Notes under the pieces: generated by a model
What the model was told of the DNA's origin: nothing
Database searches by the model: none
The model's input: the letters and a program-made list of their open reading frames with translations, nothing else
Program-made: the position numbers and the translations under genes
Shown here: positions 1 to 64,000 of the stretch, in pieces
How positions within the stretch are numbered: the first letter of the stretch is position 1
Layout of the letters: each line of letters opens with the position of its first letter
From: Heterotrichella gracilis
Taxonomy: Eukaryota > Sar > Xanthophyceae > Tribonematales > Xanthonemataceae
Reading direction: 5' to 3'
Length of the DNA stretch: 64,000 nucleotides
NCBI GenBank assembly: GCA_032358255.1
Contig: JAULBX010011100.1
Span: 248,001 to 312,000, forward strand

Positions 1-25
1 CTAACCGGCCCTGAAACGCCTGCAG

Positions 26-3000
26 GGACATCAAGGCGCTGGCTGACCAGGAGGTGGAGCGGCGAATGGCCACCAGCGTCAGCTGCCTGCGCAAGGGCCT
101 GGCGGACGCGCGCACGCTGTACGCCGCGCTGCGCTCCGACGCCACAGCGCTGCAGGAGTTCATCCCCGTGCTGGTGGAGGGCACGCGCTCAGGCATACAG
201 GAGGCGCTGAAGACACAGGTGGGGGTGGGGTCAGTAGAGTGGCAGGGGCACGGGACGCAAAAGCATGCCGTAGCGATGGCTGTCAGGGATGAGGTTGATG
301 CATCCATGCTAAAAATACTACCCAACCCCCCGCCAGCCATCAGGAGCGCTCCGCATGTGCAGCAAAACTGCCTGCAGTTCATGGCTGCACCTCAGAGCAC
401 ACGTAGCATTGGATTCCATGAAGCGCATTGGTTGGTATCCTTCTGTGGCGGTGCCCTCCACTCACTCTAATAGCAAATTGTTAACAAATTATATTATAAT
501 GTTTGATGATATATTAGCAGATTGGTTGGTGGGGTACCCTTCTCTGTGGCAGTACCCTCCCTTATCTCTACTACCCTCCCCTTCCTGCCCACTGCAGGAG
601 CTACAGCTGGTGGAGAGCCGCGCCGCCTTCCAGCGGGAGGCGGTGGAGCGGCGGCGGCTGCACAACCTGGTGCAGGAGCTTCAGGGCAACATCCGGGTGT
701 ACGTGCGTATCAAGCCGCTGGGGCGCGAGGAGGAGGCAGCGGGCGTGGCCAGCATCCTGAAGAGCGACGACGGCCACCGCCTGCAGTGCATACAGCAGGG
801 GTCGAACAAGGTGGGCTGGGGAGGTTGGAAATGGAGTTCCCTGTGCGTGAAGTTGGGGGTAGCGTGGTGTATGCAGCTGCTGCTGTGCCAGTTATGGTGA
901 CAGTTTCAATGAAATTTCAACCGTCGACTTTCAGTGAAATTGCTTGAATGAATGCTAATATATAGTGCACTGCATGCAGTGCAGTGCGTGAATGACATGA
1001 ACGTTCATATCATTTTTGTTTAAGTCTGATTCAGCAGGTGTTGCACTTGCAGCTGTCAAAAATAGATATGCCAAGGAATTGCAACCCAGTAATCATTTTA
1101 CGCTGCTTTCGACCCTTGTACATGTCCAGGTGACTGACGAGGGGTGTGCATGGCCTGCAGGTGTTCAATTTTGACCGCGTGTTTGGTGCCAACAGCCAGC
1201 AGAGCGAGATCTTTGAGGATGTGTCTCAGCTGGTCACATCAGCCCTGGATGGCTACAATGTGTGCATCTTTGCATACGGCCAGACAGGTGGGGCAATCAT
1301 ATGCCATCACCCTGGATGCTTGTTGGGTGATGGGTACATATGAAATCACATGGGCAGTGTTGGGTGCCTTGTGCATCTGTCGAATCCGTCCATAAGCACA
1401 GACTTCAGGCATGAGTAAAAACCACCCGTGCAAGTGCTTAGATATCCCTTCACAGGTGCTGTCAGGACCTTCATCACAACCCTGAACTTTAAAGCCCTAA
1501 ACCATAAACAGGTCTGATCGTGTACAATAACCCACACAATCCTGAGTAAAACCCACTGACCCCACCCACCCACCACCCCAGGTGCGGGCAAGACCTTCAC
1601 CATGGAGGGCAGCGTGGACAACCCCGGCATCAACTACCGCACCATGCGCGAGCTGTTCCGCTCCATCCACCAGGACCGCGGCACCGACAGCAGCTACCAG
1701 ATCAGCGCCAGCATCGTGGAGATCTACAACGAGGTGGTGCACGACCTGCTGGCGCCAGGGGCCAAGGCGGAAGTGGAGCTGCAGAAGGCCGCGGGGGGCT
1801 TTGCCATACCCGACGTCACCGTCACAGGTACGGGGCGGCCATGACGGTACCACCTGTGGGTAATGGTGGGCTGGGGTTGAGTTTGTAACTCAGTAACAGA
1901 ACAGGAATGTGATCTTGGCAAAAATGAGTTGGCATCCTGATGCTCTGATTGCTGCTGAGGTCTGGCGGATCATCGTGTGGGTTTTTATACATAACCGCCC
2001 ATTGCTGAATAATGTTGTTGGCATGACAATTGACATGGATTGCTCAGCTCACTCTTTTGAAATCGTTCAATCTGTGAGCGTTGGTGGTGCGCGTGTTGCA
2101 GAGGTGACCAGCCCTGAGCAGATCTTTGACCTCATGGCGCGCGGCTTTGAGAACCGCGCCACAGGGTGCCACGACATCAACGCACACAGCTCGCGGTCGC
2201 ACTGCCTGCTGGTCATACAGGTCAGGTCTTTAGACCAAAAAAAAGGTTATGGGCACACCTTGGTGTGAAAGCCTTGTCTTGTCCGAAAGGACCGGGATCA
2301 AAATAGCACTTTTTTCCATTTTTTAAAATAATATAATGGGCCTTCTGCACTGCGGGGGTCTCCCAATCCTTGTTTAATTTGGCGTATTGGGCACCTGCGT
2401 CTTGGATATTTCTCTCTAATGCGGTGACTGACGAGGAATGATGTACCCACTGCTGCAGGTTGTGGGCACCAATGTTGACACAGGCGTGCGGACGGTGGGC
2501 AAGCTCACGCTGTGCGACCTGGCGGGCAGCGAGCGCATCAACAAGACGCACGCCACAGGTACGCTGGCGGGGGCTGAAATGACGCTGTTGGGGTGCCGTT
2601 GACCATGAAGATGGTTTTGGCAATGGTATCATGCTGCATGCAGTACTGCATGCACTGTGAGCTCAGCCCACATCATTCCAACTGGCCTAAAGGCGGCATA
2701 TGGCAGGTGGCTACTACCTATCATTATTAAGCAAACATAGCATGTTGTTCACTGTGACCTGAGCGTCTTAAAGGGCTGGCCATTGTGTGTAGGCATCACC
2801 CTGACTGAGGCCCAGAACATCAACCGCTCGCTGCTTGAGCTGGGCAACGTCATCTCTGCCCTCATGCAGCAGAGCAGCCATGTGCCTTACAGGTGAGGCC
2901 TGGCTGGATGTGGTGTATGTGCCCTTTTTCTTAATCCAGGCTGGGCCCCATGATGCTGGGTCCGGCATCTGACTAGAGATGCTGCAAGCTGCTTGGGAGG

Positions 3001-3464
3001 AAAATGCAGACCACGCGCTTGCCTGCTTGTGCGGGAATGCCATGGTCAGGGCCAGGCCGGAGTTTGATGCAGATGCAATGGGCAGTTTGAAATGCATTGA
3101 AAGGGATGGGGGTGCATTGGCATGGAATTCAATGGAGTTGTGTGCAATCCCATTGAGCATCGTTACTTAACACTTGAAACACATTATTGGACCCTGCTAC
3201 AGGAACTCCAAGCTGACGATGCTCCTTCAAGACTCGCTGGGGGGTGATGCCAAGGCGCTCATGTTCTGCAACGTGTCACCATCTGGCCAGCATGCATCAG
3301 AGACCCTGTCATCCCTGGGCTTTGCCTCCAAGGTCAGCAATGTGGTGCTCAAGACACCCCAGCGCAAGTTTGAGGAGGTAGCGGCCAGCGGCGGCAACAG
3401 CAGGCCGACATCGGCCGCCACAAGCCGTGCTGGCTCACGCATTGCTGCACCTCCAAAGATATAA
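26..3464 (+). CDS. Kinesin-14 family motor protein (C-terminal motor), 5'-partial
   Basis: This is a minus-end-directed microtubule motor, by family. Exons are 26-218, 598-810, 1161-1287, 1582-1827, 2102-2220, 2459-2558, 2793-2892 and 3203-3464; the frame is continuous across all junctions and leaves 452 visible residues. The first exon starts behind a CAG acceptor, so the N-terminus (tail and most of the coiled coil) lies upstream of the window. Residues up to about 90 are charged and helical and lead into the neck [20 protein letters not shown], the neck/motor junction typical of kinesin-14. The motor then shows the P-loop [13 protein letters not shown], switch I NAHSSRSH, switch II DLAGSE and the late motif [17 protein letters not shown] Ser/Ala/Arg-rich tail of about 40 residues ends the protein. 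Family assignment is secure; the subfamily within kinesin-14 is not resolved. Confidence 0.93.
425..565. repeat. Direct duplication inside kinesin intron 1
   Basis: Two imperfect copies (about 425-463 and 517-560) share ATTGGTTGGT, then CCTTCT.TGTGGC, then a pyrimidine-rich CCCTCC stretch. The second copy forms the tract leading to the acceptor of exon 2. It resembles the splice-junction duplications in the ABCC, amidohydrolase and RWP-RK genes, but here only intronic sequence is copied. Confidence 0.6.
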
Positions 3465-3889
3465 CTGGTACAATTGAAGGAATTGACACAGCCAAAATGG
3501 GGATTACAACGGGGGGGACCAGGGTAGTCATTTGGGTGTGGGCAGCTGCACGACGCACTGTCAACAATGTTGCAATGAAAAAGGAACAAACCTGCAAACT
3601 GGAGCACTTGTGATGCAATGCGTGATTGGGTAAAATGTGTGTAGAACAAATTTGTTTCTGCTTTTGTTGCGATAAGTGAACTGAAGGACTGGTTATTGTG
3701 GAATTTTTCTATGGTGGGCAGGTTGGGGTTTTTGCCTGCTTTCAATGGAGTTAGCTGGGCAGGGTATATAACAGGTGTCTTGCGCAGCGCGCTACTAGCA
3801 CCAGGTTCTGTAACAACACAGTTGATCAACTTGCACCCCCGCGCCCCTGCATAGTAGAGGCGCTGCTGCAGCGTTTAAGTAGCCCCAAT
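3465..3889. other. Convergent 3' intergenic region
   Basis: This spacer separates the ends of the kinesin-14 gene (+) and ISY1 (-). A TGTAA element, the usual green-algal polyadenylation signal type, occurs on the + strand near 3806. I see no other gene. Confidence 0.5.
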
Positions 3890-5406
3890 CTACTTCTTGT
3901 TGAGCATCGCCTTTGCGTCTGTCTGCTGCTCTAGCAGTGACTCGCTGGTGTACTTTGCAAGCAGGTCAGCCTTCTTTTTGTTCAGCACCCGCTGCTCAAT
4001 CTCCTTGTTGTCGGGCAGCGGCACATAGGCAACAAACTGCGCCTCCTGGGGCTCCTCGGTGTCCTCCATCCCTGTGATGCTGGCAAAGGCAGCCTGTCGC
4101 TCAGCCTCCTTCTCCTTCCACTCCTCCAACGCCTGCAACGACAACTAAAGCATCAGACCCTGGACTGGCCAAGCATTTCCAGTCCTGTTGGACAACCCCT
4201 AGCCAGTCAAGTGCAGGTGAACAATGCACTCTTGCAGGGCAGGGCCTGGTGCAAGCTATCACAGTGACGCCACTTGGACTGCTGTGGTATTTATTTGAAT
4301 GGTATGAGGCCTGTGACTCTTTAGGTAGATGGCGCAAAGGGCGTCTGCTCATACTGCTGGTACCCTTACAACGAAGCAGTAGGTTGGCTCACATAACTAA
4401 CCAACAGACTGGGTCCTGACTCGGTGCACGTACATGTTTCCGCATCAGCTTCTCAGCCTCCGCCTCCACCTTCTCCAGCACGCCGTCCTCCTCATCGCGG
4501 AAGCCGTAGTAGTCCGCGTCGATGCTCTTGTACAGCTGGTGCCGGGTCCTGCGCACCTGGCGGGGAGCCTCCTTCTCAAACAGCTCCCGCACCCCGGGGA
4601 GTGCTTTTGCTGCACCAAAGTACCTGAAGGGAAACAAGGGGCTGGTGTGACAAGGGAAGCATCGAGGGGGACCTTCTTAATAAGAGGTGTACCTGGGCTG
4701 GCACTTGATAGAGGGACAGGCGTGCATGGCGTGTCGCCAATGTGGGTGGATGCATCCCACCCGGGACAAACACGTAGCTGCACAAGCAACTTTGACTAGC
4801 CAGTGGCTGCGAAAGGAATGGTTGCTCAACAGCTCATGGCGTGCAATGGCATGCAGGGCAAATACCAAGGCGCCCACCCCCTTGCAGCACGTACCGGTAC
4901 CCGGCCCCTTTGCCAGTGGCTTCCTTGAGTGCATTGCCTTCGCTGTCTGTCACCTTGGGCCCTGTCTTGCTGTAGTCAGGCCCGCCCAGCTCCACTATGC
5001 GCTTCTCCCAGTGCCCTTTCTCTCGAATGAGCTTGTTGATTTCGTCATTCAAGTCACGTATTCTGCAAGGAAAAACCCACAATACGTGTTCACGTTCCCC
5101 GTTCAAATCCTGCCGGAGCTGTTGTTGTGCAAATGCTGTTGCGTTCACAACATTTCTGTGGGACTAGCACATGCATGCATATAAAAAAGGCCTTCACCTG
5201 TGCTCGCCAAGCCCAGCGTTCTGAATCTCCATCACTTTTCGCCCAATCTCTCGCAGTATTTGCTGCCTCCATTTGTCAGCCTCGTTCAAGTCATGGCACT
5301 CTGTTGCTAAGTAGGGGCGCCGTTGCTTGGGCCCCTTTGCATCGTCAACCTTTGCGGCCAAGAAGCGATTGAGCATAGACTGCGCCTTCTCTTCATTTCT
5401 CGCCAT
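3890..5406 (-). CDS. ISY1: Pre-mRNA splicing factor ISY1
   Basis: ISY1 is a component of the NTC/Prp19-associated part of the catalytic spliceosome in the nucleus. Exons in order of transcription are 5406-5198, 5062-4895, 4623-4434 and 4132-3890, giving 269 residues, close to the usual family length. The N-terminus MARNEEKAQSMLNRF matches the family start almost exactly and fixes the start codon. It is followed by the conserved blocks RRPYLATECHDLNEADKWR, REIGRKVMEIQNAGLGEH, LNDEINKLIREKGHWEKRI, ELGGPDYSK and YFGAAKALPGVRELFE. The C-terminal part is charged (EEWKEKEAERQAAF) and ends in ...KAMLNKK. All introns are GT-AG. It is transcribed divergently from the gene starting at 6540. Confidence 0.96.
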
Positions 5407-6539
5407 CTTGAACCAACACCCAGGAGGGAAGCGTTGATGTCAAGGTATTCGTTGGCTAAAACCTGAATACAGAGACTTCGAAACTTGCTGGAAAAGTTCA
5501 GGCTAGACCACTACAGAAAACAGGTTCAGCTCGCACAGCCGCCTCTGCAGCTGGGCAACAGCATTTTTCAGGTTTGTCCTCGAGTAGCAAACTGAGTCCT
5601 TCGTTGTATCTGTGGCTGTGCAATACCAAATGAACAGAGCATGTGCATGCATGCATCCCCTCGAGTCTGACACTGGCCAGCCGTTGATACCGGTAGCGAG
5701 ATTATGGGGTACTCAGTTGGTCACAGGTTAAGGTGGCCTGTTTGTGATGGATCAGTTGTAAAAACTTGCCTCCTTTCAAGGTCTGCTGCCACAGTTAACT
5801 ACTTTAATCTTATATATTATGAATATTCGGCAGGATTTAAACTAGGGTTTCTTGGCAGGCTTTTGGCCCTTGGACATTCAGAGAAGCATCCCAAGCATCC
5901 ACCCCCACTTGCAACCCTCTTTGCAAAATCACCATGCCCACCAGTGTAGTCCTACTGTCCTCCCATGCCAGGCTGTTTGCCATTTTTCAATTGGGACTGG
6001 CAATCTCCCGGCAAACAGCTACAACTGGAACTGGCAGGTACAATTGGGACTGGCAGTCTCCCGGCAAGCAATCACAGTCACGCTTTTGGCACAAGATGGC
6101 TTATCCTGCTGGTGTGCTATTTTGTTGCCATGCCACAGGCTGGGTGGAGTGCCATTGGCGCATGCCATGCCATGCTGCCAGGTAGCAAACGCTTCACAAC
6201 CACACCAACACCACCGAGGGTAAATACTGGCCAGGCGGCTGGCCAGCACCCACACAAATGCATGCAATGCAATTCGCACAGAATTCATAACCGAATTACA
6301 GCCACAAGGGTGTCACACCCCGGGTGTGCTTGCCAAGTGCCCTCCAGCGCAGGCATGTTGGAAACCCTCTAGGGTAATTACTGCCCCATGCATGAAATGC
6401 GAGCCATCACTTGCAAGTCATTAGCAAAACTCTCTCGACCGTACCAAACCTTTCGAAACAGGTGCACAGCCGTCCTTCACGATCCGCCACTGCAACCCAC
6501 ACGTTCAGCTGTCACCTGGCAAGTTCCCACCTTTCAAAA
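5407..6539. other. Divergent intergenic region (promoters of ISY1 and the 6540 gene)
   Basis: About 1.1 kb with no gene I can support. It contains GCATGCATGC-type palindromes near 5645 and a short direct duplication (see 5986-6078). Two-way promoter activity is inferred only from the orientation of the flanking genes. Confidence 0.45.
5986..6078. repeat. Direct repeat, two units of about 35 bp
   Basis: The unit CAATTGGGACTGGCA, then TCTCCCGGCAA, occurs at about 5988-6017 and again at about 6041-6070, separated by an ACAACTGGAACTGGCAG variant. It lies upstream of both divergent genes. No function is apparent. Confidence 0.65.
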
Positions 6540-7689
6540 ATGCTGGCCAGAACCTCTGCAACCTCCCGGCCCCACATGGGCCCAATCCAGGCATTGCAAC
6601 ACAAGCCCGCATGTCGCACCCGACCAACCAGGATTCTGTCTCTGGCAGTGAAAATGGTGAGCTACGTTCCGTGCTTTGGTATCTGTTTGTGGCTCTCTGC
6701 ACAGCATTCCCAGTTTGAGTCTCATGTGCATGCATGCAAGAACAATTTTGCAACACTCCTTAACCTGCCCGTGCAGGAGTCCAGGAGCCCACCTTCGTTG
6801 CTTCCTTCGATACCGCCGACAAAGACGATACTGAGGTATCTTTCCGATGCCAAGAGGATCGGTGCGGTTGCTGTCCTTGCCGGGGGCTTGGCAGCTCTGG
6901 CACTGGTGCCAGCACTGGCACCAGTGGTTGGCCCACAACACTGGAAGATGGTACAGTGTGCCCTTTGTATGCCCTTTCCCTTCCCGGCATACCAAATATC
7001 GAGCGTTGATACTCATTTGATGCTTGCTCTGTTAGTTTAGTACGCAACGATACTCATTTGCAAATTTGCAAGCAATAATATGCTGGTGGTGCATATGCTC
7101 TCTACTGGCCTGGACATGTCTCTTCTAGAACAGCTGTTGCCCACCAATCTCTACATGCCTGCAGTTCTCTGGCGTTTGGACAGGGATGACCTGCCTGGTC
7201 TACTTCCCTCTGCGGCAGTGGGGGGAGCTGATCGACCTGCAGGACAAGGTCGTGGAAGTGAGTTAGTGGACCAGTTGAACTCGTTGCAAGCCTTGTGTAC
7301 CTTATGGTGGAATGTCACATAATATGTCACAGTGTTGTCGCAACTGGCCGACACAACACATTCGAGGGCGTGGTTGTTGGCTGCAGGTTGAAGTGTTCAG
7401 ATCCATTCCCGACTGGATCACTGGCAAGGTGGTGGTCAAGGAGGCATACACACACTTTGAGCTCGCCAGCGATCTGGAGATTGGGGCGGCTATGGACAGC
7501 TGCCAGCTGGCGGAGTACTTCCAGCGGAAGCTCCCCAGCGAGCTGCTGAGAAACCGCACCGTGAAGGCTGTGAAATTTGTGATGCCAGGACCAAGGCGGA
7601 ATGCGGTTCTGGTGGAGCAGTTGCCGAACCTGGAGGTTGTCCTGCGCTCTGCTGTGGAGCTGCAGGTGTTCCTCAGCAGCGAAAAGTAA
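6540..7689 (+). CDS. Unrecognised membrane-anchored protein, possibly plastid-targeted
   Basis: I do not recognise the family. Four exons, 6540-6656, 6777-6950, 7165-7257 and 7387-7689, join in frame to 228 residues. The ATG at 6540 is the first in the frame; the frame stays open a little further upstream but without an ATG. The first 40 residues are rich in Ser, Thr, Arg and Pro with few acidic residues, which suggests an organelle transit peptide. A hydrophobic Ala/Val/Leu/Gly segment of about 25 residues follows (around residues 70-97), then a more polar C-terminal half with blocks such as FRSIPDWITGKVVVKEAY and DSCQLAEYFQRKLPSELL. Codon use and clean splice sites support a real gene. The 3' part is better supported than the 5' part. 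Confidence 0.6.
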
Positions 7690-9553
7690 GGCACTGTCAA
7701 TATTTCAGTGGCGGCAGGCTGCAGATTTGATAGCAGACAGCCTGCTCAGGGCGGTATGCGGGGGTTAAGTGCCTGACCCTGGTGGCGCGAGTTGGGTTGG
7801 GTCAATATGCATGGGGTGTGGCTTTTGGATCAGCACTGTGTATTGTCAAGCAATGGAACGCTGGTCAATTTATTCAGAGAATGGGCTGCTGTGGGCCATA
7901 ATGACACAAAGCATCCTGTCCAATGTGACTGGCTGCAAAATGGAAGGCAGTACATAAAGTTTGAGCACTGAAGCAGGAGGTCTCATGTTGAAAGGCATGC
8001 AGTGCGTTGTACAGGATTTTGTCGTTGTACCTGCGACACGCTACTCTACAGCTGTAGGAATTTTGTGGTTATAGCATGCTGCGCATCACAAAGGCAAATT
8101 ACTGAGCTCGCAGTGCGTAACGTCAAGCAAAAACTATTCAATAGTTGAAGTTCAAGCCACAGACATTGCTAGCAAGCTGAAGCTAGCTTTGCAACAGTTT
8201 TCAACAAGGGCAAATCGCATACTATATCAAATATTTTAGTATGACAGTGTCACTTAGTGTGTACATATTGGAAAGTACTGATCAGGATTTTCACAAGAGG
8301 ATAACCCTTCCTGCAGCACCACTTTTGGAATTGCGCAGTAATTTTAGCCAGCTGCCTTTCACAGAACAGAGTTTAACTATTATTAAATGCGCGTGGATTC
8401 AATATGATATGCGCATATATGGCATGCACAATGATTAGTACAAAGTGCTAGGCACTTATAAGTGGATATATCTCCACTTCTGAGGTGGTGTGGTTTATTC
8501 ACTGGCCGGATTGTCAGATGAACATGCATGGCAAGGAATGGCAGTAATGCCTGTTACAGCAATAGCAGAAAATATTATGCTATTAAGCAGAAAACGTTAT
8601 GCTATAAATGAGCGCTTCAATTGTCAGACTCTGAAAGAGTTCAAAGCAACATATTGTTGCCAACATCCAATGGATGCCAGTGAAAATATCACTGAAAGTA
8701 AATAAAATACACCGGTTACATATTGCAGCAGCCTAATGTAGAACTGCAGAATTATATTAGTATCAGCCTGAGTAACGTCTGATAACGTGTGCTGTCAGCA
8801 TGATAAGAAAGAAACATATGTGGCGCCTACACACAACAGCAACCCACAAACCAGCATTGTTGTGAAAACACAGCCAGGCTGCCGGCGGGTAGCAACCAGT
8901 GGAACATGGCGCCACCGTGGGTAACAAGGGCATAGCACCTAAGCATAGCCCCGATAAGTGCCTGTCAGTGTACAAGTAGTAATGATATGTAGGGTCATGA
9001 TCTGGCTGGCTGTCTGATATCTATGCAGGGTTTTGCCCAATCCCAAGTCCACTGAACCTGCGGCCCCATTGGTTGTGTCGCATACAGCTTCCTATAGGTC
9101 TATGCAACCATTTGGTCTACTAGAACGCACATACACACTGACAGCATGCAGTGCACTGACTCACAAAAAAACTGGCTCGATAGTGACCATCAGGCGACAT
9201 CTCAACAACTGAAAGGGCATCAAATCAAGACGACCACTCAAACACTTGCAACATTTGGTCAACCTATCTCACATACTTCTCCAACACATAGCTTGCGTCC
9301 ATCGCTCGTTATAGCGACCAAACTAGAAGGCACCTGGCAAGGGCTTGCATCTTTTAAATGCGCCTTTAAGCACTCCAAACTCCTGGGGGCCCAGGCACAT
9401 CTCTCAGGCAACACTGTCCCTAGGCACTGTCCCTGCAGAATCTCCAGCTACTCCCAGCGCCACCGTAAACTCGTACACTACCCCACACTACCAGGGGGGG
9501 ATCAATATGAATTACCCTTCACTCGACTCTAGTCCCTACTCCTAACCCAGCCC
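7690..9553. other. Gene-free convergent region, AT-richer
   Basis: This spacer lies between the 3' ends of the 6540 gene (+) and the ABC transporter (-). The open frames here are short, lack family features and do not join through plausible splice sites. I see no RNA gene, terminal repeat or mobile element. Confidence 0.5.
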
Positions 9554-12500
9554 TCATTGAGTCCCACTGCTGCCCTGCCCACCGCCCTCCTTAGCGCCAG
9601 GCGGAACCTCCTGCGCCACCATCCCCGCAAACCTCGACCTAGGGTTGAGCAGCAGCTCGTGCAGGCCCCCCTCCTCCGCCACCCTCCCGCCCTCCATCAC
9701 CACCACCCGCTCACACCCCATGATGGCCTCCAGGCGGTGCGCGATGGTGAGGGTGGTGGCAGAGGCCAGGTGCAGCTTGAGCACTGCGTGTATGGTGGCG
9801 GCGGTGGCAGGGTCGACTGCTGCTGTTGCTTCATCCAGTACCACCAGGCAGGGGGACTTTAGCAGGATGCGCGCCAGGCACAGGAGCTGCTGCTGACCTA
9901 CAAGGTGTGCATATTTTTGCATAAAAACAACAAATATAGGAAAAAGCATATATTCTACTAAAAAGGCGCAGGAGCTGCTGCTGACCTGCAATGGGAGACA
10001 GAAGGCGCAACTTAATCATAACGCTACGCTGGTTCCATGCATGTAACAAACTAATCTACGCTGCTTGGGACAGGCGGCTCGGTTGCCAGGCCACCGTACA
10101 CCGCCTGCCACACGTGCCTACAACGGGAACAATGGGTGGGTATGCGCCAGGCATGGCACAGGGGGCGTGTGTGAATCCATTTACTGGCATGACCAGGGGA
10201 CACCATTGGCCACATGGGAGGGGAAGCATGCGGCAGCCCACCTGGAGCTGCATGCATCGGAAACATCAGAGGGTGCTTGAACAGGCCCGCACCCCTCTTC
10301 CCCAGTGGCATTGACAAACCCCAAACCCTACACAATACCCTGCTCCACCCAGCTCTGGACAGGCCCGCAAGTCCGTTCCTCCAGCCTCAAACCCAGACCC
10401 TAAACCCTAAAAAATACCCTAATCCACCCACCTCTGGACGGGCCTGCGCCCCCTTCTCCCAGCCTCAGGGACAGGCAGCTGGCCTGTGAAGGCAAAGGCA
10501 TGACTCAAACCCAGACCCTAAACCCTACAAAATACCCTGCTCCACTCACCTCTGGACAGGCCCGCGCCCCCCTCCCCCAGCCTCAGCGATAGCAGCTGGC
10601 CAGTGAAGGCGGATGCGCGTGGGTCAGTGGCCGCGTCCCCCTCCTCCCCCCACTCCCACGCCATCATCTGCCAGATGCTGGTGGAGGAGGTGGGGCGGCG
10701 GCCGCCGGAGGGGCTGGTGGAGGTGTGGCGCTCATCCGCAGGGTGGGCGGTGCCCACGCGGTCATAGGGGAGGAAACCTGGAGGGCAGATGTTTGCAGGG
10801 TGAGCTATAGCGATGATTGGAAGTCCTCAATCTGAGAGGAGAGAGAACAAATGCAAGGGTACCCGTAGCTGTAACAAGGATAGTATGCAAGGGGGATATG
10901 ATTGCAATGAAGTAATGCAGTGGCCTGTATTTGACCACCCACAGGTCAAATGATGGCTAGAAACATCTGCCCTTCCATGACGCCATTTTCCCTTTCCCAT
11001 CCCCGCACCTGAGCGCCCCGATCCCCGCTTGGGCGATAGCGATGGGGTGTGTGACCTGGCCGCGCTGCCCCCCCCATGCGCCACCTCCCGCGGTTTGGAC
11101 ACCGCCCTCGGGTGCGGCGCGTGGGGGCGACCGGCTGGCACCGGAGTGTATGACTGCCCCCTCCCCCCTCCCTCCCCTGCGTGGGCTTCACCATTCGGTG
11201 CCCCTTGCAGGGTACTGCCACCCCCTCCCTTGTGGGGATTTGGTGGCTGGGGCAGGGATCCCGAGCTAGCAGAAGCCAGGGTGGCTGTGAGGGCCGACCC
11301 CTGCACTGGTTTGCGGGCTGGTGGCGTGCTGGCGGTGGTGTGGGGGCGGGGGTGCGAGGGGGGGTTGAACCCCACAGCCACCGCCGACCCCGAGGCGCTG
11401 GTGAGGTGCTGCGTGGGTGGTGGGGGGTGGGGGGAGGTGCCTGAACCACTGGCTGTGGCCACATGGGGTGGAGGGTGGGGTGGGGGTGCCCCCAGCCTGC
11501 CCCCTCCAGTGGGGATGGTGGCACCTGGGGGTGGCGGGTGGGTGCTGGTGTGCGGCACGGGTGGGTGGTGGGGCGCCACCGGCGGCAGGTGGCTGTGGGC
11601 GGTGGGGCGAGGGGGGGTGAAGCGCGGGGAGGCCCGGAGGTGGGGCGACAGCGGGGGCTTGGCAGGGTCATGGAACTGGCGCGCGTGGGGTATGGCGATG
11701 AGGGGTGAGGTGCCAGGGCGAGGAGAGCCCATACCATAGGAGGAGGGAGGGGGAGAGCCTGTGGGACATGGAACACACACATCTCATTCCTGCTTACCCT
11801 TGAGCCAAAACCCTCAAAGTGAATACTAACCCAGCGCTCACCATACCACTAGCAAGAGGATTGGTATACGTAATCTCATTTTGAGCAGCCCACGCACCAC
11901 ATGTCATCTTTGCACCGAAACAGCAGGTAACATGTTGCTGGACAGGGGCACATACCGATGCTGCATGCTGCATTGTTAAACACTGCATGGCGCACCTGCA
12001 ATGGTTGCTGCATGCATGTGCCCCGGTGAGCTGGCCACGGCTGGCATGGGTGCTTGGTGACCACTCAGCTGACGGGCATGGTCCTGCGGGGGCAGGGGGC
12101 AGGTGCTGAGTCAGCATGGGCTGTTCTCTCAAGTCCCAGAATTTACCAGGAAGAAAGGAAGGGAACGCACAAAGGCAAAGTTAGCGGGCCACTGGCTCAC
12201 ACCAGGGCACCATAACCAGCCACAACCGCTGGTCAAGCACAGGCCTTAGCAATGCCAATGCCCCCAGATCACAGTCAGGTCTGAAACAAACCAGGTCATT
12301 CCAGCGTCGACTCCCGTCACAAATCTTTCCACTGCATCCATCCACCTTCAATTACTTCCCCACTCACCCCGCTGATCTTCCCCCTTGAAAGGCAGATGGC
12401 CAGCAGCACGTCCCATAGCTGCACCTTCTTCAGCACACCAATCATGTCGCGGTCGCTGTAGCGCTCCTCGGGGTCTAGGTTATCGCGGATGGTGCCGGCA

Positions 12501-15500
12501 AACAGGAAGGGCTCCTGGGGCACCACGCCCACACCCCGACGCAGGTCATGCAGACGCACCTGGCGCACATAAATTAATTAGATGTAAATAATAGAAAGCA
12601 GGAAAAATTAAAATACAGAATCCTGGAAGTAAAATGGAAGGTATGTGTTTTGTGATACCTCTTTATGTTTCTAGTTATGATACTTCTTTATTTTTCTAGT
12701 CCTGTACAATCTTGTACACCAACAACGTATGCACCTTGTCACCAAGAATGAGGACATATTCTGAGAAAGATATGGAGTGAGAGCGTCCCCTCCCTCCTGG
12801 TCCCCACCTGGCGCACGTCGTATCCGTCTATCCGCAGAGAGCCCTCCGATATCTCCGCCATGCGCAGGAGGGCAGACACCAGGCTGCTCTTGCCGGCACC
12901 TGGCACAGGCATGCACGGGGGTAAAGACAGGCACGGACACAGGCACATATCCATGGGGACGTGACACATGTGCTGGACGCCCGGCATGTATTGGGTCCGC
13001 GGTGATGCTGCATGTGGCTACGGAATGACAGTAAGCGTGAAGGGCTGCAGCGCCATGGGCGTCCTCACCGCCCCAAGCGCAGACACCACCCGTGCTCTTA
13101 CAACCCCACCATGACATGTGCACACCCCACACACCACCACCACCACCACCACCTGGCGCACCCCCCCCACACCATCACCCGCACAGTCGTGTACCTGTGC
13201 ACATTGCATATGCTACCCCCCTCCCCCCTCCTGCCTCCCGCCCACTCCCCACCACCAGCGCACCTGTTCTGCCACAGATGCCCACCGCCTGTCCCGGCAG
13301 GATGTTGAGGTTCACGTCATGCAGCGCCCAGGGACCCCCCGGCACATAGCGCATGTGCACGCCCCGATACACCACTCGCCCTGCCACAGGCACCCACCCA
13401 TGCAGCTGCTGGGAGGAGGGCGCGAGCTCTTGGAGCAGGGGGACACCCTCGGTAAGGGTTTCCGGCTGCGGGGCACAACCACGGGGCAGGTGAGGGATGT
13501 CGGTGCAGCTGCAGTAAGGTTGTCAATGGCCCTCGCCAGCAAGCACGCATTGCATCCTAACCGCAAGGTCTTTCCTTGTCCAACATTCTGTCTACTTATT
13601 GCTGTACCTCTCCCATCTACCAACGTTCCACCAAGGGCTGTAACCTGGCGCATGCATCTCATTTCACCCGCCCCCGCCCACCTGCCCACACCCCCCATGC
13701 ACCTGGAACCCCCCACCCTGCACAATCAAACCATCCTCCACCACACCACACCCACCTGCGGCTTCAGTTGCGTGTACTGCCGCACCCTCTCCACCGCCAC
13801 CATCTCCTGCTCAGTCTCAGCAGAGGAGGTGAGCAGGCCGCTGAGCATGCCGGTGATGGGCAGGGCGTAAGACAGGCTCAAACCAACCAAGCCTGCATTT
13901 CGTAGAAGAACAGTTGCCAAATGGCCCATTGCGACATAAATTACATTGTAGACCATTGTAAAACACAGAAACAAACAGAAACCAGGATGTAAGAAGGGAG
14001 ATAAAGGAAAACTCGTGGCATATTCGAATCACTCTTTTGCACCATAGGCCCCTGCCCCAATCAGCAGACCCTGCCCCCTCAACCCCCCTCCTCACCTGGC
14101 GCCATCACCCCCCTTGACAGCACCTCCGGCAGCAGGTTGAGGTGATCGGCCAGCGCCAGCGCACCCACCAGCGCCACCACCACCGCTGCAAGCAGCTGCA
14201 GGCGCAGCGCCAGCCACTGGGAGGCCGCCAGGCTGGCAAGGGAGGCGCGCTGCAGGGCCGCCATGTGGCACAGGTGGCTGCGCATGAAGTGGGGCTGGGC
14301 GGCAAAGGCCCTGCGACAAGTGGAGATTCTCCGATGGGGATTATCAAATGGGGATTTCCTGATGATGGTACATGCGGGAGTTGCGTGCGGAACTTCTCAT
14401 GTGCCAAAGGTAGTTGCGCATGGAGTGGGGCTGAGCCGCAAAGGCCCAACAGTGCAGAATGTGGGGGGCTCTTTGATGCATTCAAATGATATATGTGGGC
14501 TTTCTACGTTGCTCCATGTCTCAACTGTGATGCAAGGGGCACAGCGACATGAGCGCCGCATGGGATGCATCCACCCATAAGCATGTATGATCTGCTGCTG
14601 CCCAAGCACATGATAACCCCATCTGGCTACCGAACGATGGTGCAGTTTGTCAACCCCCCATCACCGCCACCGCATTAGTGACGGGTGGGCACGCGTGGGA
14701 GCCCCCCTCACACCGCACCACACATCACACATGGGTGATCCACCCAGTTAGGATGCAAGCGAGGGAGGCCCTGCACACCTGATGGTTGCAGCTCCGCCCA
14801 GCACCTCGTTGAAGGTTGCGTACACAGGCGACTTGGCCACGCTCTCAAGGCGCCGCAACTCCCTTGATGACTGCTGGTAGTACGCCTGTGCCAGGCAGGA
14901 ATTGCAAATCTGCGTTATTTTAGGTCATAGTACATACTTTTCTGACCATTTTTGCAATGTTGGTTTTGGTGTGTGGCGGCATGTAAATGATCGTTAACAA
15001 TAAACAGGATTTGGTATGACAAAGGCACATGGCATGCACTGACTATCGGTGCATGCACACGCCCTCCGGCATGCATATAGCTGTAGCTCAAACCAGGGGT
15101 CAGGGGTTAGGGATTGAATGCCGCGAAAAATTCTGGATATCTAGCGGGAACGTCAGACAAGCGCAAGGGTTCAAACTTTCAGTCCGGGGTAGATTACCTG
15201 GATGCGCCTGTACACAAAGATGAGAGGCAAAAAGCTGAGCGCCAGCAGCGGTTGCGAGTAGCACAGCACAAACGCCACCCCCATCAAGGACGCCATCATG
15301 GCAAGGCAGATGTTGAGGACGAAGGGAAGCGAGTCGTCGATTGTGGCCACATCTGACGAAAAGCGGTTGAGTATGCGGCCTGCAAGAGTGTGGCGGCTGT
15401 CAATTTTAATGGCAGATGCGGAAGCGGCTGTTGGTAGAAGGACATGGAATGACAGGTGGCCCGTCATGGGAAGCGGCCAGGTCGTTCATCAATCGCCCAT

Positions 15501-18500
15501 AGCACATGCAGTGACTCGACCTGGTACAGACAGCACGATTGCCAATACATGTACTATTATACTATACAATCGTTATATATATGATTATACAATATATTAT
15601 TATTACCGGTACAGACAGCATGATTGCCAATGTGGTATTCTGCAGGCTCACCAGAAGGAGTAGTGTCAAAGAAGGCCATAGGGCTGTCCAGTATGGCTTG
15701 AAGCAGGCGCTGGTGGATGCGCTTGGCAGCAGTCAACCCTCCCTTGGCAAACGCAAAAGCCCGTACCTGCACCACAGGGAGTACAGTTGACACCAAGCCT
15801 ACACAATGCACAGCAGCAGCAGCGCATTCACTGAAGACTCCAAAATATTAATCTAACATTATATTGATGTTACTTATATATAATAAATGTGATGTAATCA
15901 TGATACAAATCGGCAAGGTGTGCATGCTTGTGTAAATGGCGTGCGTCCTTGGACCATGCTTGTTTGGTCATTTTCCTGGCGCCTTGGCACCAGCCGTGCA
16001 GACTATAGTCCTGCTGGGGCCAAGGCGCCAGGGGTAACGCCAAACAAGCCTGGCCAAAGATAGGCCCTCCATTTGCCCAAGCATGCATACGTTGGGTCAT
16101 TGGTTGCGTGTGTCCACCTTACTTAAATAGTTTCAAGCACTCCAGCAGTCCAGCCAACAGACAAAGTCCTATCGTGGCCCTGTTCATTCCATTTGCCAAG
16201 TTGCACTTACCAGTGTGAAAACCGAGTTTGCCACCGCGATCCCCAGCAGCACCCCCAGGTAGAACCCTAGCCCAGGGTCTTCGTTCTTCACATGCCTGCC
16301 AGGCCCCCAGTTGCCACCCACCAGCTCCCCACCAGCCAGCAGCAGCCTGTGGCGCCTGCTACCACCAGCCACTCGACCACCCACCAACGCCCCACCGAGG
16401 GTTCCCGCTCCCTCCTCACTCGCGTGCCTGCTACCGGTGGCGTTGCCAGCAGCAGCAGCAGCATGCGGGATCGGCATGAGGCACTGGGCCAAGCCGTCAA
16501 CCACGCCAGGCTGGCACACCTGCTGCAGGCTCCACAGGAGCGCCCGCTGGTTGGCTGAGGCTGAGGGTTGCCCCAGGTGGGCATCATACGCACTGGGAGG
16601 CGCGGCGCCATAGTGGCTTTGTGTGGTGCCATGTGGAGGCGGCGCTGTGCTGGGCGTGGGTGCGCTGTCGTTGTGGTTGTTGAACTCCATCTGCTTGGTC
16701 ACCCAGTGCGACAGCCACAGGTCGTTGGCATTGCGGCTGGCCTGCGTGCAGGATGAGGTACTGCACTTAGTGCCAAATGGATAGTGGTCTACAACTCCTA
16801 ATGGGTATCTAACGCAGGAACCTAGTGTAGATGATCCAGCAGCATGAACAAGTATCCAACACACAATGACGGCAGCATGCACCGTACTCCATCAACAGGA
16901 TTAAAACTTCAGAGAAAGGATGTAACACGGTCTGTGGGTAGAATGCAGCCTTGTCCACAATGCGCAACCTTGTCCCTACCTGCATGAGGCTATATAATTT
17001 TATATTTCTAGCATGCCATAGATATACCCCCCCCACCCCCCCCTTCCCTCCCCACACCCTTACGCCTACTAACATCTACATTACCCTTGCCACAATGCAC
17101 GGCCTTGACCCTATCTGCATGAGCACCAGGCTGATGAGGATGGTCGCAGTAAGCAGCAACCCAGTCTTTCCTCAAGGGTAATGATAGTGGGCTAGAAAAG
17201 CACAATAAGGAAATGTTTGTCTTGTTCTAAAACGAAAATATACAGGACTATATTATCCCTGCCGCCCAACTATTATCTTCACTGCCCATTGCACGGGCTT
17301 GTCCCTACCTGCATGAGCACCAGGCTGATGAGGATGAGCGCAGTGAGCAGCAGCCCAGTGGCCCGCATGTAGGAGGCGTACACACCGCCCTTCACATGGC
17401 CCTGCTCCCGAACCTCCTCCTCTTCGTGGATGGCACCGGAACTGCCAAGCCCTGTTGGCTCCGTCTCAGCCTTGGATAGCGCATGCCCGGGGTCAGGGGC
17501 TTGTGAGGCGCGCGCTTCACTCTGCGATCCAGGAAGGGCCAGTCAGATGGGTTGATCACAGAGGTATAGACCAGGGCCACAGGGACGATCACAATTGATC
17601 ACAGAGGTATGAATCAGCGCCACAACAACGATCTCAGAGGTACGGATCAGGGCCACATGTAAGATCCTCAATTTCCACCACACTCCCAAAACCGTTCCCA
17701 GATATTCACATCCAAAGGAGCCATGCGTGAGACCAAGGCCGCCCAGTGCGCACAAACCTCAACCCCTAAACCTATTGCTGCTTCCTGGCTAGCAGTCAGG
17801 CGCAGCGGCTCCCCAATGTATGTGATGCGCCCCTTGTGCAGCTTCACCACCAGGTCTGCCCGGTCAGCGCACTGCGCTGAGTGTGTGCACACCACACGGG
17901 TTTTGTGCTGCAGCAGGGGCCCACACACCACGTGCTCCAACACCCAGGCTGCCACGTGGGGGTCCAGGGGAGCAAAGACATCATCCAGGAGGTAGATGTC
18001 CTTGTCCTGCACAGTCAACCAGGTAACAGTTGAAGATACAACGCAGTTAGATATAAGTTGCAGCTAAAATGAAGCATTACCCTTGCACCCAGTGCCGTAC
18101 AGCAATCCATCTCAAAGCCTAGCTTGAGCAATTTGCCGGCAATGGATGGACGTTGCATAGCAAAGACGGCGAGCAGCCAAACATTACCTGGTACACAGCC
18201 CTTGCAAGCGCCAGCCTGGCCCGCTGCCCCCCTGACAGCGTTGCCCCCCTGTCGCCAATGAGCGTGTTGTCCCCCCCTTCCATTTGTGCCAGGTCATGGT
18301 CCAGGGCACATGCCTGGATCACATCCCCGTACCTTCTCGCGTCGTACGCCTCCCCCAGCAGAATGTTGTCCCTGGCAGAAAAGGGAACGTTGAGCTGAAT
18401 GGTAAGGACAGGTGGCACGGGATCCATACTTAATCGGATGTGTCGTCATGCCGACGAAAGAGGACAGGCCATGAGGTTTACATGCTTCCCATGGCCAAAC

Positions 18501-21500
18501 TGGCACTCAGTACGTGCCGGACATGCATTGACAGACTACGCCATTACCTGCCGCCTTTGCCCATGTTTCAAAGGTGTCACTCTCACCTTATCGACCCAGA
18601 CATTATCCACGGGTCTTGTGGCACGTACGCCACGCTGCCATGCACCTCCGCGGTGCCCTCCACCAGGTGCATCTCACCCAGTAGCGCAGACAGCAGCGAG
18701 CTCTTGCCCGATCCCACAAACCCGCCCACCACGATGAGCTGGCGCTCAAACACAGTGATGTCCAGGTGGGAAAGGGTGATGCTGCCGTGCAGCTGCTGGG
18801 GGGTGGGCTGCGGGGCTGGCTTGGGCGCCTGGCGAGACCTTGACCAAAACCCTGGAGGATGAAACAATATTCGAATTAAAAGCAAATAATCTTAATCGCG
18901 GCCCGGGATGCTGGATGGGGACCTATTGTACGTGCTTTTGGGGCAGAGATAAAGTACGTGACTTTGTACCAATAATAAGAATAGGAAGTATAGAAATTAT
19001 ACATTAATAAAATTAGAGGAAGATGTTTTTGTATCATTTATATTGACTGCACATATTTTGAATATTTTTAAACCATTACAAGTTGCCGTCCATGACGGAG
19101 AGATGTAGGGGAAAAGGCCATGAAGCACATGAAATGAGCCTGAGTAATTCAGCTCAGCACTGCGCACCACCCCATGGTGGTATCTGGTGTGAGGTAAGCA
19201 GTCCAGGCAGGGCAAAGTGCAATGACCCATTGCGCTGCGCATGGGACGTACCGCGTGCTGTGGTTGGCGGCTTGCTGTTTTGCGCATGCAGCCACTCATC
19301 CAAGCTCCAAGCAAAGCTGGCATGAGACAGCGTGATGGCCGGCACCTGCACCGCCTGCTTGGCAGGGCGGGGGTAGAAGGAAAAGGACTCCTCCCTTTCA
19401 AGCGCAGGCATTTGGGCCAGGTGCCGGGAGAATCGCCTTCCCAAGGTGCTCGGGGTTTGCTGCGTACATATAGAATGGATTAGGATGGATCCAGAATTGA
19501 ACATAGGAGATGAGATGTAAAAGTGGATACGAATCAGTGATGGTGGATAATCCAATGGCTTATGGGTGATCCAAATGGTCAAATTCCCCATACAATGGGA
19601 GACACAATCAAGCCGATTGTAGTGGAACGCATTGGCCAAGTTTGTCCGCAGCCCTGATGCACTTGCATGTCATGTTGCTGCACTGACCTTGAACATGTGT
19701 TTGGGGTCGTGAGAGCTGTCACAGTCATGTGCCCACTCTGCCTTGACCTCGTCACAGGTCAGGAAGCGCTGCACCCGGGCTACCGACACCACGGCCTCGA
19801 TGATGCCGTTGATCACCCAGGGGAAGGAGTTGAGGGGCGCAACCAGGACGTTAAATAGAGCCAGGGAGGTGAACACGATGTCTGCCGTCAGCTTGTTGCC
19901 CAGCATGGCGTAGAGGCCAAAGGTGAAGAGGGAAAAGAGGAGGGAGGTGGCTGCCCAGAAGTAGACGCACAGGGCATCAAAGTACTTCACAACTGCCAGC
20001 GCCCGCAGCTCAGTGTCTCGAATGGCGTTCACCTGCAAGCATGTATAGTTGGGATTCAATATATTGGAATAAACCAAACAACAATAGATTAAAATCATAA
20101 AAATAATCAAAACATATTACAATCACAATAAAACCAATAAATTATATAGCAGTGGTTATTGTGGTCAAAAGTACAGAAATCAATGGGAGTGCGTGCTGTC
20201 GGGTGCAAAGGCTGTGTTAAGTTACCTTGTCCATGAAGACCCCCTCCCAAGCTGCAATTTTGATTTGCCGGATGCCGTTGAGGATTTCCGAGATCAGCTT
20301 CACCCTGGTGTCCTTGGAGGCCATCATGGACTGGTTAGCACGCTGGATTTGTACCGCCAGGATGCGGTTGATAGGGATCAGCAGGATCACCACAGCCAGA
20401 CCAGCTAGAAATGCATATTTCACCTGCAAACACAGGTTGCAAAGGTCTACACGGATGGTATCTGGCAGCTTGTGAAGGACAGAAATGCGTTGCATGTGGC
20501 CACTGCATTGCGTAAGGCCAGGATGCATCCTTCAGTGGGAAGACATGCAACGTCTGCTGTAACCGTGATGCAAATTCCAACGCATTTATTGCCAGGATTG
20601 CCCCATTACCTGTGTGTACAGCAGGACCAGCGCGATCCCAATCTGCATGGGCAAGCTCCACAGCTCATGCAGGCTGACGCACAGGTTCACAATTCGATCT
20701 GCGTCGATGGACATCAGGGTCTGCACGCTGCCAGCTGAAAAGCACTCCATGCTAGAAGTGTTCACAAGAAGGGTCTTCTTGAACACGATGCATGTCACTG
20801 CTGATTTGAGCTTGCATGAGATGAGCCCCTGCTGGTATGTGTAGTAGGTGTTCAAAAATGCCTGCAAGCACAAAGCCCCAGGTTACATGTCATCAATCAC
20901 TCGGGATACATGCATGCTCCATCAACGTTTGCCCTAGCTGGTACCCAATACCCCATTGCACACCACAACCCCTATTTGCGCTGCAATTGCTCATGGCAAC
21001 TAAGCTCTAGGATGAAATGAACACATGCCGCACCTTCACCACAGACGTGAGGCCAAGTAGCACCACCAGCATGGCTCCATACCCCACCACCAAGTGGTCA
21101 ACTGCATTTGAGCTCCAGACCAGGTTAGCTGCGCCCCTGTACACAACCAGCAGCAGCCGTTCATGCCTGGCGCCGGTGAGGGCATCCTCCTGCCACTCCT
21201 TGGTGCTCAGCAACTTTATGAGGGCATTCAAAAGCAGCGGGCTGACGAAGTTGAGCAGGTTGTTGAAGAACAGCACAAACCCGAGGCGCAGGTAGGGTCC
21301 GCCATAGGCTCGGTACAGTGTGCGCAGCAGGAGCCTCTTGTTGCCCTGGCCAGGTCCATGCGCTCGATCCTCATTTGGCGCATGGCCAGTCACCTGTGCA
21401 GCAGTTAGCCTGTTGGGACCGGGTGCCCACCCAACTGGTGGGTGGAGCGTGGGGTGCAATAATGGCATGTACTGACCTCATTCCAGGCTTTCCACAGCTT

Positions 21501-21737
21501 GTTGCCACAGTGGGACGGCTGCAGTTGTGGGTCCAGCTGCGGCAGGTCATCTGGCTGGAGCTGCCTTGTGGAACCTGTAGCCATGAGGGGGCTGACCCAC
21601 CCAAATGTGCTTTGCCCCTTGCCAGGCGAGCTCTGGGCAGACCCAGAGGCGCCATGTTGGCTCTCTGGGCTTGCAAAAGCTGATTCGTTGCTGAGCAGAG
21701 GTACAAGAATTTCGGAAGTGCTGCTGCCTGGCTCCAT
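9554..21737 (-). CDS. ABC transporter, subfamily C (MRP-like full transporter)
   Basis: An ATP-driven exporter of the ABCC/MRP family. Twenty-three exons join in frame to about 1,903 residues: 21737-21477, 21393-21034, 20861-20610, 20423-20226, 20032-19688, 19459-19252, 18851-18587, 18371-18188, 18006-17764, 17521-17309, 16741-16211, 15766-15652, 15379-15198, 14885-14779, 14310-14096, 13892-13756, 13465-13264, 12899-12808, 12559-12368, 12083-11996, 11758-11009, 10777-10550 and 9897-9554. TMD1 spans about residues 110-500. NBD1 has Walker [10 protein letters not shown], signature [14 protein letters not shown] and Walker B IYLLDDVF (Asp in the catalytic place, as is common in ABCC NBD1). TMD2 carries a long polar loop. 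NBD2 has Walker [26 protein letters not shown], signature [16 protein letters not shown] and Walker [13 protein letters not shown]. There is no TMD0 in front. NBD2 looks most like the MRP7/ABCC10 group (QQLLCLAR). NBD2 is interrupted by a proline-rich insert (exons 20-22). The substrate is unknown. Confidence 0.9.
9877..9987 (-). repeat. Duplicated acceptor and exon start of ABCC exon 23
   Basis: The first 21 bases of the last ABCC exon, plus its acceptor, occur twice: at 9897-9877 (used) and again at 9985-9965 inside the intron, with one base different within the copied piece. The copies are 88 bp apart, so using the distal acceptor would shift the frame ahead of Walker B. The spacer is AT-rich. 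Confidence 0.85.
10318..10616 (-). repeat. Triplicated donor end of ABCC exon 22 with telomere-like units
   Basis: The 3' end of exon 22, which codes for the residues just before the NBD2 signature, is present intact at about 10616-10550. It recurs as degraded copies at about 10495-10428 and 10390-10350 in the following intron. Between copies lie CCAGACCCTAAACCCTA-type sequences. The middle copy keeps a GT donor. The unit is about 120 bp. Confidence 0.85.
11009..12083 (-). other. Coding insert in NBD2 of the ABCC transporter (exons 20-21)
   Basis: Exons 20 (12083-11996) and 21 (11758-11009) code for about 280 residues placed between the Q-loop region and the signature motif of NBD2. Exon 22 adds about 60 more before the signature. 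Exon 21 is dominated by Pro, Ser, His, Gly and Ala and is probably disordered. It keeps one frame for 750 bases, and its phases fit both neighbours. The opposite strand also has a long open frame here, a side effect of base composition. Confidence 0.65.
14279..14450 (-). repeat. Duplicated acceptor side of ABCC exon 15
   Basis: About 35 bases from the start of exon 15 (14313-14279) recur with a few mismatches at 14448-14415, inside the preceding intron. The copy has lost the canonical acceptor context. Confidence 0.75.
15945..16061. repeat. Intronic foldback of about 115 bp in ABCC
   Basis: Two arms pair over most of their length: CTTGTTTGG with CCAAACAAG at the outside, and CTGGCGCCTTGGC with GCCAAGGCGCCAG near the loop, separated by small mismatched bulges and a loop of about 25 bases. 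It lies in the intron between exons 11 and 12. It could be a small MITE-like element or a hairpin RNA source. Confidence 0.75.
16955..17362 (-). repeat. Triplicated donor end of ABCC exon 10
   Basis: The 3' end of exon 10 (genomic 17362-17309, encoding a transmembrane segment) is copied into the following intron at about 17166-17090, and more briefly at about 16990-16955. The middle copy has an altered donor (GT changed to AT), while the short copy keeps CAG|GTAGGG. Confidence 0.85.
17555..17665. repeat. Short direct repeats in ABCC intron 9
   Basis: Three diverged units contain GATCACAGAGGTAT or GATCTCAGAGGTAC followed by (A/G)ATCAGGGCCACA-like sequence. They lie just outside exon 10. Confidence 0.5.
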
Positions 21738-22555
21738 ACTGTGAAGGGAGAGAGCCCAAGTGGACCCTTAGCTGGAAGGCTCACGCCTTCAGCGCCCAGT
21801 TGCACGCCGTCCGTTCATGCTGGTCCAATGCGTGCAACCCAAAGTATCGAGTCACACTGTGTGCACCTCGGCGGCGGCTGGCGGCTGAGAAGTTGCGCAT
21901 TAGGGGCGTCTTGCCAATAACTTGCCTGCTGCGGCATATGCATGCATATGTGAAATCGCTCCGGAACTTATGACGTACGGCTGTTGCACCTGTGACGGTA
22001 GGAGGCACCGTACGCGCCACTAAATATGCGGTAGTGTCAAGTCAAACGCTTCGTGTGTGTCCACAACTAAGCGACAGCGCCTTACGGCGCCCAACCAGTA
22101 AAAACTTCAAAGCTTGCGGAGCACATCGGAGTTGCCAACAACCTCCAACTGGCTCGTGTTGCACTATAGTACCGTGTACTAAACGTAGCACTGATAACAA
22201 CCTGAATAGTGGGCCAGTGGCAGTGGCAGTGTAGGAAGCCATCACTTGCACGCAAGTCGGCTGACGTCAGGCTGATGTCATGGCAGGCTTCAAAAATGAA
22301 ATTGGACACATATTTTATTTAACCCATAATTGGACCAAGAACCCCCTGCAAAACACTGTTGGGTGGGTTTTGGAGTGGAAACTAGCTGAAGTACCGCAGG
22401 GAAGCACCATTAACAAATACATTATAATATGTACGATTGGGACTCATGCAGCGCGATGGCCACCGCGATTTGGACCAACCTGTCGGGCCATCTCACTCTG
22501 CATGATTCTTCTGAACTATCTACATCGTCCTTGGCGCAATTTTGTCAACATAACG
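21738..22555. other. Intergenic region upstream of the ABCC gene
   Basis: This holds the presumed ABCC promoter and the 3' flank of the membrane-protein gene, both on the minus strand. I see no further gene. Confidence 0.45.
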
Positions 22556-24435
22556 TCACGAGAACGGGAATGCAACGTTGGTGTAATGTAGCAAATAGAG
22601 GTAGGAGGCCAGCACGTACAAAAATGAACCAAAACCATAGCCAATGCTTTCCTGGAGCAAGTATGCATGTGCAGGCACAATGTCTTGAAGGAAAAGAAAC
22701 ATGCCACTCATCGTAAAGCCGATGCTGCCCCAAAAATAGCACAGGGCACCCCAGAAAGCCAGACTTCTCCTTTGCATAGCAGTCAGGGGCACCAAACCTG
22801 CACAGGGTGGGGGTTTTATTATCTGCTCTGGTCTCTGCTGCTTCGCCAGACCAACAGGCATGCGCTTTGAAGGCAATTCGACAAATGATCATGCACTGAC
22901 CACCTGCAGGACATAGAGTTGAATGTGCAATGCAAATGCATCAATAATGCACAGGTCAATCGCCGCACCTCTCCAGTAGCTGCCGGTGCCATCCACAATG
23001 TACAGATAGAACCCTAGAAGGAACCCTACACCACACCACAGGTACTGCGCCCACACCATCCATCTGGTGAGGGCTCCAGAGGCGCTGTCAGCAATGCTCA
23101 ACACCACCTGGGTGGTTTGCCCAACCAACAAGGCCACCGCACCCGAGAAGCAGCACAGCGCACCCCACCAAGGCAGCTTGCGAGGATGGACACCAAACCA
23201 CTGGTACCTGCAAAAGCCGATGCTTGTGTGAACAGTGTGCAGATGCCAGCAACCACACAGTGATGAGGACGACAACAGAAAAGAGAGGAATCGAAGACAA
23301 AGGCCAAAGGCGTACACAGGGCAGCATAGCACAACAATATTTCACTTGCCGTGGAGTACTGTGCGGGCAAATTTCATGCGTTATTTACAGCCTTGTTTAT
23401 ACACTATTACGCCCGTAACACAGCAATTATTCATACACTTTTCACGGTAAAAGCCATTACTTCGCACTGCGACTGCTTCATGTGCATGATGAAAAGGCTT
23501 GCCTGGGTTTCTGCCCCATCCGCCCATTTTGATGCCACATCTTCAAAAGTGCATTGTAATCTGAGTTGACTGCCTCTGGTATCATGAGGCCGCAGGAAGG
23601 TATAAAGAACACCAGTGTGGCAAGCAAGGAGGGATACACTACCAGGAGATTGTATCTGCAGAACCACCCCCTGGAATCTTGGTATACCTGCCACAGTCCA
23701 CACACATTGAGACAAATAGTGAATGGACGCATGGTGATAAGACAGATAGTGAATCGGAAACAGAGCACCAGACTTGCTGAGCATTAAGCAATCAACAGCT
23801 CACCAGCCAAATTAGCTTCATGATACGCTGCATGCAACATGTGCTGCATACAAAGCTGTTTAACAATACACTCCAAGTGACGTCATGCCAAACCTACCCA
23901 TGGGAGCACTTCTACGATCCCCGCGTACAAGTAGATTGTGGATCCCAACAAGAAAGCGTAAACGATCCAAAACGAGATGGCATGATGGACCTCAGTGTAG
24001 CACCTGCAAACAAATCAGACTACAATTGGCAATGAAGCATGGGGGGCATCAGGAGGACTGTAATATATCACTGGGTAATATATTACAGTCTTCCTGGTGG
24101 TATCTTCACAAATCAGTGATTTTGGACGATCGGTAATAACATTTCATGGCCTGTCAACATCGACGCTGGCTGCATCACACATGGGAAACTGGTAGCAATG
24201 AAAAGAAGCAAAAGCACCATCACCATATAAGCAAAGGGCGATGATACCCAATTACTCCTAGAATCTCAGCTTGCGTGCATGCTTGCAATGAAGGGTACCT
24301 GCTGGGTTGCAGCCACATCCACCAGTCAAAATCGCGAAAGGAGGGCTTGGGTAGTGCAACCTCCAGGCTTGATCGAGGCCCGTGGTGAAGAGGTTCAAAG
24401 GATCGGGCTGAGTCCAGTGTGCGCTCAAAGGGCAT
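22556..24435 (-). CDS. Multi-pass membrane protein, perhaps YrhK-like
   Basis: Five exons, 24435-24299, 24003-23898, 23687-23503, 23207-22969 and 22797-22556, join in frame to 302 residues. The intron after 23503 has a GC donor (CAG|GCAAGC). The protein has about 46 polar N-terminal residues and then roughly six hydrophobic segments. Repeated elements of the type W-(G/A)-(A)-L-C-x-F-x-G-(S/A) occur, for example FWGALCYFWGSIGF near residue 237 and WWGALCCFSGAV near 151, which suggests internal duplication of a two-helix unit. The pattern recalls the YrhK-like domain of bacterial and algal membrane proteins, but I cannot confirm this by eye. No catalytic residues are evident. It ends one hydrophobic stretch after the last helix. 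Exon structure is well supported; function is unknown. Confidence 0.65.
24052..24098. repeat. Intronic hairpin with an AT-rich stem
   Basis: GACTGTAATATAT and ATATATTACAGTC form a perfect 13-bp inverted repeat with a short loop, extended by AGGA/TCCT outside. It lies in intron 1 of the membrane-protein gene. Confidence 0.8.
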
Positions 24436-25878
24436 ACAACAGGCATGGCCATCTTGTGCTACACCTGCCGTCCAAAGGAAGCCATTGTGCTATATTTGAA
24501 TATTGTTATCGCCTTATTTAGATCGCTACTTGTCAGCACGATGCAACAGTCCTACGCATACCGTTCTTTTCTGAGTGTTCCACGTCCCCTGATGAGCTCC
24601 ATTGTTTTTGAGACCGTGTGAGCTTGGCAGCAGAGCCCGGTTCATTGCCCCGCAAACTGCGTCTTGCTCCCACCGCTTTTGAGGATGCATAGCGCAGTTT
24701 AGGGTGAACCCTGGATGAAGTATCTCGAGTAAAAACTCTTATCTAGCAAGCAAATACCACGAAGATTGGGCTATTACAGCTGCAACAGGAGGATATCGTA
24801 CACAACGGACAGTTACCAAAGTTGCTAGCTACTTACCTGAGCAAGGACTGCCGCTCGCCGTGGAAAGCTGAAGGCAAATTACTCTGCAGTTGGATGGCAA
24901 CATTCAGTGACATGATCATTCCTAGGTATCAGCACATCTATACCTGACGGGCAACTTGTCTACGCATACCAGGACAGGCGTTTGTTGGCCAGGTGTACAC
25001 CCATGGCATGCCAACACATGCCCTGTTGACCCAGATCAACGCCTTGGCACAGTCATGAACCTCAATACGCTCCTAACAATTCACCTGCGTCTGGAGTTCT
25101 ATATCGCCTGGCTCGCTGTCTGTGCTGTCTTCTGAACTGCCTGACATTGCTCCTGGTATAACTTTGGCTACCGCATCTTGAAAAACAATGCCCTTGCGCC
25201 CAGGATGAACTTGCTGGCAAAATTAAGACTTCAGGAGATGCAGATGGTTCTGTACAACCTTCATACACGGCCTGGAAGGTCTCAACCGCATTTGTAGACT
25301 TTTGCATGCATGCATTCAGCACAATGCATGCATATTCGTTTGCCGAACAGACGTGAATGCACCTCAGACTAACAGTGTGGCGCTATATCAGAATTCGAAA
25401 ATGCGAGAAAATTGAAAGGTTGAGACGTGCATGCTCTCGTAACACAGATACCACGACCAAAATCTGCAGACCGTTTGAAACGGCTTAAACGCAGAAGTGG
25501 GTGCCCACAATAACGTTATTGTGGCGTGGCACGACTAAGTGTAGTCGCTGGACGTGTTGTCGGTGTTTTTTGAACTTCAAGTTGAAGCCTTTGCAAATTG
25601 GCTGGCGAATTTCCAGTGAACTTTGCAGGACCTGACCAACACCTGGGCTTTGTGGGCACTGGGAGTTTTGGGCAGCTATCGGGAACCCAGTTGGTTTGGA
25701 CGAAACTTGCTCGCAACTCTCCACAGGTCTTAGCTTATACCACAAGCAACATCGGCCAGACATCGTGGCTGAAGTTTGTCAATAACTCCCCATCGCGTGC
25801 TGTTCTGTGTTGCCGGTGCAGTCATCGCCCTGTAGACCATAGACCTTCACTCCAGAAGCTGCACACCAGCACGACACC
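24436..25878. other. Divergent intergenic region
   Basis: About 1.4 kb between two divergent genes (membrane protein - and BAP31-like +). Small open frames are present but none shows family features or joins through good splice sites. Confidence 0.4.
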
Positions 25879-27837
25879 ATGTCTGCCTGGAAAGTGATCG
25901 TGCAGGCATGTTTTCCTCCGCCTGTTATCTTTCTGGGCCTGCTGTTGCTACCACTTCCAAGGTAAACCTCCGGGAATATGTATGCATGTGTACTGAAGTG
26001 GCCAATCCAGGAAGCTGGTAGGCTGGGACTGCAGCTGCTAAGTGCCCACACCTTTTTTCACAGACCCCCTTCCTTGCCTTTGAACCATGGCACTCTGTGT
26101 TGTGGCTCGGTGCTACTGGGCTCGTGGTATGCACGAGAGCTTACTGGTGAAAGTGCGCCTGCAGGAAGATGGAGCATGGGGTGATGAAGATGGTGAACAC
26201 CGGCCTTGAACTCAGAATATGTGAGCACTCTGACACTACTTACTGTGCTGTGTCAAGTTGCTGGATTCCATTTCAGTCTGAGCGTTGATTGGCACGCCCT
26301 GCACTGAGGCTGGTTGTCTTTTGCAGTGGGCCAGTTCAAGCTTCTCTACGTGATGCTGGCGCTCACGGGATACGCGTTTCTGGGTAGGTTTACTTGCTTT
26401 GTTCTGTTTGTGTCTAGGCAAACGGAGATTGCTTTTCACTGCATCTGCACTGTGCGGCAAGGGTGGCTGTTCAGTGTGCCCACCTGGCCAGCATGCCCAC
26501 CTGCAAATATGCACGCTGTTTCTTAGCTGACCAGTGTGGCTCCATCTGCAGCAAGCGCAAGGCAAACTGCAATTTTGGGCGCCAAGTCGCTGGACATCAT
26601 TGAGGCAAGCCCCAATGTCCACATCGGGGTCTTGGCCAAGAAGTGGCGTGCGGAGAGGAATTTCTGGATTTCTGGCTTTTGCTTCGCAATGTGGATGTAA
26701 GTCAGGGATTTGAAATGGAGGCTGCACCATAATGGGAATTAAGACTTTGGCAGACCATGTCTTAGTTATTTGAGGATTCGTGATTAGGAGATTATATGGA
26801 CATCAGCGTTCTTTGTATGCATTGCTGGTGTCAACAGAATGGGCTTTTATAGATTTTGTACATGTTTGCGCCACCGCAGAATGCATGCATTCTTCATTCA
26901 TGAATATTGTGCATGTGGCGCAAAGACGTACGGCATGTATAAGTGTCTTGGGGGTGCAGCTGGAGATGGTTCCAAATGCCAACATTGTAACCTGATCTTG
27001 CTGGCCGTGTAACGGGTGAACAAATAAAACCTACGTAATGGTTTATACGCAGAAGGTGGGTCGGTCTGACGGTGTTGTCCACATTTGCACAGGATTCTGG
27101 CTGGGGTGTACAACATCGTGAAGAAGAAGATGGAGCTGGAGGACCGAGTGGGCATGCTGGAACACGTACGTGGCAGATACACTTGCTCGACTGTGCAGTG
27201 CGGCGCATGGATGCGTAAACGTTGCATGCACAGACACGGCATCGTGCACTTGCACTCTGGGGCATGCAACTGAGAGTGCAATGCTATTCTTGTTTCTTGC
27301 ACCTTACTTGGTTTACTTGCAATCTGGGGCATGCACAGATGGCAGTGCTATTTTGGTGTCTTGTAAATTACTTGTCTGTAGCAGCAATGGCGTCACCCAT
27401 GTGCTAGGGGAAATGATTGCATTGCAGTTGTCTTCATATGAATTATGGCATGATGCATGGCAATCTGTGATGCCATGATGCATTGGAACCTGTTACACCC
27501 AGGGTGGTCATGATGCTGCTTGTCCTCCTCCATGTGTATGGTGAAGCAACAGCATGTGGCATCCATGCAGGTGGTGCGCGGCGGCGAAGCCCCCACGCGG
27601 CCTGCCGCATCTGAAGGCAAGGCGCAGAAAGGCAAAGCCACAGGGGAGGGATTCCTGTCAAAGCTGACTTCAAGGAAGCCCGGTGTGTCCAAGCTGTCTG
27701 ACACCGCCCACGAGGCAGACGCCGCTCCATCGGCGCCTCCGCTGCCGGTTGATGAGTCGCTGACTGGTGCGGAGAAGCAGGCGCTGCAGGAGGCGCTGGG
27801 CCAGCCGCTGGAAGGGACGATGAAGAAGGAGCCGTGA
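25879..27837 (+). CDS. BAP31/BAP29-like endoplasmic reticulum membrane protein
   Basis: The B-cell receptor-associated 31 family acts in the ER as a cargo chaperone or sorting factor for membrane proteins. Six exons, 25879-25961, 26165-26220, 26327-26383, 26552-26696, 27093-27165 and 27571-27837, join in frame to 226 residues, near the family size of about 240. The order fits the family: an N-terminal hydrophobic segment (PPVIFLGLLLLPLP), a second (LLYVMLALTGYAFL), then ERNFWISGFCFAMWMILAG, which matches the conserved RNxYIxGFxLFLW region, and a charged coiled C-terminus (VYNIVKKKMELEDR). The last four residues KKEP form a KKxx COPI retrieval signal, as in animal BAP31. The Lys/Glu-rich tail is probably cytosolic. 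Confidence 0.8.
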
Positions 27838-30201
27838 ATGATTTTGGTGGATTGAAAGGGGGGATTGCCGCCTTTGCATCGGAACGATGCAGGTTGGTCA
27901 AGCATGCAAGGGATGTGATGAGGTGTAACCTTTGCCTAGGGCTGAACGATTACATTGTGCAGGTTGTCATTGCACAGCCATTTGATGATCTGTGAATCAT
28001 GATCATTCATTGATGGTGGTGGCGGCATTTAGGTTTGTATGTTGTTTTGAAACGATTTGTTTAGATACCTTTGCTGCAGCTGATTTCGATGTATTTAGCG
28101 CTTGTTTAGTCGGTAATTGCTGGAGCAAGTTCTTTGTAGTGCTTTGGAATGAGCTGTGACTGTCTGCCCCATGTGCCTTCTGCCGACACCACTGGGCGCT
28201 GGCACAGTGCACACGGCGCACACACTGAATTGTTGTGACGTGCGTTACGCTGCTGGCATCACTCTTGGTGGGACTCATTGGCAAGTACAGTCGGTTTAAA
28301 TGTGTGTCACTATGATACTTGAGCTGTTACACTGGGCTGTAATAAACCCCAATTCGAGTTCAAAAATGGAACGCAGTTGCTCTGGCATGTGTCGCATCAG
28401 TTGCTGTTAAATGCTTTGCACAGCAGATCATGTATATACTCTGGACACTTCTGCAACTGAGATTTGGGGCCTTTGTATGAAGCTATCTTTCAGTAAGCAC
28501 TGTCTTCCAACTTGAGTTTATTCCTGTTCATCCTGCAACTCCTTTTGGAAGAGATCGCATAAGGGCGGGCGCTTATGTGGAGTTGCTTGGTGCAACTCCA
28601 GTCCTTTTGGCAAAGATATTGTAGGAGGTGACTCATACACTTGGGCATATGGGCTGACGCAGATTGAAGGTGATGTGTGTAACCCATGTCCTGTGTGCAC
28701 AGCTGCTCCTCAGCTGGTGACACGTGGCCTGCTTATGGGCATGACCCGGCCCAGCTAACGATAGTTGAGGCTTTGCAGGCCAATAAAGTTGTTTCGCAAG
28801 ACGCATACTCGCGACTAGCGCTAAACCTGCAAGAGATCTACACGGGAGAAGCTCGGCTTCAACCTCAAATACCGCACCAGTGACTTGATTCATACTGCAA
28901 GCTGGTATCATGTGTCAATCCAAGGTATGGGCAGAGTAGCACGCTGCATTCCTATCCTTTCCGGGACGTGTATTGGGCTCACAAAATCAATAACACTGGC
29001 TGCAATGGTTATACATGCGCGAGCCGTTTGTCCAGGTTGCACCGAATCACGGCATTGCGGCATGACAGTTTGGGCCACGAGCACCCCCACGTGCTTCAAG
29101 TTCATTGTTTTTACTGCTCGAGCAATGCTCGTTCAAGCAAAGCTTTTGACCCCAACTAGTTCTTCTGTCGATATGTCATATACGTTCAGTCAGGCACCTA
29201 CCTCACAGTGGGCGGATAACAGGCGAGTGGCAAGGACCGGATAAGGTCCAAACCCGCATAGCCATACAACGCGTTGAGGTGTGCTCAGAATAAATTGCCA
29301 TCGCTGCTTGGTGGCTGATATTCCTTTTCTTCGGGTTATTAAAGCCCACAAAGCAATATACATGCCCTTTTCTCGGCCATTTTTGCATGCTTGCGTGGTG
29401 GCCTGACGGCGCTGGATCACAGCGATCTGGTTCGGGGTAACAGGGAGTTCACTTGCCACTGTGGTGAGTTGTAGCTAAGCTGCCAATTTTTGTGTCTTTT
29501 TAGCATTACTATAGTGTTTGGGCTGCCTCGTTGCTTTGCCACAACACCAGAATCTATTGGTGCCAACATTCAAACCCATGGGATCTGCTTGTGCGGATTG
29601 AACGTTGTGGACAGAGTTAAGCCTGGTGTCCCAAGAACATTAGCCTTCGAAAAAACCCAACCCAAACTCTAACCATGGTCGCCTGCAAACTTGGCGCCTA
29701 GCGAGCAGCAGCTGCCCTGGCGCTGCCCAGTAGAGCCACGTGATTGCACTCCACATTGCCTGCACAGCGAACACATGCCAGCTTGAACCGCCCCCACGAG
29801 AAGTGCTTAGCCGCAATAACTTTAGTTGCTGGTATCGTCGCTGCTATTCGCACCACTCCGCCTGGGTACGCACAGGCTCGAAGGAAAAATCGTGTAGTGA
29901 ACTCATTGACAGCTCTGGGTATGGCACCCTGGTAGCGCCTATGTTAGTCTCGTGTGTGATGTTTGTTGTTTGTCTTATAGGAAACGGAGTTTTTTGGGTT
30001 TAAGCGAGCTGTTATGGATTTAAGCGAGCTGTCTTTTGTGCTGCCAGTGCCTACCACAAAAACGGCTGCACCCACCACCTAGGCACTCATGGCTGGCCCT
30101 GTGCAAATGCATGCTTAGCTGGCAGGTAACCTTGTCCAATTCATGGAGTGGGTACCCACCTTCACTCCCTCCTCAAGGTTTTTTGCTCCTCTCTGCAGAC
30201 A
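27838..30201. other. Intergenic region of 2.4 kb
   Basis: No gene is supported. The frame at 28686-28883 (65 codons) and a short basic frame at 29744-29935 are noted but have no family features. A CTCTGCAG acceptor-like site just before the amidohydrolase ATG suggests that its 5' leader may be spliced, with an untranslated exon somewhere in this stretch. Confidence 0.4.
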
Positions 30202-33200
30202 ATGAAGCGTGCCGGGGAGACCCGCGCTGTTCCATCCCACAAGCTACTGTTTGTGGATATCCTGCGCCTAGCCACCTTCAGTGCGGAGCATGGGGAGATA
30301 AACGAGGCAGCCTTGTATGTGGAGGGCAATGTCATCTCCTGGGTGGGGAAGACATCCGAGGTCCCGGAGGGTGAGGCCTGACTGCCTGCTTGACACCCTG
30401 GCATGCCCTCCCATGCCACGCCCCCTGCTCTGCCCCCAGCCCTGGCTGCTATGCCCTAAAGCCTAGACCCTGCCACCTCGCGGGGTGTAGGTGCGGTACT
30501 CAGCTGCTTAGGCGGGTGCAGGGGCTACTCTTGCCTTGCCTTGTGGGCCACTCAGCCAACTCTAGACACAGCCAGCCCTAGTCACGGCCAAAGCTATTCA
30601 TCACACGTGTGGCAAGCAACAGGTGTCATCGGGGTCCTTGATCAATGCCTTTCTTTAAACCCCCTAACTTCTGAAACCTGTCTCCTTGCTGCAGAGTACC
30701 GGGCGGCTGCAGACGAGGTGGTTTCCCTCAAGGGCAGGGTGGTGACGCCCGGGCTGGTCAACACGCACCACCACATGTTCCAGAGCCTCACCCGCTGCGT
30801 GGCACAGGTGACCCTCTCACAAGCATAACCTCCACAGTAATGCTGAAGCACCGTGTGTTGGTGTACATGACCAGTGTGTGCAAACCGTATGGATTTGCTT
30901 GTTGCCGCGTCAGCATTTCGAGCACTTTCCTGCTTGACTTTGCATGACAAATTCAGATGGCGGCTGATGCTCGCTGCTGCCGCTGCAGGACTCGGAGCTG
31001 TTTGGATGGTTGACCACGCTTTACCCCGCGTGGGAGCAGTTGTCGGTGCGTGCTGAATGGCTCGACCCTACTGCTTGGATGTGACATGCAGAGGCATCAC
31101 GATCTCCGCAGACAAAAGACAGCACGCTCATGCAGCAGGCCATTGGGGGATAATCATATGCCATCATGTGCCTTGTGCTGTTACCCCCCCACAACGCCCC
31201 CACATGATTGCTCACTTGTTGCACCACCTTCTTTCGTCTAAAATTTCATTCATTATAAATTCCCGCACGCTCGCAGCGCAAAAAATCGTGTGGCGAGAGT
31301 AGAATGCATTGCTCGATTTTATGTAATTTTTTTCTAATTTATCACATCCATGCCAGGGCGAGGACGTGTATACTTCCTCCAAGCTGGCCATGGCTGAGCT
31401 CATCCTGTCGGGCTGCACATGCACCAGCGACCACCTGTACCTGTACCCAAACGACGTCACGCTGGACGACACGATACGCGCCGCACGCGACATCGGCATG
31501 CGCTTCCACCCAACGCGCGGTGCGATGAGCCTGGGCCAGAGCAAAGGTGCGGGGCAGGAGCGGGGCACTGCTTAGGGTTTTTGGTTAAGGGTTCTGGGTT
31601 TAGGCTTCGGGGTTGAGCCTGGGCCAGAGCAACAGTGCGGGGCAGGGCACTGCTTAGGGTTTAGGTGCAAAGGTGCGGCGCGACCCCCACGTTGATGTAA
31701 TGTTGATCACATGGAGGCTTTGATCATTTGCAATGGGGCAATCCTGTCGGCATTTAACGGGCTGATACATGCCGCAATCTCCAGGGGCACGTGAACATGA
31801 ATATAATGTCACTGAGTGCCCCCCCTCCTGTCCAGAATTCAATTGCAAGTGCGTGCACAATCACGTGCAGCAAATGCCGCCATCTCTCCCCACTTATTTC
31901 ACTCACCTGCCGTCCCCCTCCATCAGGCGGCCTGCCCCCCAACAGCATCTGCAAGGACGAGCCCTCACCTTTGAACACCCCAAATCCCAAACCCTAAACC
32001 CTACATCATTTACAGGCGGCCTGCCCCCCAACAGCATCTGCGAGGAGGAGCCTCAACCCTAGAAAACCCTAACTCAAAACCCTGCACCTCAAACCCTAAA
32101 CCCTACTTCATTCCCATTGCAGGCGGCCTGCCCCCTGACAGCATCTGCGAGGAGGAGCCCGAGTGCCTGGAGGACATGCGCCGCTGCATCGAGGAGTTCC
32201 ACGACCCCAAGCCCTTCTCGATGCTGCGCATGTCGCTGGCGCCCTGCGCGCCATTCTGCGTTACAGATGACCTCATGCGGGCCGCGGCCAAGCTGGCTCG
32301 CGAGTACCCCGGCGTGCGGCTGCACACGCACCTTGCTGAGAACCAAGAGGACATTGTGTATTCCAAGGAGTACTACGGCTGCCGGCCAGGGGAGTACATC
32401 AAGTGAGTGACATGGGGAGGGGGAGGGGTGTTGGGTTTCATGAAATAAGACGCGGGGGTTTGATATGTGTTTACCGGCATTGACACGTTGCCCTGGTGAG
32501 GATTGCGGGGATTGATGAAAAGGGGATGGGGGAGGAGGACCTTGAAAGATCCCACAACATGAGCTCAACAACAGGAATTGGGGGATGTCTGGAGGTTCTG
32601 GGGGGCGTGGTTGATACATTGGCAGGTTGAATTGGGTGGGGTTGGATATGGGTATCGCTGTGGGATACCGTTGGTAAGCACCGCGCTGGTGTGGTACATG
32701 CTGTTCTCCTGTTGCTTGTTGCTGATGAGAGCATGTGTTGTGCGCCAGGGGCGTGGGCTGGGACAAGGACGACTGCTGGTTTGCGCACTGCGTGATGCTG
32801 GACCACAAGGAGATGAAGGAGTTTGCAGCCAACGGCATCGGCATCGCGCACTGCCCCTCTTCCAACCTGCGGCTGGCGTCAGGTGCGCAGCAGCACAGAT
32901 TCTTAATCCTAAAATCCTAGATGTGTACATGGCACCAGGTGTGCAGCCCAGACAGTGCTGTCACCCAGAATCATGTGCATGTTGCCTCCTGACCCACGCT
33001 TTGCCCCTGTCCTGCCAGTCGAATGTGCATGCGCATTGCACCTGTTGCTGTGGCATCAAATCGCGTGTGCCCTACCGTGATCGGGCACTGCAAGGACGGT
33101 CAGCGTCCCCAAGTGACAAGCTAGTCATGACCTGCTAACATGCAACACTTGTGCTGATTGCCACCTGGCCCCGCAGGCATCTGCCCTGTGCGAAACATGC

Positions 33201-34092
33201 TTGACAACGGCATGAACGTGGGTCTGGGGGTGGATGGCAGCGCATCGTCGGACGCAGGCCACCTACTCATGGAGGCGCGCATGTCCATGCTGCTGCAGCG
33301 CGCGGCAGGTGAGCAAGGGAAAACCCTACACCCTGCATCCACAATCCCAAATCCTGCTTTCCTTTGTCCATGCTGCGGCAGCATGGGGCAGGTGGTAGGT
33401 AGGCGCCTGGCAACCGCATGTAGTTTGAATGCACTAGGCCTCATCACCAGCTATCTGGGCAAAGTACTGCCTCCCAGGTGCTGCTGCCTGTCATGACCCG
33501 CGCTTTTTACTGCAGGAAACCCTAAGGGTTTGAGTGCCAGGGAGGCGCTGCGGATCGCCATCAAAGGGGGCGCCAAGAACCTGGGCCGCACCGACATCGG
33601 CGAGATTGCGCCCGGCTTCGCCGCCGACTTTGTCGCGTGGCGCACCGACACCGTCAACTTTGCGGGTGGCCTGTACGACCCAGTGGCTGCGCTGGTACTG
33701 TGCACTGCGGGTGCTGACTCAGCAGACTGGGTGCTCATCAATGGCGATGTGGTGGTGAAGAATGGCAAGTTCACGACCATCGATGTGGAGGTATGGCCAG
33801 CGCCTGGATGTGTTTTGGAGTGGTGTGTTGTTGGGCATTGGCTATTCTGGGGCATGGCGCTGTCGTAGGGTTCAGGGTTCTTCTGGACCGATGCATTGTT
33901 CAGGGTTATGGGGTCTCTGCACTGCCTGGTCTTGCTTATTTGCTAATGAAGATTGAAGTATTACCAAACAACCAAATTACTCGTATTTGCTCCTTGGTTG
34001 TGCAGGAGCTGGTGACTGAGCACAACAAGCGGTCTGCCCGCATCTGCTCATACATCCCAGACTACGTCATCCCAACCGATCAGTTGTCCTGA
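30202..34092 (+). CDS. Amidohydrolase, probable 8-oxoguanine deaminase
   Basis: A metal-dependent deaminase of the AtzA/TrzN/guanine-deaminase superfamily. The best match in memory is bacterial 8-oxoguanine deaminase, which converts 8-oxoguanine to urate with release of ammonia. Nine exons, 30202-30370, 30695-30807, 30989-31045, 31357-31546, 32123-32402, 32749-32882, 33177-33308, 33516-33790 and 34006-34092, join to 478 residues. Motifs in order are the metal site [12 protein letters not shown], the lid [48 protein letters not shown] (third metal His), WFAHCVMLD (fourth His), [14 protein letters not shown], and [17 protein letters not shown] with the metal Asp. SSDHLYL and TRGAMSLG are typical of the 8-oxoguanine deaminase group. 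No transit peptide is evident. Substrate is by family resemblance only. Confidence 0.87.
31527..31662 (+). repeat. Duplicated donor end of amidohydrolase exon 4
   Basis: The exon 4 end and the following intron start (GAGCCTGGGCCAGAGCAA, then TGCGGGGCAG, then GGGCACTGCTTAGGGTTT) occur at 31527-31580 and again at 31615-31662. TTTAGGG-like sequence lies between the copies and at the end of each. The second copy has lost the AAAGGT donor. Confidence 0.88.
31926..32161 (+). repeat. Triplicated acceptor side of amidohydrolase exon 5
   Basis: Three copies of the exon 5 start (GGCGGCCTGCCCCC...CAGCATCTGC...GAG) begin at about 31926, 32014 and 32122, each preceded by a CAG. Only the last leads into the long exon. 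Between copies lie runs such as AAACCCTAAACCCTA. Reading through either upstream copy meets a stop shortly after the copied piece, so they can serve only as decoys. Confidence 0.9.
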
Positions 34093-35359
34093 GCTCATCG
34101 GGCTCATTGACTGGCAAGTAATGTTCACCGGGGCACAGCCGTGGGTGCCAGAAGGGTCTGTGCGCCGACGACCATGCACACTTTTGACAACACATCAATA
34201 CGCGCTACCTATCTATGCTTTGCACGGCCTTTTGGACGCTTGTAGTTTGGCCTTTTGGTCTGTTGTTACCCTGAAGTTGATCTGGGCTCTAGTGGCCACA
34301 GCTGTTGCAATGCACCTGTGTCCTCACCAAGCCCACCCACATTGCATTAGGCTGTGTCGGTGGTAGTTTTCCCGCCATGTTTTGGGCTCTGCCTCTTTCT
34401 CTGAATTCTGCTATATTTGTGTCTTGAGGACAAAATTTGTGGGATGAGGGGAGGTGTGGGGTGCTTTCTTTGGCGCACAGTTTTGTTGTTTATTTGTTCC
34501 TGCCGTGACTGTTCCTTTGCAAGTTGGGTGCTGATCCCATGACTGCGGCTGTGGCGTGTTTTCAGTGCGCTCAAGTTGAGCATTTAAACACAAGTACTTT
34601 GTTTACTTTGATGCACGCCCTGTTGTTTTGGATCCTAAACGATTAGGATGACAGTTGGTGGCCCAGGGACCAGCAAGGGTTTAGCGTTACGGTTTAGGGT
34701 ACTACAATACCAGCTCAAGGCGTTGCATGCACATACAGGTGTCGGCAAGCTGGGCACGTTCAAAGCTTGTAATTTTTGCCCTCGACTCTTCTCACTCAAG
34801 ATAAACACAAATTGATTTTCAAAGCAGCTCAGAGCTCTTGACTCACAACTCACAGCTTTCAAACCAAGCCTATATTGGCCTGCCGTAATCATGCTCACCA
34901 GCAGGTTTAGCTTGAAAAGCTAGCTAGCTACAGAACCCTGCCTAGGCTGGAGCTCCAGTCCAAGAGGTGGCATGCCCTGCGACCAATCCTACAGCCTTGA
35001 AGGGCATTTGCGAAACCCTACTCCAAGGGCCCATATCAAACCCTAGCAAGTGAACTTCCAAACCAGAGCCAGGGTTACGTAGCCAGTGGGTACGCTAAAG
35101 GATTATGCGCACACCCTAAACCCAAACCGGTTGTGACGTCCGTACCTTCTTTCTTTGTGGACAATCGCGGTGTTGTGTTGTGAGATCACGTCTAGTTGTG
35201 GAGTCGCTGGCTCCGTATGCATGCATGCATGCAGCAAACATTTTTCCTTGTACCTACTCTGTACAACACGCAAACAGCTGTCTTCCAATTGGCAACTATA
35301 AACAGCCTTTGAACTACCGGAACCAAGCCAATGATTGGGCAAGGAGTGGGCACTGTAAT
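34093..35359. other. Intergenic region with telomere-like units
   Basis: There is no gene. It contains GGTTTAGGGTA near 34690, AAACCCTA at 35011 and 35038, ACACCCTAAACCC near 35112 and an ATGCATGCATGCATGC run at about 35218-35233. Confidence 0.5.
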
Positions 35360-38300
35360 ATGCAGTTCAGGGGTCCCTCCACTGCTATCGCCCACTGCAC
35401 CCAGCAAACGCCGGGGTCACAGGTTTGCCACGAAGCACATACCCCAGCACATCACGCCACCGTTGGTGTGCCATGTGGCCGCCCGCGAACCCACACAGGT
35501 ATGCCACCCTTCGCGGTTGCAGACCACATTGCTGCAAACATGTGTACACCACCCCTTGGCGAGGTAAGCAACACCTCCTGCACTGTAGGCCACGCAGCAG
35601 CCTTTGCGGTGCGAAGACTGGCCCAGTGCAGGTCTTTCAATTGAAGAGGTAACTAAATATCCAGCGTGGTTAAATGATTACGCTTGGGTAGCAAAGCCTC
35701 TGTCTGACAGCCACCAGATAAATGAGTAGGGTAGGGTTGGAAGAGCAGGCACTTGTATTTTCATTTCCCCTCCTATCTGCCTGCGTAGGCTCACACAATT
35801 CCGCGGTCCTGGTATGTGAGCCCTTCAATGCAAGACATCGAGGAGGAGCTGGTGTTCAAAAGAAACTGGCAGGTATCCATGAAGCCAAGCAGTCCCTTGC
35901 TGCCCGAGACGGCAAGGTTATTGACTTACGTGAACAGCAACCGACAGCAAACCACAAAGAACAGCAAGCACAAACGAAGACAGTTGTCATTGAATTTGTG
36001 CTTTCTGTTGTTGGTAGTCTGCTGTCGTGTGCTGTTGTCTTCAGTCAATAATACTGCAGTTACTGCATGGGTTTGCCTGCAAGTGAACCGCAAACCCTAA
36101 ACCCTGAACCCTAATCGGGGGGTTGCTGACGCGTGGCTGTCTGGGTTGGCTGCAGGCGGTGGGCACCTCTATTGGATTGCAAGAAGCAGGGGACTACTTC
36201 ACGGGGCTATTCATGGAGGTGCCCTACGTGGTGTGCAGGGACGGCAGCGGGGCCTTGCAAGCCTTCTACAATGTGCGTCAAACTCACAGCAATTCTCTTG
36301 CTCTTGCATACCATTTCAGCGGTTTTTTAAAGGCTGTAGCCAGGCTACAGCCAGGTGTCTGCGCATGCTGCTCAAGCAGCAAATGCTAAAATGTAGCGGT
36401 TTTCTTTTGTTTTGCTAATACCAGTGGGGGGGCGTTGGCACTGCGCCACCGTTCAATAAGTTGTCAGCGTGTGGTAATATGTTGGGTGCTTGCAGGTTTG
36501 TCCACACCATGCGGGGCAGGTTGCCTTTGGTGAAGGGCGCAAGTCGCAATTCACCTGCTGCTACCATGGGTGGACTTTTGGTGAGCCCAGATATTCCACA
36601 GATTACACAGATTTGCACAAATTATGCATTGAATGTTGGCATTCTGCTTCACTCTAGGCAGGCAAGGTTGCAAGCGGGGCTTTGTGGTACTGGATTGACC
36701 CGGGGGTTTGTTGCTTTGTGCAGGTTTGCAGGGGGATTTGCGCCGCGCCCCAGGGATTGAGGGTATCAAGCATTTCGACCCCTCGAAATTCTGCCTCACC
36801 CCCATCCCCCTCCAAAGTTTTGGCCCCTTCATCTTCCTGTGGTTTGGCAGGTGTGATGTGAATTTTCTTTGCCTTCAGAGCGCGATTTGCACTTTGCATG
36901 CCTCCCCGGGACCGGGAAATCGCCCCGCCCGGGAGTTGTCTATGGCGCTTCGGCGTTGCGGCAGGCTTTCATCATTATTCTGTTATTGTGTGATGTGTGC
37001 ATGACACTGGCACACCCACACACATCGAGGCATGAAACATACCACGTGCGGCTCACCACCACAATCAGAACAGCTATCGGATAGATATGGATATGTAATA
37101 TGGACACATATATACCAGTCACAAATTGAGCATATTGCCGTTTTGTGTATGGTGCTATCTGTGCCCTAATGGCCCATTGTGATTTGCAGCACCCCTCCAA
37201 CGCATGATATTGAGAGCTGGCTTGGGGAAGGTGGCGCCGCGGTTGCTGCGGCGGGCATCAATGAGCCCTCGCTGGTGTCAGTGACAAGGGTGGAGTATGA
37301 TGTGAACTGCAATTGGAAGGTCTACCTGGACAACTATTTGGTGCGCAATTTGCATTTGGTGCTCTGGAAAATTTGCCATGGTTGTTTGCCATGTATGGAT
37401 GCCCTATAAGGCCAATACCAGCAAATGCATGGAGAAATGCAGCATAATCATGGAGAGGACCGCAGCAATGGAAATCATCAGAGGTTTCATCTACGGATGG
37501 CATTCTCTGGAATGTTCACTAGTGTGCATTTGTGCCTAACGGTTCCTGGGTTTTTATTCGACTTATCTGGTGTGACCTGTGCCTTGCCTTGTCCCACAGG
37601 ATGGCGGCTACCACGTGGCGGTTGTGCACCCCGCCCTCACCAACGCGCTTGACATGGACACCTACCACAGCAAGGTGTATGAGGTGGTCAATGTGCAGAC
37701 AAGCGAGGCAGCCAAGGCAGATGCGGTGCCAAATGACTTTGACATGCGCACGGCAGGCAAGTGTTCGCTCGCATGCATGCATGTCCGCATCAGTGCTATT
37801 GGCAGGTGGAGAATGCCTACCTTTTAGACACCTAGGCGCAGCACTCTCAAAGCAGGAACTTGGTTTCAATTGCACCCTTGCATGAGAAGGCACCAGGGCA
37901 GTGCATTCAACACATGCCGGCATGCCAGCCGCTGTGACCTGATATGGGTATTACGCTGCGGCAATCTGCATTATACAAGCTGTGATTAATGCTGGCGCTT
38001 TTTATATCTGATGCCACACATGGGCCCATGGATCTAGTCTCATGGGCATGCGATGAAAATGAGCATCAATCCTCATGCAGCACAACGCTGTTTACTTGCT
38101 ATGCCCCGCACCTGCAGGCAAGCCGCCCTTCTACGCCTGGCTCTACCCAAATTTCATGGTCAACATCTACGGGGAAGGACTCATGGAGATTAACATCGTG
38201 CTGCCGTTGGCCGCCAACCGCTGCCGGGTGGTCTACGATTTCTTCGCCCCCCTTGCCATGGTGGAAGGCAACACTGACTACATACAGGAGAGCTTAAACT

Positions 38301-39015
38301 GCAGCGATGTGGTCCAGCGGGAGGATATGGCCATTTGCGATGTGGTGCAGCGCAACCTGGCCTGCGGGGTGTATCAAGCGGGCAGGTAGGGAGCTGGTGT
38401 GGCTGCTGCAAAGTCATTCCTGCTGTGCCGGTCTTGAATTCTGCTTCACAATTGCAGATAGGGCATGCATTGCGTGCATGCATTGCGTGCATGCGTTAAG
38501 AATCCCACGTGCATGCATGCATTGCTTGCGTGCATTAATCCCACGTGCATGTTCGATCTTTTGTACCAAGGCGAACCATAAACCCTAAAACCCCTTGCAT
38601 GCCATATGGTGTACGGTAGCTTCAAGCTTGTGCACTGATGCTATGCCACATACATCACATCGCATCATACACATCTGCTGCATTCAAGGACCCTGGGCAT
38701 CCATATGCACATAGGTAGTGCATTCCAGCAACACGGCGAGATAAGCAGTCGGCCTTGAGCATGCTGCGCCGAGCAGTTTGGCATGCACTCTTATGATGTG
38801 CACTTGATAGCACATCATCACAACCATCATCCGCCACGATGCATCGGCATCCTGGTTCTTGAGGCTGTGTGCAGGTACTTAAGATGAGAATCGTAGTAAT
38901 TTATTCATTTCAATAATTATTCGTGCGCAGGTATGCCCCACGCTGGGAGACACCCATGTTCCACTTCCACCAGCTGCTGCACAGGGACCTGTGCCAGCGC
39001 AGCGCAGACCGCTAG
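35360..39015 (+). CDS. Choline monooxygenase-like Rieske oxygenase
   Basis: The first step of glycine betaine synthesis (choline to betaine aldehyde) in plants, in the plastid stroma. Nine exons, 35360-35563, 35789-35872, 36156-36272, 36496-36580, 36724-36850, 37190-37340, 37600-37756, 38118-38385 and 38931-39015, join to 425 residues (spinach enzyme about 439). The first exon is Ser/Thr/His/Pro-rich and may be a transit peptide. Landmarks are AHTIPRSWYVSPS, the Rieske cluster CPHHAGQ plus CCYHGWTFG, NWKVYLDNYLDGGYHVAVVH (mononuclear iron site), YPNFMVNIYGEG, and the end YAPRWETPMFHFHQLLHRDL. The intron after exon 7 has a GC donor (CAG|GCAAGT). The best match is to CMO; related quaternary-amine Rieske oxygenases cannot be excluded. 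The start codon choice is moderately sure. Confidence 0.86.
38463..38549. repeat. Tandem GCATGCATTGCGT repeat
   Basis: The 12-13 bp unit GCATGCATTGCGT is repeated two to three times, and a longer unit (ATCCCACGTGCATG) is repeated twice, in the last intron of the Rieske oxygenase gene. AAACCCTAAAACCCC follows. Confidence 0.75.
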
Positions 39016-40680
39016 GTGCTGCCAGCCTGCGGCGTGGCAGACAGAATCAAAACCAAGCAAATCTGAGGGCAGCGTGCGTTCAGCACTGAGAGCAGGGTGC
39101 GTTCAGCGCTAACGCGGGTAAGGCACACAGTTTATTAATGTATGCAAAATTCATACGTGGCAATATTGGCAATAACTGCAGGGTGCAGTGGTGCGAGTGC
39201 GTGGGGTTGCACTGGTATTTTTCTATAATATCTTACATTTACAATCATCAGAAAGGCTTTATTCAAGCACCAGTTTCTCTTTTGAGTTCTTCATCATGGT
39301 TTCAGGGCGTGTGGGCTTGTGCCGCGTAGCATGTGTACAGCATGCCACGTTTGTGAAATATTGACATCAAGCATATGTATGCATGCATTTGTTTTATCTA
39401 TTTCTTCCCTTTCACTTGGGTAGTTTTTGCCTCCTGGCGTGTGACTTGTGACGTTGCGGATGCAGTTGGCCGACAGTTGCACCTCAGTCTGGCCCCACGC
39501 TTCTTGCGTTTGTAAACAAGTTTGCCTGTAGATGTACTAGTGGGATTTGGATCATATCAGGTTGTGGTGGATACCAACATGGACAGATGGACTCTTGATG
39601 TTCCTGTATGAAAGGCGTTAGGATCCTTCATGATCTGAGGTGTGGCGCCATTTCAAATGCGCCATCCCAATGTGCCATCGTAATGCCCAGCGGCGGCGCC
39701 AGGTTGAGATGCCATATCCTGAGGCAAGAAAACTTCTCCACTGAAGAGCTCAACCTGGTCGTACTGAAGCTTTGCTCCTTGTAGCTGACTGAGTAGCAAT
39801 TTTCCCCTTTTAACGCCACAAAATCTGCCGGGAAGTTCTACAATCGACGCCTCCCCGGGATTCGAACTGTACCTGTGACAGTCAAGGAATAAAAATCCCA
39901 CGCACTTTCGGGCGTACCAGACCGAAGCGGCCTTATCGGCAACCCTGTTTTGCTTCGTTCTTTGCGCTTTGCACGAAGCCCAAGAACGTTCTGTGGCACC
40001 TCCATATGCCTTTAGTGTAGTAAACCCAGCTTTAGTGGCGATAAATAGGAAGGCACGGCGTCCACCCGCTGCACCCTCTAGACTTACCCCGGCGGGGCTG
40101 CTGCCTCCAACCCAGCTGGCTCGTCACCCCTTGAAAAGGTACAGTGACGCATTGTGAGTTGCTGCCGTAGGAACGCAGGCTGCCAGTAAGTATCAGGATA
40201 TGTGGAAGTGTATAGAACCTACCTGCACGTGGGCCTGCAAGCGGACTTTGGCTGGTTCCCTCGTTGGGTGAGATGGGGCCATATGGCATGCACCTGTTCA
40301 GCGTGGGGCAGTGGGGTCCCAGAGTGTTTTGCGCAACAACTATGCTACGAGCATAACGTGTAGCCCACCTGTGCAGGCTTTTAGCTTATCATCAAGCGGC
40401 AAGCCCGGAGCATCGCAACTGCCCAAGGTCGCTGGCAGCCTGGCATGAGCGAATCGGGCTGGATATGTCCCACCATGCCTTTATGATACACTATTGGCAC
40501 GGCTCCCTAGACAGAAGCAGCCACCCAGAATAAGGGCGCCATAAACGCCTAGGAGCGGCGTCTAAGGTCACAGTCTTGCATAGATACAGACTACCCAGAC
40601 CCGGCGACGATCGCACCTCCTCTGATTGGCAACAACCACCAACCTTCTCGAACGCCAAGGCACACACACACCTCTTCACC
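39016..40680. other. Intergenic region, 1.7 kb
   Basis: No protein gene is supported. A tRNA B-box-like string (AGTTCGAATCC, minus strand, about 39858-39868) is present without a foldable tRNA around it. The end of the region is the presumed promoter of the RWP-RK gene. Confidence 0.45.
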
Positions 40681-43600
40681 ATGTACATCAGCGGCAAAGC
40701 CTCGGAGATCTTGACCCTGACCTTGCTGCCGGCTGGCGTCACGCAAGTGCGCTTCAGCCTGATGACACCAGGTGCGCGCATGTGGGCAGATGTGGGACCC
40801 CGGTCCACCCTGATCGCGAAGTTTCGCGAGACAGCATCGCCGCATTGCACGACGCACGCACCCTTCCGTTGATGCAGCCCTGCGCTTCTACTTAATTAAA
40901 CGCCTTGGACAACTGCAACCGCATATACATGACTAACTTCCGGTCATGATTATACAATCCCCTCGCTTGTTTGCTGCCTACCAAATGGGACATGTTTTTG
41001 CTTGCCTAGGGCTACTGAGCGAGCGCCCACTGAAGCCAGTGCCCCAGCTCAAGATGGTCTTCTCCAGCGCCCCAGCAGCCCCTTTGGAGGCCCACTCTGG
41101 CGCACCAGCAGCTCCCCAGAGGGCCTCCGCCTGCAGTTGTGCCAGCCAGAGCCCACCTCTCCACCACGTGCGCAGCGCTGTGATCATGGCCCCAACACCC
41201 TGCAGCTCTGGCAGCCCCAGCCTCGCCACCGACTGCCTGACCACCCTCCCACGGGCGAGATCCCAGCAGGCAGTCTCGGGCTTGAGCTTCAGCACTGCAG
41301 CAGCTCCACACAGCCCCCGCTCCCCCGAAGCCTTCACAGCCATAGTCACCAAGGCCTCAAACAGGGCCACCCCAAGGGTACCAAGCGACTTTTCTCCCTA
41401 CTTGAGCCCGCTTGTGAACATGCCGTTCCTGAACGAGGCCTCCCCGCGCATCACCAAGGCGATGGTGACTGACCATGGTCTGCCAGCCTGTGTGGTGGAC
41501 CTTCCTGACGCGCAGGCAGCTGCCAAGCTCCTGGAGAACATCTGCCTTGACGTCACCAAGCCCGCGTTTGCTGACGAGGTAACTTGGATATACAGCGACA
41601 ACACTGGCCTTGGGCATGTGTGGCATCTTGCCTCCTTGGCAATGTTAACTGTGCACTGAAGTCATGTCTCACAGTGGCCCTATCATGCTTGTTTGATTAA
41701 TATCAACCTTGAGCCTTATTGTAACCACCCACTCTGCGTGCAGCCCTTCATCTTCGATGAGAGCAAGTGGCACCATTATGGCGACATGGGCGGCCAAGGC
41801 CACCCCTATTCCCTCAGCCCCGTGCTGCCAATCCCCACCCTCAACATCGCCAACCAGCCCCAAGCCGCTCCCCAGAAACCCTTCACCAGCACCGGGTCCC
41901 AGAACAGCTGCATGAAAGAGGTCAGCGCCACAGGCGCAGGGTCCCAGTCCACCCCCGCAGCGTCTGAGCCCAGCCTCTACCTGCCCGCCACACAGCGGAA
42001 GGGCACAGGCACCAAGCCAGGGAGGCACGCCAGGAGCTGCAGCGGGGATGAAATCAGCTCCGCCGTCACCGCCACCCACAGGCGCAGCGCCATCACGTAC
42101 ACCCATCCCAGGGGCCGCAAGAGGAAGGCGACAGCCGCAACTCCAAGTGGTGCGCACCCTAAACCCTACACCATTGCCAACCCTAAACCCTAACCCTCTC
42201 ATAGCTGCAACTCTGCCACTGCGTGCTTTCTGTGCTCAATTGAGCCCCGTGTTTACCAACCTGTGCACGTTGTCAGCGCTTTCTTTATTAGGGAATTAGG
42301 GGTTAGGGTTTAGGGATTTCCACCCTCCATGCATATCTTGCTCCCACAGCCTGTAGATGCGCATCATCAGCAAGCTTCCATCCACGCCATCCCACCCATT
42401 GTTATCTTCCCCAACCAACGGTTCCCGCACATTTGTGTGCAGGCAGCATCCCCAAGCGCCAGACGCGCGCCAAGCCCCGCGTCAAGTACCACGATAGCGA
42501 TTACGATGATGAGGACTACATGGAAGATGAAGAGGATGACTCGGACAGCAACGAGGACTGCGTGGCCAAGCATGTGGCTGACACCATCGCTCGGGAGTCG
42601 GTCAGGGATGAGCAGGAGGTGGACATGCGCTGCACGGTGACTGCTGTCCCGGGGCTTGGTGAGGGTGAGACGCACATCTCCTCCTACAGCAAGGTCATCA
42701 AGGGGGCAAGCACCATGAGCGCCAAGGTGGGGAGGGCATGTGGGCGGTAGGCGGTGTGCTGGGGTGCATGCAAAGCTGGCGGGTGGCTGCCTTTTGATTG
42801 GAGGCCTTGCACAATTCTTTCTTGGGTCCCCACATGCCAAACCTTAAACCCTACACCCTAACCCTCACTCCTGCTGTCCCAACTCCAAGATATGCATGTC
42901 TCCCATCCACAACCCACAATAGTGGCCATGCAATAGACCAACCTTTCCCTCTTTGCTGCAGTCTTTGGCCATCTACGCTGCCAGCATCGGCGCCTCTGGT
43001 GTGCCATCGGATCTCGAGGAGGTGCTGACCATGCGCCTGGGCCAGGAGCCTGATGACATCATCGTGGAGGGTGACACCTGGCAGCCGGAGTCGCCAGACT
43101 CGCCCATGGCAATGTGCCTCCCGTGAGTGCCGCCCACCCATGTCCATGCGATCACATGGACCATGTGAATGATGATATGACATGACATGACCATGCAAGT
43201 GTGATCATGCTATTCGTTTTCCAAGGGCCTTGAAAACTGCAAACGCGCCATTGCATGCACTAACTGCTCACCAGCCCCTGTGACAGTCCCCCCCAATGTG
43301 CCACTCAATCACCCCATCTTAATCCCCCTCTGCAGCTTGAAGGACGGAGCCCTCCACAAGGCCCTAGGCAGCCACGTCACCCCCACCAAGGGTGCGCAGC
43401 CCGGCAGTGCCCTGGGGCTGTCAGCCATTGGCCGCAACGGCTCAGCCGCAGACCTCGACCCCCGCAGCGTGACCCCCGGCAGTCGTGGGCGGCGCATGGT
43501 ACGCCCCGCACATAGCAATTTGTTCACTGCTGGCGATGAGCTGAGCGAGGATGAGGACTTTGACGATCAGGATGACGAGGATGACGAAGGTATGCTCCTA

Positions 43601-45369
43601 GTTCATCTGATAATGTCTATATACCATCAGATTATGTTTTTAACTGCCCACTGCCATGTCATGTGCGTTTCTCAGGTGGAGTGCATTCCTCAATGGCCGC
43701 TTCTACCCAGTTTGCACCCCTGTACAGTTGTGAAGCGGTTGCCATGTTTTAGCTCTCCGTAAACCTGTTTACAATGCTGCGCCTGGCCATGCTCAGTAGC
43801 CGTGCATGTGGCTGTTGTACAACATAGCTGGCTTGGTACGCATGTGTAGTAATGTGGCGTGATTGGCGCGCTGGTGGTCAGACCATTCACCATTAGTATT
43901 TCTTACCCAGGGCAGTGGGGTGTGGCATGTTCCAGCTTACACAATATGTGACATGGCGTCATGTGGGTGCACCCTAGATTCTAAACCCTGATTCTTACAC
44001 CCTGTGACGTGGCACATGTGGGTGCAGATGATGACCGTGATGCAGGCGAGGGTGGTGAGGTGTGCAGCAACGGCGCCAGGGTCAAGCGCCGCAAGAACAC
44101 CAAGCACATCACCCTGGCATTCCTGGAGGAAGGGGGGTACTTTGACCTGCCAATCCAGGTGAGCCAGCCGGTGAACCCTAAACCCTAAAACTGACTAGTC
44201 CTGGTGTGTTGCGACATGTGGCTGACAGCACTTAGCAGTGGCAGTTGCAATTGTGCCTTTGCAGTAGCCGTGACCCAGGAGGATATATTTTCAACCCTGT
44301 TTTCAATGCTGTCATCGTACCGATGCTATCATTGTGCAGCAATTGCCAACCATCCCTGCGCTGTGTCTCCAACGCACTGCATTGCCATTACACATCTCGG
44401 CAATCGATTAGCAAATGATGAAATGCTCCCTCCTGCAGGATGCCGCCATCCGCCTCTCGGTGGGTGTGACCACGTTAAAGAAGATCTGCAGGTCCCAGGG
44501 AGTTGGCCGCTGGCCCTTCAGGAAGCGCAACAGCTTGGACAAGCTGATTGAGAAGACCAAGCAGTTCATGCCCGGCACGGACACCTCCAACACCGTGCAC
44601 CGCGAGATGTGCCTGCAGACGCTGGAGCAGGAGAGGAACATCCTCAAGGTGAGGCCGCTGTCAAAGGGTTTAAGCGTTTAGGGTTTAAGGTTTGGATTGT
44701 GGCACTGTGCCTGCAGACGCTGGAGCAGGAGAGGAACATCCTCAAGGTGAAGCCACTGCCGGGGCTGGCTTGTGTTACCACCTGGTGTTACTGTGATGCC
44801 ACCGCCAGCAATTTAGTATCAGTCATTTGAGGGGGACCAACGGTTGATGGTTCAATAAGAAGGAAATTGTGGGGGAAACCGCTTTTGTTGCCCAGTCTAC
44901 AAAATCCAGTGAAAATGCGTTCCTAATGTCTCAATACTGCCTCTGTATGCTTGCATGCACAAGACCCACAGCACTACCCACCACCTACCACTCATGATGC
45001 GCCCACCACTGGATACACAACATGATACATCACCAACCATTACCGTCACTTGGATGCATCACTTGCAAGTCCATGGACGCCGCACAGCAATCTACTGCCT
45101 CTCAGGTGAGGAAGGACAAGGACATCGATCCCGACATAAAAAAGTACCGCCAGCTTGTGTTCAAGATGAACTACAAGATCAAAAAGGTGCCCAAGAGCAA
45201 GAGGCCCAGGATGGGCGAGAACATCTCCAAATTCTCCCCCACAGGCTCGCAAACAGGCGCCACCGTTGCGTCAGTGCCAAAGCTAGGCGGCCCCTACCCT
45301 CAGCTTGCAAGCGCCAGCAGGCCAATACCCACACGCGTATCTTCACGCCGCATCCATGCCAACGCGTAG
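40681..45369 (+). CDS. RWP-RK domain transcription factor
   Basis: A plant and algal DNA-binding family (NLP/RKD/MID), often tied to nitrogen status or gamete identity. Nine exons, 40681-40771, 41010-41578, 41744-42149, 42443-42726, 42962-43122, 43336-43589, 44028-44158, 44439-44648 and 45106-45369, give 789 residues. An optional 30-base microexon (44717-44746) would add 10. The N-terminal 600 residues are low-complexity (Ala/Ser/Pro) with two strongly acidic runs (DSDYDDEDYMEDEEDD and EDEDFDDQDDEDDE) and basic patches (RGRKRK, VKRRKN). The RWP-RK domain sits near residues 617-665: HITLAFLEEGGYFDLPI, LSVGVTTLKKICRSQGVGRW and PFRKRNSLDKL, followed by a helical stretch. The motif reads RWPFRK. 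No GAF-like or PB1 domain is seen, so it is not a typical NLP. Confidence 0.88.
42157..42312. repeat. Telomere-like units in RWP-RK intron 3
   Basis: Directly after the donor of exon 3 come CACCCTAAACCCTACACC and CAACCCTAAACCCTAACCC. Further on, GGGGTTAGGGTTTAGGG runs in the opposite orientation. More units occur in later introns of the same gene (about 42842-42866, 43973-43990, 44172-44188). Confidence 0.85.
44611..44752 (+). repeat. Duplicated end of RWP-RK exon 8, candidate 30-bp microexon
   Basis: The exon 8 end and its donor (CCTGCAGACGCTGGAGCAGG...AACATCCTCAAGGTGA) occur at 44611-44653 and, essentially unchanged, at 44709-44752. Within the copy, CTGCAG now acts as an acceptor-like site, so AG|44717-44746|GT is a perfect 30-base in-frame exon encoding TLEQERNILK a second time. 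TTTAGGGTTTAAGG lies between the copies. Confidence 0.88.
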
Positions 45370-46628
45370 ATCTAGAGTGGTGGCGTGGCGTGGCTACCCA
45401 CAGGCTCCAGCTGGGTGTATCTGTCGATGAGCACCTGTTGGACTGATGTACCCGGGATAGCAGCACTGCGGCAGTGACTCCACATTGGCTTCAAAACTCA
45501 AATAAATTCAATTGACCTGATGCCAGAAGTGCTGGTGTGATGGTACCTGATTGACCATATTTTTTTATCCTGTCCATGATTCCAGCTGGAGCACTGCAAT
45601 GACTTACAATGACACACCCATGATTACGCATGCTTTCCGTGACATAGCAACGTTTATATAATTTTTGCATGTATTTTACTGATTTTCTTATCTCTTATGT
45701 GGTTTATTTGTGTTTTCAAATAAATGTGCGATATCGTGCCCAAGCCTTGGGAAAGGGAGTCGTCCGCCAGTGGCGTTCATTCAAGGGGCTTGCATGGTAC
45801 TACAGCTTACGTTATAACTGTTAGACTAAGACTTTGGTACTTAGTATCCGTGAAGGGATTTTGTGAAAATTCTTGACAAATGGGTTCCACGCACGTGGCA
45901 ATGACAATTTACAGTTGACGACACAAATCGTTCAAATTTTTGTACTTACAAATGCATCATGCAATGACCCGCATGCATGCATAAATCCATTTGAATTTGT
46001 CACTTTTACTGCTGCCCTATTTTCTGGTGCATTGCTGTGCCTGCAGATTTTTATCGTATACTAGCTGATGTATTAGCCTAGGCATAACGCTAGCTAATGC
46101 TTAGTACAGCAGACATTTTCATTTCCAAGACCTCTAGCCACAGCCTAGTTCTAGCCAAATCGTTTCTAGCCTAGTTTTAGTCTCAACAATAGAAGGAACA
46201 TCAGGCTGAGATTTCATACAGTTCAACATGTGGTTGCTCCAAAGGGGCCTGAAAAAGACACGTGTACTATATAGGCTATATCTGTTTGCGTGCATTTGGC
46301 GTTGCAAAATGCAAATTATGGGCATCTAGTCATGGGCCTCGATCACGATGCACGATGACCGCTTGTAGTAGGATACCGTATGGTGTAAACGTATATATGA
46401 ATACATGGCATGGTTTGACTAGTACCAGGCCCGCCATATGGCACGTCAGCAATTAATTCTCGGGATCAACAGCATTGGTCCATTGCAATGGCGAGCTGTG
46501 CGCAGTGTAGGGTCTGATTGAATTGCATATATGTACACCGTCACGGTCTGATTGAATTGCATATGTATGCCGTCGGCGACAGGGTGCTTGTCAAAGAGCA
46601 CAGACAACTCTTTGGATCTGATTATGTG
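45370..46628. other. Convergent AT-rich intergenic region
   Basis: It lies between the 3' ends of the RWP-RK gene (+) and asparaginase (-). A 25-30 bp direct duplication (GGTCTGATTGAATTGCATAT) occurs at about 46511 and 46546. There is no gene. Confidence 0.5.
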
Positions 46629-49340
46629 TCACTGAAATATCAAGTTGAACCCCACAGGGTCAATGGCATTCCCAATGAGTGGGTCATCCGATGGTATCCT
46701 CACCATGCTGTCGGGCTTGGATTTTGGAAGAGACATTCTGAAAATGAGGAGATTCCTGGCTTGTATAGCACTCAAGTTCTCATACCCGCTCAAAGTGAAG
46801 CCCTTGGACTCGTACTTGTCTTTGCTGCCTTTGTACAGGAAGTCGTCGTAGTTTGATCCTGTGGCGCATCGTGTAACCAGGACAATCGGCAGCTGGGAGG
46901 TCCACTTGGGCGACAAGAGATCGACAAGTTGATGTGGGATGCTCCCCGTTCCTGCACCTGCAGCCACAAGTCAGTCCAATTAAATTGATCTTGGATATTT
47001 GACAGCTGCGACGGCAGCGCTGATGATCGCTATTGATACTGTCCATTTACAAATTGCAAGTGGTGGCGTGGTGCGGTGAAAATACTTCCGACAGTCTGCA
47101 TGACGCCAGGGACTTGTGCTGCCAAGCAGCTGAACATACCTGAACTGTCCCTGTGGGGAGCACAGTGGGGATTGAGACACTGACAGTGGGGATTGAGACA
47201 CAGAGTCTGGTCAGCCATAGATGAGTCCCAACGACTATGATGTACACCGTATACGCTTTCCAGATCGAATCAATGCACTGCTTCATGTATCAAGATTCTT
47301 CTGATCAAATGCGTGTTTCTTATACCTCATGTGCGCTACCTGTACTCACCTGCAATCACGAGTCCATCAATGGCATGTAGCAGCTCCTCGGGAAGGAAAG
47401 TAGACACAGTCACTGTCCAGATGCAGACCCTGCTGCGCAAATCAGCCAGTAGCAGTGACGAGAAATCTTCAAAACGGCTGACAGGCGCTTGGTAATAGAA
47501 CATTGGCACTCCCACCCTCATCTGCCCTGCATGAAAGGATAATCCGCATTCATCAACACACCTCGTGCAGGTGAACAATTATACATGGAATATCAATACT
47601 TGGCGTGTCATTAATTGAGATTACTGATAGTATGATACAACAAAAAATCATCACACAGGTTGACCACCAGGTACAAGATAAATGGCGGGATTACACATCA
47701 GTACAGAATTGGGACTTTTTGCCCAGTGATTTCGGGGCCTGCCATTGTGCCCCTGGCATGCTTGCAGACACCAGATGGCAGTGCGCGGTTCCAAGGCAGC
47801 TGCAGCTGACAACAAATCCTACCGATGGGTCCAGGGTGCGATTGGAAAGCGCCCATCAACTGGCTGTCTGCTTTGCGCACATATGTGGCGAGGTGGATGT
47901 CATCATTGATAACAACCAGGGTCCCTGATTGACTTGCTTCAACCGATGCAGCAACCTGCACAAACAAGCGGCGGGGGTAGTGGGAAAGATAATCCGATTT
48001 GATGTACCATGGTGGCAAACCAACAGACAGCGTGTATGGCATCACATTTTTCACTGGCGTCATGGTGTTTACCCATGCGCAAGGTCCATCATCGTGCGTG
48101 ATCCTGAGGAAGATTCATGCACGCACCATGCTGATATAATAAAGTGCTTGTGCATTGTGCGGGTGCAACAAAGGCTGGCACGGTACCTTGAAGCTGTCTT
48201 CAACGTTTGCAACCCCGTCATAGCCTGTGATGTCTTGAGGCTTCATGGCGCCCGTCACCACCAGCGACTTTTGGTGCTGCAGCAGTGCAGCATTGAGCAG
48301 CAGGCTCAGGCAGATGGCCAGTTCCTCCAGAGTGTCTGTGCCGGTGATGACCACAAAGCCATCAAAGTCTGCGGAAAGGTTGACAGTGCATCAAACATTT
48401 TTGCAATTGTAAGCAAAAAAGAGGTATAATTCTGTGGAGTACTGCTATAACCACACGCAACAGAGGTTGTTGCTACTTAGAAGTTCTAAACCCTAAAATA
48501 TCAAACCTCAGGTTTGGAAGCACTAGGGTACTTCATTGACAGCTGTGGAAGCTAAGTCAAGGAGGAGACAAAGTGGATCCTGGCAGGCGTTGGAGTCAAA
48601 CTATGTGCGGATGGCATGCCACGCGTTTGTGTTCATGTGTGTGCACCATCAATAGCACGTTGGCATGTGTTTAGTACTAACCGCAAGCGACTATACGCGC
48701 TCCACTAGTGCAGTACACGTATTGCACCAATAATAACACAATGAAGTGTCTGACAAGAAGCACTGCGCAGCCACTGCGACCTGCTTTTGTGCAGACGTAC
48801 ACCGCTGATGAATGCAGTAGGGTAAACACAGGCTTGGCACAGCAAATTAATCTCTGGCACTACACAGCAGGGCCAATATTAAAGGCAGCAGGTCAAGCTA
48901 GGCTGCAAGCAGGGTGTTGCTTTACTGTTACCAACTGCATGCCAGTCACCTGCCAACTGCTCTGTCACAATGTCCTTGATGGCAAAAATTGTATCGAAGA
49001 CAAGTTCAGCCCCTGACCTCACAGCAAGCTCGACAACCTCTACAGGCCTGCGGGTCACTAGTCTCGGGTTAGTCTTGGCTATTCAAGGTACACCTGGTGA
49101 CAAGCATCCTGATATCACCACCCTAAAGCAAGTGAGCGGATAGGTGCTTTCATAGCCTTGTGATAAGCAAGCTGCGACACCACCCCATCCAACGTTCCTG
49201 TGTATGTGAGCAGGTAGCCTGATTTCCACGGTTTTTAGCCAGGTGGAAGGTTCGGAAGTCAGCTCCATGCGTTGAGAGGCTGGCACATGGCCTTGGAATA
49301 TGGTGCCACCGGTTGTGATTGCCAGCAAACGAGAAGTCAT
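46629..49340 (-). CDS. Bacterial-type L-asparaginase
   Basis: Hydrolyses asparagine to aspartate and ammonia. Secure exons are 48368-48187, 47955-47823, 47526-47350 and 46957-46629, with an upstream exon ending at 48950 and a first exon from ATG 49340. The splice between these first two exons is unresolved: the exon ending at 48950 starts near 49037-49065 and no clean donor is obvious. Motifs are the active-site Thr in AITTGGTI near the start, VITGTDTLEEL (second Thr-Asp), VVTGAMKP (Lys), VVINDDIHLATYVRK, VIAGAGTGSIP and VTRCATGSNYDDFLYKGSK, all typical of the AnsA/AnsB fold. This is not the plant Ntn-hydrolase asparaginase. The C-terminus runs about 30 residues past the usual end. Localisation is unclear. 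Confidence 0.82.
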
Positions 49341-49832
49341 TGTGAACGGTTTGTGTTGTCACAGTCAGACTGGTCTTGTGGCTTTTTGTGGCATTTAGGC
49401 TGCAGGATACCTGGCAAATGCACATGCATGCATGCATCGAAGTACATGTGGCATTCCGGCCGTCAAAGAGCGTGCAGCACTAGCTCCTGTTTGCTGGTGC
49501 GACCTAGTGTGCATTTCAATCACCATCAGTAGGGGTGCATTTGCTCAAAACACCCCAATATACCGTTTCTTATGTCCAGATCTGCTCACCAAGGGTTTGA
49601 CCCCGTTAGGTTTCGCCTATGATACCTCCTTGACAGCTCCCTCGCTGTTTAAAATTCGACAGCGTTTCTGGCCTTCCTTCAAGAGCCTTTCTTGGAACGA
49701 GGTGGTTTCCATTGCTCACAAGCTACGTGCAAAGGCTACGAAAGCTTACTCCTCTGCTTCGTGGGTTTCGTGACTCCACTGACCACCAACTGGTGGTTGA
49801 CCTTGAGTCGCTCACCGCACCAGCAAGCAAAC
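49341..49832. other. Divergent promoter region of asparaginase and centrin
   Basis: A short spacer between two divergent starts. An open frame of 113 codons runs through it (49432-49773, +) but lacks family features. GCATGCATGCATGC occurs near 49423. Confidence 0.45.
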
Positions 49833-50623
<791 letters not shown>

Positions 50624-51217
50624 AGCAGCTACATGCCAAACCAGCAGGTTTTGTGTTTCCACACCACCTCGCAGTCAGTAGCACCAAATTAGGCCTCTGC
50701 AGCTACTGCCCACATCTGTGTCTTGTACAAATCTGATGCGGCCAAGTGTGGGGCTTCACTTGGTCAAGTGCCTGTGCTGCAATATCGTGCAGAGCAGCGG
50801 ACGGAGGGTGTGGTCACCGGCACCCTCCTTACCACTTGTATTCGGCTTGCAATACCAAGCTTGGAACTGACTGTTCCTATTTCATTGCTGTTACACTTCT
50901 GAACGAACACTCTGTTTTTTTGCTGTTTAATTGCTGCCAACAAGAAGGTGGCTGCCAACGTGGGGTTTTGCAAGCCAAGTGCACTTTTGATAGGCAGTGT
51001 ATATTCAGCGACATGTTACTGAGCCTGGGTGCGCCATGCTCAACCCAAGAGGCTTTCCTGGACAAGGGCTGTCCTTGTATATTCCGATTTTACAAAATCA
51101 CTTGTAACAATGACCAAAGCTGCATGTCAATACTGCATCGGGTATGGCAATAGTCAAATGCACCGCCAACCTTTCCACGAGGAGAAGCAGTGCAGGAGGG
51201 AAAGCTCAGTTGATTAG
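50624..51217. other. Convergent 3' region
   Basis: It holds the 3' ends of centrin (+) and the HOS1-like gene (-). TGTAACAATG near 51104 offers a TGTAA signal on the plus strand. There is no other gene. Confidence 0.45.
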
Positions 51218-54200
51218 TTAGTCCCAATCAATCTTCTTTTTCCCAACGCTGTGCACCCTTGCTCTTTTGTTCAGCCGTGCTGCTGACTTGGAGGCAGACG
51301 CCGAGACACCCAAAATTGACTCCAGTCCCTCAAACACTGGTGTGTTCAAGGGGGCAGCCTCCTGTGCAGCTGCTGCTGTCTCTCCTGTTTGCAAGACCCC
51401 ACCCTCCGAAAACAATAGCGACCGCCCTGCAGCTGTGGCTTCGCCAAACAGGGTGTTTGGTCTCAAAGGTGTAGTAATTTGTTGAGCGCTGCCAGTGTTA
51501 TTGGCAAAGGTAGGTGCTTCTTCCCTGTGGGCTGCGGACGCAGCGCTAGCCGCCCCTCTATGCAGTGCCTCCAGGGCTGTCTGTTGAAGTGGTTGAACTG
51601 GCTGTGGCAGAAGAGGTATGCTGGCCGCATCTGTGGCTGAGGCTACTAGGACAGGGAAGTCGATGCTGCTGGCAATACTAATGCTTGACAGGATGGGCAC
51701 ACCGAGACTATCCACCTGCAGCAATGCACCAACAATCACACCTAAGTCAACAAATAATATCAACACAGCACTCTATCGGGACTTCACATTTGAAGCATGG
51801 TACAATCTGGATTAGCTACCGCAACATTACGACCCCCTCTGTCACCGGCAATGGCCATCCAATAGTGCTAGCAGCAAAGCGAGTACCATGCCATCCACGG
51901 CATTATCGCACCTGCCCACTGCCAGCAGCAGCACCAGCAAGTTGCAATGTCGGGACACCAGTTGCAAGCTCATTCAGGCGCAAAGCTCTTTGTGGTGCTG
52001 GCAGAACGCTTGCAGCAGCCTGCAGGACCTCCAGTCTCTGTGATCCCAGCCTGTCATCGCCATTCTCAGCACCTGCACACACAATGATCATATATCAGAA
52101 ATCAATTGTCACGATGATCTCCTGCTCATCGTCCTCGCCCAGCCAGACATTGACCCAAAATGCGCAAAACTAACCAGAGCAGCTCACAAACCCCCAAGGT
52201 TGCCATGTGCATATGCTAGCCACGCCTCGGTGGCTCTTATCCGTGTACAACATGCATACCTGAGGACCCACTGATGCTGGCATTTGCGTACAGCGCCTCA
52301 GGAATCCGGCCACGGTGCAGGTAATACAACGGCAGCAATGCTGATGCTCCGCCTTGCCCCTCATTTTTGAGCAAATTGACAATGATGTCTTCCTCCTCTA
52401 CTGACAGAGGGAGCTCAATGATGCTGTGCAGGACGCTATTCTGGGCGGCCCATTCAAACAGCTGCATAAACAGATCCTGTAGTTGCACCCCCTGCTGGCC
52501 ATCACCGACTTTGGAGCAGTACTGCTTCATCTGCATAATGGAGTGCGTTCTCGCTCATTGTTGGTTGAAGATATCCTCAACTGGCGAATCACCCAGCCCG
52601 TTTCAAGCAAAACCATGTTTAACTCAGTCACCGTGCATGCTGTGAAGCCAAATGAGATGCCATGCAAATGCTGATCCCACCTCCAGATATGCTTCTGCCA
52701 GCAGCCCACATTCAAGCTTGATTGTCATGCCCGACTTAGCCTCCTGCAGGTTGCTTGCAAACGCGCCATTCGCTGACCGTGCTCGCAGCATGACGAGGGC
52801 GGTGTCAGTTCCTCCTCTCAAAGACACAACCTCAATGAGCTTGAATGGCAGGTCCGTGGCAGCTATGCCTGCAGCAATGGTGCAGGTTTAGCTGAGTGCT
52901 GTGGGAAATGCAATGGAATGCAATGCAATGATCGCATGTAGCAGATCAGTGTCCCTGGCCGTGCATGGAGGGATGGATGCATGGATTCCAAGTCTGGGTG
53001 ATCCTTGTGGCCACCAGCTGCAGTCACATTAGCACTGGCTACTTACCTGGCAGAATTGCACAGGCCTGCTCCAGCGCAGCATATGCGGATGCGCCCAGAG
53101 CCGCTTCGTCCAACAAGAACCGTGCATGCCATCTCCTGACGGTGTCTTCTTGCAGAGCAAAGAAGTCCCTGGGCGGCAGGGTCAGTAAAATAAGGCGAAG
53201 ACATGCCTTCCAGCAATACAGCCAGGTTGACCAATGAGGTGCGTGCCCCCCCAATTGTGCAAAGGTGATATTGGTTTTAGTTTTCCTGGTAATTTCACCA
53301 GCAAAAACTTGCTGCACCAACCTGAAGTCATTGACGTCAAAGGTAATTCCACAGTCCAGCAGGTAATACATGAAGAAAGACAGTTTTGTGTCCAAGCTGT
53401 CAGCAGCTGTTGGGCCACCAAGGAACACTTCGAGCGCTTTCTCGATGGACCGCGGTGGGTACTGCATCGGCTCGCTCCCCTGCATGACATGGCGGGACCG
53501 TGAGCAAGGCAATCAAAGATAGGTTGGCATGGGGAGCTACAATGCCAATGAGGAGCAACCACTAGCCAACCTGTTGGGCCTGCAGCAAGGCGAGTGTGTC
53601 CTGGATGAAGAGTGTGACCGGCTGTGAGGCGGCCTTCCGCTTGTTGACCAACGCCCTCCACGCCTGCTCAGAGCTGTGCTTCCCAACCCCACTGTCGTTG
53701 TGCACCTTGCTCAGCACAAGCCACTGCAGGGCCTGCGCCACACCAGGTCGGGTATGAATCATGTGGCCAGCCAGCCCGCACAAGCAACAGTGAACAAACC
53801 ACACAGAGACACCCGCGGTCATGCCCTGTTGTTCCACTCACCTTGAGGTACTGCTGCAGCTGTTGGGCAACCATCAACAAGTCTGCCACGTTAGATCTAC
53901 AAGAACGCACCCCACCAGTGAGAAAAGTTGACTTCACAGAGGCATGAGCTGCTGCGCAAAGCCATCTAACCGGTGCACCAGGGTTGCTGACCTTGAGGTT
54001 GCCAGGTTGGAGCCGGTGGCTTGTTGGCCCAGGGCCTGGAGCACCACAGCCACACTGCTGACTTGGCTCAGCTCCTGCCCCACCGCTGCGCTGTGCCTTG
54101 CAAACGCCAGGCCCTTGCTGTTGAGCTGCAGTGCGCGCTGCCTGCTCCTCTGCAGGAACTTCTCACACCACTTCCTGACACACTCCCCGTCCATCAGATA

Positions 54201-54485
54201 GGCCTCCACGGGGTCGTTGGATGTGAACAGCGGGTCTGCACACACGCTGAAGACATAGTCCACGATGAGCGTGTCCAGGCCACTGGTGAGAGCCACGTCA
54301 AACACAGCGTGCAGCTTGTCCACGTCGTTGGAGACGGGCACCGAGGTGAGCCCAGCCCTCACGCAGTGGTTGCACAGTTGGGTCAGCAGTGTCTCCCCTT
54401 GATCCACAGAAAAGTAGTCCCGGGGGCTGCACGTTGCCAACCCCAACAACCCTGGTGCAATCATGGGGAATATTGCGTGCACCAC
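51218..54485 (-). CDS. HOS1/ELYS-like nuclear pore-associated protein, no RING seen
   Basis: Plant HOS1 is a RING ubiquitin ligase with an ELYS-like helical domain that acts at the nuclear pore in cold, flowering and mRNA export. Nine exons, 54485-53992, 53896-53842, 53732-53571, 53479-53322, 53168-53047, 52868-52681, 52530-52260, 52072-51912 and 51715-51218, join to 702 residues. Resemblance to HOS1 runs in order: CVRAGLTSVPVSNDVDKL, LHAVFDVALTSGLDTLI, SNDPVEAYLMDGE, the block SFFMYYLLDCGITFDVNDF followed by ACAILP, GGTDTALVMLRARS, KLECGLLAEAYLE, HSIIELPLSVEEEDIIV and LLPLYYLHRGRIPEALY. The tail is low-complexity and ends in a basic KKKIDWD. Arabidopsis HOS1 begins with a RING just before the first block; here only about 30 residues precede it. 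Homology is recalled from memory, not searched. Confidence 0.72.
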
Positions 54486-55625
54486 TAGTGAATACGTGCC
54501 TGCAGGTGCGTATGCGCCTAAAGTGCGCGCTGCCTATGCCCAGTCTGATGAAGTGGAACCGGATTTGCAGTTGTTTGGAGCTGACCGCACCCAGCAAAGG
54601 AAGGTTTCGCCCAAATCACCTTCCAGTCTTGCACAAAGTAAAGGCAGCTGTGGTGCCTACCCTTGAGTGCTCGTAGTGAACCGTGCTTGCAACTTTAAGC
54701 AAAACAGTCAATGCACAATGCATGCATATGCAGGTAATAGATGCAAATTATCAAAGACGGGGAGGATCCCTTGACTTATTTTTTTGTGTTTATTACATAC
54801 TCTGGTTATTCCAAGCATTTTGTTTGTGCAATGGATCAAGCACAGTTTGCTTGGATACCTAGCAGTGTTAGGGATTCCGAAGATACCAATGACGCGTCAC
54901 TGCTCTGGCATAACGGCTGTCGCAGTAAGCTTTAGTGCCAAGCAGCACTGTGGCTGCGGCAGAAAGGAACACTTTGAACAAGTGCATAGCATTATAGATT
55001 GGGTTGCAGCTACAGGCAACTTCTGATAAGGCATAAAAGTAGTGGGCTTGGTGTAGCACCCTACTGCGACTATGCAAACTGTGTTAAGCTGTCTCATCTT
55101 CAAGCACGTTTCTTTCTAAATCCATACTGGCTCATGTTATCTCCTGATACTTGCATCTAGAACCGAGTTTATGAGACTATTCCAAGTGCACACAGTGCTT
55201 TCTACGTACAAGCAGACGACCTGGCGCAATCAACAAGATATGTAGCTTAGAGAAATGGAAAAGCGTTGCTAGGTAACTGACCAAATACCAGGGTCACGCA
55301 ACAAAAAGAGAATTGATAGCCTGTAAAGTACTTGAAAATTCTACAGGCCGTCCACATGACTGCCCAACTCTCTGCTGTAATTCTAGAGGTTTCATCGCCA
55401 CATACCAACGTATAATATACTTGACAGCCAGTGCAGCCAAAAGCAAGATTGCGCTGTCAAAGTCAAAACATGTATCAGATGATCGTCAAATAAAAATCAG
55501 CATCACAGGCGCAACGGGATAATATCACGGGTCACAAAACAGTCATAAAAAGATCACAGAAAGAATGTAGCCATGTCGCTGGGCATCAGAAGTTGTCATT
55601 TGCACGAGCGCACAGTACTGGGAGC
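54486..55625. other. Intergenic region upstream of the HOS1-like gene
   Basis: I looked for a RING exon (Cys/His pattern) on the minus strand here and found none. A plus-strand frame, 54463-54666, starts MGNIACTTSEYV and overlaps the HOS1-like start. It is unproven. Confidence 0.4.
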
Positions 55626-57073
55626 TCATGCCAAGCCACTAGCGGCCCATGAAAATGGTTGCAGCACCCAACCCCTGAGGCCAGGCTCACTGGTGCTAGA
55701 GCCCCGCACAGTGGCAGGCCCACCTAGACTCGGTGCATCACTGCCACCCCCACTCTGCAGCCGGGCTACCAGCCTTTCCAGTTGGCCTGCGCGCATGGCA
55801 AGTGCCGCACAGCTCCCCATGGAAGCCTGCAGCCGTTCCTCGGCGACGAACGCGGCAGCCTGCTTGGTAGCACATGCATCATTTGCCAATGCCAGCTTCT
55901 GCTGAAGGGTCACCACCTCCCTCTGGCTGCTGCCAAGCTGCTCCCGCAGGTGGTTCTCCTGTGCAGCAGCCTGTCCTAGCTGCAGCTGCAGTTGTGCAAC
56001 AAGCTCATGTGCCTCGAGCAGCTGCGCTTGTAGCTCCTCATATGGCAAGTTGGCAGGCGCTGCAGCCACGGCCCTACCAGCTGGGGACTCCAAGCCTGGC
56101 GCAACCGAGTGCGTGGGTGAAGCACAGCTGCAATCCGAGCGGGACTGGCCGTACTTTGTAGATGAAGGAGTGTTAGGACCTGCACAGGTGACAGATTGTA
56201 AGCATGGCTGCACCTTGCGCTTCTCTCTGAGGTACTCTGAGGTATAATGTGCACCTGGCACAGGAGAGGAGGCCAGTGTGGACGCACAGACTGGAAGCAG
56301 GCTGGGAGACGCACCTGTGAGGTCCTTGGTCAGGTCTTGATGCAGCAGGCCAAAGCCTTGCTCGGCTGTACTGGTCGTATCCTGGGCTGACTGGATCTTG
56401 TGCTGTGTCAGCTCATCACCGCACTCTGCTTCACTCCAGGAACCTGACGAACTGCACTCCCTTGCCAAGCGCCGTGGACTGCCTGGGTTGCTGCGGGGGC
56501 TGAACGCACTGTCATGAGCAGAGTGCTGCCCACTGAGTCTGCCCTGGATATCACGCACTTCAGCTGCTGCTGACTCTGCTTTGCTGAGCGCTTCAAAAAG
56601 GGCCGCAGTCAGCGACAGGGCCTCGAAAGTGGCTGCTCGGGCAGAGTAGACAGTACCAGTGTTTTCCAGTTGCTGCAGCTCGGCTAGCCTGGTTTGGATG
56701 TTTGAAGCTCGAAGCTCGTATTCTGCACCAGGTTGGCATCTTGTTGGTTGGCAGGTAAAGACATAGGACTGGGAGGGGTTCACACCGAGCAGCAAGCATA
56801 GGAACAATAGGGCATGTCTAGCAGCCAGGACTCCTGGCAAGAGTAAGCAGTTGCAAGACCCATACCTGTCAACCTCTCCTGGCACTGGGTTAGATTCAGC
56901 TGCAGTGCAGCGGTCTCCGGGAAAGTGTGAGCTGCCCCTCCAAGTAGCACTCTCTTCTTGTTGGCTACTGCGATTTGTCTGGTATGACAGTGCCCTCCTT
57001 CCAGCTGCTGGGCTAGCAGCTTCACAGACTTCGCCTTCTCTGGCACCACATCGGTCGTCTCGTACAACTCCAT
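55626..57073 (-). CDS. Unrecognised coiled-coil protein
   Basis: Two exons, 57073-56866 and 56722-55626, join in frame to 434 residues. I do not recognise the family. The N-terminal 130 residues look helical (KAKSVKLLAQQLEGG, NLTQCQERLT, ELRASNIQTRLAELQQLE, LTAALFEALSKAESAAAE). A Ser/Pro-rich middle (SFSPRSNP-like) follows. About residues 280-400 are a strong coiled coil rich in Leu, Gln and Ala (EELQAQLLEAHELVAQLQLQ, REQLGSSQREVVTLQQKL). The end is Gly/Ser-rich. The start at ATG 57073 is tentative, since an acceptor-like CTCTCAG lies just upstream and an extra 5' exon is possible. A structural or cytoskeletal role is plausible but only inferred from the coiled coil. Confidence 0.6.
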
Positions 57074-58696
57074 ATCTACCAGCGGCCGGGCCAACGCTTC
57101 CACTGAGAGTGCGGGTCTAACCCTCGAATAGACAGATGTTGAAGAGGTTGATTGGCCTGGCTAGTGCTTCGCAGACGTTAACTACATATCTCCTTAGTTC
57201 AAAAAGGCTAGAGTAAAGTTTGTGTCTACAAGCGGTGCTCAGAGCCCGACGTCTTGTGCCGAGAATAGATACTGTAAACAACTTGTTGGGTGGCGGGTGT
57301 GATGACCTGATCTGTTTGTGACTCCCCAAGCCATGGATAGCTGTAGCAAGGCCTGACGGCTGGCGGAACACACCCCAAGCTTCCTCTGTGCCCGTTATCC
57401 TAGCAATTGCGTTGCGACTGCTGTCACTGTTGCTGTGGTTGGTGCTTTGATTCAAAGCTTTCAAAACAGTACGGTTAAAATCCCAACTGTCAACGTCCTC
57501 GTTTCAATTATTCACTATATCCATGCATATCACTCCCCTTGCATTGCCGAGTTATTATTAATTCGGGGGGCCCCAGGTGACTGCATTGTGGGTTACCTTG
57601 GGAAACAGCTTGTAAGCTCTGCTATCTGGTGTGATGGCCCACATATCAGCGCAACGCCGGTAACTGGCATGATGTTCCACACAGGAGGGAAACTTGCGGG
57701 GCGGGGATGCGCGGACGCAACTGCCAGTAGGTATGCTGTGAGCAAGCGTTTGACGTAATTAAGAACCATGGCAGCTCTTACCCAGAGTTATGAAGAGCAG
57801 CAGCCCTTGTTTGGGTTAGTTTACACCTTCACATGCTTTGGATTGATCTCAGCGCACCTCTGGTGTCCCTTGCGGAAGCAATAGCAGTAGAGGTAAACAA
57901 GTAGATAGACAGATCCATACACTTGTTCAGTTTAATCCTTGGGGAGGCAACTGCAGGCCAAATGCCACAGCATGGGTGCACCGCCGCAGCTATGGCATGG
58001 CTAGACATGCCATGGCATGCCAATGGCTTGGCTTTGGGCTCCTAAGCCAGAAGTGGACAGGGCAGCTGTATACGCTTTATGCCAGACCTGATGAGCTTTG
58101 TGAAGGTTGCAAACATTGTCCCTGACTACCTAGGTAGTGATCTAAGCTTTTCCCCGCTTCCCGGTCCATGGAGCACAGTGCCATGCAGTTCATGGCCATG
58201 CATGGATGGCTGCAGGGTTGCCTGCAGGGTTCTTGAAGCAACCCTGCAAAATGGTAAGGGAGTTGAAGAACCATTTTTGAGGGGCCCAATTCGAGGACTT
58301 CGAACCCTGGCGAGGGGTTCTATTACTTGTGTGCAACAGGGATTGAATGCACCTGCTGTGCAGCTTCCATGCAGCAGGCTGAGCACTCTGCTTCTGTGCA
58401 GAGTTCCGCTAGCCCACCATCTTGCGACCGTGCGAGGTTCGAGAGTCTAAAGGCTTAAAAAGACTCTGCAACGCCTGCCTCATGTTTCTCAGCGCTAGCG
58501 TGCACGTTGCTTGCAGGTTAATACAAGCTTTCAGTGAAATCACGATTTGCAAAGACGTGCGCTGAATCCTGGTAGCGATATTTGGCTTCTGATAGTCATT
58601 GGTCTTACCAGGCAGGTCGGGAAGTTGCTCTAGCGCGTTCTAGTAACGCACTTAGCCACTCCCCAGTGCAGCATTGCAGGGCTGTGGCCGTTGCAG
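57074..58696. other. Divergent intergenic region and probable 5' part of the septin gene
   Basis: The septin's start codon is not found; it should lie in this stretch. Candidates are an ATG in good context at 57769 (ACCATGGCAG) and a frame at 58079-58255 followed by a strong ATG|GTAAGG donor, but neither joins in phase with the exon at 58697. A tRNA-like B-box string near 58303 has no foldable tRNA. Confidence 0.4.
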
Positions 58697-61600
58697 GGTT
58701 CTCGCTCCTCCTCCATCGACAGGGGGTTGTCTGTGCGTAGCTCTCACAGTGCTAGGTCAGGCTCCATACACGCTACCTTCTCACTACCTGCATACGGTTC
58801 CGGGAGTATTAGTGACTTCGACCATCCACAAGGGGCTTCAAGAGTCCTTTCGGATCAAGCTGTGCATACCACAATGGAGGACAACAACCAGATTGACTCC
58901 CACCCCACCGACATCAGTCCAGGTCTGGCAAGGATTCTGGACTCCTGTTGAACAGGCTTGTGGGGCTGGACTAGGAGACTCTGTTATCGACAGGATCCAC
59001 GTGTGCTGCATCCAACTAGCATTTGCTTGGCTCATTTCCTTGAGCAGTGCAGTCTGCATGATGCGCATGGCGCTGCAGTCTGCACAGCGCTTAGTACTGG
59101 CCATCAGGACTTGCGCCAACATGCAGTATGTTTTGTGCCCTCATTAGTGGCCAGCCCTTTATCCTCTACTGAGAGGGGTAAAAAGCAATGTGCTTGCAGA
59201 ATGATATTTTGGGTGAAATCTTGCTAGTCCAATCGACTGCCTGGATCACATGATGTAATTTTGGGGGTTGCTTCAGTTTGTGACACGTAAAACATGCCTG
59301 CGAGCTACATGTAATTTCATGATCTGCTCCACAGGCTGTGCCATGATAGCACCCGCCGTTGCACTGCATGTGGGAAGCTGCTTTGCCATGACATGACTGC
59401 GAGGCCCAGGGCCAGCATGTGCATCCGATGCCACATGCTGCCACAGCATGCGCATGCTATACTAAGTACTGGCGCCATTCAATTGTATAGTAAGCAGTCA
59501 TGTGCTTTTTTCCAGGCGACTCCCTCCCAGTTGGCAACACGCCATTCAAGGGCTTTGACCCCACCATGGGGGGTGATGACAAGAAAGCAGGAGAGAGGAT
59601 GGGAGACAGCGCATTCTCATCACCTTCCGTGCGCCGCTCAGGGAAGAGTGCCAACGGTCTTGCAAAGTGCGTGTTGAAATCGAGTGCACATGCCATGGCT
59701 TGGGTGAAGGATGCTTAGTGGGACGCCACGGGCTCATGATTGTATATATTTGGTGGTGGGGGTCACACTGAGAATTTAAGGAAACGGCTTGCCTTCGAAA
59801 TTTCTTCTGCTTACTCTTAAGATTACTGACTTACCATTCAATGTCCGTGACAGTAATTCCTGTGCAGCCTGTCGTTGAGGCTTACTTGGTGAGCTATTCC
59901 TACAAGCTTTGAGGACCGGTCGTGCATTTTTTTCTTAGTTGCTAATATGTTTTAAACAGTTGTAACAGTGAAATTTGCTCTTGACGTGAAAATGCTCCTG
60001 GCCCTGTTCACGCTTAGTTATCTCGAACCAACTGACATGTATCGCATCAATCATTGCAGGGGACCGGCTATTGGAAGCATCACAGAGAACCCACCTAGCG
60101 CCGTGCCAACCTCCCCAGTGACTATCGTGCTGCAGCAGCAGCCAGCAGCTCCCGCCCCTGCCCCCGCCCCCGCCCCCGCCCCGGCACCGGCACCGGCTCC
60201 CGTGGCTCAGCCCCAGCAGGTGGCGCTCCCCCAGATGATGCCGCAGCAGATGGTGTATGTGAGCAGCCCTCCCCAGGCCTCCCAGCAGCAGCCAGGTAGC
60301 TAGATAGATTAGCTTCGCTGGTCTTGCATGGCCTTGCGGTATTGCGCATGTGTGCTACTCTTGCTACTCAGCAATTACATATCAGTTGTTAATGTCCCTG
60401 GCTTAATGTTTTGAGAAGGTTGAAACATGTGTGTTTCATACATCTTCTTACAAGATATTCACTGCTCCACAGCTGTGACGGTGGACCTCCAGCCCGCAGC
60501 AGCTGCTGTTGGGTCAGCCGGAGCCCCCATCGACCAGTCATACCCTCTGCCGACCGCATCCCCTGCGCCAATGCAAGCCCCTCAGCAGGCAGCCCCTGTC
60601 ATGATGGCCCCCCAGCAGGCACCGATGGTGTCCATGCAGCAGATGGCGCCACAGTCGTACGCCGCTCCCACAGTCATGATGGCGCCACAGCAGCCATCGC
60701 CAGTGGTCTCCATGCAGCCCGTGGCGCCAGTCATGCTTGCCCCTCAGCCCCTCCAGGCCACGCCAGTGATGTCCCCGCAGCCAATGGCGCAGCAGTACTA
60801 CACCTCCCCTGCGCACGCTGCGGGCGGAGAGTATGGGCGGGACATCCTGTCTGCATTTGCTGGGGTGCCTCACGTGAAGCCCCAGTGGGCCAACAGGTAA
60901 GCCTGCCAGTGATCAGGTGCAGGGTTGTAACTGAGGCCAGGATACCTGGATGTACATTTTTAAGTTACTTGCGTAGTTTTACAGAGGGCTATATCAATAT
61001 ATGTCTATTAATAGCACAGCGTGTGATGATATAGCTGCTAATCTGTAGTGCAACTTAACCACCGCTGGGCGTTTATGTGGGTAGACCATACGATTAAATA
61101 GAAAGGTATTTCCAACCGTATTGGCTTAGTATAAGAACTGACAAGAGTCAAACGCCCTTTTAACTTTAGCACTCCACGGTATAGGAGTCTCTCGTGCGAC
61201 TGCGGCACGTGCTTGTTGCAATATATGCATTATTATATACAGGCTAAAACTTTTGGCCCTTTTAACACTTAGCAGGTGTTAACCTGTCAGTTGAGGCACA
61301 CATTGTTGCGGCGCGCTGGCTGTCAGAGGTTGAGCATTTTATAAGATGGATGGTATAAGTGGAACACTACCAACCTCCTTGTTGATCAGTGATAAGTGGC
61401 AGTACTAAACTGTTTGTATCAATTCGCCAAGCTTGACTGTGACACCATAGATCATTAATGGCAAATAACATTTTTTGTGTATGTCCAGGTGGATGAAGAT
61501 CATGGTGGTTGGGGAGTCAGGCCTGGGCAAGACAACATTCATCAAGAACCTATTTGCCTCCTACACCAATGATTCGAACATGTCGGTCAACGATGCCTCA

Positions 61601-63746
61601 GGTGAGGCACAGGATGGGGGCGGGGGAGGTGCATTGCAATGACACATTGCAATAGTGAGTTGTGAAACACTTGTGCGCAGTCATCGTGAACACTCTACGA
61701 GCTGCGTGCAAAATTTGGTGAGGAGCAGTGCGAAGCGAGTCACTCACTGTGATTGAACATTGTAATTATTGACGCTGGTGATTTCAGTCACTCACTTTGC
61801 CGTGCTGCTTAGGAAAACCTGAAAAGCTGCAGGTAGAACACAACTACTGAACGCACCTCTGTCAGCAGTTGTTCTGTGCGTCTGGCTATTTATAACGTGC
61901 ATATTCTTGCCTCGTACTTAGAACGAAAGCACATGAAACTGACTATATGCTAGGTGACTTGAATTTGCTCATTAGTTGCATCCTGCCCTCTTAAACCCTC
62001 CTTTATGCCTTGGCCCTGCAGAACCCATCAGCTGCAATATGAATGCGCCAGGCCCTGTCTCATAAGCGCCTGGGCATCAAATTTTAATGATTGCACTTCC
62101 TCTACCTGACTCACCCCTTGCACTTGGCCTCTTCCTTTATCTTCTTAATTCAGCATGCCTGTTAAAGTTCAAGGACAGGCAGTGTAGCATCTTCCAAATT
62201 GGCCCCCTCTCACATTTGTCCCCCTGCCCACCTTGCAGGCCCCACCAGCCGCGAAGTGTTTGCACGCTCCCCCGAGCGCCTGTGCACCCAGATCAGCGTG
62301 GCCAACCAGGACCAGTGCGTGCAGTTCCACTACCTGGTGCAAGACACACCCGGTCACGGGGACAAGGGCAGGCTGGAGGACCACATGGATGCAGTGCTGG
62401 GATACGTCCACACCTGCAGCAGGTGACGCAGATGACTGTGGCGCACCTTCTTGTTTTGAACCATCAGTTCGTGCTCTGTAGGCATGCTATAGGAGATGTG
62501 CACTGGTTTGTGTACAAGATTGAGTGTCCTGGCACATGATAGGCCTGGCATATAGCTGCTGCACTGGACTCAGTTCTATGCCAGGCCTATCATGCGCCAA
62601 GACCAGTGGTCGCCAGCAATGAAAGCAATCATTCCTACATGATAGGGAGGTGCCTACGCAGTGGTTGCTTGCTCCATCCCACATTCAAGTTGTCTTGTTA
62701 ATGTGGGTGTGCTATTGTTCCTGCAAGATGTGGCAGTTGGCTGACAAATTCCTGTCTGGGTATGCAGGAAGTACATGGAGCTTGAGCAGGGTCACGACCG
62801 CAGCATCCCCATGTCCAAGATCCCCGATCCCCGCGTGGACGTTGTCCTCTTCTTCCTGCCCCCGCATCGCCTCAAGGACTCTGACGTGGCCTACATGCGC
62901 CAGCTGGCGGAGCTTGTGCCTGTGGTGCCTGTGCTGTCCAAGGCTGACAGCATGACAAGTGCTGAGCTGGAGGCGTTCAGGGTGAAAGTGAGGGAGGCGC
63001 TCAAGGGGACAGGTGAGGATGTACTGCCTGTATGCTGCCCTGCTTGCCACTGTAATGGTCAATGTCATGCCCCATTATGACCATTTGGGACCCAGTATTC
63101 ATACATAATATCTGACTGGGCACTCCCGTGTGTGGAAATATCTGAAGTACATGGCACACTCACAAAATTTCTTATTGTGAAGGAACAGTGTGCAATCAAT
63201 TACTCATTATTACGCTGCACAACATGAATCACTTACAGCACAAATTCCTCACGCACTGAATGAGTCAGCTTCACTTTGTGCAGAGAAGCGCGTGATGCAC
63301 GAGTTCAGCCAGGAGGGCATGCGCGAGGCCGGCGCCAAGCACGACCCCCCCTTTGCAATCATCTGCTCAACCATCATGGACCTCAACGTGGGCAGGTGAG
63401 TGTGATGCCATGATGTACAGAAACACACTCCTTTCTCTGAGTAATGTTGCTGGAATCATATTGAGACATTATGGGATGTTTTGCACAAGGTTTTGAGGTG
63501 TGGGATATATCCCTTTCTTACCCACCCCACACCCCAGGTTGAACGCCATGTGTATGTATGTTATTGGTGTTTATTTATTCCATCTTACATGTCCAGGTTC
63601 TGGCCGGTGCGCACCTACCCCTGGGGCACCTGCCAGGCGCTGCTGTCTGGACACTCTGACCTGGCCGCGCTGCGCCGCCTGCTGTTCGAGTTTGGTTATG
63701 AGGAGCTGAAGTCAGGGACAGAGGAGAGGTACTACGAGTACCGCAG
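58697..63746 (+). CDS. Septin GTPase with long disordered N-terminal extension (both ends incomplete)
   Basis: A filament-forming GTPase. Exons are 58697-58922, 59516-59666, 60060-60295, 60473-60896, 61489-61601, 62239-62422, 62768-63012, 63284-63395 and 63597-63746; the frame is continuous and runs out of the window at a donor. About 345 residues precede the GTPase domain: first Ser-rich, then Ala/Pro repeats (an APAPAPAP run near 60150-60190), then Gln/Met/Pro-rich with MAPQQ repeats. The GTPase has the P-loop VVGESGLGKTTFIKNLF, G3 QDTPGHGD, and G4 VLSKADS (septin AKAD). The septin unique element region near the end (TYPWGTCQALLSGHSDL, then RRLLFEFGYEELKSGTEERY) fits the family. Land plants lack septins, while green algae keep one or few. 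The link of the first two exons rests on phase alone. Confidence 0.88.
62529..62601. repeat. Intronic foldback in the septin gene
   Basis: GGC-CATGATAGGCCTGGCATA and its reverse complement form a near-perfect inverted repeat of about 25 bp (62529-62555 and 62575-62601) with a loop of about 20 bases, between exons 6 and 7. It is the size of a small hairpin precursor or a miniature foldback element. Confidence 0.85.
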
Positions 63747-64000
63747 GTGAGGGGTACAGGGGGTGATGATCCCCAGGGATCTGGGTGGATGCTGGCGTGG
63801 GGCAGCAGGTATTGCGTGGCTGGAAGAGTTTTGTGTTGAACATTGTAAGTGCTGTGGGGGCCAGGTGTGGTTGTATGTGACATGAGTGCATGTGGTTGGG
63901 GTAGTCTCATTAAAGGTGGGCCGGACCCCTGAGGGGTTGAAAATGCACTGCCTGGTGGGAGGAGGTGGTTGTGTGACAGCATTTGATGTGGAAATTAATT
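63747..64000 (+). other. Septin intron running out of the window
   Basis: The intron begins GTGAGG after the exon ending at 63746. No acceptor with septin coding sequence is seen before the window ends, so the C-terminal part lies downstream. Confidence 0.6.

Follow-up and report, generated by a model that had tools for sequence, protein, structure and literature searches.

Exon-edge copies and telomere-like inserts in Heterotrichella gracilis introns as candidate scars of staggered-break repair

Exon edges in one 64-kb stretch of the Heterotrichella gracilis genome (contig JAULBX010011100.1; the whole stretch is called the window below) recur as direct copies inside the adjoining introns, mostly with unrelated DNA, in several cases telomere-like, lying between the copies. 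We favor, at a probability of roughly 60%, the view that these junction echoes are scars of staggered double-strand breaks repaired with filler DNA, some of it telomeric. A sequence-only reading of the same DNA had attributed the copies to a recurrent local duplication process that acts on exon/intron junctions. Recurrent local duplication is borne out in three genes. The preference for junctions is not supported as it was put, and that reading overlooked the telomere-like inserts.

Copies of exon edges in the window

Genes were predicted with a self-trained HMM (12 genes, 87 introns), and the models were corrected by hand in three places: the last ABCC intron was set to 9898-10549, the donor of RWP-RK intron 7 was moved to 44159 on what we take to be the RWP-RK consensus, and a mini-exon at 44717-44746 was counted within RWP-RK intron 8. 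Two HMM exons of the ABCC gene (10432-10483 and 10060-10117) were discarded as artefacts of the copies. Searches of viral contigs for relatives of the centrin and of the amidohydrolase gave no match, and a centrin search of genome contigs gave three remote matches (39-63% in the best segment) that were left unused.

Gapped self-BLAST for direct pairs no more than 1 kb apart returned 18 rows scoring at least 36, whereas 30 dinucleotide shuffles averaged 0.13 and never exceeded 2. An ungapped scan over offsets of 15-800 returned 27 rows at the same threshold; the average over 20 shuffles was 0.05, with no more than 1 in any of them. These 27 rows were grouped into 16 local-duplication loci, of which eight touch a junction, five are internal to introns and three are intergenic. 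Ungapped rows below 36 were left out, including an exon-exon pair at 60598/60673 (34 ungapped, 52 gapped).

Alignment of 60-bp exon edges with their own introns, carried out for 78 introns, gave matches of at least 34 in six, with 0.07 expected from mismatched introns. The six comprise all five introns named in the sequence-only reading and, in addition, amidohydrolase intron 7. The comparison with shuffled introns that it had proposed was run within the window, and dinucleotide-shuffled introns yielded 0.15 even at a score of at least 30. Reverse-complemented edges gave one match at 24 or more and none at 26 or more; the exon-edge copies are direct rather than inverted and lie at close range. 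Six of 6006 mismatched pairs also reached 34, all of them adjacent introns split by exons of 10-22 nt, across which the 60-bp flank extends into the neighboring intron.

The copies are 24-108 bp long (13 alignments), and they are separated by 33-117 bp in nine alignments and by 4-17 bp in the other four, mostly of unrelated DNA, so that the usual arrangement is copy-insert-copy. Offsets between successive copies measure 79-195 bp rather than the unit lengths of 50-120 bp given earlier. Most copies are much shorter than their offset (28/88, 50/136, 78/195, 53/98 and 30/83 bp), and thus the pairs are not plain tandem duplications. The main pairs have diverged to 75-96% identity, and every confirmed exon-edge pair keeps a score of at least 36 when telomere motifs are masked. 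When eight inserts were compared with the window, the five non-telomeric ones matched only themselves and the three telomeric ones matched only telomere-like stretches.

The ABCC gene (minus strand) carries several of these features. On the acceptor side of its last intron (9876-9991), a 28-bp pair at 9876-9903 and 9964-9991 (93% identity) encloses a 60-bp AT-rich insert (25% GC). On the donor side (10278-10610), a unit of exon end, donor and telomere-like tract is present three to four times (at 10278, 10315, 10386 and 10504), with the tracts at 10315, 10392 and 10510. The acceptor at 9898 was placed by hand from the reading frame and a motif, and the splice reading of this intron relies on what we take to be the ABC signature region. 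Its weak point is that the copied acceptor scores 7.2 by PWM and the acceptor taken as used only 2.0; if the copy were used, the reading frame would move by 88 nt. Another acceptor-side copy (14262-14447) pairs 14262-14311 with 14398-14447 (50 bp, 86%) across an 86-bp insert, and the copied piece is nearly all exonic and adjoins the acceptor. Also on the minus strand, and wholly inside an intron, 24-bp copies (15523-15631; 96%) flank a 61-bp AT-rich insert (18% GC). Lastly, in ABCC donor-side copies at 16949-17359, the exon edge 17283-17359 recurs at 17088-17165 and 16949-16988, with inserts of 117 and 96 bp.

Both edges are likewise copied in amidohydrolase intron 4 (plus strand), and it and the last ABCC intron bear out the earlier statement that two introns have copies of both donor and acceptor sides. 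Its donor-side pair (31526-31662), 55 bp at 31526-31580 and again at 31614-31662, surrounds a 33-bp telomere-like insert, and a short telomere-like stretch forms the end of the copies as well. On the acceptor side (31924-32160), the acceptor and exon start occur three times (31924, 32013 and 32120-32160) with telomere-like tracts between them. Both exon edges of this intron are backed by alignment to 7ww2. We considered cassette exons arising from the acceptor copies and rejected them, since both extra copies hit stops in the coding frame. In intron 7 (33282-33394), a 30-bp donor-side pair (33282-33311 and 33365-33394; 87%) encloses 53 bp with a telomere-like tract. An intron-only, near-tandem duplication on the same strand (27248-27374) has 63-bp units, 78% identity and a 4-bp spacer.

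RWP-RK intron 8 (plus strand, 44608-44758) holds a 53-bp pair at 44608-44660 and 44706-44758 (96%), split by a 45-bp telomere-like insert. Its second copy contains a possible new exon, the in-frame, 10-codon candidate 44717-44746, with predicted splice sites scoring 6.9 (acceptor) and 4.5 (donor). In the ABCC gene, the donor presumed to be in use scores 6.5 and a copy of it 5.8; this copy might act as a decoy. These predicted scores are in keeping with the earlier suggestion that copies could create decoy splice sites.

Telomere-like repeats and their association with the copies

Clusters of TTTAGGG with at most two mismatches number 22 in the window, compared with 1-10 for 19 permuted heptamers; with three mismatches there are 31, within the range for permuted units (18-42), and no surplus. 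Telomere-type repeats therefore exceed chance at up to two mismatches. Presumably they lie away from chromosome ends, and TTTAGGG is probably the telomere unit of the species. Nineteen of the clusters are intronic, three intergenic and none exonic, which corresponds to 683 per Mb of intron (19 in 27.8 kb, counting both strands and redundant copies).

Five of the 16 duplication loci have tracts, within their copies or in the space separating them (P about 0.002). Expressed from the other side, 5 of 17 telomere-like loci fall inside duplication loci, which occupy 4.5% of the non-exonic DNA (binomial P 7e-4; circular shift 0.0018). With the tract itself excluded, the flanks of 5 of the 17 align directly at a score of at least 40, compared with 2.15% of 4000 random non-exonic positions, and no flanking copies were found at this score at the other 12. 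Telomere-pattern contigs L001-L032 served purely as a control of the method: 71 of their 72 telomere-like clusters could be tested, and none had flanks scoring above 22. Permuted heptamers with three mismatches are also enriched inside duplication loci (51/517, or 9.9%, versus 3.2% by coverage), possibly through matches to degenerate telomere tracts.

Some tracts stand by themselves on the plus strand of the RWP-RK gene. Two occur at 42154-42319 in the intron 42150-42442, the first beginning 4 nt past the predicted donor; another, at 44171-44192, begins 12 nt past the corrected intron-7 donor. At a third intronic site (42837-42864), the tract has a variant stretch that recurs in the insert 44661-44705, a resemblance more in line with copying from an existing tract than with new synthesis by telomerase. 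No flanking copies were detected around any of these tracts. By manual tally, 10 of the 19 intronic clusters are C-type when read in sense and the other 9 are G-type; given no overall bias, the idea of a tract orientation that serves splicing was set aside. All three tracts on the donor side (10510, 31572 and 44670) are of G-type, a set too small to use.

Probable break repair and competing explanations

Under the favored reading, a break would leave long staggered ends, probably 3′, and fill-in of both overhangs would place the overhang sequence in the genome twice. Filler DNA captured between the ends ahead of joining would then give the copy-insert-copy arrangement, in which the direct copies measure about 24-108 bp. 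In several cases the filler may be telomere-type repeat, added by telomerase to exposed 3′ ends or copied from telomeric DNA, and sometimes it may be AT-rich DNA. Events of this kind would probably strike anywhere and survive passive filtering in introns, in intergenic DNA and at positions spanning a junction. Junction-spanning duplications would persist because one junction stays intact and the extra copy is spliced out. Exon edges would consequently appear to be copied into the intron, which would gain roughly 80-200 bp per event. The earlier proposal that the copies enlarge introns is supported.

It is also conceivable, though unlikely, that the telomere-like tracts were there before the copies, as sites that are fragile or block replication (G-rich strand), and that slippage or template switching later produced local tandem duplications with junction copies as by-products. 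The repeated unit of two clusters (10278-10610 and 31924-32160) includes the tract, which may therefore have predated and caused the duplication, and three of four alignments there are near-tandem (spacers of 4, 10 and 17 bp). At 44608 and 33282, however, the tract is confined to the insert between the copies, and 11 of the 16 duplication loci have no tract. Rather improbable, too, is that exon/intron boundaries are hot spots for breaks, for example through R-loops or through telomerase extension of G-rich donor ends. Among the 13 genic duplication loci, eight reach a junction, where 3.7-3.8 would be expected (P 0.012-0.014), and 6 of 15 tracts, with four redundant copies dropped, start within 25 nt of a donor (1.25 expected; P 0.0006 at a threshold chosen post hoc, with 0.041 at 15 nt, 0.002 at 30 and 0.022 at 50). 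There is no matching excess at acceptors, however, and eight loci lie wholly in introns (5) or intergenic DNA (3). Moreover, selection would purge insertions confined to exons, and exon constraint keeps one copy recognizable, both of which inflate the junction share. A smaller earlier set with uncorrected gene models had given 8 of 11 loci at junctions (P 0.0017-0.012). With the full set and corrected models the excess is modest and leaves room for bias from survival and detection, and we rejected targeting as the main cause. The excess may instead reflect survival and detectability.

Insertion of introner-like or other transposable elements with target-site duplication would resemble copy-insert-copy, and one intron does have a 12-bp in-register repeat, yet we regard this origin as very improbable. 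The eight inserts have no sequence in common except the telomere motif, and none has terminal inverted repeats that rise above the level of mismatched ends (best score 15, against a maximum of 22 for the mismatched). The copies, at 24-108 bp, far exceed the target duplications of 3-9 bp described in PMC9860276, and near-identical introns, the mark of introners, were not seen within the window. Assembly artefact or chance similarity is extremely improbable: although one unplaced assembly is the sole source, the main pairs have diverged, their inserts are unrelated and the matches stand far above shuffles.

The intron with the 12-bp repeat, at 12560-12807 in the ABCC gene (minus strand), is a candidate for intron gain, and it is the one candidate in the window for the earlier idea that copies might give rise to new introns. 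A perfect direct repeat occurs in register at its donor and acceptor (GTGCGCCAG|GTG), a target-site-type duplication with AG|GT inside the repeat. Of 82 introns, this is the one that has such a repeat (0.012 expected), and none of 6000 mismatched pairs reached its score. As a general signature of intron gain, donor-acceptor direct repeats were rejected: the mean longest in-register match is 4.79, versus 4.71 for mismatched pairs, with 4 introns against 4.7 expected at seven or more, 2 against 1.5 at eight or more and 2 against 0.44 at nine or more; the 12-bp case alone is exceptional. In Drosophila, as reported in PMC3296678, direct repeats are no commoner at gained introns (19/77) than at conserved ones (26/100).

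Precedents and significance

Each ingredient of the pattern has precedent, although the sequence-only reading knew of no description of junction echoes as a genome-wide feature. Direct and internal direct repeats in Daphnia pulex neointrons, where the terminal bases of the adjacent exon recur at the far end of the intron, are ascribed in PMC4202315 to staggered double-strand-break repair. Those exon-shared repeats are 4-12 bp and mark recently gained introns, whereas the copies described here are longer, mostly show no sign of recent gain and include some telomere-like inserts. Mammalian interstitial telomeric sequences were likewise inserted at breaks, sometimes with flank duplications ascribed to staggered breaks, but only a minority of those loci have a duplication. 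PMC2246262 gives 6 of 130 for rodents and 4 of 25 for primates, and PMC7215372 gives 3 of 66 for horse, plus 2 of 66 combining deletion, addition and duplication. Here the share is 5 of 17, and the tracts are degenerate and dense. Fill-in of 3′ overhangs by CST-Pol alpha-primase, followed by end joining, produces overhang-sized tandem duplications of 43-49 bp (PMC8355091). Our copies are also tens of bp long, as are experimental overhangs, although the longest exceed that range and inserts of 33-117 bp split 9 of 13 pairs.

In potato RdRp, a duplicated exon/intron boundary can provide new splice sites (PMC4974935), and RWP-RK intron 8 is similar at the sequence level; most copies show no sign of being new introns. 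Intron gain by tandem genomic duplication is head-to-tail and free of inserts, with AGGT giving both sites; here the spacers are 4-17 bp in 4 of 13 alignments and 33-117 bp in nine, and the intron 12560-12807 has AG|GT within its 12-bp repeat. Plant telo boxes are short, scattered AAACCCTA motifs for which telomerase acting at free 3′ ends has been proposed as the origin. Per Mb of intron, 150.7 are reported for Arabidopsis and 72 for rice, with 5′UTRs densest at 680.3 and 311.5 (PMC3022908); the intronic density in the window is higher than those of the introns, and its tracts have multiple units and flanking duplications. Among algae, interstitial telomeric repeats are mentioned for Chlamydomonas (PMC6549138), and no copy-insert-telomere pattern is apparent in the available portions of that study, PMC8226300 or PMC12636532. 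The combination, the copy length and the density look new in the open-access literature searched, on the basis of one 64-kb window.

Perhaps, and we offer this only tentatively, staggered-break repair with telomere-repeat filler is a major force shaping introns in this genome, lengthening them, placing decoy sites or mini-exons near donors and occasionally creating new introns. If so, many introns would in part be fossil patches of break repair, marked by telomere repeats. The origin and growth of introns is an old open question for which recent, readable events are few. A genome with long, telomere-tagged repair scars would make it possible to count and date directly how introns lengthen, acquire splice sites and perhaps arise, and such scars would link these changes to one specific repair route.

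Copies of exon ends within introns

The window has the character of eukaryotic nuclear DNA with intron-rich genes, and a self-trained HMM predicts 12 genes and 87 introns in it. Pfam identifies five of the seven submitted proteins (Isy1, an amidohydrolase, a ring-hydroxylating oxygenase, an asparaginase and a septin), a PDB search identified an MRP/ABCC transporter, and the names kinesin, RWP-RK and centrin were assigned by reading translations. A 250-codon proline-rich open stretch at 11009-11758, predicted by the HMM as an ABCC exon, may be exon or intron and corresponds to a part of the ABCC protein skipped by the MRP1 alignment stretches.

Local direct repeats are about two orders of magnitude more frequent than in shuffled sequence, both by self-BLAST (18 rows versus 0.13) and by ungapped scan (27 rows versus 0.05). 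When introns of the window were aligned with their flanking exons, as the sequence-only reading had proposed, 6 of 78 introns contained a further copy of an adjoining exon edge, versus 0.07 expected from mismatched introns at score 34, the observed minimum among the six positives. The tested set omits introns shorter than 60 nt, window-end introns and the misread ABCC end, and takes in two hand-corrected introns. Mismatched pairs reached score 34 in 6 of 6006 cases, all neighbors divided by exons of 10-22 nt, and these are trivial flank overlap between neighboring introns. The five introns in which that reading had named exon-edge copies (three in ABCC, amidohydrolase intron 4 and RWP-RK intron 8) are all among the positives, and the sixth is amidohydrolase intron 7. 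The exon-edge copies are real in this one 64-kb window, from which all results come.

Copy structure and telomere-like repeats

Most pairs match over a stretch much shorter than the copy-to-copy distance (28/88, 50/136, 78/195, 53/98, 30/83 and 24/85 bp). The usual structure is copy-insert-copy, with spacers of 33-117 bp in 9 of 13 alignments; the other four are near-tandem (4-17 bp). Among eight inserts compared with the window, the telomere motif is the sole shared sequence, terminal inverted repeats were looked for and none found, and two stand out as AT-rich, at 25% and 18% GC. Because main-pair identities range from 75% to 96% (a 20-bp sub-match within the cluster at 16949-17359 reaches 100%), the duplication events look spread over time. 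In the RWP-RK pair, the copies differ at two of 53 positions, both among the 12 that are intronic, and are identical at all 41 exonic positions. This weakly suggests constraint on both exonic copies; copy 2 is predicted by the HMM as an in-frame 10-codon exon. An ABCC intron also carries a 33-43 bp unit in three diverged copies (17552-17666).

Two-unit TTTAGGG forms 22 clusters at up to two mismatches, versus 1-10 for 19 permuted heptamers of equal composition, a surplus that is absent at three mismatches (31 versus 18-42). Nineteen clusters are intronic, three intergenic and none exonic. The octamer AAACCCTA occurs 24 times in the window (shuffle mean 0.97, maximum 5), and its intron density of 683 per Mb, a figure inflated by repeated copies, compares with 150.7 in Arabidopsis introns, 72 in rice introns and 680.3 in Arabidopsis 5'UTRs (PMC3022908). 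Amidohydrolase exon 8 begins with a telomere-like stretch of coding sequence (gaaaccctaagggtttgagt, 33516-33535).

Four long imperfect hairpins, at 35909-36060 (66-nt arms), 15914-16094 (47 and 31 nt), 62526-62603 (33 nt) and 24047-24099 (25 nt), have arms that are 77-88% complementary and are possibly miniature inverted-repeat elements.

Placement and origin of the duplications

Grouping the repeats gives 16 duplication loci, of which 13 are genic and three intergenic. Eight of the genic loci touch junctions versus 3.7-3.8 expected (P 0.012-0.014), and five are intron-only; with 11 BLAST-derived loci and gene models before correction, 8 of 11 lie at junctions (P 0.0017-0.012). We do not regard this excess as proving that the process targets junctions, because exon-only insertions are purged and the exon copy decays slowly. 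In 6 of 15 cases a telomere-like tract begins no more than 25 nt from a donor, versus 1.25 expected (P 0.0006, at a threshold picked post hoc), and the window tracts have no comparable excess at acceptors. A passive model, in which copies persist where tolerated, does not explain this donor-side clustering.

Staggered double-strand-break repair with filler DNA, sometimes telomeric, would explain the exon-edge copies with a probability of about 0.6. Long staggered ends would be filled in and then joined with captured filler, yielding copy-insert-copy in direct orientation. CST-Pol alpha-primase fill-in at 3' overhangs reportedly produces small tandem duplications (PMC8355091), and telomeric insertion at mammalian breaks can be accompanied by target duplication (PMC7215372 and PMC2246262). 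We infer that the two may act jointly in the window. The main rival, that telomere tracts came first and then provoked duplication, seems unlikely to us. Telomere-like loci fall inside duplication loci in 5 of 17 cases, where duplication loci make up 4.5% of non-exonic DNA (binomial P 7e-4; circular-shift P 0.0018). In a method control on 32 IMG/VR stretches, none of the 71 telomere-like clusters that could be tested had flanks with a score above 22. Junction pairs persist after telomere-tract masking. A telomere tract is missing from 11 of the 16 duplication loci, which slightly lowers our confidence in break repair with filler.

The repeats could come from either telomerase synthesis or copying from telomeric DNA. 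Tracts at 44665-44702 and 42830-42865, in different introns and opposite orientation, have a variant stretch in common, which suggests either copying of one tract from the other or a shared degenerate source; for that pair, copying is favored.

A candidate intron gain

The ABCC intron at 12560-12807 carries 12 exact bases around AG|GT, in register at both ends. Such a long end repeat occurs in 1 of 82 introns (0.012 expected) and in none of 6000 mismatched pairs. By its sequence, this candidate intron gain fits an insertion with target-site-type duplication, like that described in Daphnia (PMC4202315). In-register donor-acceptor repeats show no excess over all introns, so most introns in the window are not visibly of this origin.

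The individual ingredients are already known, and the combination, copy length and density seem new. In the part of the open-access literature covered, which leaves most subscription journals outside, we met no description of exon-edge duplication or intron gain associated with telomere repeats.

By PDB search, the amidohydrolase gene (30202-34092) is close to 8-oxoguanine deaminase / triazine hydrolase chains, with 7ww2 as best match (E 3.2e-152; residues 14-461 of 478 aligned). That alignment is gap-free where introns 4 and 7 meet their exons, and these exon edges are thereby supported. The chains of this kind close to the gene are presumably bacterial. If the gene was acquired by transfer, all eight of its predicted introns would be later gains, and it would make a good test case.
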